Assembly (NCBI GenBank): GCA_029706075.1
Contig: JAINUG010000049.1
Location: 868,001-932,000, forward strand
DNA length: 64,000 bases
Source: Aldrovandia affinis
Lineage: Eukaryota; Chordata; Actinopteri; Notacanthiformes; Halosauridae
Direction of reading: 5' to 3'
Below are positions 1-64,000 of this stretch, piece after piece. The notes beneath the pieces were generated by a model, which was not told the origin of the DNA, made no database searches, and saw only the letters and a program-made list of their open reading frames with translations. Position numbers and translations under genes: made by a program. Position 1 is the stretch's first letter. Each line of letters starts with the position of its first letter.

Positions 1-7409
<7,409 letters not shown>

Positions 7410-9499
7410 ATACCCCTGCCTCCACTCCAAGGGGCGTGGGGGCAATCTTCCTAGTGAGCTACAGTCCAGTAGCCTTCATTATTTTTTCTAAATCACAACC
7501 TAAAATTTTTTATTTTACCCAACACCAGACACTACTGGGACCTTGTGATTAAAACCTACGGTCGCTCGTATGTCCTTCAGAGCCGCAATTGCTCCTTTGT
7601 CGTTGATGTCGCTTGTCGAAATATCCACGAGACTTGGCGACTCAGCTTCTCGCGACCCCGGACACATGGCTACCATTTCATTGACTTCCGTCTGAACTGT
7701 TCATGTCTAATGTTCATGTCATGTCTGGAACCTTGACCATTCCGCAATATTAACTATAAAGAGAATCAACATTGTTTCAATTGAAGGATGGGAGTGCTTC
7801 TCACTCCAACTGCACAACTCCACTCCCATTTACTCGTATATGTTTAAATTATTCCACACACGGCGATATTGCATATCTGAACCCAAGTAAACTTGTATTA
7901 TAGGGACCATTTGTACATAACTGTTTTGTAAAATAATTTTAAATGGTTACTGTATTTCTGTACGGCAGATTAAGTGACTGGCAAATCCTAACATTTTAAA
8001 TAAGCCACATTGAATTGTTACATGAATGTACATTTAGTGGCCTGTACAGTTATTTGTGGGTTTTTTTAAAGATGGGGGGGAATCAAAATTGAATGTTAAC
8101 AACCATGTTGTGTGCATGGCTTTCTTTCAAACAAGGGACACATTTTAAATATTCATGCAATTTAGTTGAGTTATATCCCTGTAAAGATGAATTCCCTGGG
8201 GTACGATTTAAGAAGATTCTACCAGAACAACAAACTTCCCAGCAGCATAATTTTAAACAACACAAATATCACACATCAGCAGTTGAGTTCATTCCGTCAG
8301 TGTTTGAGTCTGGATGTCTGATAAGAGTACCCAGATACCTTAAGGGCAATGCCTGAGTGCGCCGGTTCCAAAAGGGGTATGACGCATTATCATACACGAT
8401 ACTCTTTGTGAATTAACTTCCTTCAAGGGGCCTTCCAGTGGCACATCTAGCTAAAAGAAGTAGTCCTCTGGTGTAAAGGCCCCACGATCTATAATTGATT
8501 CCTGACTGTGCCGGTGTTTACTGATGCTGGGAGTCCCATGGAGCAAAGCACAAATGACCACCGAGGGACGGTTTTATTTGGAAGGATATGTCAGTTGGGC
8601 ACCTGCAGTCTACTTGCGCTAGCTACTTAAAAAGCTTCAGCACAATGACTATATCTCAGCTCGCAGACCAAGTGCTCTCCCCAATTTCTGGAGGATGTTA
8701 CTGCACTGGGATGGGCAAAAATGGGGGATGACAATCAATTTACTTCAATGTCAACCTGCTTCAGAAACAAGATGAGAACACAATACATAATGAGAACAGG
8801 CCATTTAGCCCATCTAGGCTCGTCATTGAGATGGCAAATTTGGGTGGTAACGAACACCCTTCAGAATGGAATGAAATATAAAATGTTTACTAAAGGAATG
8901 AAAGAAAATGGAAGGGTTTAGAATGTTTTAATCAGATCATGGAAATATACAACATAACATCAATTGTTTTCATGGAAAAGTGCCAAAGAAACACACTGCT
9001 CAGTTTGATACTAATAAAATAGCTGTCTCAGAAGATTATCTAAGTGGTCTAATACAATTAGACCAGCAAAGCAAGCAAGTCTTGAACTTGAACAAATTGA
9101 ATCTTGAACTATTCAGTGTAACGAAACCCCATTAAATTATTCACATTTTAATACACTGAAAATACCTTGGAATAAAATGAATTCAAGTGTACAGCAGTCC
9201 TCAATGGCTAGGCCTGCTAGTTGTCATCCTGTCTCCGAGCTTACTTGATCCCACGTGGATAGGAAGCCAGCTCTGCAGGTGTGAGTTTGCTTTTAGATGG
9301 AGGACTGGGTTTACCGTTCCCCTGGTACAAAATGTGAGTTCAGAATCACTGAATGATCCCTTTGGTTTCACTTTTTTTTTTTCTTTATAAAGTAAAGTTT
9401 GTGTGTTTGCCTTTGAGACCACACCGCAGGACAGGAACAGGTGGAAAGGCCCGGAGATGGACAGGAAGCAGCCTGTACCTTGTTTTTCTCACACATCCT
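7410..9499. other. kat5-rnaseh2c tail-to-tail spacer
   Basis: This holds the two 3' UTRs in opposite orientation. A 'gcccatctaggct' repeat fragment lies at about 8760-8825. A TTTATT at 8573-8578 could be an rnaseh2c polyadenylation signal (AATAAA on the minus strand). Nothing else is recognised. Confidence 0.4.
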
Positions 9500-11614
9500 C
9501 TATCGGTCATCTACTGACCCGTGAATCTGCAAGGAAACAACAGGAGAAAAGCAGATAGCCTTGAGGTTTTTTGGACACAGTACGTTGTATACAGCAATAC
9601 TTCTCCCAAAACTGTATGATGATCGCTGATCTGATCGGTTGGTAAAGTTACCGATCCTTTGGGTTCAGGTAGCTGCACCTCTTCGTGAATATTTCCCCAC
9701 AGATGATTGGGGAAAGCACAGATGGTATTCACTATAAAATGGGTCCATTTTGGCAGTTGGCCTATGTCATGTGAATTTACATCCTCACAGCCATCAGTTG
9801 CATCCATGTTGCATGAAATAAGTCTCAAAAGTTGCAGAAGATTTCAGAATCACTATTTTTTGACAGTCAATCAGACCTTGGAAAAAAATATTTTCAATCT
9901 TTGCATAATACAATTCCAAATATTATGTGTGAAGTTAATGGAGGATATAATTTTGTGCACACATGTTTTTAGCAAAATAAGATTTTATCTGATAAGACAT
10001 CATCATTACCTGTTTCATTAATTTTTCCAAGCATATCAATTCTCAGAAAACCTTGATTTAATAGACCACTTCCTTTATGCTTCTACTAACAGCAGCATAG
10101 TGGAATGTGTGAAACTGGCACGTGAACAGCTATCATGGGAGCACAGAGGGGTTGTGTTTCCTGTGTTGCTGAACCAATACCACGAGTACGGTTTAATTAC
10201 CATGCCCCCTGATCATTGGATACATTTAAAGTTGGGTATAAAGGAGCCAATTAATAAACAACACAGAGTGAGAGAAAGCATAAAATGCAGTGTCCATTTG
10301 AGCCAATTCCTCACAGGTACAGCAATTTAAAAAAAATTATTGTTGAATTATGAACAACAAACCCTGCACTCAAGTCCATGCCATAGGCTATTCATGCACC
10401 ACAAAACACAGAGACAACGCATAGCGAATACAAAAGGATCCGAGCCATTATGGACCAACAGGCACATTATAAATATTCATGAGGGAGAGCAGATGTGACA
10501 ATCTCTGCATCATGAAAATTCACTAGGGGATCAGCTAACAATTCAAGGGGAGAGGAAAACTTCCCTATATGGTATAAACAAACCGGAATGATAAGTACCA
10601 TAATAATACCATCTGGGGAGAAATAAGAGCAGCTGCCTGAATATTGTGTCAAAGACGTAAAGCACTTCGCTAATACGGTAAATTAGTTATCCGACAGGGT
10701 ACTCAAGCTGGTGAGTGATACTTCCAAGACTTTAATAATGTTTATGCAGATATTGCAATTAATGGCTTAATTAGAAACCTCTAATCGTTAGTTTTGGCAT
10801 CTTGTTGCAGTTCTTGTATTTTCTTTAAAATTTCTTTGATTAATTTATCAAGCAATTGTGAACCATTTCTCCTTTAAATTAACAAACCTAGTGAGGAGGC
10901 TTGCAGAAGAGCAAGGGAGAGCAATGGTAGTAAATAAACTTAGTAAATAAAGGCTTGCTAGTACTTAAATAATGAAATACGACCATTAAAAAAAACACTC
11001 ACCGCTTCTGCCAATTCAGGCCATGCCATGGCCATGACGACAGCATCGTCTGAGGTGGGCTGGGTCTCCAGGTTCCAGTAGGTGAAGTGATGGAAGACAG
11101 AGGACACCCTCACTGTTCTGTCCTTGAAAACACACAGAAAAAAATGGAAACAATCTACCACTATCCATTTCCCTTCTAGGACCTCTTCCCGCAAGCTGTG
11201 TGAAAAAAACACTACACATACATTTTTTAAATATTTATTGTATTACCTCTTGGTCAGTGGTGGGTTTGTGGTCCTCTTTCAGGACAAGTCCTGTGTAGGC
11301 TTGTGGACAGCTGACCTCCTGACCTTTCAACCCACGACCCCTAAATGACACACTCATTTCTGTGGTGGGGGAAAAACATGTAAAATTGTAATGTAAAATG
11401 TTTCCTGGTTATGTTTTTATATGTAGTACAATATTCAATCCAAATGCAAATCACACAAACCATGTTTTCGGTCTTTCACCGCGGAAGTGAAGTAGCGGGA
11501 GACTTCGGCTGGCCCATCCTGCTCGATCTCACAGGGTAAGAGATGGACCTGTGGCTTGTCCGCCTGAACGACGGAGCCAAGCTGTAGCAAGGTCACGCTG
11601 CCATTTGAGGACAT
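9500..11614 (-). CDS. rnaseh2c: rnaseh2c, ribonuclease H2 subunit C
   Basis: RNASEH2C is a structural subunit of the nuclear RNase H2 trimer, which removes ribonucleotides from DNA and degrades RNA:DNA hybrids. Coding exons on the minus strand are 11461-11614, 11247-11359, 11003-11122 and 9500-9526; the phases join cleanly to 414 nt (137 residues plus TAG). Recognisable pieces are [20 protein letters not shown] in exon 1, [11 protein letters not shown] in exon 2 and FTYWNLET in exon 3, each matching the family (human has VHLLPCEV, FRGRCLRGEEV and FTLWGLET). The last exon is a 27-nt micro-exon encoding IHGSVDDR and stop, behind the acceptor tttccttgcag and a 1.5-kb intron. I chose the ATG at 11612-11614. 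It is shorter than the 164-residue human protein because the N-terminus and central loop are shorter. Its position next to kat5 matches human 11q13. Confidence 0.92.
10380..10660. other. Possible conserved element in rnaseh2c intron 3
   Basis: The block is richer in sequence complexity than the AT-rich intron around it and contains motifs such as tataaatattcatga and ctaacaattcaagg. It has no frame. Conservation cannot be judged from one sequence. Confidence 0.2.
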
Positions 11615-12760
11615 CCTGACCACAACAAAATAAACATAGCTACGTAAATATCAGAATAACAAATTAGATTGCTACAACCCATTTTATCACACTAGCTACT
11701 GAAACCGTGCCAAATACCAGACAGTGATATATTTCTGAACAGACTAACAGTTAAATAATGAAGTTCAAAGAAATACATTATTAAGAAACCAGAGGGGTCT
11801 CAATTTAAGAAATTTAATTCGGTACAAAATACGTTATTTTAGGGGGGGCTTATCTGAGAAAAACTCCCAACTTCACCTTGTGGTAGACATGACATGTCTT
11901 TTCTCTGTGTGGATAACGTTATATCCTAAATATGAACATGGTCTTCATTTTTGTATTTTTCAAAGCAAAGAATGCAGGAGGAAATACAATATTATTGAGT
12001 TGATTTTGTCTGGTTTATGTCAAATCCAACAGAATAAACTTTTAGTACTGAGCAACAGGCAACCAGTAAACTGAACACCTATGAAATCCACGGCCTCTGC
12101 AAAAATATATTATTAATTTCTCGTGAAATTGTGTATTTACTGTAATTTTATACTTACGGTCTAGAGTCGAGGGTTATGATTTTAAAACATTATTGATGTT
12201 CGCTTGTTTAGTTGGCGTAAAAGTATGCAAAAACGTTTAACTAGCAATTGAACTCCCTTTGACGAACTAATCTAATGCTAGTTGTGATTTAATACTTTCT
12301 AGTTGGGTATTTAGCTGGTGTGTAGCTAGTATCTCGTCCGACGCACATGAACCACACTACAACGGTAGATAGCTGTGTAGTAGCAAACGTTAGCGGTACA
12401 GGAAGTTTAACATTTTAGAGCCAAGTTAGTTAACGTTAACTATTACGAACTAAATGATCATAGATATGAGATAGATATGACACAGATAAAAGCTACGCAG
12501 TTCGCTAGATATATTGTTTGTAGCCGGTTGCTAGCTTAGTTAACGTTAGCTAGCTAGCTTATTTAGTCGCGTCCTTAGCTAGAAAAATGTAAACAAGCTA
12601 ACTTAACGTTAACTGTTTGGCAATCCATCTCAGACTAACTTTGACAGTTAAAGACTAGCGAAATTAATAAATGACATGCTATTTCCAGCGTGTTGGCTTT
12701 CGTTTATTCATTAGCAATGGGAAATATGTTTATTTTATTAAGTAAAATAAGAAACCATAC

Positions 12761-12840
12761 CTTTACACGTCCCTTATTTTTGTGCTGCGCTGTCTTGCTT
12801 GCGTTTACGACGTCAGAATGAATGAACTCTTCGCGCCAGA
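12761..12840 (-). promoter_or_regulatory. Candidate non-coding first exon of rnaseh2c
   Basis: On the minus strand a purine/CpG-containing stretch ends in gtgtaaag followed by the donor GTATGG (exon edge 12761). A matching acceptor, tgttgtggtcag, stands directly before the rnaseh2c ATG at 11614. This would give a 5' UTR intron of about 1.1 kb. It is inference from splice signals and the promoter motifs beside it. Confidence 0.45.
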
Positions 12841-12878
12841 AGTGTTTCAGCGTCATACTTTCTGGGAAATGTAGTTCA
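12809..12878 (-). promoter_or_regulatory. Core promoter motifs: CRE-like and ZNF143/THAP11-like sites
   Basis: GACGTCA at 12809-12815 is a CRE half-palindrome. The reverse complement of 12858-12877 reads actacatttcccagaaag, close to the ACTACAATTCCCAGCATGC element bound by ZNF143/THAP11 in housekeeping promoters. The pair marks a promoter, most likely that of rnaseh2c or a bidirectional one. Confidence 0.55.
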
Positions 12879-12984
12879 ATGGGCAACTTCACTTTTCTTT
12901 GCAAGGCACGGTTACGTTGTTTTGGGCTTTCTTTGGAAAGAGGGAGAGAGGGCGCACTAAGAGGGTCCGCCTCTCGCCCTTGGT

Positions 12985-13165
12985 GTGATTGGAAGAGAAC
13001 TCGCACTCGGGCAGTGGAGAGTGTTTCTGGACAACGGCCCAAGAACTCTCACTGAAAAATGGAGATTGTCTGGGGCTGGTTGCCAGAGAACTCTCACTGT
13101 GAGGAGTGGCGAGGGTCTCTGTGTGTTTGGGGTAAAAGAGAACTCGGACTGGAAAGTTTGAGTGT
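12985..13165 (+). repeat. Degenerate tandem repeat, about 50-bp period, four units
   Basis: The motif agaactc(g/t)cactg or a close variant recurs at about 12989, 13030, 13086 and 13136. Each is followed by a ggagagtgtctgg-like run. The spacing is about 40-55 bp. No coding frame is shared by the units. Confidence 0.6.
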
Positions 13166-13861
13166 CTCTATTCATGGGTTTGGGAAGCACTTGAAAGGTC
13201 ACTGGATATATGTGTGCCTGGGGAGGTTCTAGGGGAACTCCGGTCCGAGGAGGTGCGTTGGCTTGAGATGTGTGTGGAGTGACTGTCTGTTTGTTGTGTG
13301 TGTTCCCTGAAAGGGCATTCCCCCCCCTCGGAGGAGGCGGGCTTTTGTTGAGTTTTGATTATTTTAGTTTGTTATTTTAGTCAATTGTTTTTGCCCAAAA
13401 GCTTTGCGGCAAGTAGGGTGAAGACTTTGTGTTTGTTTTATTTTAACCTGCTCTCCCACTGTCTCTCTCCCGTGTCTGGGGGGAGAGACAGAAAAAAATT
13501 AAGATCCGGTCCCCAGACCGGCAAAACCCACTCCTCTGCCACTTCTTACCATCCGCTGCTCTGCTCCAGTCCAGGGATTGTCACATGGTGTGTGACAGCC
13601 ACATTGTGTCAGAAATAGCTATGGGTGCCATGAAGAATAATTGTCCTGTATTCATATCCCAGGACTTAATCTGGATAAGAGCGTCTGCTAAATGCTTAAA
13701 ATGTCAAATGTAAAAACATCTGTTGCAGAGCCTTGGTTGTGTTGTTGTTCGCGTTGCAGTCGCTCGAGCATGTAGAGGACTTTAAGGTATCAGGACTACG
13801 GCAGCGAACTTGTAAGATATATGAGGGAATGGGATAATTGATGTGAAAAGGTGGGTATAAT
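13166..13861. other. Unassigned spacer, possibly old repeat
   Basis: A SINE tail (tggataagagcgtctgctaa) lies at 13671-13700. The GC-moderate block before it (13310-13610) looks repeat-derived but I cannot name it. No gene is seen. Confidence 0.3.
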
Positions 13862-14645
13862 TGACCCTTCGCTAAGGCCCGCCCCCCTTAGTTACTGTTG
13901 CTAAGCCCGTCAAGCTATCGGAGCCAACATGGCGCTCCCACTGTGCACTAACTGCACTCCCTGGAGAAATATTGTCAAATATTTGGAAAAACGAAAAAGC
14001 GATTTCAGACAGAAGCAGACAGAAGGGTCTACAATATGCATTTGAAGGATATATTCAGGATGTCAAACTGACTCAGAAACTAAATCACGTTAAAAAAATA
14101 AAGATAGAAGCTAAAGCCTCAGAGTAAAAGTGAACCACCGCATCACCTGGCGATTGAGACAGAAGACAACGACATTAAGGAGCAACCCTGTTCCTGTAAA
14201 GCTGGGTAGGTCTCTATTCACTATTACAATCATTAAAAAGCAAAAGCAGTAAGCCTATATAACGTTACATTCAGTAGTAAGTTAGCTAGCATTAGCTAAC
14301 TAACGTAACATTAGTAGCCTATAGTGTGCTGTAACGACATTACTCTGGTTAGCTCCACAGGTTTCTGCGCCCATCTCATCGGATTTATCCATACCCTGGA
14401 CCTCTGTAAAGCAAAAATATCAGCAGTGTGTCAGCCCAGTCCTCCACACGCTTGCCACAACAGTGGCATAAGCTAAGGGATGTAAAAATAATACCACAGC
14501 CCGTAACAGCTGTTGTAGTGGCAAAGGCCAAGGATTTAAAAAAATGGGGAGAAAACAGAAAAAATAAAATAGAAAAAAAAGAAGAAGCATGCCCTCCACA
14601 GTCTCTTTGTACCGGTCTGCAGCGAGCGACCGCTTTTCCTTACTG
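13862..14645 (+). mobile_element. THAP/SWIM DNA transposon (ISL2EU-like), copy 2, 5' part
   Basis: It begins at the same terminal sequence TGACCCTTCGCTAA after an AT and stays colinear with copy 1 (2883 onward) for about 500 bp. It then continues where copy 1 is deleted. It carries two exons of the plus-strand protein. No right inverted repeat was found downstream, so the copy is truncated or its end is too diverged. Confidence 0.7.
14150..14645 (+). pseudogene. Two-exon SWIM zinc-finger fragment of the transposon
   Basis: One exon ends at 14205 with EDNDIKEQPCSCKAG and the donor GTAGGT. The next starts at 14353 after ggttag and reads STGFCAHLIGFIHTL. With matching phase 2 the junction makes CSCKAGSTGFCAH, which is the SWIM finger pattern Cys-x-Cys-x7-Cys-x-His. 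The frame then runs through a region with WHKLRDVKIIPQP, after a one-base frame change near 14430-14455, to a stop at 14646. The first exon region upstream has stops. This is a dead copy of the accessory gene. Confidence 0.65.
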
Positions 14646-16314
14646 AAATAGGATTTGTAATATGCGTACTCACCACGCGAGGTCAGTATTGATGTACACT
14701 TTGATTATTCGCCGAGTTCTGTAATCTTATTTGGTTTTGTAAATACAGCAACTTTGAAACGTTGGGATAGTGGCGATGCTGAAGCTCATCGTTAGAAGTC
14801 ATTTTAACAACTGCAGCCGCCGGTAGTATCCGAAGTCTATTCTAAGGCTATCGTAGCGTCACTAATTTAGAAATAGGCCTACAACAAAATAAAATATAGG
14901 TTACAATTGTGAAAGAAAAACACAACTTCATGTACCTCTGTAAACGTTTATTCTGATATTTGCCGAGCGGATGCAAACTCTTAATGCTGGCTAAATGCAA
15001 CTCTTTAAAATGCTCTGGAAATTGATGAAAAATGAACTACTGTGAAGGTTGTTGGTTAGTCTTCAAATTGTTTTGACACATTTTAGTGTTTAGGCTTGAA
15101 TCATTTCCTCTCCCAACTCCCCTATCTCGTCAGACAATTCACACACGCCGTGCGTCCTAACAACCCTTTTAATACAATTAATTAGTACGCCCCCCGTGGC
15201 GCGCTCGGTGGGTCGAGGAGGGCACGCAATTTACACCTTGCCAAGTCTGAATGGAACGTAATTAATAGCTTTGACTGATTTAAGGGCTCTCGAGGCAAGA
15301 TAACAAGGAAACAATTTGCACCTCGTTTGTGTCTCCTCCTCACACACGATGACACAGCTGGTTGCGGTGTAGAATACGCACATCTGGATTTGAACAGCAA
15401 TCCCCCGCCTCCACAAGCTTGCAATAAAATACTTCCTGTAATCCCGCATTTAAGTGGGTCCAAGTATTAGGGAGAGATTGTAAACGTCGTTGGTGCAGGT
15501 GTCTGACGTGTTGCGTATTCTTTATGTTGACTTGTTTTTAATTTTATAGCATTACCCATTAATCATGTTTACTTTTACAATGGACCGTAAGTCCACATAA
15601 AAGACTGGGTTTCTGGTTTGGGTGAGCTGAATCTGACTAAACCAGTGGCGTCATTTCAGCAAACGTGACATCACGTAAAATATATTGTGTTGATAATGGG
15701 GGAAACAGCTCACTGCTTGGCCAATAATAGTATCAATAAATAAATATTACTTTCATGCCGTGTTGCTTGACTAATATTTTAACTGGGAATCTAAACTTTT
15801 TGGACTAAATTAGTGTTGCTTTATGAACGTAGGCTAAAGGAGATATGAAAAATGGTAAAACACAAGTTTTAGTGGTTTATTTAGGTTTTAAAAGTTAGAA
15901 AAGTTTTAAAAATAGACAATGAAGCCAAGGTATGGCAATGGCCATAACCAATTGATGCCCGTGGACTAAACATTTTTAAAATGCCATCAATAAGTTTCCA
16001 CTTTTCCTCAAATGAAAAATTTGAAACCTGTTTATCATCATCTGAACTCAAAATAATTACATATTTATTAACCAACCTCTGATTCCATACATGTGTGTAA
16101 ATGTGATATTTGCTGTTGTTTACTTAGTATACATGCATGGAGGGAAAAGGACATTGCTCAAGAGTGGTGCTTTTGGTTTAGCTGTTGGGTTTTGTAACCT
16201 CAGCAATGTAAATATGGAAAAGGGGGTACACAAGTTACTAAAATAAAAATATTAATTTCAGATGCGACAAGAAAGGGAACTCACAAGGGGTGGGGGAGCT
16301 TGAACCCCCCTCCC

Positions 16315-16337
16315 TCTCTTTCTCTTGCTCCCTCTTG

Positions 16338-16379
<42 letters not shown>

Positions 16380-16383
16380 TACA
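16315..16383 (+). repeat. CT-rich then (AC)n microsatellite
   Basis: ctctctctcac followed by about 13 AC units ending in gcacacatacac. Confidence 0.9.
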
Positions 16384-18277
16384 CGGTGGTTTCCCAGTTC
16401 TAATGCCATACTTGTGCTGTTCCTGTGCTTATAGACAAACCCTCTTCAACCTCCTCCTGTGGTAGGGAGAGAAAAGTATTGCTCTGTGGTTGCCCATACC
16501 AACCCTTTTTGTTGCTGTCAGTCAGAATACAGGAACCCGCACAATGACATTTGACCTCTGCCTTCTGCAAACAACAGTGGGCGCTTTTCAGTTCCTAGGG
16601 CTGGGTGGGGTGAGTGTATGTGTGGTGGGTGCAAGAGGGCTGGGGGTGGTTCATGCAGGCAGCAGAGCAAATGTTTGCTTTTTGCCAATAAAAGTGAAAC
16701 TCTAGTCCCCAATCCACCAGGCAGCTGTCTGATACAATGGAAGGAAAGGAGAGAAAAGGAGAAAATGGAGAGGGAAGGAAAGCGAGAATTTTTGTGCATA
16801 TGAACCATGTCCATTTCACAACAATTAGTTATGCAGAAGATGAAAGGCATAAATGTCATTTTTCATTTGTGCCTATAGCAACTCCAACATTATATTCAGT
16901 TTTCCTGTGGATCCCCAGTGCAATACTATTAGTGTACTGAGGGGTACCTTCATTATTTCATTTTCAAACATGAGTATTACATTTTTTTGGTGAGCTTTTG
17001 TATGTTTTAAAATGTTGTATCATAGACAACTGAATTACATGTAAATTCATTCAGAATTGTTCAAATTTGCAGCCCACTTCAAAGCCAAGACGAAGCAAGG
17101 TTCCTGGTTGTTCATGCCGATTTTCTTATGGTTCTGAGTTACACACACTGTTGTTGATTCCTGAATTGGTATACTAACCAGTGTATCCTTAGCTTTGGAA
17201 TTGTTGTATTGCCACATATTGTAATACTTTTATACACAAAAATGTTTGGAGTTTCACCTATTAAGTGCCTATTTTATATTAAAAATGTATATAGAGTATA
17301 TATATATATATATCAGATTATTTAATTTTAACCACAAATTCTGGCACAATTATATTCTCGGCACTGAATTCTGTTAGCGCATCAATTAAATGATTATGAT
17401 GAAAATTATGCTGATATGACATAGTGCAGGCCACTGGATGGATCCTGTGCTCATAATAATGAAATATGTTCCAAGAGCAGTGAAGAATGTGAAGAAAACA
17501 AAGCAATCTCACTTGTAAGGTTTAGACAATTCAAACACTTTCATTCACATTCATACATAACAGACGGCAAGTACAAATTATAGGCAGATACTTTTTATTG
17601 CTTACACAAACCTAAAGCTTCTGAAATAATCTTACACATGTGCATTGGTCAAGAGCCTGGGTGGAAGTCACACATTGATTTTCTGTCAACTATCAAAGAT
17701 CATACAGGGAAGTATTGCTACTTCCCTGCATAGATCTGCACTGAAATAGATCACGAAACAGTATCAATAAGCTGAAATTAGTGACTGGGGGGAAACAGGC
17801 CGGAAATGAGACTCCCATTTTAGCTTTGTCATAATTAATAAGCCCTCTAATTAAATGAAAATTTCTGTTCTGCTGGAGAATGTTGTTCAATATTCTTAAA
17901 GTGGCTGCACGCATCGCATATTTAGACATCATTTTATAGCCCGAATATCTGTTAATATATCCTGGCCACACAACATAACCAACGATAATTTAAATGTTTA
18001 AATAAAGATTTTTGACAATACTTTCATTTTTATTTCTATTTAAACACTTGGACAATTTGGCGCACCATAGGACTATCAATAACAGTATGATAACCAGATA
18101 GTTCTTGCTCTTACATCATTATCCGGCCATTGCTTTCTGAAAATTATGTATGTAAAGTATAGTTTTGGCACATGGCAGCAAGTGGTCTATGCGCCAGACT
18201 GCCTGGATGTTTATCCTGAAAGTGGAGGCGGGAGTCCCTGTGTATAGGAAACAGTGTGATTTCAGAAGGAGGAAAAA

Positions 18278-18315
18278 CGGGGAGGGTCAAAGGATAAAGG
18301 GGCGGGAATAAGGGA
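18278..18315 (+). promoter_or_regulatory. DR1-like nuclear receptor site and GC box upstream of the FoxA gene
   Basis: gggtcaaaggata at 18284-18296 resembles a DR1 half-site pair (AGGTCA-n-AGGTCA), the type bound by HNF4 and COUP-TF. ggggcggg follows at 18299-18306. They lie about 230 bp before the start codon. Function is inferred from motif and place only. Confidence 0.3.
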
Positions 18316-18530
18316 CAGGAGAGAAGGGGGTGGTGGCGCTGAGGGCACCTTAATAAGAACCTTTGGAGTGGTATTTTATCGTACGAATAACTCGTAAAGT
18401 AAAAAACCTCTCCGTTCAGTGTTTTCATATTAAATACAAAGTCCAGCAGCGTGTTTAAAAAAAATCAGCAGATAAAATCCAGCGTGGATGTTATTTTGTC
18501 TGCATTTGAACGAGGAGTTTTCAACTGGAA

Positions 18531-21500
18531 ATGATCAGCGGAGTAAAACTAGAAAGTAACGAGGAATGGATGGCGTTTTACCAGGACGAGGTAAGGATGG
18601 TGCGTCGTGGGTCTGTCCTTCCCCATTTAATCATTTACTTCAATAAAACTAAATTGATCCAATAGTGTACTATTGGACAACTGATGAGTGCCAACTAACA
18701 ATGAGTTAATTCTCAAAAGTACTGTTCAACTAAGAATACATCCGTAAAATGGTCAAATATGTTTTATTTAGAAGTTATATTCCGGGATTTGAACATATAC
18801 TGGGGTCGTTTTTTTATGAGATCTAATTTTGTCATAATGGGTTTTTTTTATTTTAAATTTAATTCAGAGTTGTATCTAAGTTTCTAATTAACTAATTTCG
18901 CCAGCCTAAAAGTATTTAAAAAATATTTTAACACACCCTTTTAACGTTATATAACGTCATCACGGTGTATTAGGCCCATTTGTAAATTATGAATACTTTA
19001 TGATGAATTCGATCATTTAGAAGTTATTTTAAACATTTTCACATAGATAAGTTGAAGGGAAATTTGCATAATGGTTCTATGTTTTGCTGTATCAAAATTC
19101 ACTGCATATTTTATCCGTCATTTTTCAGGAAGGTTTTATTTAAATGAGATGTTAATACAATATGTTAAGACTATATAATAAATGGAGCATTTTTAATTGA
19201 AGTACATTGCAAAGTTACAAATAGTAATTAAACGAATTCAAGTTCAAAACTCTGGGAAACTCTCAGCTGAACACCTGTTATTTTGTTTTGCATAATAGTG
19301 TTTATACTTACAGCTTGATTCAGGTTGGTATCCAAGTATGTTAAATGTTAAATAGCCTACACATGATTATGTCAATTATTAAAAGAGGAACAACAAAACT
19401 GACCTATGTATGCAATGCAATATGATTAAAAAAAAAAAAGAAGAATAAGTAGGTATATTATTATTACTATTTTTATTTGTATAGTGTAGTTACGAATGTC
19501 CTAGCAGCACCAAACACAATTATAAGTTACCAAATAACATACATTTCTTCGATTTTGAATTTCGACAAGAATACCGCTCGACATTTTACGATTTTAGATT
19601 TAGTTAGAATGTTTTTTTACATTTTGCTAATTTATTAGCCATTTGGTATATGTACTTTTTAAATGTTATATTTTCCAGTGTTCATTCAGGTCTTTTTTAT
19701 TTTTGCCTTATTATAAAGAAACACAGTGAGACGAAAATGTATATCACATAATCATGGAGGTTTGCAGTAACTTATCTCTTCTTACAGGAAATGCAACATT
19801 TTATCCTATTTATTTTATCCTCACCTGAGGAAATGTTATTTTTGATTGTAAATGGGTTCGTGTTTGTCATTAAATTGCTACAGCATTTAACTTAAATAAA
19901 GTATTTTAAAATTGGGATAGTTAAACCATTAAGAATAAGAGCAACATAAATATTGTAGCTACAGCATCCACGAGGGGTTAGTCTTTATAATTGTGTTGTA
20001 ACCTAGAAATACAATGCTGAAAATATCTGACGATAACCCCATAATTTACATTTATTTAGTTAGTTACGCATTTTCATTGTACATTAGGATGCATTGTACA
20101 ATTTTGATTCAAGATGCTATAGCCACAATTTTAGAGGCGTTGCAGAAGAGAGGGCCTAGTATTATAGAAAGAGAAAATACTATCAATATATTGTCAAAGC
20201 GTTTATTTTATTTTATTTTATGTACTTTTGCAAACTCATTTTGTAGTAGCCTAGGCTAATAATCACTTTGCTCAAAATAAAAGCATGTTTTGTGTAGTAA
20301 TATCCGGCCCAGTTGATCAGTTTCTCTGTTTCAATGTGCCCGAGCGTCGGAATGTGATTGTCTGTGTGTGGTCTTGGTGAAGTTAATTGATTGACTCCTG
20401 GAATACGGTTTCTTTTCGGGTGTTTGGGGTAGCCTGGATATGACTGACAAACGACAAACGCGGGTTCATAATCACAGAGGCGTTTCTGAGTTAAGAAAAG
20501 AGATATCGGGGGAGTTCACAAGCCATAATTATAGCCGATGCCCTTTACACAACAAACCGCGGAGGACAGCGGCCGCGTCCTCTTGCCTCCTCTGTCGCTC
20601 TCTCTTTCATGGCACAGAAGAAGGCGGTCGGTGAGTGACTTAAAAGAGCCAAGTAACAAGGGCGAGAAGAATAGTAGCGAAGACAGGACAATGGGGTTAT
20701 AGGAAGCGACTGGGTGGGTGGCCCGAATAGATTTACATGGCGATATCTAGACAGACAGCTACGAGTTAATGAAATTAGGAGGAAGCCGATCAAAGGAGGT
20801 GTGCGCACAGGAATTTGTCCCAACTGCGGAAAATAGGCTGCAACACTGATGAATAATTATGGGGGAAAAAACGTATCTTGTAAGCATGATTAGGCATAGT
20901 AACCTTGGTCTACCACACGCCCACGTTTGACGATTTGCGCTTCCCAGGGGGCAAATTGTCACGCTTAGGCTCATTAAAATAGAATAACAACAATAACAGT
21001 CCGTTTCTTTGTGTACCTTCTGCTGTTTTAGGTCAAATAAAAACATAAAGAAATATACTATGTTCCCACCTTTAGGAGCGCTCAAAATCAACATTTTTTG
21101 TGCACAGTTAGGAAGAGCTTAATATAACTAAGGGAAATGACATTAAACATTTATAAAAAATAAACGATTGTAAGGGCATGAATAAAGTCAGTTACAGAGA
21201 GATTGATAATTATTGGTAAATGCTCAGTTCAAAACCGATTTTTGAATGTTCTGGATTCCTTCCTTAGTTGCTACAGGAGTTAGGGGAATACTTTAATTAC
21301 ATAAAAAACTTTACGAACCTCATCTTCCAAGTGTGCTTGTCTCTCATTGTGCTGTGATATAGCGTATAACCTACACATGTTGTCTGTCTCTGTAGGTGTA
21401 CCCTGGGGCCAATAACCTTCCCAGCAGCCTGAGCGGGTACCTTCCTTCTGGGGCCCCTTACCTGAGCGGTGGCCACACAGGTGCCGGGGTCCCCACAGGG

Positions 21501-22500
21501 GCCTCAGGGAGCCTCGGCGGCCCAGTGAACCACTTTGGGGTTCTGCCACCCCAGCTAGGATACAGCGGGGAAGGCAACGGAGGGCCGTATGGCTTCGAGG
21601 TCCCGGGGGATGAGCCCAAAGGAGGGTACCGACGGAACTTCAGCCACGCCAAGCCCCCGTACTCCTACATCTCCCTCATCAGCATGGCCATCCAGCAGGC
21701 GCCTGCCAAGAGGCTGACGCTCAACGAGATCTACCAGTGGATCCGCCAGCTCTTCCCCTACTACCGGCAGAACCAGCAGCGCTGGCAGAACTCCATCCGC
21801 CACTCGCTGTCCTTCAACGACTGCTTCATCCGCGTGCCACGCTCGCCGGACTCGCCGGGCAAGGGCTCCTATTGGGCCCTGCACCCGGACTCCGGCAACA
21901 TGTTCGAGAACGGCTGCTACATGCGTCGCCAGAAGCGCTTCCGCTGCCCCAGGACCGGCGAGCGGAAGGGCCAGAAAGAGGAGAAGAAGCGGTGACGCCG
22001 GCGAAGCGGCCTCTGTCCCATCCAGCTCCCCCCGCGACTCCCCGCGGCCACAGCCACCGCTGAGCGCCCCCAGCCCCCGCTTACCTACGTCTCCCTCTCC
22101 CCCGCTCCACTTCCACCACCACCCTCTCTCCCCGCCGTCCCTCCCCGCTTCATCCGGTCAGCGCCCTCTCTGCATATCTCCCCCAAGCATCCCTCCCGCT
22201 CCCCTATCCAGCCACAGCTCTCAGCCCCCCTCCATCCTTCAGCACCACTCTCTGTCCCTGGACCCCTGCATGCGCACCGAACCCCTCAATCACCACCCCT
22301 TCTCCATCTCCCAGCTCATGGGTGTGGAGCGAGGGGACCTGCTGCCCTATGAGTCCTCCATGGGATTCTCCAACTATTACGGCCCGGCCTCATCCCATCA
22401 CCATCATCATCACCCCGCCCCTCGGGAAGGGGCACCTTTTGGAGGGGACTCCATGTACTACCCCGGCATGTGCTCTGTGCCCATACTGAGCTCTTCGTGA
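18531..22500 (+). CDS. foxa: FoxA-class forkhead transcription factor with a frame break
   Basis: FoxA proteins are nuclear pioneer factors of endoderm, notochord and floor plate. Exon 1 (18531-18590) encodes [20 protein letters not shown] and ends in the donor GTAAGG; this is the short FoxA-type first exon. Exon 2 starts at 21396 after tctctgtag. The winged helix spans about residues 104-203 from [11 protein letters not shown] through [16 protein letters not shown] to CYMRRQKRF, typical of FoxA. The frame stops at TGA 21993-21995. A different frame, open from before 21961 to TAA-less TGA 22498-22500, carries [11 protein letters not shown] and the FoxA C-terminal motif ending [15 protein letters not shown]. 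The two parts belong to one protein, so either the sequence has an indel near 21960-21995 or an 82-nt intron (21992-22073) is removed. Divergence from FoxA1-3 ([16 protein letters not shown]) points to the foxa/foxa4 type; that paralogue call is tentative. Confidence 0.85.
18591..21395 (+). other. FoxA intron 1
   Basis: The intron is 2.8 kb and very AT-rich up to about 20.3 kb, then GC-mixed at 20330-20960. The mixed part contains a TCF/LEF-like gatcaaagg (20787-20795) and could hold an enhancer. No exon is seen. Confidence 0.4.
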
Positions 22501-23860
22501 GGAGAGAGTGAAAAAGTGAGGGGAACATTGAGAGACAGAGAGTGTGTGGGTCTGTGTGTGTGTAAGAGAGAAACATTGAGTGTGTGTGTGTGTGTGCATG
22601 CGTTTGTGCAAGAGGAGACAGCGAAAGAGAGAAGAGAGAGAGAGAGAGAGACGCACCACCTCAGATGATTTGACCAGGCAAACTAACTCTATTCTGAACT
22701 CTATTCTGAACTAAAAAATGGGAGCAAAATAGATTTTTCAGACAGAGAAGACAATGCCGGAAAAATTAGCACAAGCTATTTTACACCTTCTGTGTATGTA
22801 ATTTAAAGCTATATAAAACCTGTCAGAATGTACTTGTGATATTTTAAAGGAACACAATTTATGCCCTGTGCCACAAAAAATACTGGTGCTTTGGAAGTCG
22901 AGTTTGACAAAACGCGGGTCAAAATGACTAACATTAAGCATTCAGAGTAGATATATTGGCACGGGGTGACATGGAAACGGAGGTTTATACCATACCTGGA
23001 TTCACTAGGGAAGTTCTTTCCTTGCACTGTTCTAAAGAGAAGAGTTGACATATGTATATAAATGTAAACAGCAATTATCTATCTTTTTTTTAATTGAAAA
23101 TTATTTCATTATTTGTTATATTCACTATATATATATTAATGTTCGTTGTCTATCTTGAATTGTTCATTTGCATATGTTTAGGACATCTTAAATGTAGAGG
23201 GATCCACGATAATGTCAACTTTAATGCTGAATTGGATTTGCAGTTTGCGGACCCGGATTGTAGTGCCATGGACAGCATCGATGCAGAGATGTCCTGTTGC
23301 TTTTTGTGCCCCAGAAAGACAGAACAGTCAATTCTGTTCAGTTCAGTGCCATCTACATGGGTGCATTTATATATGGCCATTTTGCCCATTTGTGGCTTAG
23401 TTATGGAACAAATACAATTATACATTAATTCAACTTTTCCTGTCTAACATGTCTTGCAGCAATATACATTGCATTTCTGTTGGTTTGACTTGGAATTATT
23501 TAGCAATCTGTTCTTTGTTTTCTGTCTAAAGAAAAGGAACACAAAGTATCTGATAGTTATCAACAGCAAGTTCAGATTTAGACTTGTATTATGTTTTGGG
23601 GGCATAAATTAATCGTCTTATAGATATAACCCCATTGGAATGAGTTGTTAAGACTCAGAGATAGGTTTACGGCTTCCTATGAGAAGCGACGCCCGATGTT
23701 GTGGGTTGTGTTTATGACCGAGGACGTTGAAAACATTGCTGAACTCTGTGTTCATACAGAACTTGGTTTGGTTTTACACATCACTAATCAAAGGTACTGT
23801 ATCCATATGTCCTGGCATACACGTCTTGAAACAAGATAAATAAAAAATAAAAAATAAAAC
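22501..23860 (+). other. FoxA 3' UTR with poly(A) signals
   Basis: After the stop come a (GT)n run (22576-22597) and an AG-rich run (22625-22650). AATAAA repeats start at 23839 (aaataaaaaataaaaaataa), the first strong poly(A) cluster. This suggests a 3' UTR of about 1.35 kb. Confidence 0.5.
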
Positions 23861-26144
23861 CAAACAATTTGAAAGTGTCATTTGTTGCTCTGGATGTATT
23901 TGCAATTGAAAAACCACACACATTTACACAAAAGGGGGGTGGGGGGGGTGAAGAATTCTTCATGGGATTTTGCCAAACTAGTAACGACAAACTGTCTTTG
24001 AAAGGGGGCGGCGAGTTGTTGTCGGGAATCAGCCGCTATTTTACGTCAACATTCTTCAGATACCTCAGGAGTCAGAGCTGTGTACACGGGAATCAAGCCC
24101 TCTGTCCAAACAGAGCCATTGTCTTCCCACATTGTCACTTTTTCCCCTCTTGACACTATATTACCCTGGATCCATACCTTACATTCCTCCTATAGACAAG
24201 TGCTTACGTACCCGGCCTGAGCTGGGCGGCCATCGTTAAGTAGGTTTTAGCCCATCTCAGTCATAGAAAGGAATATAATTGACAAAATAGAGTAGAGCAG
24301 AATGGAATGCTTTATTGTTTCCGAAGGGGACATTGTCCTCCATTATTTGCTATAATATAAGGCAATGGTTTTACACAGACTAATACTGTACGCTATACAA
24401 TATAGCATTAGAAGAAAGCATCACAACTACACTTAACGATTAACAAACAGACAATGCTCACTCATTAAGACAGCATGGTGGTCAATTGAAAAAAAAAATT
24501 AAAGTCACCAAACTATGATCATGGAATTGGCTTTCTTGATAAGCAATTGAATGTTAAATCTCTGCTGCCTGGTCATTTCAGTTCACAGCTTTTGGGCACT
24601 GGGTTCTGGAGCAGTTTTCATTTATTTCAAGCTTAAGGAAATGAAAAAGGTGCTACAAGCAATGATTCTTAACACTGTTTTGTTTTTCTCCCAATTTATG
24701 GTCAATTGTCTACGCGGGAAGACTGAACGCCGTTCTAAGACTCCCATTATCTTATAAAAAATGGAACTAGGTAACCCCTTTCACAGGAATTGTGGTCATG
24801 TGCGCTATTGATCAACTATGAATGATACAGTAGCGGGGAGAAATGCTGGGGCTCAGGGTCCGGGTCGGTGTTGAAGTGGTCAGCAGAGAGCAGAGGCCTG
24901 CAAGGTTAAGGCATAATGGTGTCCGGGATGGTAGTGGCGGTGGTGGTGGGGGGGAAGAGGTTATACACAAGGTCCTGACCCCCCAACCTTAATCTCCTTC
25001 TGAACCCCTCATTGTCCGGCAGGGCCTGTAGACAATAGGATGACACTGGGTATAATGACAGACCCCCCACCCCTTCAACACTGTCCTCATAAATGGGGAT
25101 ACAGGGACACACACAGAGTTCTAAGCAGGGTGCCCGAGTTGGCTTTGGGTGACGAGTTGTAAAGAGCTACGTATAATGAGATCATAGCCCTCTCAGCCCG
25201 CCTCCTGCAGTTCCTCTCGCGAGCCTCTCGTTTTGTTCTCACTGAGCTCTCCATCGATACATTTTAATCCTGCGTGGAAACATTACAATTGTTATGAAAA
25301 ATAATAACACATTTACATTTACACATTTTCTCCAGCAGAGGAGCTGGAGTTAACGTTGGTCGCTTTAGTATGCATCTCAATGGTCAGTCCAACAGTTCTT
25401 ATCAAAATGTATCTCAGCTTGAAATGCCATTAAACAGGTGCTGGCCCTCACTTTATAAAGGTACTGTTTGTAATATTTTTACATCATTAAGGAAATGGCA
25501 ACAGTATCTTAAAGATAATAATAATAATAATAACAATACGTTTAATTTGAAGCGCCTTTCTAGGAACCCAAGGACGCTGTACAGTATAACAAGAGTAAGT
25601 AAAACAATACAAAATAAAACAATCAGGCATTTATTGCTGTTTGTCTTGCTTTTGCCACTCCTGTACTGAAAAATGACTTCTTCTGAAAATAAATATTACC
25701 AAGAAAGAGCACCTCCTATTTGTTGATTCACTCTTCATTGATCTGATATCAAGCAATTGGCCCAAGATAAATCTATGCTCATTTTTATGCAGTTGGGCCC
25801 GCCCATTGTTATGTCCATTTGAAATAAAATGAAAAGAATGTGAATGATGTTACGTAAGGAAATGATGCAATGAATCTGCAGGGTTAAGGGTTAAGGCCAG
25901 TGTGCTTTACGATCGGACTGATTCGTTCTGTCGCAGCTCAGTTTGGCAGTTTGGACAGAGGAAGTGAGTTAAGGAGGATTGACGAGTGGCTTCTGATTGA
26001 ACTGTCAGGCAGGACTCTCAGATCAGGAGCTGACGATCATTAACTCATCACCTCCCACCTGGGCCAACGAAGAAGCAAGGGCCAATGGAGGAAGACTAGG
26101 TGGTCAAATAGAAGGACGGAAGAAATCAGATCATTCTTCTCTCA

Positions 26145-26145
<1 letters not shown>

Positions 26146-26184
<39 letters not shown>
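26146..26184 (+). repeat. (AC)n microsatellite
   Basis: About 19 uninterrupted AC units followed by accaagtcc and a short (CATC)n run. Confidence 0.95.
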
Positions 26185-26186
<2 letters not shown>

Positions 26187-26194
26187 AAGTCCAA

Positions 26195-26285
26195 AATCCA
26201 TCCATCCATCCATTGTCCCAAATATTTGGTCATTTATTGTCGGGCGAGAGGAAATACCCTAACAATCCATCGCAGGGCCAAGTCA
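26195..26285 (+). repeat. (CATC)n plus LINE-like 3' fragment
   Basis: ccatccatccatccattgtc is followed by gtcgggcgagagg and aatccatcgcagggccaa, a block order familiar from the 3' ends of fish L2/Rex-type retroposons. Family not certain. Confidence 0.45.
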
Positions 26286-27261
26286 AAATTTATTAGAAAT
26301 TACGCTTCAAAATTAATATATTCTATATTTTTATTTTATTTAGCCAATCGAAAAGTGCCATTGAGATTGACATCTTTTTTTTCAAGTGAAACCTGGCCAA
26401 GAATATACTTCAGCCAAAGAAATAGCCTCTTGTTACGTAATCTGGGTCCAAATGGTTTTTATTTTCCTGTAATGGCATGTCTGGTTGTCTGCTGAGTATT
26501 TAACAACCAAGAAGGTATCACCCAAGTTCATGTGCAGTGCGTATATTGCACAGATGTGGCAGAGAAACATGGATCTTCACATCTTCCGATTCCAGCATTT
26601 TGATCTCTTCCAATACCATCAGGGCATTCTGCACCATCAAAGCAGTATCGCCTTTGATAAAAAAAAAAAAACAAATGTGTGCAAAAAGGCAAAAAATTAC
26701 TCTCAAAAAATTGAAAAAACAGCAACTGAAATCTAAAGGTCCATTTCCTCTCTGTGCCTTTAAGATGGACCTAAATTCAAGGCCCATCGCTGTGAGGGGA
26801 GGTGGGAGAAGGGCAAAAGGCAATTTAGATCCACAGGAGCAGAATTATAGATATTTTTTTATCAGAGTGGCAGTGAAATGGCACAGGGGCCCAACACATC
26901 AAAAAGGAAGCTCAATTTGTTTCCTGGAGATAAAAGCGGTCTTGGTGGAACCAAAAAAAAAACGTCCCCTTCTTCAGCCCCCCAGTTGATCTTAATGGCA
27001 ACATCGCTGTCCTCTCCTTACGATCAGTTTGTCTTCCTCTCTGTGTGCTCCTTTCTGTAAGCTCTTTCTTCCTGATGCTCTCTTCATCCCTTGTACTTGG
27101 AATTCCAAATCTTTCCCTCTGTTTCCCGGTTCAGGCTACCAAAAATCAAAACAAACAGATATAAGCACTCATTCATTCCCTCAGCCATCAACCTACTCGA
27201 CTGTCAAGACAAATTTTACTCATTTACAAATTGTACCTTTGCACTTATTTTATGCATTATT

Positions 27262-27345
27262 TATTTATTTATTATGTGTTTATGTATGAATGTATGAATG
27301 TATGTAAGTATGTATGTGTGTATGTATGTATGCATGCATGCATGT
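27262..27345 (+). repeat. (TATG/TGCA)n microsatellite
   Basis: Tetranucleotide steps of tatg/atgt with a few variants, ending gcatgcatgcatg. Confidence 0.9.
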
Positions 27346-29879
27346 CTTTTTTGTGTATACCATGTTGTATTGTGTGATTTTAGTAGCTTGTTGAAACAAA
27401 TTTCCCTTGTGGAAATTAAAAGAGACTACTACTCTTCTAGCATTGAACTGCATGGCACTGTGTCCAACTTTCTGTTTATTCCTCACATATATTTCCTTTA
27501 TTTAATTCACAAATTGTAACAACTCATTTATTTTTAAAACAATAGGGAACATTAATCAATGAAAACATTTAGGCTTATGACATGTACCATTGTTGTACCA
27601 TTGTTGTCTCATATAGGAAAAATAACAGACTGAATATGCAGGCATGCTGAACATTCACAGTTTGTTTGTGTGAAATGATGTTACAGTCTCATTAATATAG
27701 TCCAGAAATTTGTTCATGGTTAACTACCGGTATTTACTAGCTTGCAATCCTTCCTTAAAAGGATGACAGGGATATATTTGTGCATGTGAGCATCTCTGTC
27801 TCTATGAAATAGTTTGCCTGCATATGCATTTGTGAGCAATGTGTGTATGTGACCGTACACACCGTAAACACATTTGTGTGCGCACAATGCATGTGCGTAT
27901 CTGGGTCTGCGCACGCGTGTGTGTGCGTGTGTGTCCATGTGTGTGTCCCAGGGAGCGGTGAGGAGGGGGGCAGGAATCTCTGTGGCTTGGCCTGTGACAT
28001 CAATCAGACAGCTGTGACAGAGTAAAGGAGAGGAGAGGGAGCCAGGAGACAGGGAGGGGGAGGAGGGGGGGGTGCGTTGGTGGGGTGATTTGGGGGGGGG
28101 GCACAGGCAGCTTTTGTATCAGCAGCATGGAGCAGCACTGGGGGCTTTGTGAAGTTCTGAATGGGGAACAATGGTGGGTGATAGCTTACACTGGACAGTC
28201 ACACAGGGCTGGGTCTCTGTCCACCCGTCTGTACGTCTGTCTGTGTGCCACCCTGTCTGTCCTTCTGCCTGCTGGGTCACCATGTGACAGATGCTGCGTT
28301 GCCGAGCCGTAGCGAGCACCAGTGGGAGACAGTCTGTTAAATACCGGCCATATTCCTGCGGATGGAGCTCCAACCTGCAGGTCAAACAGTGCATTCACTG
28401 CTATACTACTTTTCTGTTGCTCAATAGGACACAATTACCATTTGATCAGCGGAATCTTACAAATGGACACATCTAAGGCGTTATTGCACCCTTCGCATGT
28501 GTCAGGGATAAAATACAGAAAATAAAGTGAGAACACTGTATCCCATACACCATGGCCCATATAACTGAGTATAATACTGCCCCCTCTGTTTTTCCGAAAC
28601 AAGCTGCCCCTTTTGTCACAATGCCACGTGATCTTAGCTAGCAACCGATATACATATTGTGTACACTTCTACACTGACATTGGGCCTGAGAGGTTCTTGT
28701 GACCGAGAGGACTGGGGGATACAATACTTCACTTAAAGTTCATACGAACACTCTGTGCTTGGTGCATGCTAACAGTGTTTTATTGAAGAGGGAAAGGACA
28801 CTGACAAAGTAGTTACAGAGGTTACTCTGTAGGCCGATCTTGCTTGAAACTTAAAACAGATTGAAGAAATGGTGTTATCATCCAATAGTAATTTTTAAGC
28901 CATCTGTAAGTTAACTTTTCACACCTGAGGAACAGTTTTAGGCCATAAAGTCTGGAAGCTATTCTGATTTAACTCCCTTTTATTTATTCTCTCTGCCCCC
29001 CCACCCCCACCCCTTAGAGCATAGAAAGAACTTGCTTGTGGTTTAATAAAGCAGGTGATTTGGCCAATGTGGGTAAGACAATTTGGAACAATTAACAAAA
29101 TACCTTTGAGCTTTCAAGGACTTGAGACCCCCTTAGCCGCGGCCACTTTCTGCATTAATCAATAACACGGTGTGTGTTCTTCACCTACAGAATGAGTGAT
29201 GAGGGGGACGCTGCCAGTCTTATCTGCGGCCCCGAGGAAGACTAGGGTTCAGGACAACTGGCCTGCCACCTCTGTGGCCTTTTGTCTCATGTGGCCAAGT
29301 GCAGGCCGGTGCTGCCTGGCGATTGGTCTCATGGAAGCTCCCAGCAGCCATCGGGGAGGGGGGGCACGGTTGCCGTGGCAGTGGTGGAGCAGGCCTTGTT
29401 TACACAGTGGCCCGGTTTATTGTCGGCTTGCGCCTGCGTCTCCGTCAGTGTCCGTCTGTCTCCTTTGACAAGGGCTAGGGTAAATAGGCCTGTTCAAATA
29501 CACATCACTCAGGGTCCACGACAACTCCCCCACCTCACCCAAGCACCCCCCTGCGCCAACGCCCCAGCTCAAATCTTCCAAAATGGCCTCACCATTTCAG
29601 AATGATGCTATTAAAAGGAAGTGGTCACCACGTTATAGCCGTAGTCTGTTTTTGAAAGATTGTTTTTATTTGCTTCCTACATTTCTGTGCAACCAATGGC
29701 GCCACCTCATTATCTTTTGTGTCCGTTTTGGGCGTCTGTGCGAAATTTTAAACTAACAAATTTAATTACGAAGCCAATCGCTTTAAAGTCACAGCATTCT
29801 GCCAAAACACTTACACATAATCATCTCATACACTAACATCTTTCTACATGTCCTGTAGGTTTCATAGCAGATTCATTCA

Positions 29880-29955
29880 ATCGCTTGACTGAATTTCAGT
29901 TTTATGTTTTTATGAATGTGATGGACAATAAAGTTTTCTAATCTAATCTAATCTT
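29880..29955 (+). repeat. LINE 3' tail with (TCTAA)n end
   Basis: gatggacaataaagttttct followed by repeated aatcta units is a common L2/L1-like 3' terminus in fish. Only the tail is present. Confidence 0.5.
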
Positions 29956-30051
29956 GACCTGCATTTAGGTTACTATGCTCTTACTTCAATCCCCTATTTT
30001 ACAACCCGTGTCCTCGGTTGACTGCCTACATACATCGATACAACATAACAT

Positions 30052-30205
30052 CACATATGCCATTTAGCAAACGCTTTTATCCAAAGCAACTTACAGTAGT
30101 GAATGCATACATTTTTCAGTATATGTGGTCCCAATGGGAATCGAACCCACAACATAAGCGTTGTGCTCTACCTACTGAGCCACACAGAACCACATCCAGA
30201 TTCTC
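30052..30205 (-). repeat. tRNA-derived SINE
   Basis: Read on the minus strand it gives tgtggctcagtaggtagagc, then ttgtgggttcgattccca (B box), then tgcattcactactgtaagtt and tttggataaaagcgtttgct. It is the same family as 4768-4912 and better preserved. Confidence 0.85.
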
Positions 30206-31368
30206 TAGATCTCATCTAGATTCTCTGTTCTAGCGTTAGTCCCTCTATCTGTTTCAGATATTTCTCCTTTTCTACCCTGCTTTCTCTCTACTGCTTGTGG
30301 CTGTCGACCCTCATTTCTGCATTAGACACGGCATTCTATATGATTTACAGCTCTAGGGTGGCATTATGAATTTATGCACAGATTGAGAGGGGGCATCTAA
30401 TTAAATAATAATAATAATAAAATGTCCTACCTACTGGGCTTGCATGCATATGTTTGACTGTCGCTTTCAAAAGGACGCATCCAATCCAGTAATTCTGCAT
30501 TTACTGTCACCCCCCACTGTCCTCTTACCTTTCCCCACCCCTCCCTCCTTTGTCCTCCTCCTCTATCCTCATGTCGGCCTGCCCACCTGTATTTGCACAG
30601 CGAGCGGGTTGTCTATGGCTCTTACAGGATAGTGAGATAAGCCACAAGCAAATAACAAAAAAAAGAGATACCCCAACCCCATTGTGTTCCGTTTCTTTCA
30701 TCCCTTTACAATTTAACCTCCATCCTCCATCACCGCAGATGCAGATGCAGATCACACACCTGACCACCCCACCCTGACCCCCCCATCCCAAAACTACTCA
30801 GCTTCTATCCAAACAATAGCAGTCCGGTTCTCTTTTTTAGGTCAACTGGACATATTTACAGGATGGTGAAAACCTTTTAGATGTTTTGGGGTATCTAATT
30901 ATTAAAATCATCAGGTAACAGTTTACCAATTAATGAACACTTATATGTACACTAAGGGTTCATTACTACATACATTGGTACCCTTTATATGTACTACGTT
31001 ATCTAAACATTTTAAACATTTGTTGTGGTGTTAATCCTAGCCTTTAAATGTAGGCATTCCTCACCCCTTAAAAATGACAGAAGGACAGACACTGCAAACC
31101 AAGTGGACTAAAGGTTTACAGAATTGGTGTGGATGTTTGATGAGCATTCACAAATGGTATAAGTGGTGTCTGATTTAGGATGGCCAAAGTCACACAAAAC
31201 AACTCATAATATCATAATAATATAATAAATATGATAACATGCACAAATGTTACAAAAAGCAACATCAATGTGTGTGGTGCATCATCCAGTAGGTGTAATG
31301 TAATTATTCAATGCTAAAACTCACATTTCCTCCCTCCTTTGGCATGTACATGTATTGTATTATCTCTG

Positions 31369-34300
31369 TTAATCATAAAAGTCATCAAAGTCTTCCAGGT
31401 CTTCTTCGAGGGGCATGGTCAGGTTAGCTCTGCCTGGTACCTTATCTTCTGAGTCGCTGAGCGAGTCTTGCCACAAGGCTGCGGAACACACACACACACA
31501 CACACATAGCAAACAATTTGGCAGTGCATTAGAGGTTTAGGGACATTTCCTGGAGTGGCTAGAGCCCTGAACTCTGATCACTGGTTCATGTCCTAGGAGT
31601 TATTCTGGGACAAAAGCGCAAATGCTGCTGGGGAGTTATTCCGGAATGCAAGTTGCCCACTGCAGGACAAGTCCGGCTCTGGCCGGGAGCCCTGCCAGGG
31701 AGATGGGGGAGGGTGAGCCGGCAAATGCTGAGAAGTGCAAATGGTTGGCGAGTTCCGTCTCGGAGGAGGCGGATCATTGCCTGCCTCAGAGAATTAACTT
31801 GAACTGTAGTGACGGGCAGTGAGTTTGTGGGGGAGGGCGAATTGAAAGAAATAGAGGGTATAATTGGCTACCCAATTGGGAGAAAAACGGGAAAAAAATC
31901 TGAAACAAAAGGGGAAAAAAAACACTCCAATGAAAATCCAGCTTCATATGAGAGTGCTACAGACTAAATTGCACAACTATAATCATCGTGAGATACACTG
32001 GATAATGACATCTGAGTGAATACCTGAATGAATAATATATGCCAGAATGGGGCCTCCTGGGTGGCTTACAAATACTATTGGGCATGCCAAAATGGGATAA
32101 GAGTAAAAATAGATGTAAAACATTGTTCAACAAATAAATGCTAAAATACTAGTTTAATCTGAATTTCACATTACTCTTATGTGACCTTCTTTTATATCAA
32201 ATTGAACAATTCTATCACTTCAAGTTCCTTGAATACATACATTTAGAGATAACCAACCTTTAGATTTCACCATTATTGCTTGGTCCTTCTCCCTAAAATC
32301 ATAGAAAAGAAAATTTTATTGTTAATTAATGAAGAAAAAGCTTTAGAGAGTTGAATTTTGTTTGTTTGTTGACATTACAGAGTAATTTTGTGTTGATCAG
32401 TGGAAAGAAATCCCAATTGAATAAATTTTTATAGAAGATAAAACGTGAAAAATGTTATACCCACGGTCTGTAAATTGGTACTCCCTTTCGAGTTATGGAT
32501 CTGGTATTCCTACCAGTAGAAATGTATGGATTTGTATCGATACTCAATGTTAGTCTCCAGGAACCCTGACCATGGCCTCTGAGTAGGACAAGACATAGCA
32601 ATGACAATTGCTTGATACTTTCCCCTGTAGCAATAGGTCAGTAAGTGTAAGTGTAACAGCTTGGTGTGATGAAGAGTGGATGCACAGCAGGGTGGACCGC
32701 CATATACTTCAGCTTGAGTAAAGGGGCTTAGGACCCACAACCCTCCGGTGTGGCATCCAGAACCCATAATTCACTGCTACAGTTCACTTGCCTTGTCTCT
32801 TTAGGATGGTGGGAGTGTGTGGTGTTCAGCTCTGTACTGTGAGGGGCTTTCAAACCCAATGGCCTTACTGCACTCTACAACATCTCAACCTAGGAGAGAT
32901 GGACAAAAGATGATTTGTTCTCATTCCTGCTCTCTCCTCCATAGCTTGGCATGACGGTCAGACAGTGATATATTCCATTTAGAAGACGCTGTCATCCAAA
33001 GTGGCTTACGGTAGTGAATGCATACATTTTCAATGCCATGTTCTACCTACTGTCCCCTGGTGTGCAGCAGTGGCCAAATTCACCTACCATGGTCACCTAG
33101 TCCCTCCACGGGAGTTTTATTCTAATGTGATTGACAGCAATGTGACGACCTCTTTGCCTGGAGGTTTCTGTCAATGAGCAGCCTCACTGCCACTGCCACT
33201 AGCTGATTACTTCTTTGCTGAACACCTCGCTAATCTGCGCGAAAGATTGCAATGACTTTTGCCGTTCACTTTAATGTTTAGAATATAAAATATAAAATAT
33301 AGAATTTGGAATGTAGAATATTTAGAATACAGAATTTAGCTTGAACATGTACACATGTTGGGGAGGAGGGGCATTCAGAAGATCCATTGCTCACTTCACA
33401 CTCCACAGTCAACAGTGGAATGGTGCACCCCTTAATAGCTGAATAGACCCCCTACCTCAGTGGACAGGTGGCTCTGTCCTTGGGCTCCTCATCCAGGGCA
33501 GCACGCTCCTCCTCCTCACCATCACAAGCCCTAAAATAACAATACAATATATGAGAGTCAAAGAAAATTACAGCTTTGAGAGCTGTGATAAAGATCATTT
33601 TAGCCTGAAAATGTTTGATTATGTTCTATAGAGGACATAAGAATGTGGGTTAATATTATTATACGTTTTTTAAATAGGTGATGATGGTGTAGTGTGAATG
33701 AAAGCGACTAATGCTGATATAGCATGCTTCATGTTCATTTTCACATTGAACTGCTGCTAATATGTTAGATATTAGCTGTTTAGCCAATCTTTTACTCTTA
33801 ACTCTGAAAGAAGCCCGTTTCCTGACCTTAGCAACAGAGGAGCTTTGGCCACAAGGGGGCACTGTTCCATACTCGCCGATGTTTCGATGGGTCTTTCTTG
33901 GGAGCTAAAAGAGCTTCAATATCCTCCCCATCATCACCTTCATCCTCTTCTTCATCCTCATAATCATCTGCATTCAATTTTTCTATTTTGTCATCATCTG
34001 CTTCATCTTCATATTCCTCCTCTTCCTCAATATCATCCATGCTATCCCCAGCTCCAGGTTTAGAACTCATTCCAAGATCTGCTTTTTTGACCATGTTTTT
34101 CCTGTTATATACAGAGTATACGCTGAAATTCTTTGGATTATTATTAACGTTGCAATTATCATTATTGATACTACAACTTCTATAACTACTATAACTGCCT
34201 ATAACTATTATTTATACTACTACCAATAATAATAATGACAATATAATTTATAGCTGCCATTATCCTGGGTGACTTCCTGAACCTGTTGTTATAGATAAAC

Positions 34301-37300
34301 AAGATGTATTTATTATATTCATATTTATTAAGGATCAATGATTCACATCAGATTTTTTATTTAATTGTTTCTAATAGGGTAGCATTACCTCTGTGCTGTT
34401 GCATAACATTAATTATAACCAAGAGATCGGTCTACATTAAATCATTTTGACAACAGCAGAGGGATCATATCAGATAAAACAATTCAGGTTATAATTAAGA
34501 GATTGGAGATACATTTTAAAATTAAAACCAAATGAGCTCTACATTATAAGTAAATCATGGCGTGAAGTGGACAAAGGCAGAGCCAAGCAAAAACAGGATC
34601 AGCTGCAAATGTGTGATCATCAACTGAAACTGAACAATCGACTGGAACTCTTTTCAATTATGCAAACCAATCAACAACAGGTCCAGAAATGTCACCATTG
34701 GCATATTCTCTACCCCAGCTCACTGGGAACCACTGCAATAAATGCAATATCAAAAAACATGGAGAATTATTTATCACATTTTACTGTCATGTCAAAGATA
34801 AAATATTACACTCGTTTTAAGTATTTAAAATTTAAAATTTAAAATACAGTTCAAGGTAAGGTCAGGCTAATAGTGGGATACACTAGTTTGGGTAAAAGAG
34901 ATGAAAATTAGTTTTTTGCATAGGCATTTAGGCATAGTGCATTCGGTATTCAGCATTCAGACCCCTTCACTTTTTCCGCATTTTGTTATGTTACAGCCTT
35001 ATTCTAGAATGGATTAAATTCATTTTTTTCCTCATCAATCTACACACAATACCCCATAATGACAAAGCAAAAACTGTTTTTTAGAAAGTTTTGCAAATGT
35101 ATTAAAAATAAAAACTGAAATATTACATTTACATAAGTATTCAGACCCTTTGCTATGACACTTGAATTATTGAGCTCACATGCATCCTGTTCCCTTTGAT
35201 CATCCTTGAGATGTCTGTAGAACTTGATTCTAGTCCACCTGTGGCAAATTCAATTGATTGTACATGCTTTAGAAAGGCACACACTTGTCTATATAAGATC
35301 CCACAGTTCACAATGCATGTAAGAGCAAAAAACAAGCCATGAAGTCCTAGGCACTCTCCATAGACCTCCGAGATAGAATTGTGTTGAGGCATAGATCTGA
35401 GGAAGGGTATGAAAACATTGCTGAAGCATTGAAAGTTCCCAGGAGCACAGTGGGCTCCATCATTGTGAAATGGAAGAAGTTTGGAACCACCACGACTCTT
35501 ACTTAGAGCTGGCTGTCTGGCCAAACTCAATAATCGGGCAAGAAGGGCCTTGGTCAGGGAGGTGAGCAAAAACCAATGGCCACTCTAAGAGAAAACCTGT
35601 TTTTGCTTTGTCATTATGGGGTATTGTGTATAGATTGATGAGAAAAAAAAGAATTTCATCCATTTTAGAATAAGGCTGTAACATAACAAAATGTGGAAAA
35701 AGTAAAGTGGTCTGAATATTTTCCGAATGCACTGTATAAACACATCTACACATGGTTCTGTTATTACACCAGAAAAAGGTGTACCTTTTGTCCAGTTGTG
35801 AGGTGATGATTTCATCTTCAGAGTCTGTTGTTCCCTCGCTTTCTTCTTTCCTGTTCTCTGCTGCTACTGTGCCTTCCTCCTCACCCTCCTCTCCTTCATC
35901 ATCATCGTCATCCTCTTCAACTGCATCACACTTCCCTTTCTCATACTCTTCCCCCTCCACTTCCCCTTCTTCCATTTCTCCTTCCTCCAAACTGTCAGAG
36001 CCCTCCCCTTCATCCTCTCCTTTCTCCTCCCGGCTCACATCTTCCTGTACTTCTTCACCCGCTTCTACCTTCTTCTCCCCTTCCTCCTGTCCCTCAGAAC
36101 CATCCTGGTCCAGCTCCCCCACTGTCCCCTCCACCTCACTATACCTGTGCCTTTCAGAGCTTAGAACCTCCTCCCCAACCTCCTCCTCCTCCTCCTCAGC
36201 CTGCTCCTCCTGCTCCAAGACTCCTCCCATTCCCTCGACCTCAGAGTCCTCTGAACATGATGACACTCCTCCCTCGACTGATCCCTCATCCCCGCTCCCC
36301 TCCTCTATTTCTTGAACATCCTCTTCCACATCACTCTCCTCTCTCATTGCCCCTTCCTCTCCTTCTTCCTCCTCCTCCTCCTCTGCCACTGTCGTTTCCA
36401 CCTCCTCATCCCCTTCCTCTCTCTTACCTCCCCCTCCTTTGTCCTCTCCACCCTCCTCCTCCTCACCCATTATATCTCCCTGGCTGCTGTCCTGGGTCTC
36501 CACACCCTCCTCAGTGCCTCGGTTTACCCCTGCTTCTGTTTCCACTCCTGCACCTCTTGGGGCCTTCTCCTGGCTACAACTTTCCTCCTCTCCAGCAGAC
36601 AGTGCTTTGGCTGAAGGCATAATGCTCCTGTGGATTGCTTCTTCAGGGGCTCCACTTGCATCTGTGGCTCTCACCACACCTCTGCTTGCGAGTGAGCTCA
36701 CACTGGACCCAGCTGAAGATCTAAATCCACATTGAGGCATTGCAGTTGGTCACCAAGGATCTAAGTTCAAGTTTAGAGTGTTTGTGAACACTCACAGTAG
36801 ACCTAAGAGCTCTCATACACTTGGTTGCAATTATGGTTCCATTTCTTTGCCACGGAGTGAGTACACTGAGTGCGGTTGATTTAACATCTGATTAATAACA
36901 CTCAGAGTAAGTAATTAAGACCTTATGTGAAACAAAACTAGACATCTCTGTGGCCCTCAAAGACTGAGCTTAGCCAATGTTGGGCTGAAGTTTCCTTCTT
37001 TGCTGCTTAGAATTAATAAAACTACTAAAACCATTTTGGCATGGATTTGCTCCTTTTTAAGAGACTCACTTCTGTGAAGTTCCTTCCTCTCTGTCCATCC
37101 CATTTTGCCGTATCCCTCCTTTTCTCTCCCTCTTCCAACTTCGCTCCCCAGCAGTACCCCCTCGAGGTGTCTCACTGCAGATGGAGCTACTCTCACTGCT
37201 GTCATCATGCACACTGGACAGACGGACTGCACGGATACACAGACAAGCTCAACACCACTCTGCTCTGCTCTTGAAAGTAACCTCAGGCTAATCAATGTAA

Positions 37301-40300
37301 TGCAGACCTAAAGCCGCTCTACGCTCAGGGGCTTTTTCCCTGGTTAAATAAAGGTTAAATAAAAATAAAATACATTTAAAAGCCGCTCTACAATACTTCA
37401 GTAATAACAACAACAGTGGAAGGGCATTGAGGAGTTGCCGCTCACCTGGTTTGATGTCCAGCTCATTGGACTGATCACTGGCCCTCTGTTGCCTTTTATG
37501 TCTCTGCTGACCCCGACCTCTGTCCTTGGGGGACTCTGGCCTCTCACTGCCCTCCCTGTCTCCTCTCTTAACGGGCGAGTCTCCCTTAATGCTTGGCTCA
37601 GGGGCCACTGCCATGCCCCAATCCCTAGAATCCATAGTGGGGAGCCCAGGCCAGGGACCCTGGGAGTAGGGGGCTGCAGTCTGGGAGGAAATCCACCATA
37701 CATGCCTGGCCAGCTAGGTGGGCAACCCATTATGGGGCCTCTATGGGGCTGCCCCTGGGGGAGGAGCCGGTGGGGGTCAAATGGTTGGCTGACATGGGGA
37801 TGTAGGTTGTGCAGGAAAGGACATCCAGCTCTGTTGGGGTCCTGGAACCCCCTTAGATCAGCAGGGGAATGGAGATCCCTGATATTATCGTCTTGTGGAA
37901 CATTTGACTTAGAATGTATCCCTGTCAGCCAGGAGGGGTGAGTTGAGGGGTTCCAAGGGCTGTGAGAGTAGTTTTGTGCGTAGTCTTCTTTTGCCACCCT
38001 AGTGTCTTTCATCAAGTGAAGGTGAGCTGGCAGATTAAGAGATCGCAAATGTTAGGGGAGGGCTGTGCCATTCGTGTCAAGCTGAAGGATGCTTGTGATT
38101 TCACCACTTACTGTCTCCATTCTCAGGTGGGGTGGGGAGGGATGGGCCAGGGGGAGTAAGGGCTCCTTTGGCAGTCCTGCTGTAAGCTGCCCTCCCGTTC
38201 CCCTCCTCCATCTTTCCCGGGGCCTCTTTCGAGGGCAGCTCCACCTGCTGGTGAGAGACAGCCTGGGGCCAATATGGAACAGTATGATACAGTCCTGCAA
38301 CAGCACTGCAAGTCCTAAAGGAATATTTCTGGTCATAGCCAAATTACCTGCTGTTGGCAGGATCAGGGGTAAGATCACAGGGAGGGGAGGGCTAATCAAC
38401 AGGAATCGCAGGGTAATTTACTTACCTGTAAAATTAATTAAGTATAAAACTTCAGACAAATAATGGCCGTTAGTTTTACTTCTTCCTCTCTTAGTTCAGG
38501 GTAAGCTACATCTAACTGCCAAAATAAAGGAACCACTTAAGAAAATGAGGGATACAAAGTATATTGAAAGCGGGTGCTTCCACACAGGTGTGGTCCAATC
38601 TGGTGCATCCAACCAAACACTTTCTAGGTTTAAATTTCTAATACTTTAACATACAACAAATTCCATAGTCACACTGGATGTGCACGTTCAGTGATAATAG
38701 TGAGCTAAAGCACTGTCAATCTTCCAGAGAGCCTCCATGGATTCCTTTCATCTGAGCTGTTATACCCCAGCAGTATTAATGGATCGCATGTAAGAGTGTA
38801 AGCCATGTATGTGAGAAATTTCTGATAAGACTAATCACACCTTGTCTTTGGGGGGTGAAATTCGCACCTCCTTGTGCTGAGCTGCAATCTTCTTCTCTTC
38901 AAGCTTCTGCTGCCAATGAGGGAAGTGATGCTCCAGCTTTCTCTCATATTCCACCTGTGAGAGGAGTGGGCAGAAAAGAGAAGATGGGTTGGGCCTGTCG
39001 CAACTGCTGAAACTGACACTGCTGGAGACATAACCATCAAAGTTAGTGACCAGGGCCAGTATGTATCAAATATCTTAAGAGTTACACTTATGACACCTCC
39101 TAAGAGCTTACTTTGAAGTGAAATCACTCTTCGTTTAAAGTGGTCGGTAAAACATAGTTACCAAGTAGCTCACACTTCCTCTTAGGGAAATATTCTCAAG
39201 AGTGTCTCATAAGTGTGTTTTTACGACAATCACGTGTGCCGAAATGAAAAGATTAAGATGAGGCCATCAATTGCTGAAATTGCCAAGTGGAATAACCAAT
39301 CTGCTTTTGTAAAATCTGTATTCTTTGATGGTCAACACAAGTTTCAACACAAGTTAAACAGACCCTCATAATAAAAGATGCCTTGTTGGCTAATGTTAGG
39401 CTAAGCAAAATGGATTTAAAAAGAAAACTGAATTGGACTGAGGTAGGAGGTAGACTTGAAAAAGAAAATAATTAAGTGAAAATTTAGCCCCACACAACAC
39501 GACACAAGTCAAAAAATAGGCATGGAGGCAGATTGCAGACAACAAATGCAGGCTTCGCCATTCAGAGCTTGGAGGAAAGCAAAAAAAAAACGGTACAATG
39601 TTCTATCCAAAGCATGTCAGCAAAATCTCAGCTTTCAAGAAGACAAGATCTGGCACTGGTTTGTAGTCTTATTTATTTATTTATGAGACATTTGTTTCAT
39701 ATTTTCATGAACAACAACAGTTATTAAAATGATTTTGACTATTGAGCTACAATGCTTTTATTGTAGTTATACCTTATATTCAGGTGGAGGTACTAAACCT
39801 AAACCTTTAAGCGCAGTGTTAAAATAACTTGCATCTCTGCCATAACTGCGCTACTTCTCAAAGTGGCGATATGACATCCCACACAAGATCAGTGACAAAG
39901 ATGATTCCTTGACAATCTAAGCAATAATGTTTGATTAACTATGCATCATCACAAGGTGTGCACACGTCTCCGTCTTCGCAACTGTGCCATCTTGCCTACT
40001 CCTAGCCGAGTTAAGAGAGCTCCCAAGGTCTCTTAAATACCTGTCAGTTTAAAAGTACTTTTAAGTCCAGAGAATTTTAATAAATCACTTTTATTCTTAC
40101 ATTTTGTGTAGTAGTAAAAGTCACCAATTCTTACACTTAAGTTACACTTTTTTTACTTTGAGTAGCTTGATACATACGGCCCCAGATCACCAGTCAGGTC
40201 CATACTATGGTTCAGCCTTATCTTCCAATTCACTCACTCTTTACTTTTGGTCATAGCCTACATTTTACCTCCACAATATTACATTATGCTGAAGAATTCA

Positions 40301-41765
40301 TGTTCTGATGAAAACCAAACTGCTGTGATCTTTTTTAATTCTTTTACCCCTTTTTTTTGGAATGCCCAACCGCGTTCTAAGCCGTGCTCGCTGCAACAAG
40401 CACTCCTCCAAAACATGTGATGTCAGTGGCCGCTTCTCTTCACAATGCAGTCTACACGTTAAGCCTGCAAAGACATGAGGTTGAGGGAGACACTTCATGC
40501 ACAGCTTTATACCGGCAAACTGTGGGCCCTCGATTGATCAGCAGGGGGTGCTGGTGCGTAACGAGATGCAGACAAAATGGCCAATTGAATCCCTCCCTCT
40601 CTGGAAGACGCTGCCGTCAAATATGCATTGCCCTGCGGGGCTGCAGACCACAGTCGGGACTGGCGCGGTTCGGATCTGATACCAGACCATGGGGCTCATC
40701 CACACACTAGAACAGTGCCTTAACAGGATGAGCCACCCAGCAGTCCCAAACCACTGTGGTCTTTGATTGAATCGTTCGGTAAGTTATGACATTGTTATGT
40801 TTATGCTGATTCAAACATGAAAAGGAGAGTACACCCCTTCCCCTCACTCGAATGGTAGCCATGGCAGCAGTGCGAGCAGCCAGGTCACTGAGGGTGTCCT
40901 GGGCCCTCTGGAAGTCCTGCAGCAGCTGCCAGTTTCGCACTTGGGCCCTGCACTCCCGCTCTGTTACCTCCTGCCACTGTGACTGCAGCTGCAAAGCCCT
41001 GCTCCTGTGAACAGACGAGACATAGAAAAAATACACATTCTGTCAGTACCTTAATTTGCATTCTTTAGTCTAACTCCACAGTTTTATAACAATAACAACT
41101 TTTATTCATTTCCCCAATAATTTTAGATATGACACTATTGAGCTCAAGGGCGTATGTTTCATTTCAACATTGGGGGGAGGGAGACACCATTGCCACCCCC
41201 AACGTTCAGAGCTAAGTTATCTTGCGTGGATACATCAGTTTGCATCTAGCACTAGCAAAACAGCTTCCCAGTTAGTTTGCAAGATAGCTTGCTAAATATC
41301 CAGCAAAGCTTGTATTCATTTTGTTATACAGTGGGTATAAAAAGTATTCACCCCCTTTGGCATTTTTCACATTTTATTTTCTTACTTTATGGAATCAATA
41401 TGGATTTAATTGGTATTTATTTCCACGGATTAACACAAAATACTTTAATAATTCACCCACCTTGACTTGGTAGAATACTTGGTAGAATCACCTTTAGCTG
41501 CAATTACAGCTGTGAGTATATTTGGATAAGTCTCTACCAGCTTTCCACATCTGGATGCTGCAATTTTCGCCCATTCTTTTATACAAAATTGCTCAAGCTC
41601 CATCAGGTTGGATAGGGACTGTTGATGAACAGGAATTCCACAGATTCTCAATGGGATTGAGGTCTGGGTTTTGTGTGAGGGTGTCAATGGTGTGTGTGTG
41701 TCTAAGAACCACATATGTGTGTGAATGTTCCAACGGTGTGTGTGCAAACGGAAAATATGTATACT

Positions 41766-41806
<41 letters not shown>

Positions 41807-43426
41807 AATTGTTTTATATATATGCTTGTTTTGAGTAAAGTCATTCTAAATATGAAGGTGTTTTATATTTGTGCTCAAGCCAACACATAGGAATCATTTT
41901 TAAAAATGTCCCAGATGGTGCCTCATAGTAGCCCATTGGCAAAAATGCTACAATCTGTGATTAACCAATTATTTACTGGCTAATCAATGGCTCTGGGATA
42001 ACCAAGCTTGTAGCGCTCTCTTGTGGTGAATTTAATGAATTTGTATTAAGTGAAAAGAGGTGTTCATAAACCATATACAGTATACTAATAAAACATACAG
42101 AGCTGGTAATACTTATGTTGAAATCCAATGCAGATATTAGTGTGGCTTGCAAAACAAGACCACCTAATGACATGATAGAAAGTAATCTGCAATCATGGCT
42201 TCCATTCCAGCTCTGCTCCACAAAGACTTATCCCCTTTCCTCTCTCCTACCATAGGGATTACTGTTCCCATGCATGAGAAGCAGCATATTCTCACAGCAT
42301 ATTTGTGAAAACAGCACTGCTGTGGAGAGCAGAATAACACTAATATGAAATGAATGGAGAACCTTGTAGAGTTCATGGGTTATTCTACAAGACATATAAC
42401 TCTTTTTGTCCTACACAAGCATCCACTTGAAAGCATTTTTTAATTGAAAATTGTTTGACATTTAACTGAGAAGTTGCTCCACTGGCACAGTGTGATTTTG
42501 TCATAATGTCATAAGGATACATTTGTGACAATCAAGGACCAAAGTGGCTCACTCCTGATCTATGTCATTTGTTTGTCATCTGTTCATCCACTTATTAATT
42601 AATTTGTTAAACCATCCAACCACACATCTATCCATTCATTCATTACATTAGGTGTCACCCATCTGTACACCCACCCATACATACATTTATGAATTAATTC
42701 ATTCATTAAGGGCTTCATTCATGTTTCCTTGCATTTATTCTTTGAACGTATAAATTGAGGTGTATCATGCTCACAGTTGTAGTACAGTTGACTGTTTCTA
42801 TTCATGGAAAAATCTTGACCATTAATCCAGGGAATTAGCTGTGAATGTCATGTAGAAATCCTGTACAGATGACCAGTAAAACCACCTCTATTTGGACTGC
42901 ACAAGAATCCAAAGCATGAATCGTGGTTGTAATGTGCTTGCGTAAAAAGGCTCCAAATCGGCAAAGCTTGTATTCGTTTTGTTATGTAGTGGGTATAAAA
43001 GGTATTCACCCCCTTTGGCAGTTTTCACATTTTATTTTCTTACTTTATGGAATCAATATGGATTAAATTGGTATTTCTTTCCACGGATTAACACAAAATA
43101 CTCTAATAATGTCAAATAAAAACATCTCTAACGCTTTTTCTTAATTAATTACAAATAAAAAACAGACAATAATTTATTCTATAAGTATTCACCCACCTTG
43201 ATTTAGTAGAATACTTGGTAGAAGTATTGCTACATGCTGTTCGCTTGCTACATATGTAGCATTTTGCGGCAGTTATTGGGACAGTTGCAGAAAGATTAGA
43301 AAGTAACACAGGGGATGTGATCCTCGGGACTTACCTGTGCTGCAGACCCAGGTACCCTCGTTTTTTTGCGGGTGCACGGGCGTCTTCTATTCCCCCAGGA
43401 CGTCCTCCGTCCCACCAGGACGCCAT
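31369..43426 (-). CDS. kiz: Kizuna (KIZ)-like centrosomal protein, eleven exons, three unresolved joins
   Basis: KIZ stabilises pericentriolar material at mitotic spindle poles and is a PLK1 substrate. Exons on the minus strand: 43335-43426 (ATG, ends YLGLQHR), 40848-41004 (coiled coil, QWQEVTERECRAQVRNW), 38868-38954 (VEYERKLEHHF), 38112-38305 (GLYHTVPYWPQ), 37446-38026 (Pro-rich), 37070-37174, 35785-36720 (Glu-rich), 33873-34101 (acidic), 33456-33530, 32258-32292 and 31369-31478. The identification rests on the last two exons, which join to KDQAIMVKSKALWQDSLSDS and end DFDDFYD; human KIZ, as I recall it, has INLKSNALWDES and ends DSDDFYD. The coiled coil aligns with the KIZ N-terminus. Joins 3/4, 5/6 and 8/9 have incompatible phases, so small exons are missing from my model or the gene is damaged. 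It is divergent from zdhhc24 by 1.7 kb. Confidence 0.7.
31480..31507 (+). repeat. (AC)n at the last kiz-like acceptor
   Basis: About ten AC units lie immediately upstream (minus strand) of the terminal exon acceptor, forming a GT repeat in place of a normal polypyrimidine tract. Confidence 0.85.
31600..31915 (+). repeat. SINE-like repeat, family A, copy 2
   Basis: Colinear with 5190-5535: gaatgcaagttgcccactgc, gtccggctctggccgggagc, gcggatcattgcctg, gaaagaaatagagggtataa, aattgggagaaaaacgg, with an A-rich end. It lies antisense in a kiz-like intron. Confidence 0.75.
32970..33045 (-). repeat. Truncated SINE tail
   Basis: ccatttagaagacgctgtca and ggcttacggtagtgaatgca match the 3' half of the 30052-30205 SINE on the minus strand. 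Confidence 0.65.
34937..35737. mobile_element. Tc1/mariner remnant splitting a kiz-like intron
   Basis: The left end has gtgcattcggtattcagcat and the right end, reverse-complemented, agtgcattcggaaaatattc. Inside both ends come ttccgcattttgttatgtta (left) and ttccacattttgttatgtta (right), then an ataccccataatgacaaagc block on each side. The 800-bp length is about half an autonomous Tc1. Traces of a transposase (ggaagaagtttggaaccacc) remain but no frame does. Confidence 0.8.
35785..36720 (-). other. Glu-rich exon of the kiz-like gene
   Basis: This 936-nt exon enters in phase 2 after ggatttag and leaves in phase 2 at aaaag|GTACAC. About 312 residues are dominated by Glu, Gly, Ser and Asp, with several poly-Glu runs, giving a long pyrimidine-rich plus strand. 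The next exon (33873-34101) continues the acidic run (DDIEEEEEYEDEADDDK). Human KIZ, as I remember it, lacks so long an acidic block. Confidence 0.7.
37185..37378 (+). repeat. LINE (L2/CR1-type) 3' tail
   Basis: ggctttttccctggttaaat followed by aaaggttaaataaaaataaaa is the familiar fish L2-like terminus. The upstream part (aacctcaggctaatcaatgt) has no readable frame. Confidence 0.6.
38507..38760. repeat. DNA-transposon end fragment
   Basis: taactgccaaaataaaggaa at 38514 is the terminus of a Tc1-like family common in fish. No matching opposite end is present. Confidence 0.4.
39053..40183. mobile_element. PIF/Harbinger-like remnant in a kiz-like intron
   Basis: The left end reads gggccagtatgtatcaaata and the right end, reverse-complemented, gggccgtatgtatcaagcta, an inverted repeat of the Harbinger type. 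A plus-strand trace at 39410-39660 has LKRKLNWTEV, a bit like the Myb/SANT protein of Harbinger, later AFRAWRKAK-like in shifted frames. Stops and shifts break it. The target duplication is not clear. Confidence 0.55.
40335..40748 (-). repeat. tRNA-derived SINE, about 410 bp
   Basis: On the minus strand it starts ctgctgggtggctcatcctg, passes ggtctggtatcagatccg and ends in gttgggcattcc plus an A-rich run (T-rich on the plus strand at 40327-40360). It lies 100 bp from exon 2 of the kiz-like gene. Confidence 0.65.
41303..41680 (+). mobile_element. Tc1-like remnant, copy 1
   Basis: Starts gcaaagcttgtattcatttt and continues gggtataaaaagtattcacc, ggcatttttcacattttatt, then a transposase-derived end (tttccacatctggatgctgc). 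It is the partner of 42961-43225 but lacks about 85 bp in the middle and extends further to the right. Confidence 0.7.
41769..41805 (+). repeat. (GT)n microsatellite
   Basis: About 18 GT units. Confidence 0.95.
42961..43225 (+). mobile_element. Tc1-like remnant, copy 2
   Basis: Starts gcaaagcttgtattcgtttt and continues gggtataaaaggtattcacc. It keeps the internal aataaaaaacagacaataat block that copy 1 lost and stops at gtagaatacttggtagaa. It ends about 110 bp before the first exon of the kiz-like gene (read on the minus strand). Confidence 0.7.
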
Positions 43427-45089
43427 TGTGCCGAATCCGCCCTACATCGCTCCAACATTATATAGGCTACCTGGATTAGAATGGATTAAGGCAGGGATTA
43501 CACTCTTTGGAGGAGGAACACTCGTGGAAATTGTATATAATACAGAAATACATTTCATCGTTCATTGTTAAACCTATTGAAATGTATGAGCAAACAGTTA
43601 AATGACAACATTTAAATTACACAATAAAAGGGCACTAGGGGGAAAGGAAATATTTAACAGAAGCGACCCTCGATAGGAATGTCCCAACTCGGCTCATGAC
43701 TAACATGCTGTGGGTGTGAAGCTGTATGAGGCAAGCAACACATGCACTTGTAAAATACAACTCCTAAAAACATTTTTAAAAACAGACACAGACACATTCA
43801 TATTATCAGCCAATCTGATTGTTATAGCGAGTTAATGATTTATTCAAAGATAATTCAAAGTATTTGTTTTAGTAGTATTAAAAGTGATAACATCGAAAAG
43901 CACAAAAAGTCGAAAGACTTATTTCCACTGTGGTCCTCTTTCAGTGCACAAATACAAACTTTATGACAGTTTAGCTAGGCAGACAGGCATATTATATAGG
44001 CTACTAGAATAGATATTTTAAATTAAATAATCATAGAAGAGGCTTATGACTTAACGATGCATAGCCTATATTTATATAAGAATAGGATACATTATTAAAT
44101 CAATCCAAATGTCTAACCCAAGTTAATAGTATTCATCATCCATTTCGTTACTGTTGATTTAAACCTACTAGCCTACTTGTAGAAACTGATTGAATGTAGA
44201 TGTATTTGTAAATCGCACTGTATACGAGTGTCTGCTAAATGCCTCAAATGTTTTTATTAAAAAATGTATCCCAACACTTGGTTTTCTGTAAGTAGGATAT
44301 TTGTATATATGATGGTTCTTCCGGTACTTGGGAGAAAAAAGAAAAAGGGTAACCAATTTACTATTAAATTGGTCACCTTTTTTATTTTTTCAGGTACTTG
44401 CAGTTGTTATTATTAAGTAGAACACCTTTATTATAACTGCTGACAGTGACGTCATTTATGTTTTTTTCAATATTTAAATATCGCGCTCCAGTATCAGTAG
44501 TTGATAAGGATTGCAATATATGGGTTCGCGTGACTCGGAACCCGAGAGAGTGACTAGCTGTGGAGGTGGTATTTGTTTCACTGTAACACACTCGCCATAC
44601 AAATTACTACTGGTGCTTGGAGGATTTGAAAGGCAGGCAGAGTAAAGTTTGTGGATAAATTATACATCTAACATTATTTCTAAAAAGTGTAGAGCAGCTA
44701 AATAAAATCCGGCATTATCAAGGTAGTTTGGCTACGGCCAATATTGTTTGCAGTCAGTTGCCTATCCAGTCAGTAGTTCACTTGTAGTAACGTTCATGTT
44801 ATAATTCCTCACCTGTCTACGGAATATATTTTAATAGATATAACTAATTAGCAAACTAAAGTCAGCTATCTTGTTTCCATTTTCTCGATCATCTGTGAAA
44901 ATCTTCAGTGTTTCCAAAGATTGCACATTTTACTTGATACTAGCGAAGGCTGCATCGTTAGCTAGTTGTTGGTACTACTGCCTTCTAGTTAGCTAGCTGA
45001 TAATAATTAGCTGGGTCATTATTACCTTATCCTAAGTTAAAGCTTTATTATTTCCTGAATTTAGTAGACTTTGGGGACCTGGGTGAAGC
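43427..45089. other. Divergent promoter interval of the kiz-like gene and zdhhc24
   Basis: The two start codons face away across 1.66 kb. The interval has an imperfect hairpin at 44324-44397 and a SINE tail at 44218-44250. Core promoter motifs are not evident. Confidence 0.4.
44324..44397. repeat. Long imperfect hairpin
   Basis: Arms of about 35 nt: the left ends gggtaaccaattta and the right begins taaattggtcacc, around a 4-nt loop (ctat). Outer bases gtac also pair. The inner 13 bp have one mismatch. Confidence 0.7.
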
Positions 45090-48000
45090 ATGCCGAATTT
45101 CGGTAGCCGAATATGGAGTACCATAGAGAAGGTGTGTCATTTCGTGCCTATCGTAGTAAACACGGTGCTGGTGTTCTCAATCACCGCAGAAGTTAGCTAT
45201 CTTGTGTTGGTGGAGGCTCCACGGGAACCGGAGCAGCAAAAGAGCGAGTGGTCGGCGGTTTGGAAGTCTGTTCATCTCTTCTGTCAGTACTACATGTTGG
45301 GCAACATCACGTGGAACGCCTCGCTGTTTCTCAAAACCAGCCCCAGCATCCGCGGTGTGTTCCTCGGCGGGGAAGGCGTTGGCCAAGGCTGGAGGTAGCT
45401 TTCTAGACAATTTAAGCGATGAATAGAATGTAATGTATGTTCTTGAATCCTCCTTTAAAGTATCCCATTTATGATACTATTCTATGTCATTCTTCCTATC
45501 TAGTTAGATAGCTAACTAGCTATTATACACGTTTTATGAAACTGATACTTCCGCTCCTGCTGATTGGTCAACCAGACATTCCTGGCAGTGCCGATATACA
45601 TAAAGTAGGGGAGAGCGGGGTATGTTGTCACACTTTTCACTCTGTCTTACCTGTACTGGGCGCAATACATCACAATGGTATAAATGTCATACCAAATGAA
45701 AGGTGGAAGTCTTGGGCACATATTTTGTATTCATTGCATTTTCATGTATTATTTCAGTATGGAGTTGTAGACAGTTAAATAGAGGTGTGCACTTGTGACA
45801 ACTTACCCCACCAGGGGGGTAAGTTGTCACACTATGTCATAGTATGTGGGGTAAGTTGTCACATTGGATTATCAACAAATAAGAACACAACACAATAATT
45901 GTGAAGAAAACATTTTTTACTTTCAAATTCAAAACCAAGTACATTTAATTACAGAACTCATTCATTAAAGAGCAAAATGCACAACGAAACACATCTAATC
46001 AGACTCATCTTCCGAGTCACAGTTCTGGCACAAATAAATTGTCTGGCCTGGGGTGCAAGCATCATGGGCCCACTTCTTGCATCTCACACACTGCACCCAA
46101 GTCTCTTTTGGGCGGCTGTTAGAAAATGGCTCCATGCAGACTAGGCAGAAGCATTCCTCTTCATCTGCTGCTGACTCGTCTAGTTTTCTTTTTACTCTTG
46201 CCTTTTTGTTCCCCAGAAACAGCCTGTTTTTAGATTGTGATGTTTCCATTTATAGTGCTTGCTTCACGGGTGTGTCTGTTAGAATTGCGGTTCTGCGCCG
46301 CTTTCTTCCATTATTAGTTTGTTTTCGGGGACCAGCTTTTGGAAATGGCCGGAGGTCCTCTGGAGTTGGTAGTCTGCTGCCAGCACTGTCATTGCTGGGT
46401 AAGGGTGAGCTGGCATGGGAACTGAACGGGTCTGTGTCTGTGTCTGTGCTTGTGCCTGGCAGGGCAGGGTTGGTACTGGGGCCTGACGGGGCAGGGCGAT
46501 CCGTAACATAGGATGGCGCAAACTCAGTTTCCAAAAATACATCCCTGTTGTAAGGCTGTACCCCAGCTACCCTAAAGCCAGCCTGAATGTTCAAGGGGGT
46601 TGCCGCCACAGGATAAGCGATTGCCACAATCCCAGGAATGTCATAAATTGACATTGTTTTCCCAGGATTGTTCCTCATCCATGCATCACACGCTGTGTTG
46701 ATGTGCCTTTTTAGCGGCCCGTAGACAGACCTGTCTAAGGGTTGAAGCCGATGAGAGCAGTGGGGTGGGAATGACACCATAATTATGCCGTTTTCTTTGG
46801 CATAATTGAGTCCATCAATGGACATATGAGATATGTGGTTGTCCAAAAGCAGTAAAGATGGTTTCTCCTTTGAGCATTTTGTATGCTCAGTGAAATGTTT
46901 CAGGAAGTCAAAAAAGTGCACATCTTTCATCCACCCCGAGGGATTTGCCGCTCCCCTGCTGCCAGGTGGTCCGCTGTTTAAAAAATGGTCGCGGAAGTTG
47001 ACACGGGGAAATATGAAATATGGAGGTATACTATTTCCTGTGGCTGACACAGCACAGGCCAGTGTGACAAGTGTCCCCCTTTCAGCGGAGGTCAGCGACC
47101 CTACTTGTTTGAATCCGCGTCTGGCCACTACTTTTTCAGGTTTATGGACCGTGGTCACCCCAGTTTCGTCGACATTCCATATGTCCCCTGGTCCAAATCG
47201 ATGTCTGTCTAGCACATTTGCTAAATTGTCAAAGAAGGCATTGACATTTTCTCGGTTGAAGCTACTAGCTCTGGCAAGGCTAGTTGCCTCAGGCTTTCTT
47301 ATCAACAGCATTGGGTGCCTTTTTAAGAAGGCTGTAAACCACTCCGAGCTGGCCTTTTCTGTTTCAGCCCACATTGGTGTGAACTTCAGCTTGTGTGCCA
47401 CAGCAAACTGGTAGGCAAGTCTTTTGATCTCACTTGGCGACAGACCAAAATAAATGTTAGCTGACCTAGCAATATAATGAACAAGCTGCATCTCCAAATC
47501 AGGTGGAAATACCTGCCGTGGCTTTCTATAGCCAACCACTGTTGTTGGCATGGCTGCCTGACTGACAATTTCTTCGCTGGTAACCTTTTCACAATACCGA
47601 GTCAGAGTACGGTAATTTATATTAAAATCGTTTGCTGTGCTTCTGATTGACTTGTTCTCCAGCTTCACCTGTCTGACTGCCTTCAACATTATATCAGGTG
47701 CGGTGCTGCCATTCTCTGTCTTTCTTTTATAATTTCTCACCATCATCTCACTTTATTTTGTTCCTTCATTTGTTCGTTCCTTTCTTCCTTCCCTCAATGC
47801 TTCTTTCCTTCAAAAACAAATTTAAATTAGCCTCATGTGACAACTTGCCTCAAAGCCATTGAGACAACTTGCCCCAAATGGGCATGTGGGCAAATGTTTG
47901 TTAAATCTCACGGCTAGTTCAACATAGTACTGCAGCTAACATATCAAGAAACACCTTATTGTTTCCTTTATTCGGTACACAAATATAATTTAGGACATTT

Positions 48001-51000
48001 ATACCTAACACAGTTTTATTACATAAAATGTAAGATGCCATTTACTTACTTTCGAAGGAGACAAACACACAACTTGTGCTCACTTGTAATTAAAGAGGCC
48101 TTTGACCACCTGTGAAAATGAATTTTAATCTGGCCCTAGTTGCAACAAAGTAGCTATTTGATTTTTGAGATAGCGTCCCTGTGGTTGGAGGTATGAACAG
48201 TGTGACAACTTACCCGTGTGACAACTTACCCTGCTCTCCCCTACAGTTAAATACATCATTTTAATATCATTGCACTTAACACAAATATTTACATCCTTGA
48301 TAAACAGTGATATATATATACTGATATCTCAGTCCGTTTTATAAATTGGGATATGGAACTCGAATGTCGGCACGACTAGGGGTTGTCGGCACTCTGCGAA
48401 CACCCCCGATATTCATGATATAGGCTAGCATAAGTTCTCGTTCCATGTCGCTTTAATGGCCTTGTCTGTACATTTTACACATTTGGCTTTTAGCAGACGC
48501 TCTTATCCAGAGCGACTTACAAGATGTGCATTTATACATGGTAAGATCATATACCGCACCTGTAACACAGTACTTCCTTTTCCTCGCTGCACAGCCGACC
48601 CAGGGAAAAATGTAATCGGTGATGTTTCATTCACTACTGTTTTTCATCTCATCTCCGGGACACCCCTTGTTGTAGAAATCAGCGCCATCCATTTACACAT
48701 ATAGTTTATTGGATGTAAGGTTCGATACCTGGCGCTCCGCATTTGTCCGGCATTTGTGGAATTCTTAAACCAGGCTGGATAAGATCTCATCCAACCCTGG
48801 ATAAGATGTTTCTAGGAGGTCTCAACAAAGATATTTTACATATAAAGCAGAGCTTTATATATTCATTTAGGGGGGTGCACACTAATATATGAATGTCCAG
48901 CCAGTACATAGAATATCTTTGTTGAAACCTGAAACTGATCATATCTAGTGAAGATGCTTAGAACCATGGACAGCAGGCTGTCATTGCCTGCTGGCTCTTG
49001 TTCTCCCTCAGCCCTTAATTGTTTGACTGAATTTGTTAATGATTAATTTCAGTAAGTAATTTAGCGTAGTCATTATAGTAAGTGTGACACAGCAGGGGTT
49101 CATGCCTGTGCTGGGCTCAGCCGTGTCTCCTCTCTCCCGGGCAGGTACTGCTACACCTGCGAGACTCACACCCCTCCACGCTGCTCCCACTGCTACGACT
49201 GCAACGTGTGCGTGCTGCGGCGCGACCACCACTGCGTCTTCTTCGGCCAGTGTGTGGGCTTCCGCAACTATCGCTACTTCCTGAGCTGCCTTCTATTCAT
49301 GTGGGCCGGTCTGCTGTACGCCGTGGTAATGAACGCGGAGGTCTTCATCATCATCCTGAAGGAGGGCGTCACCTTGCATAGTGTCATGCTCCTGATTGTG
49401 CCCTGGATCATGCTCGTTTCAGGTGAGTGATTCCCTCAAAGGGCGGGGCTTGTGGAGCACGAGGCCGCAGTGTCATAATAAAGGCCTGCTGGCATTCACT
49501 TTGCACACAGTGAGCACTGTCTACCATTGGTTGTTACTTGTCACATCTAAACCGGTCATCAGCGCACATGGTATGCACACTGAAAAGCAACACTCCATAC
49601 AGTTTGTTGGCAGACTTGTTGCAATGCAAAGTCCATTAAATACAATGCATATCCTGGGCTTTGCACTATAACTTGTCTAAGTGACATGTTTTGTGGTCTG
49701 AGCAAAGTAAAGAAATTGATTTGTGACCAATTCCAGTAGCTGTTTTTTGTAGCACAGTCCTATTAGTTGAGGAGATGGTGATACACTATATGGCCAAAAG
49801 TCAGTGGACACCTGACCATCACACCTATATGAGCTTGTTGGACATCCCATTCTGAAACCATGGGCATTAATATGGAGTTGGACTATGACAGCTGCCACTC
49901 TTCTTTCCACAAGATTTTGGAGTATGTCTGTGGGAATTTGTGCCCATTCAGCCAAAAGAGCATCTGTGAGGTCAGGCACTGATGTTGGACGAGAAGGCCT
50001 GGCTCGCAATCTGCATTCTAATTCCTCCCAAAGGTGTTCAATGGGGTTGAGATCAGGGCTCTGTGCAGGCCAATTGAGTTCCTCCACACCAAACTCTTCT
50101 AACCATGTCTTTATGGACCTCGCTTTGTGCACAGGGGCACAGTCATGCTGGAAAAGCAAAGGGCCTTCCCCAAACTGTTGCCACAAAGTTGGAAGCTCCC
50201 AATTGGCTAAGATGTCTTCGTATCCTGTAGCATTAAGAATACCCTTCACTGGAACTAAGGGGCTTCTCCCTGAGAAACAGCCCCAGACCATTATCCCTCC
50301 TCCACCATACTTTACAGTAGGCACTATGCATTCCGGAAGGTAGCGTTCTCCTGGCATCCGCCAAACCCAGATTCGTCCATCAGACTGCCAGATAGTGAAG
50401 CGTGATTCATCACTCCAAAGGACATATTTCCACTGCTCCAGAGTCCAGTTGCGGCGTGCTTTACACCACTCCAGCCGACGCTTGGCATTGCGCATGGTGA
50501 TGTGAGGCTTGTGTGCAGCTGCTCGGCCATGGAAACCCATTCCATGAAGCTCCCGACGCACAGTTCTTGTGCCGATGGTGCTTCCAGAGGCACTCTGTAC
50601 TCTGTACTGGTACTCTGTAGTGAGTGATGCAGCAGATGATAGGCGATTTTTATGTGCTATGCGCTTCAGCACTTGTCGGCCCCGCTCTGTGAGTTTGTGT
50701 GGTCTACCACTTTGTGGCCGACCTGTTGTTGCTCCTAGGCGCTTCCATTTCACAATAATAGCACTTAAAGTTGACCAGGGCACATCTAGTAGGGCAGAAG
50801 TTTCACGAGCTGACTTGTGGCAAAGGTGGCATCCTATGACACTGCAAATGCATAGACAAAGTCACTGAGCTCTTTACGAACCATTCTGAATTCTGAATGT
50901 TTGTCTGTGGAGATTGCATGGCTATGTGCTGGATTTTATGCTCCTGTTGGCAATGGGTGTGGCTGAAACACCTGAACTCAATAATTAGTAGGGGTGTCCA

Positions 51001-52486
51001 CTGACTTTTGGCCATGTAGTCTATATACTATACAGTACCAGTCAAAAGTTTGTGTACACCTGCTGGAAACTGGTTTCCTGCTGGTTTATCTCATAATTGA
51101 CAATGCTTTACACCGTATACATTGACATGACAAAAAACACATGAACAAAAACAAAATGAACATCAAAGAAATGTTCAAGAAAATTATATTGAAAATTGAG
51201 TCTTGGATTCCTCAAAATAGCCACCCTTTGCCGTGATAACAGCCTCACAAACACGGGCCATTCCAGATGGAAGGTGTACTCAAACTTTTGACTGGTACTG
51301 TATATAGACATATTTCAATGATGGTTCATTAAAGAACATTAAAAACATGGGTTACTGGGACATAGTGAGTGTCCGTTTAATCACCATTAACTGGTGAGCT
51401 GTCGAGGTAGCTGCTTTCAAATTTGTGTGGTTTATGAAAATTGAAAATGAATTGCCTGTTGACACAACCGTGGAAAGTCCTCTTGCCTTGGCGGTATTGG
51501 GAAATTTGGAACATCACTGTGTTCTGTCATTTTCTCATAACTGGGTTTTTGGTACTGTTTAAAAACAGCTGATCATCTCTCACTTCTGTCCACAAATCTG
51601 GCCAGCTTCTATTTGCCACACCAAAAACATAGACATGATTCACTGGGCAGCTTGTCAAACTGAACTTCCTCTAAGAACTGGGAGAGAATCTGAGGAAAAG
51701 GCAGGTGGGAGGGGTTGTGGGGGGGCTGTGTTGCTAGTAGAAACTTGCTGGGAGGCCCAAGTGACTAGTGCAGAGAAGCAGCATTGCTATTTCAGCTGTG
51801 GTGTTTGTCTGATTTCGCATTGATATTGGCCATATGCCAGTGGAAGGCTATTTCTTTGTCCCTCCATAAATGATAAATGATACATTTATTTTTCTTTTTT
51901 TTGTTGGGGGGCAAAACCTTATTTAAATGGTAAATCTTTAAATAGTGTTCTTAATGCTGGAAAATCAAGCCAGTTTGAAAAAAGAAAAAAAAAAAATTTG
52001 ATTTTCAACTTCTATTTTACTTTCATTCGTAGAAACGAGGCAGAATGGAAAGTTGTGTAACGAACTCGGGATCTGACTCTTTCTCCTCTCTTATATCTCC
52101 TCCATACCTTTTCCTCACCTCCGTGTCCTTCTGCTACCCTTTTCAACCCCCCTAATTTCACTCCTCTCCCGCTCTCAGGGCAAGTGACCGCTCGGGCCTT
52201 TGCCTTCGCCTTCATCGCGGACACGTGCGTGGTCGGCTTCCTGCTGGTGGCAGGCTTCCTCTTTTTCCACATAGGCCTGATGCTTAGGGGCCAAACCACT
52301 CGGGAGTGGTACTCCAGTCGACGGCCCTACAATCTCGGTTTGCTGGATAATGTGCGGGAGTGCCTCGGCCCGCGCTGGTACCTGTGCTGGCTCAGCCCTC
52401 TCATCCCCTCCCCGCTCCCCGGAGACGGCATTCACTTCCGGGTTACCGGGTCACTGGAGCCTGCCGGCAGCGCCGTTTCATTGTAA
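45090..52486 (+). CDS. zdhhc24: zdhhc24, DHHC-type palmitoyltransferase
   Basis: The product is a multi-pass membrane S-acyltransferase. Exons 45090-45394, 49145-49422 and 52179-52486 join in phase (891 nt, 296 residues plus TAA). Residues 19-41 form the first membrane segment. [16 protein letters not shown] (about 86-101) precedes the Cys-rich domain, whose zinc ligands run from YCYTC (103-107) through [10 protein letters not shown]. The catalytic DHHC is residues 129-132 ([19 protein letters not shown]). Further membrane segments follow ([48 protein letters not shown]). The end, [10 protein letters not shown], matches human ZDHHC24 ([10 protein letters not shown]), as do RGQTT and LGPRW. 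Human ZDHHC24 is on 11q13. Intron 1 (3.75 kb) holds a pogo element in antisense; intron 2 (2.76 kb) holds a Tc1 copy in antisense and a MITE. Confidence 0.93.
45995..46249 (-). CDS. PHD-finger frame directly after the transposase stop
   Basis: The frame continues in the same phase as the transposase, with ATG as the codon right after TAA. Its 84 residues hold a C4-H-C3 finger: CLVC, then [15 protein letters not shown], then YLCQNC, followed by an acidic end. Many fish and insect pogo-like transposases end in such a finger, so this is more likely the C-terminus of the same protein cut off by one stop than a separate gene. Confidence 0.75.
   Translation of the reverse strand: METSQSKNRLFLGNKKARVKRKLDESAADEEECFCLVCMEPFSNSRPKETWVQCVRCKKWAHDACTPGQTIYLCQNCDSEDESD
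46250..47746 (-). CDS. pogo-like DDD transposase, 498 aa
   Basis: Residues 1-60 carry a psq/CENP-B-type helix-turn-helix ([30 protein letters not shown]). Residues 75-165 resemble the second CENP-B-type DNA-binding unit ([13 protein letters not shown]). The DDE-1 core has D193 (IWNVDETGV), D302 (LLLDNHISH) and D338 ([13 protein letters not shown]), a DD35D spacing. The C-terminal part is Ser/Pro-rich and basic ([10 protein letters not shown]). The frame is intact for 498 codons, then a single TAA separates it from an in-frame PHD finger. The first codon of the listed frame is ATG ATG; either could be used. Intactness suggests recent arrival. Confidence 0.93.
48465..48570 (-). repeat. SINE tail fragment
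   Basis: ttagcagacgctcttatcca and gagcgacttacaa are the reverse complement of the V-SINE-like tail. Confidence 0.7.
49784..51021 (-). mobile_element. Tc1-like transposon, decayed copy
   Basis: The left end cactatatggccaaaagtca and the right end tgacttttggccatgtagtc form inverted repeats, each flanked by TA. The element is about 1.24 kb and lies antisense in zdhhc24 intron 2. Confidence 0.9.
49880..50884 (-). pseudogene. Tc1 transposase, broken at both ends
   Basis: The natural start MVRKELSDF lies at 50884 but the helix-turn-helix part hits a TAG within about 16 codons and shifts frame. From about 50783 the frame is open: [28 protein letters not shown], then the DDE core with [18 protein letters not shown] and [10 protein letters not shown] (Asp, Asp and Glu with 34 residues between the last two). 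Near 49890 the C-terminus is garbled and the frame reads through the inverted repeat into flanking DNA. It is an inactive member of an otherwise well-kept family. Confidence 0.9.
51033..51300. mobile_element. Short Tc1-derived MITE
   Basis: The ends cagtaccagtcaaaagtttg and caaacttttgactggtactg are exact inverted repeats with TA on both sides. The 268-bp interior keeps a scrap of an inverted Tc1 transposase (ccctttgccgtgataacagc). It lies 12 bp from the Tc1 copy. Confidence 0.85.
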
Positions 52487-54671
<2,185 letters not shown>

Positions 54672-57600
54672 ATGGTTTAAATACTTGTACTGCCGTAGTG
54701 TAGTATTGTCTGTGGGCATGTAATGTGAATGTGTTGTACATGTACTGAACATCAATAACAAGAAATATTTGGATTTTTAGAAAGATAGTTTAAAATTGAA
54801 CACATTTTTGTATATGTTCTTTTCCTCTCAGTTTTACTACATGACTATTTTGGGCTGACCATCATAGGCTCATAATTTTGGCTGTTGCATAAGCACTTCC
54901 TCAGAGGTGCTCATGATGACAGATGAAGATGTGATCATATTTGTTCAATTTGTTGAGAAAGAAAAATGCTCATGTTGACAGTGAACGTACTATTGGTGTG
55001 CTGGAGGCTAAGCTAAGTGAACGCACTTTGTGTTAACAGCCAGAAACTTTTAATGCTAGCAAGACAGCCAAAGCAGTCTATCATCGCCCGCAATGTGGAA
55101 AATAGCCAGTCCCAAAACCCCATCAAGATTGAGGCATTGTGCTCCATTTATCAAATAGTTTGCACTCTGCCAGTTCCACTGTATCAGACTGTCCAGGTCA
55201 CAAGAACCGCACATTAGCGGGTCAGTCATCAGTTGTAATTTGTACACCAGACAACCACACAGGCCCATTGCTTACCGACGTTTAGAGAAGCTTGCCTGGT
55301 ATAAGGCATGCACACCGTTACACTGCTTCTCACTGTAGCCACGTGCTATTTGCCTTTGACCTTCACAGTAATCCCTGTTAGCCAACACAGCCAATGACAA
55401 ATGTTACTGTGTGCCATGCCAATTCAATAAAAATGTAATTGCCTCTGCTACAAAAAAATATGTTGCCCTTTTCCCATTTTTATATATTGTAGGGATGTGT
55501 TCGATTGCTGGCTGTTGACACCCAAGACCGCTAATGACAGCGCACTGGCTTTATCCAGCCTCCAACGTTCAGGTGGCATGGCATTGTTCTTTTAAATGGG
55601 GCTTATTGGTTCACTTATGCCTTTTTCTGTATTGATTTCCATCAAGATTAACACCTCTCCGACTAATGAGATGATGCAGTGCTTATACTACAGTGAACTT
55701 CACCTGAGAGTATCGTTGCCAGACACGAATAATCTGTTAATAAAATTGATGCCAAAAGCATAGTCAATATCCCAAATCTAAATAGTTTATCTAATTTAGG
55801 GTTCAATAATTGACTCCATTTATTTGGGAACCATGTATATGGTTTATTGATATAGACTTAATAAGGTACAACCTCCTGAGGATTTTATAATACATACGTT
55901 CATACATTGTAACTCAATTATAAACCAGTTTAATTAGAAAAATAAGTCTCTTTGAACGCATTGTATTTGATAGCTTTCTATAACTAGCGTCTGAAAACAA
56001 TTATATTTATGAGCAAGTCAGGAGTGGATGGTTAGGTCTGTTAAACACTGATTTGAAAAAAGAACACCCCTGGTCTGGTGTCTGGTCAATAGCAGGGGAT
56101 AATCAAGGGAAATATATTCGCAGTCGTCCACAAGAGGGCATAATTATCAAGACTATGCTTATTTCATTGTCACACAAAAAAAAACCCGGCTAAACCTAAT
56201 CTATTCGGTTATGACTGGTAAAGGAGAGCAAGATACAAACCATGAATCGCCCCTTGTTAATCGATGATTCCGTTCTAGCAGACGAATAAATGTATGTAAC
56301 TGCGTTTCATTCATAAAATAGATCTTGGTACAGCTAAATTAGACTCATCTCATTTCTTGTCACTCACTGTCGGGCCCAAGTGCTTCACTTTTATAAGATT
56401 TGAGAATTATAGGCTACAATACCCATTGTTTTATCTGTGCGAAATAAATGTCATTTTGTTTTATGTTTTGTATTTTTGAAAAGGTAACGAGACACGTCCC
56501 AGTAGTCCTATTTAAACGTTTCCATCCTTATTTCGATTTCAAGTGATGTAAGCCTACTGGCAACGGCGAATTTAGTAAACAAATGACTTAGTCCAAGAAT
56601 GTTGATGGAGACACGAACGCTTCCGATCGATTGGTCCGGGTCTGACCCTTGGTCGAATCCTTACCTTTGCCAATAATTTGCCAAAGGAATTTATAATGTC
56701 GTGAGCATGTGCTTGGCTGTTTGCGGTGAGGTAATGAGCCGGCCATATGGTCATGTTTAAACAGGGGCAGCTGCTGACACGCCACCCCATTGTGTGCGTA
56801 AAAAGGACAAAAAAAACGATGATGAGTCGTTGAATTATTATACAGCCGTATCTTACTCGGCATCACTCTGTGCATCTGAGGCCAGCGGCACACGCGCCCC
56901 ATTGTATTGTTCGGTATAGGCAGGCGGGAGCCCCCTGTTCCAACGCACCCCTTCCTCTCTGAAGCTGATGGACAGTTGGTTGATCCTTTGTCTTGCAACA
57001 TCCCTCCACAAACTGAGCACCGCCACCCCCTTGTACATATGACCCCTTGGCACATTCCGCCAGGCGGTCAGTATGCTTAGTGATACATAATACCAGCCGC
57101 GGTTTCAAAGAAGAGACATCATTTAGCGACAGCGTCGTCATAATACGTGCTTAAGAACGGGTCACGAAGTTTCTAAAAAACGACATAGGCCTACTTGTGT
57201 GATTTTCAAACGTTCACGTTAACACGACACCCGATTTAAAATGAACCCGTGACATTTGCCAAAGTTTGCCCTAAAGTATTATACTTATAGCCCCTTGCGA
57301 TTAACCATTAATACAACAGCGCAAAATCACGCAAAAACATTTCCAAATTAGAAAGATGTTAGAGACTGTCGCAGGTTCAAGCGAGAAAACGACGACAGTC
57401 ATTCGATCCTCTTTCAGCCCAGCTGCCAGCGCATCTGCTCCGGGTCTGCGGGGTGAAAAGCTTCCCTTTCGGGCAAAGTGCGTGGAGAGAGTGATCGGGC
57501 TCTGTGGGCGAGGCCCACCGCCCGCCTTCCCCCAGGGACTCTGGTCTACGTAGCCCATCTGAAAACAACCTCTCTCCCAGCTCCTCTGAAAGCGACAGAA

Positions 57601-60600
57601 AACCGTTTGAAAACCCATCATCCTCGGAGTCCCTGGAGTCTGTGCGGGCATCTGTCCCAGGTTCCTTAGCTCGTTGAGTGAAACGGTCCACTCGCATGTT
57701 TATTGGGAAATCAATGTTTGTTATTATTATTATTAATAATAATAATAATAAGAAGAAGAAGACAAATTAGGCTACATGCACCACTGCAGAATAACATTGT
57801 TATTTGCATAATTGTTAATTCGATGAAATTGCTTTTAATTTATTGGGAACACTAAACACACTGTTGATAAGAGTCTGGCTTGACTAAACTGATTTAGCTA
57901 ATAAATATTTTTCAAAAACTGAAATAATTATCAGTTAGTGTTCACAATGTTAACTTACATTTGAGTAGAGGTTTCTTGCCATAGTGCACCCCCAACCCTT
58001 ACCCTAAGAGATAGGGACCCATTCAGGCTCATACCTGCATAGTATGTAACTTCATTCCATCAGAGGTATAATTGGAGCAGGGAAAGTGGAATTGACATTT
58101 TGGCTCCTCTCTGTCAACTAGTAATTATGGTTAAAATGAAGTGATTGCATGACTTAAATAATGTCTCCAATTAAAGCATCCAGCACTCAAGTGGATTAAA
58201 GACCAAATGCATATGGTGCCTCAGGGGCCTGAGCTTGGTCCCCCTCTGGGTCAAACGATTGATCAAAGATGGAGAATAATAACACTTCAGTGAAGCAGTG
58301 GTGGGAGGGTGGCTTTCGTCCGCCTACGTGGACGTCGTCACGGCCACCAGCAGCAGCTCATTGAACCCTTTTGTGCGGACGAAGGGGCTGAAGATCTCAC
58401 TTCTGCCCTCCGACCCTTACACCTTCGCTGGCCACAGTCAAGGTCAGTGGGGCTTCCAGCTGGCAGCTCCTGGATCCTGGAGAGGTGCACCTCTCTCTCG
58501 CACACAACTCTCTCCGTGGGGTTCTGCCAGGTCAGGAGCAGCCCCATTTGGACACCTCTGAACCCCGTCCTTAATTAAAAGAAACAAAAATATCTAGAAA
58601 GTTGATATTAGTTGACATAATGGAGAGCATTACCCTGACTCTCTTTGGGGTGCTGCTCTCTTACTTATAACACTCCTTTGTATGTGTGTTGTTGGCTGAG
58701 CTTATTGTTGTTGTTGTTTTTAATAACTTTATTATCTAATGCTTGTCAATTTATCTGACAAGTTGGCAGAGTCTAGCACTCTTGCACCATACTGTCTGTC
58801 TCTTAGGGTTATAATTCCCCCCTCTATGGTAGCACTGCGCTTTGATTCCTGATCGAAACGCCCGTGTTCATGATGTCTGGATAAGTGTCTGCCAAATGGC
58901 GGTAACGTAACGTAACGTAATGACGCCACAGCTATGAATCTAAATGTCTCTAAAAATCTAGATATCTCTCTGCTAATTTTCATGTGATTGGCTAGTTATG
59001 TGTTTATTACTGTGCAGGCTATAGAGGTATAGCTGATACAGCTGAACGTTATTTATGAAGTTTAGCCTAGATTACTTGCTAATTACATCAGAGATACGGA
59101 GCATCCAGACAGAAATTGAATAGCCATAATAATATTGTCCAAGCCTTTGTTCGTTGTATGGCTAATTTATTTGCATTCTCGTTCTTCCACTTTCTCACAT
59201 GTTTCAATAGATAGGCTATATTTTTGAGGTGCAGGATGTGTCTGGTGCAACTTGTCTCGTGCTGAAAAAGGGAAGTCTTTGTTTCCCTGCCTTAATGCAA
59301 TATCGCTATCCAATTCTCGCCTGTACCTGCCCACTTGTCTTGTCGAAAGAATATTTAACTAAATTCTTAGTGAGTTTCCCCACATTTAATAGTGATTTAA
59401 GCACCATGTAAATTGTTTCTATACATTTCCCCGGGACTGGGATAAACAACGTCTGACATCATTTCAAAAAATGAATATATTCTAGTTTACACTTTGATTA
59501 TTAATTCAGCGAACCCCCGCCCATCCCGTTATTTTTGAGGTAACAATAATGCATGAGTTTACACATAAACTAGGCTACATAAAGGTAAAAAAAACGTCCC
59601 ACGTGTCTTAATTGCGTGTCCTGTTGCAGTCTCTTGAACTCCTTGTAACAACAATGTAATACTTCAACACAAAATTGCTAGGATAAAAAGTAAAAACGGC
59701 TCCCAGTGTTTTCTGTCAAGAAATAGATTAACGAAACGCGCCATGTCGTCTCATTAAATCGCATGCTCGTGGTATTGAATAAGAGCGATACTGTACTCCT
59801 GGTATAGGCTAGGTGGATGGCAGGGAGTGAGGGAGAGAGTATTGGATGTGGTGCATGAAGACGGAGACACAAAGAAAGAGAAAGTCTTGAAGAATTCGAG
59901 GCCGTGTCCCGGCAGGTGCAAGCGGACGCATTCCTGGCTGTAAGCTGCTGATTATCAAAGGAATTCCAGCGCAAGCGAAGACAGGCTGCGACAGACCCCT
60001 CAACCGCAGCTTTCTCCGCACCCCCGCACCCCGTTTCTCTCTCAACCATCCTAACTACCCCCAGTCCCCGTGGCGTCCACCAGCCCATTCACGAAAGCGA
60101 CGGGGACAATTAAGTCAGTAAAAGAGAGGGGAGGAGGGGACAGGCAGCTGGCGAACAGAATCCAAGATAAAACCCGCAGATTATGAAACAAACATAAAGC
60201 CAACGAAACAAACTGTAAAGATTGCCCCGCTGTTCCCGAGGTGAAAAGAATATGGGGCCGGTACTACGTGTCTGATTGTCTGTGTATACGTTCTCACTAC
60301 TTTCAATAACAGGTTTGCTACCCAAATTACACATTGCAATTATAAAGTAGCCTATTATTAATTTATTTATTCCATGTGTAGCTAAAAACAATTTCACACG
60401 AAATATAGACTGAACACACACATTTGCAGTGCAGTGCGACGAGAATAGGGTTGAGCCTTTAAATTCTGAAGTTTTGTTTTAATAATCTCGTATTATATAG
60501 CCTAGCTAATAACTTTTAATTACACGATTTGAAAACATACATTAATATCATAATATCAGTGTTGAATAATTTCACTATTTCAAAGCCTTTTCGATTGTAT

Positions 60601-61313
60601 TTATTCGTTTAATCGTTTTTGCTTGTGTCAGGTAATTGATAATAGTGTTAATGTAATTAAAGCCGCTAACTGCTGCTTGCGCAGCGCACCAAGAGCGGCA
60701 CGTGCTTGGTGACAGGTGTGCGTCAGAGAGCGCCTCGCTGTGCTAGGTAAAGAGGCCTCAGTTGTTCACTGTATAATAATAATAATAATAACAGACCAAC
60801 GGGACTACTGGGCCGGTCGCACGGCAGGTGGAGATGTGCACACGGTGCACGAACAGAAAGCAGACGTATTGCGCAGCAACATTCAATAGCCTATTCGACA
60901 GCTATTCTCGAGGAAATGAATGCCAGCCAACTATTACAGGGCACGGACTCTCACCGGGCTTTCGCGACTGAATTGAACTGCTATTTTCACATCTGTCTCG
61001 TGCTTGTATTGAACAATCAACAACAATCATGCAAACATCACAAACGTTCAAACCAACTGGATAACGTATTTATATAACGTAGCTATATAAACTAAAATGG
61101 TTAATTTTCCAGAATGTTTTCTACTATCTATGTATTACAGTAACTGTAAAGTGTACTACAACTTTTTAAAACTACCTTTATAATAGTGCTAAAAATATCC
61201 CGAGCCAGGGGTTTGGAAATATACGTGGCAGCCGAACTGGGTTTAATATCTTATCTAAGTAGGCTAAGCCCCCTTTTCGGCAGTAATCACACAGGTCACG
61301 TTGCAGTTTATGT
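54672..61313. other. Intergenic region between zdhhc24 and the insm1-like gene
   Basis: No gene is supported. It has (ATT/AAT/AAG)n at 57719-57762, a SINE tail at 58872-58895 with (acgta)n, and (AAT)n at 60773-60791. Blocks 56570-57130, 57360-57680 and 59800-60290 are of mixed composition and could be regulatory. A coding-looking stretch is listed at 58288-58441. Confidence 0.4.
58288..58441 (+). other. Possible orphan exon
   Basis: Between the acceptor-like aacacttcag (58278-58287) and the donor AAG|GTCAGT at 58441 one frame reads SAYVDVVTATSSSSLNPF and on, with G/C favoured at third positions, unlike the surroundings. I recognise no family and see no partner exon. Confidence 0.2.
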
Positions 61314-61319
61314 TTTATT
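61314..61319 (-). terminator. Poly(A) signal of the insm1-like gene
   Basis: TTTATT on the plus strand is AATAAA on the minus strand, about 475 bp after the stop codon. Confidence 0.5.
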
Positions 61320-61791
61320 GCAGTAAATAAGCAAACACATGATAATACAAAAGTACAAAATTCGATTTGGTGATTTCATTCTAACACACACGCAACGTTC
61401 AAAACAAGAGCTCTCGCTGGACAGTTTGTTTTCAGCTTACGTACGTAATGAATGCATTTCAACCATACTATAAAAAGCAGCAAATAAGATCCGTACAAAA
61501 GGCCATAAATAAATAAATATAATTTAACATGTATCCCCTTTGAGGAAAACATACGCAAAGACAAACACATACACAATACATTTATAAGGCTAAGAGGCTA
61601 GACAGATTTGGATGCTTAATTTATATTTACTTTTGTGTTAATAGGCAAATGTTTGTAAATGTCCCAAACACAACAGTACAAACTGAGAAAACAATCTCTG
61701 TGAAGACGCGAGGAAAGTTTTCGATTGAGGCAAAAGCAAGTGGAAGAATCTTCACAGTAATTTTGGTAACTCAGGAGTGTTTTTCCAGTTG

Positions 61792-63078
61792 TCAATCCGT
61801 AAGAGACAGTAAAATAACCTGCCTGCTTTCCGTTGGGTGACATTTGTTGATGTGTCTCGTCAGGCCAGGTGAGGAGAAAAAATTCTCGCCACAGAATCTG
61901 CAAGGGTACACCTCGCCGACCCCAGTGACTGCTGCCGCGGCAGAGTCCTTCCCGAGGTACACAGGGCCAGATTCGATTGCGTTCGGTCTTGCCTTCTTCA
62001 CTGTGGAATGTGTGCTCTTTTGCTGCAAACTGCTCGCCTGCCTGTTGTGTAGTGCCAGGTGTTTCCTCAAGTACGCTTGTCGCCTGAATTTCTTGCAACA
62101 TTGCGGACAGTCGAACGTCATCTCCTCTTCGGAACCAGAGTCGGAGAGCTGCGGAGAAGGTGTGCTTGCTTCTCTGCTGTTAACCCCATGGCCCTGGGTG
62201 ACTGGTAGATGGGCAGACTGGGTGTCCTCGCGTTCGGGGGAGCTGCAGTTGGGATGCGCGCTCCTTGGCTTGTGCCAGCGCCGATGCGAAGCCAGGTTGG
62301 CTGGACAGCTGAAGACTTTATCGCATTCAGTGCAGCGGTACTCGACCCTAACTATTCGGGAGCACTTGTGCTGCGCTAAGGTTAGGGGGTCCGAGTATCG
62401 CTCCCTGCAGAGTTGGCAAATAAACTCTCCAAGGGGGCTGTTGGACCGCGGCTTGGCATCCTCATCTGGGCTTTCTTTGATCCGCAGCCCAAGGACTGGC
62501 GATGTAGTGACCTCATCCCGGTATACCTGTTTTTTCTCTGCAGGAGTGGAACTTGAGGGCTTCAGCTTTTTTGGGTTCGCATGCTTGGCTTTGGTGTTTG
62601 AGGAGGCGGGTCGCTTCACAGCGGCAGCAACTGACGCGCTGCACATGGAACCCAGTTTTGTGGTCATTTCTGCCAAAGAGGGAATGAAAGTCATTGGTGA
62701 ACCGTTAATGGTCAGGCTTGGTTCTGGAAAGGATTCAGCTTGAACGGGAGAGCTGGAGTTACGCTTTCGGTCAAGGCAGTCCCCCGAAGGACAGTGCTGG
62801 GGGTACTCTGCGATTGCAGGCCGGTTTGGACTCAGGGCCGGAGCGCATTGAGCTTCGGGCATTCCTCCAAATCTCACCCTACTCTGTATGCTTTGAAGGT
62901 AGCTGCTGCAAACGGATGACAAGGTCGCGGTGCTGCCCTGTGTTCTGTCTGTAGTGAAAGGCATGGTTGAGGCAAAGACGGGTTCTTGGAAACTTTGCGA
63001 TGACGAACAATCCTCTCTCACTCTGTAGGAGACGGCACCAGCCTTTCTACTGCGCTTTACCAAAAAACCCCGTGGCAT
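61792..63078 (-). CDS. insm1: INSM1-type SNAG zinc-finger repressor, intronless
   Basis: INSM proteins are nuclear repressors that drive neuroendocrine and late neuronal progenitor differentiation. The ATG at 63076-63078 starts the SNAG motif MPRGFLVKRSRK, followed by VSYRVRE as in human INSM1. The 428-residue frame has no intron, as in the family. EVTTSPVLGLRIKE (189-202) and PLGEFICQLC (215-224) are INSM1 signatures. Fingers: about 219-240 (C2HC-like, ending HKC), 248-269 (YRCTECDKVF...HRRWH), 322-344 (FDCPQCCKKF...HLALH) and 391-414 (YPCRFCGENF...HINKCH). Human INSM1 has five; its fourth (CPVCGESF) has no match here between 345 and 390. The C-terminus RQVILL matches. The open frame extends 81 codons upstream of the ATG without stop, but SNAG must be N-terminal, which fixes this start. 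Confidence 0.92.
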   Translation of the reverse strand: MPRGFLVKRSRKAGAVSYRVREDCSSSQSFQEPVFASTMPFTTDRTQGSTATLSSVCSSYLQSIQSRVRFGGMPEAQCAPALSPNRPAIAEYPQHCPSGDCLDRKRNSSSPVQAESFPEPSLTINGSPMTFIPSLAEMTTKLGSMCSASVAAAVKRPASSNTKAKHANPKKLKPSSSTPAEKKQVYRDEVTTSPVLGLRIKESPDEDAKPRSNSPLGEFICQLCRERYSDPLTLAQHKCSRIVRVEYRCTECDKVFSCPANLASHRRWHKPRSAHPNCSSPEREDTQSAHLPVTQGHGVNSREASTPSPQLSDSGSEEEMTFDCPQCCKKFRRQAYLRKHLALHNRQASSLQQKSTHSTVKKARPNAIESGPVYLGKDSAAAAVTGVGEVYPCRFCGENFFSSPGLTRHINKCHPTESRQVILLSLTD

Positions 63079-63450
63079 TGTGATTGTTAATATTCCTCGT
63101 ACGAAACAATTCAATATAAGACTTGCAAACGAATTCTCTCCGCAACGTAACGCAAAACAGCAGCTCTCGATTGCTTTCAAACTATAAATCTGCTCTATAC
63201 CTTTGCTCAGACGCGCCTCCAAACTCCGACTGACTCTTCCTACCTCGTCTGGTCTTTTTAAAGGCGCTGTGTGCTCATTGTGCGCCCGAGGGAACGCAGA
63301 TGGCTGCGGCCCAAGCGCCAATAGTGGCGGCAGGCAACCTGATCCACCCGGGGTCTCGGGGGAGTGGAGCGGCAGATGTCAGTCCCCCCCTCTCCCGCCA
63401 TACCCCCCACTCCCTGACGCGTGGTCCCTCATCATTATGTAGATTGGGCA
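63079..63450 (-). promoter_or_regulatory. insm1-like promoter region
   Basis: On the minus strand a TATA-like tttaaaa lies at 63256-63262, about 180 bp before the ATG. Two CAGATG/CATCTG E-boxes are at 63297-63302 and 63373-63378. INSM1 promoters are known to be activated by NeuroD/neurogenin through E-boxes, so these are reasonable candidates. Confidence 0.4.
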
Positions 63451-63747
63451 ATGCCACACGCCAAGCTTCTCCTGCTTTTGTTCGCCCGCTCTCCTCCGGG
63501 ACTTCATTCAGCACACACGTGCCGTATCTTTGTCTCCATTCAACAGGGAACAGAATGGAAAGAGGGGAAAAGTGTACGTGTGTGACGAGGAGGGTCGAGG
63601 GGCCGTGGAAGTAGGGAGTGCGCAATGGGGGAGGGAGACCATCGTATACAGTAGGTGTGCCAGAAGAGGGGGGTCCCCAACGAATCTCCGAAATATTAAG
63701 ATGGATAAAAAAGTTTAAAATTCCAGCTCCACCAGTCTAGCCCCCCT

Positions 63748-63782
<35 letters not shown>

Positions 63783-64000
63783 TACACATACACATACACA
63801 CACACCCTCCAGCGTCTGATCCCGACAATAGGGACAGTCTGCCGTGGTATTGTCAGCGAAATTAACCCTTTTCATCACCCGTCTCCAATCCGGCACAAAA
63901 AAGACACTCCATCCACACCCCCCTCTCTTTCTTCTTCTAAAAAAAGGAGGAATATATTTCGATCGGCATCAGGCACTTCCATACTTCCATAACGCGATAA
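63451..64000. other. Region upstream of the insm1-like gene
   Basis: A CA microsatellite at 63758-63806 (with catacacatacac variants) is the only clear feature. No gene is seen to the window edge. Confidence 0.5.

Follow-up and report, generated by a model that had tools for sequence, protein, structure and literature searches.

The 64,000-nucleotide stretch of the Aldrovandia affinis genome analysed here (the window, on contig C2011) carries within a 45-kb part a FoxA gene, a putative KIZ paralogue and an intronless INSM gene with four zinc fingers. The three genes have the order and relative strands of the foxa2-kiz-insm1 block, and the genome holds that block separately on other contigs. 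Most probably, the locus is a compacted, ancient INSM-KIZ-FOXA copy from the early-vertebrate duplications, in which FoxA would be of the FoxA4 type, KIZ the second and INSM the third of its family.

Gene content of the locus

A preliminary description had reported the clustering of FoxA, KIZ-like and INSM genes from the letters alone. Each of them was recovered by reading frames, Pfam, BLAST or a PDB match, together with the neighbouring genes, as follows.

1246..7406, plus strand: 3´ part of KAT5, zf-MYST and MYST acetyltransferase exons as far as the C-terminus; the gene begins before the window
11000..11587, minus strand: RNASEH2C, three exons
18531..18590, plus strand: FoxA exon 1, donor GTAAGG, by direct reading
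21396..22500, plus strand: FoxA exon 2, with forkhead (Pfam E 2e-38), eh1-like FSISQLM and the end SVPILSSS
31369..31478, minus strand: KIZ-like last exon, ALWQDSLSDSEDKVPGRANLTMPLEEDLEDFDDFYD and stop; C-terminal match to human and fish KIZ
33873..34101, minus strand: KIZ-like acidic exon KNMVKKADLG...DIEALLAPKK, open frame; by reading, its start agrees in phase with the exon ahead of it
35785..36720, minus strand: KIZ-like long acidic exon, open frame; phase matches the preceding exon by reading
37070..37226, minus strand: KIZ-like exon VRLSSVHDDSSESSSICSETP, open frame, splice phases by reading
37446..38026, minus strand: KIZ-like region with start and end in different frames, joinable via a small internal intron
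38112..38244, minus strand: KIZ-like exon VELPSKEAPGKMEEGNG, open frame, splice phases by reading
38868..38954, minus strand: KIZ-like exon VEYERKLEHHFPHWQQKLEEKKIAAQHKE, open frame, splice phases by reading
40848..41004, minus strand: KIZ-like coiled-coil exon, with a homologous exon in the kiz gene of the fish on contig C458
43335..43426, minus strand: KIZ-like first coding exon, MASWWDGGRPGG..., with its ATG and a splice phase assigned by reading
49065..52486, plus strand: exons of a ZDHHC24-type palmitoyltransferase
61792..63078, minus strand: INSM-type gene, single exon, with SNAG-like N-terminus MPRGFLVKRSRK, four zinc fingers and C-terminus LLSLTD

No recognisable gene was found between 52.5 and 61.7 kb, where 60 open frames were inspected by eye. 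Several reference sequences used below (Xenopus FoxA4, human KAT5, RNASEH2C, FOXA2 and FOXA3, INSM2 and KIZ) are working versions rather than database records.

The neighbours are of the chromosome-11 kind, as had been proposed. KAT5, RNASEH2C and ZDHHC24-type genes lie at 11q13 in human. KAT5 is identified by its zf-MYST domain (Pfam E 7e-23) and by six aligned pieces in a tblastn search with human KAT5 (E 9e-142); a second kat5 copy, 93% identical over 91 residues, is found on contig C1765. RNASEH2C matches the human protein in tblastn (E 5e-14, 43-45% identity). The DHHC gene (Pfam DHHC E 2e-25) is called ZDHHC24-type, a name that rests on its C-terminal motif. As to OVOL1 and CD248, markers of the chromosome-11-type paralogon, OVOL-type genes occur on C1236 and C1770 and CD248-type genes on C1978 and C2000, these being contigs and not chromosomes; no OVOL or CD248 match was found on C2011.

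Separateness from the foxa2 blocks

In human, the foxa2-kiz-insm1 block lies at 20p11. The fish has two such regions: C458 reads insm1b(+) kiz(+) foxa2b(-), and C924 reads insm1a(+) foxa2a(-). Read in reverse, the window gives INSM(+) KIZ(+) FoxA(-), the same three families in the order and strands of C458. Conventional kiz stretches were found on C458 only; kiz was not detected in a search of 1258-1458 kb of C924, which contains a 7.5-kb N run.

The blocks differ in size and in content. The C458 block spans about 712 kb and the C924 block 427 kb, against 45 kb in the window. A pax1 gene is found on both of these contigs, and C924 also carries xrn2 and an nkx2-type gene; searches of the window for xrn2, nkx2 homeobox and paired box returned nothing at E 1. 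In the genome-wide search, the paired box was additionally found in a pax9-type gene on C2267, and was absent from C2011. Since other contigs carry foxa2, insm1 and kiz, the window holds a further INSM-KIZ-FOXA copy and not the FOXA2 locus itself, in agreement with the preliminary description.

An order and strands shared with a sister foxa2 block are what a 2R ohnologue block should display, and this is what was found. Chance clustering of FoxA, KIZ and INSM was rejected because the order and strands equal those of the foxa2 blocks.

The FoxA gene

The 1.22-Gb genome contains four other FoxA members, foxa1, foxa2a, foxa2b and foxa3; they lie on contigs C224, C458, C646 and C924, with foxa2a on C924 and foxa2b on C458. 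The forkhead in the window is 79-82% identical to six FoxA forkheads (the four of the fish, human FOXA1 and human FOXA2) and 62-63% identical to two fish FoxB. As had been noted, it has diverged from FoxA1-3: the forkheads of foxa2a and foxa2b are 98% identical to one another and each is 98% identical to human FOXA2, against 79-80% between the window and either of them. At 79%, it is no nearer to fish foxa3 than to other FoxA.

AU tests rejected three groupings of the window gene: with foxa1 (p 0.015), with the foxa2 clade (p 0.034) and with fish foxa2 alone (p 0.008). A grouping with foxa3 was not rejected (p 0.44). Strict orthology with foxa2 is contradicted by the two foxa2 tests together with the two other foxa2 genes in the genome. 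The best tree pairs the gene with Xenopus FoxA4 (support 56/38), joining two long branches. Counts of diagnostic states gave 19/101 FoxA4-unique, 7/22 FoxA3-unique, 3/18 FoxA2-unique and 0/2 FoxA1-unique states in the window gene; many of these lie in poorly aligned flanks, and FoxA4 is therefore not favoured by the count.

Several motifs bear on this identity. Xenopus FoxA4 shares with the window gene the RRN.SHAK flank, the VKLE start and the PILSS end. The eh1 motif has a Q in Xenopus FoxA4a/b and an N in axolotl FoxA4, according to a table in PMC1939712; the window gene has Q (FSISQLMG, compared with FSITQLMS in Xenopus), like the Xenopus and unlike the axolotl protein. The gene is most likely of the FoxA4 type known from amphibians, an identity with weak support.

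The reading frame of the forkhead ends with a stop after ...EEKKR at 21993, and the remainder continues in the +1 frame. The C-terminal half, although out of the forkhead frame, carries the eh1-like FSISQLM and the SVPILSSS end; any break would thus be recent. A GT at 21992 in exon 2 permits in-frame introns of 73, 82, 196, 220 or 226 nt. In the other FoxA genes (foxa1, foxa2a, foxa2b and foxa3) the frame stays open over 410-431 codons. Base errors therefore seem rare in genes of this kind, and the frame break could mean decay.

The INSM gene

The INSM gene is one open frame of 428 codons beginning MPRGFLVKRS and matches human INSM1 in PDB 3zms (E 2e-81). Aligned with the four other INSM genes of the genome, it displays the SNAG-like N-terminus and the INSM zinc fingers. 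These others are two insm1 and two insm2-type genes, on C458, C924, C1224 and C1823; the insm2-type gene on C1823 is truncated. With INSM1 and INSM2 the window protein shares the SNAG-like start, the DEVTTSPVLGL motif and fingers 1-3 and 5, but it lacks the MPVRPxC C-terminus. It also lacks finger 4, which is present in human INSM1 and fish insm1a/b, and so has four fingers, as first described, instead of the five expected of INSM1. The N-terminus reads MPRGF in the window protein, human INSM1 and fish insm2, and MPKGF in both fish insm1.

The best trees place the gene outside INSM1 with weak support (73/85 in the first tree, 48/48 in the second), and the tests did not reject a fish-specific INSM1 duplicate (first tree, p 0.20 and 0.43; second tree, p 0.40). 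Its position in the best trees thus lends weak support to a third INSM type.

The KIZ-like gene

The exons of the KIZ-like gene span 43426 to 31369 on the minus strand; the model is incomplete between 33873 and 31478. The long acidic middle exons, read as open frames, bear out the acidic block noted earlier. A genome search found no second copy of the first coding exon, and four KIZ-like open frames supplied to Pfam gave zero family matches. No frame shift near 37700 need be assumed, as an intron can bridge the frames.

Human KIZ gave no real match in the window (best E 2.2) and, in the whole genome, matched three stretches of C458 only. Membership of the family was therefore tested via the fish's own kiz exons. 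The coiled-coil exon, compared ungapped and anchored at the exon end with the C458 kiz exon, scored 50 with 12/52 identical residues, a score reached by 0/100000 shuffles. The end phase of the two exons is identical, as is the start phase for one of two candidate acceptors. With the human KIZ exon the score was 51 at the best offset, given without shuffles of its own; two residues out of register, the same comparison scored -49, which was reached by 88704/100000 shuffles. The C-terminus, of the form W..(D/E)S... ending FYD as in KIZ (kizuna/PLK1S1), attained a score reached by 0/5000 shuffles against human KIZ and by 2/5000 against the C458 fish kiz. The gene can be regarded as a KIZ paralogue, its homology resting on the one exon and the C-terminus; it is unlike KIZ in its long acidic middle exons and in being missed by searches with human KIZ.

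Origin of the block

The human chromosome 20, 14 and 11 loci have been described as paralogons, with FOXA2 named at the first and FOXA1 at the second; for the chromosome 11 locus, the part of the source consulted names OVOL1 and FOSL1 and no FOXA (PMC9167495). The block in the window is distinct from both foxa2 copies, foxa1, foxa3 and the insm2-type genes. Its most likely origin is the early-vertebrate (2R) genome duplications, which would make it the 11q13-type counterpart of two human blocks, the one on chromosome 20 with FOXA2 and the one on chromosome 14 with FOXA1. Intervening genes would then have been lost, shrinking it to 45 kb, and it would have been kept as a single set though kat5 next to it occurs in two copies. 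The FoxA protein may bind DNA via the forkhead and use its eh1-like motif for Groucho, as FoxA4 does in the frog midline; the INSM protein may recruit repressors through the SNAG end, and the KIZ paralogue could be a centrosomal coiled-coil protein.

A later segmental duplication of the foxa2-kiz-insm1 block in the fish lineage, moved beside kat5 and followed by fast divergence, would explain the exact agreement in order and strands and the long branches of the window FoxA and INSM, and an INSM1-derived origin of the latter is rejected in neither tree. Such an event is unlikely, however: the FoxA gene is rejected from fish foxa2 and from the foxa2 clade, the foxa2a/b pair has stayed 98% identical where the window reaches 79-80%, and the window INSM begins MPRGF, as do human INSM1 and fish insm2, where both fish insm1 begin MPKGF. 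The preliminary description had asked whether the genes are strict orthologues of foxa2, insm1 and kiz; FoxA falls outside foxa2 (p 0.034, fish-only 0.008), whereas for INSM a grouping with fish insm1 is not rejected (p 0.20, 0.43 and 0.40). Still less probable is that the FoxA gene is a second foxa3 copy that landed near unrelated INSM and KIZ duplicates. The AU test does not reject the FoxA3 grouping (p 0.44) and 7/22 FoxA3-unique states occur, but independent events would have to recreate the INSM-KIZ-FOXA order and strands, the forkhead is no closer to fish foxa3 than to other FoxA, and the neighbours of human FOXA3 are not known to include INSM or KIZ. The earlier proposal of an extra ohnologue set holds for the separate copy with conserved order and strands, and is less secure for the FoxA4 identity, given the 56/38 support and the FoxA3 result.

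Compatible with an ancient block is the somewhat doubtful possibility that FoxA, and perhaps the KIZ-like gene, is now a pseudogene. The stop that follows the forkhead and the shift to another frame, in a genome where the other four FoxA genes are open, speak for it, as does the truncation of one of the two insm2-type genes (that on C1823). Against it, the C-terminal half still ends in the eh1-like and SVPILSSS motifs, which makes any break recent, in-frame introns of 73 or 82 nt are permitted, INSM is entirely open, and the frame change in the KIZ-like gene can be explained as an intron.

Implications

As described in the portion of PMC4208771 consulted, FoxA4 is isolated from amphibians only and not from fishes, and Xenopus lacks foxA3, so that FoxA4 might be a substitute for FoxA3 in the frog. 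Unlike amphibian foxA4, the window gene sits in a fish that has foxa3 too. Neither an additional KIZ nor a third INSM gene found mention in the literature searched. Annotation errors are already on record for INSM genes, since insm2 of sterlet and paddlefish has been listed under the name insm1 (in the part of PMC10982350 consulted).

It is rather likely that a chromosome-11-type FOXA-KIZ-INSM copy survives in fishes, with FoxA4 as a separate ohnologue beside foxa3, and that it includes one more KIZ and a third INSM gene. If so, FoxA4 would not be amphibian-specific and would coexist with foxa3. In a fish that has foxa1, foxa2 and foxa3, a fourth FoxA gene in FOXA2-like surroundings makes the question of FoxA4 as a substitute for FoxA3 directly testable, and the block predicts extra INSM and KIZ genes that may be relevant to fish research on endocrine and neural biology and on the centrosome.

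Results

An INSM-KIZ-FoxA block outside the FOXA2 locus

The genes of the window are ordered kat5 (+), rnaseh2c (-), FoxA (+), KIZ-like (-), a DHHC gene (+), here named zdhhc24, and INSM (-). The window also contains the following features:

3638-4021 (-), THAP-domain-like open frame, recognized by eye; no Pfam match at E 0.01
4076-4129, 30054-30107 and 48480-48532, three UnaL2 LINE 3' ends
4771-4832, tRNA-like stretch, probably SINE-derived
46250-47752 (-), pogo/Tigger-type transposase, open frame of 500 aa with DDE_1 and HTH_Tnp_Tc5, flanked by the KIZ-like and DHHC genes
49677-50861 (-), Tc1-type transposase-like open frame of 394 aa, named by eye, within the DHHC gene region

The whole 1.22-Gb genome (2576 contigs; the window is bases 868001-932000 of C2011) was searched with the window forkhead exon. 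Among 105 candidates scored, 41 forkhead matches passed the cut-off of E 1e-15, and the top four besides the window itself are foxa2a (C924), foxa2b (C458), foxa1 (C646) and foxa3 (C224), as identified by their forkheads and C-termini. A forkhead match at C2034:2514471-2514713 is interrupted by two stops and is a possible pseudogene. The two foxa2 contigs carry the following genes:

C458: insm1b (+) 534.6 kb; kiz (+) 834-871 kb; pax1b (+) 1038 kb; foxa2b (-) 1246.8 kb
C924: insm1a (+) 1256.7 kb; xrn2 ~1409 kb; nkx2-type homeobox gene ~1449 kb; pax1a (+) 1520 kb; foxa2a (-) 1683.9 kb

Whereas foxa2, insm1 and pax1 are all duplicated across these contigs, kiz was found on one only and was not seen within the 200 kb examined on C924. 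Together with the UnaL2 LINE ends, the pogo-type transposase and the Tc1-like frame, the duplicated foxa2, insm1 and pax1 genes are consistent with a ray-finned fish, probably a teleost. The presence of foxa2, insm1 and kiz on other contigs agrees with the preliminary description, which had proposed that the window is not the FOXA2 locus itself. When reversed, the window reads INSM (+), KIZ (+), FoxA (-), and so matches the foxa2b block in both order and strand. Since three related genes with shared order and strands are otherwise hard to explain, we ascribe this to block duplication, and the window almost certainly contains a genuine copy of this block, distinct from the others.

Identity of the FoxA gene

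FoxA exon 1 encodes 20 residues, and exon 2 starts at 21396. Identity of the forkhead is 78.6-80.4% with those of foxa2a, foxa2b, foxa1 and foxa3 and 81.7% with the human FOXA1 and FOXA2 domains, compared with 98% for foxa2a versus foxa2b and for each versus human FOXA2, and 96% for fish foxa1 versus human FOXA1; the window forkhead is diverged from FoxA1-3, as had been proposed. In an 11-row tree the window gene joins a provisional Xenopus FoxA4 sequence with support of 56/38, at a point where two long branches meet. In AU tests, grouping with FOXA2 had p 0.034 and with fish foxa2 only 0.008, which argues against strict foxa2 orthology; the values were 0.015 for FoxA1, also rejected, and 0.44 for FoxA3, which was not. 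In its eh1 motif, FSISQLMG, the window gene shares the Q of Xenopus FoxA4a/b (FSITQLMS); FoxA1, FoxA2, FoxA3 and axolotl FoxA4 are listed with N at that position (PMC1939712). Counts of shared group-unique states (19/101 for FoxA4, 7/22 for FoxA3, 3/18 for FoxA2, 0/2 for FoxA1) do not decide between the groups. On balance, the gene is fairly likely to be FoxA4.

The reading frame meets a stop at 21993, right after ...KGQKEEKKR, and continues through the C-terminal half in the +1 frame; the other four FoxA genes have open frames of 410-431 codons. The break may reflect either one base in error or changed, or a small intron. The sole GT within 21931-21995 is at 21992, from which in-frame acceptors would give introns of 73, 82, 196, 220 or 226 nt. 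The window genes are putatively intact and functional.

The KIZ-like and INSM genes

A provisional human KIZ query matched three stretches of the genome (E 0.001, 0.04 and 1.35), all on C458 between insm1b and foxa2b. The C458 coiled-coil exon and KIZ-like exon 2, aligned ungapped from their 3' ends in a register spotted by eye ahead of the shuffle test, score 50 with 12/52 residues identical; this was reached by 0/100000 shuffles (highest 37), and the next-best ungapped offset tried gave 4. The end phase is 0 in both exons. The start phase is 2 in the window exon, and also in the C458 exon provided that the first of its two possible acceptors is the one in use. In each gene the last exon starts in phase 1, by reading, and ends in FYD. 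The C-terminus score of the window gene was reached by 0/5000 shuffles against the provisional human KIZ and 2/5000 against fish KIZ. A genome search found no further copy of its first three exons: three of five matches were the window, and the other two had E 1.7 and 5.

The window INSM gene consists of one open frame, and its N-terminus is SNAG-like; in the INSM alignment, both finger 4 and the MPVRPxC end are missing from it. A genome search (935 candidates at first look, 98 scored) gave eight matches at the cut-off of E 1e-6, representing five loci: the window, insm1-type genes on C458 and C924, the contigs of foxa2b and foxa2a, and genes on C1224 and C1823. The last two cluster with 100/99 in a six-row tree, and in a second tree the C1224 gene groups with a provisional human INSM2 with 99/99. 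The insm2-type gene at C1823:5467834-5468646 is truncated, its last finger region gone; its C1224 partner is complete. Pairing of the window gene with the C1224 gene alone was rejected (p 0.0004). In the six-row tree human and fish INSM1 cluster to the exclusion of the window gene (73/85), but a clade of the latter with insm1a and insm1b was not rejected at p 0.20 (nor at 0.065 with insm1a alone or 0.19 with insm1b alone). Grouping with fish insm1 has p 0.43 with C1823 left out and p 0.40 when the provisional human INSM2 replaces it; in the latter tree, support for INSM1 without the window gene falls to 48/48.

Discussion

No report of a fish FoxA4, a third INSM or a second KIZ appeared among the titles and abstract openings listed; the genes may already be present in public annotation. 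One study places foxA4 in amphibians only and describes foxA3 as never found in Xenopus (PMC4208771), and another mentions FOXA4.S solely as the frog gene (PMC7347838).

As to the age of the block, a second KAT5 copy on C1765 is 93% identical across 91 residues, and genome searches gave no FoxA, INSM or KIZ match on that contig; if the teleost duplication gave rise to the KAT5 pair, the sister of the window set has therefore been lost. In human, KAT5, RNASEH2C and ZDHHC24 lie at 11q13. A genome search gave no CD248 or OVOL-type match on C2011, and the chromosome-11 link accordingly rests on the human positions of the window's neighbours rather than on linkage in this fish; the best CD248 matches lie on C1978 and C2000, and OVOL-type matches on C1236 and C1770. 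On C458, thrombomodulin and CD93 probably account for two CD248-like matches of 36% identity, as fits a foxa2 contig. The human paralogons described in PMC9167495 comprise the loci of CD93/thrombomodulin (chromosome 20; FOXA2, OVOL2), CLEC14A (chromosome 14; FOXA1, FOS) and CD248 (chromosome 11; OVOL1, FOSL1), the last with no FOXA named in the text passages. We consider it probable that the block of A. affinis originated in the early vertebrate duplications.
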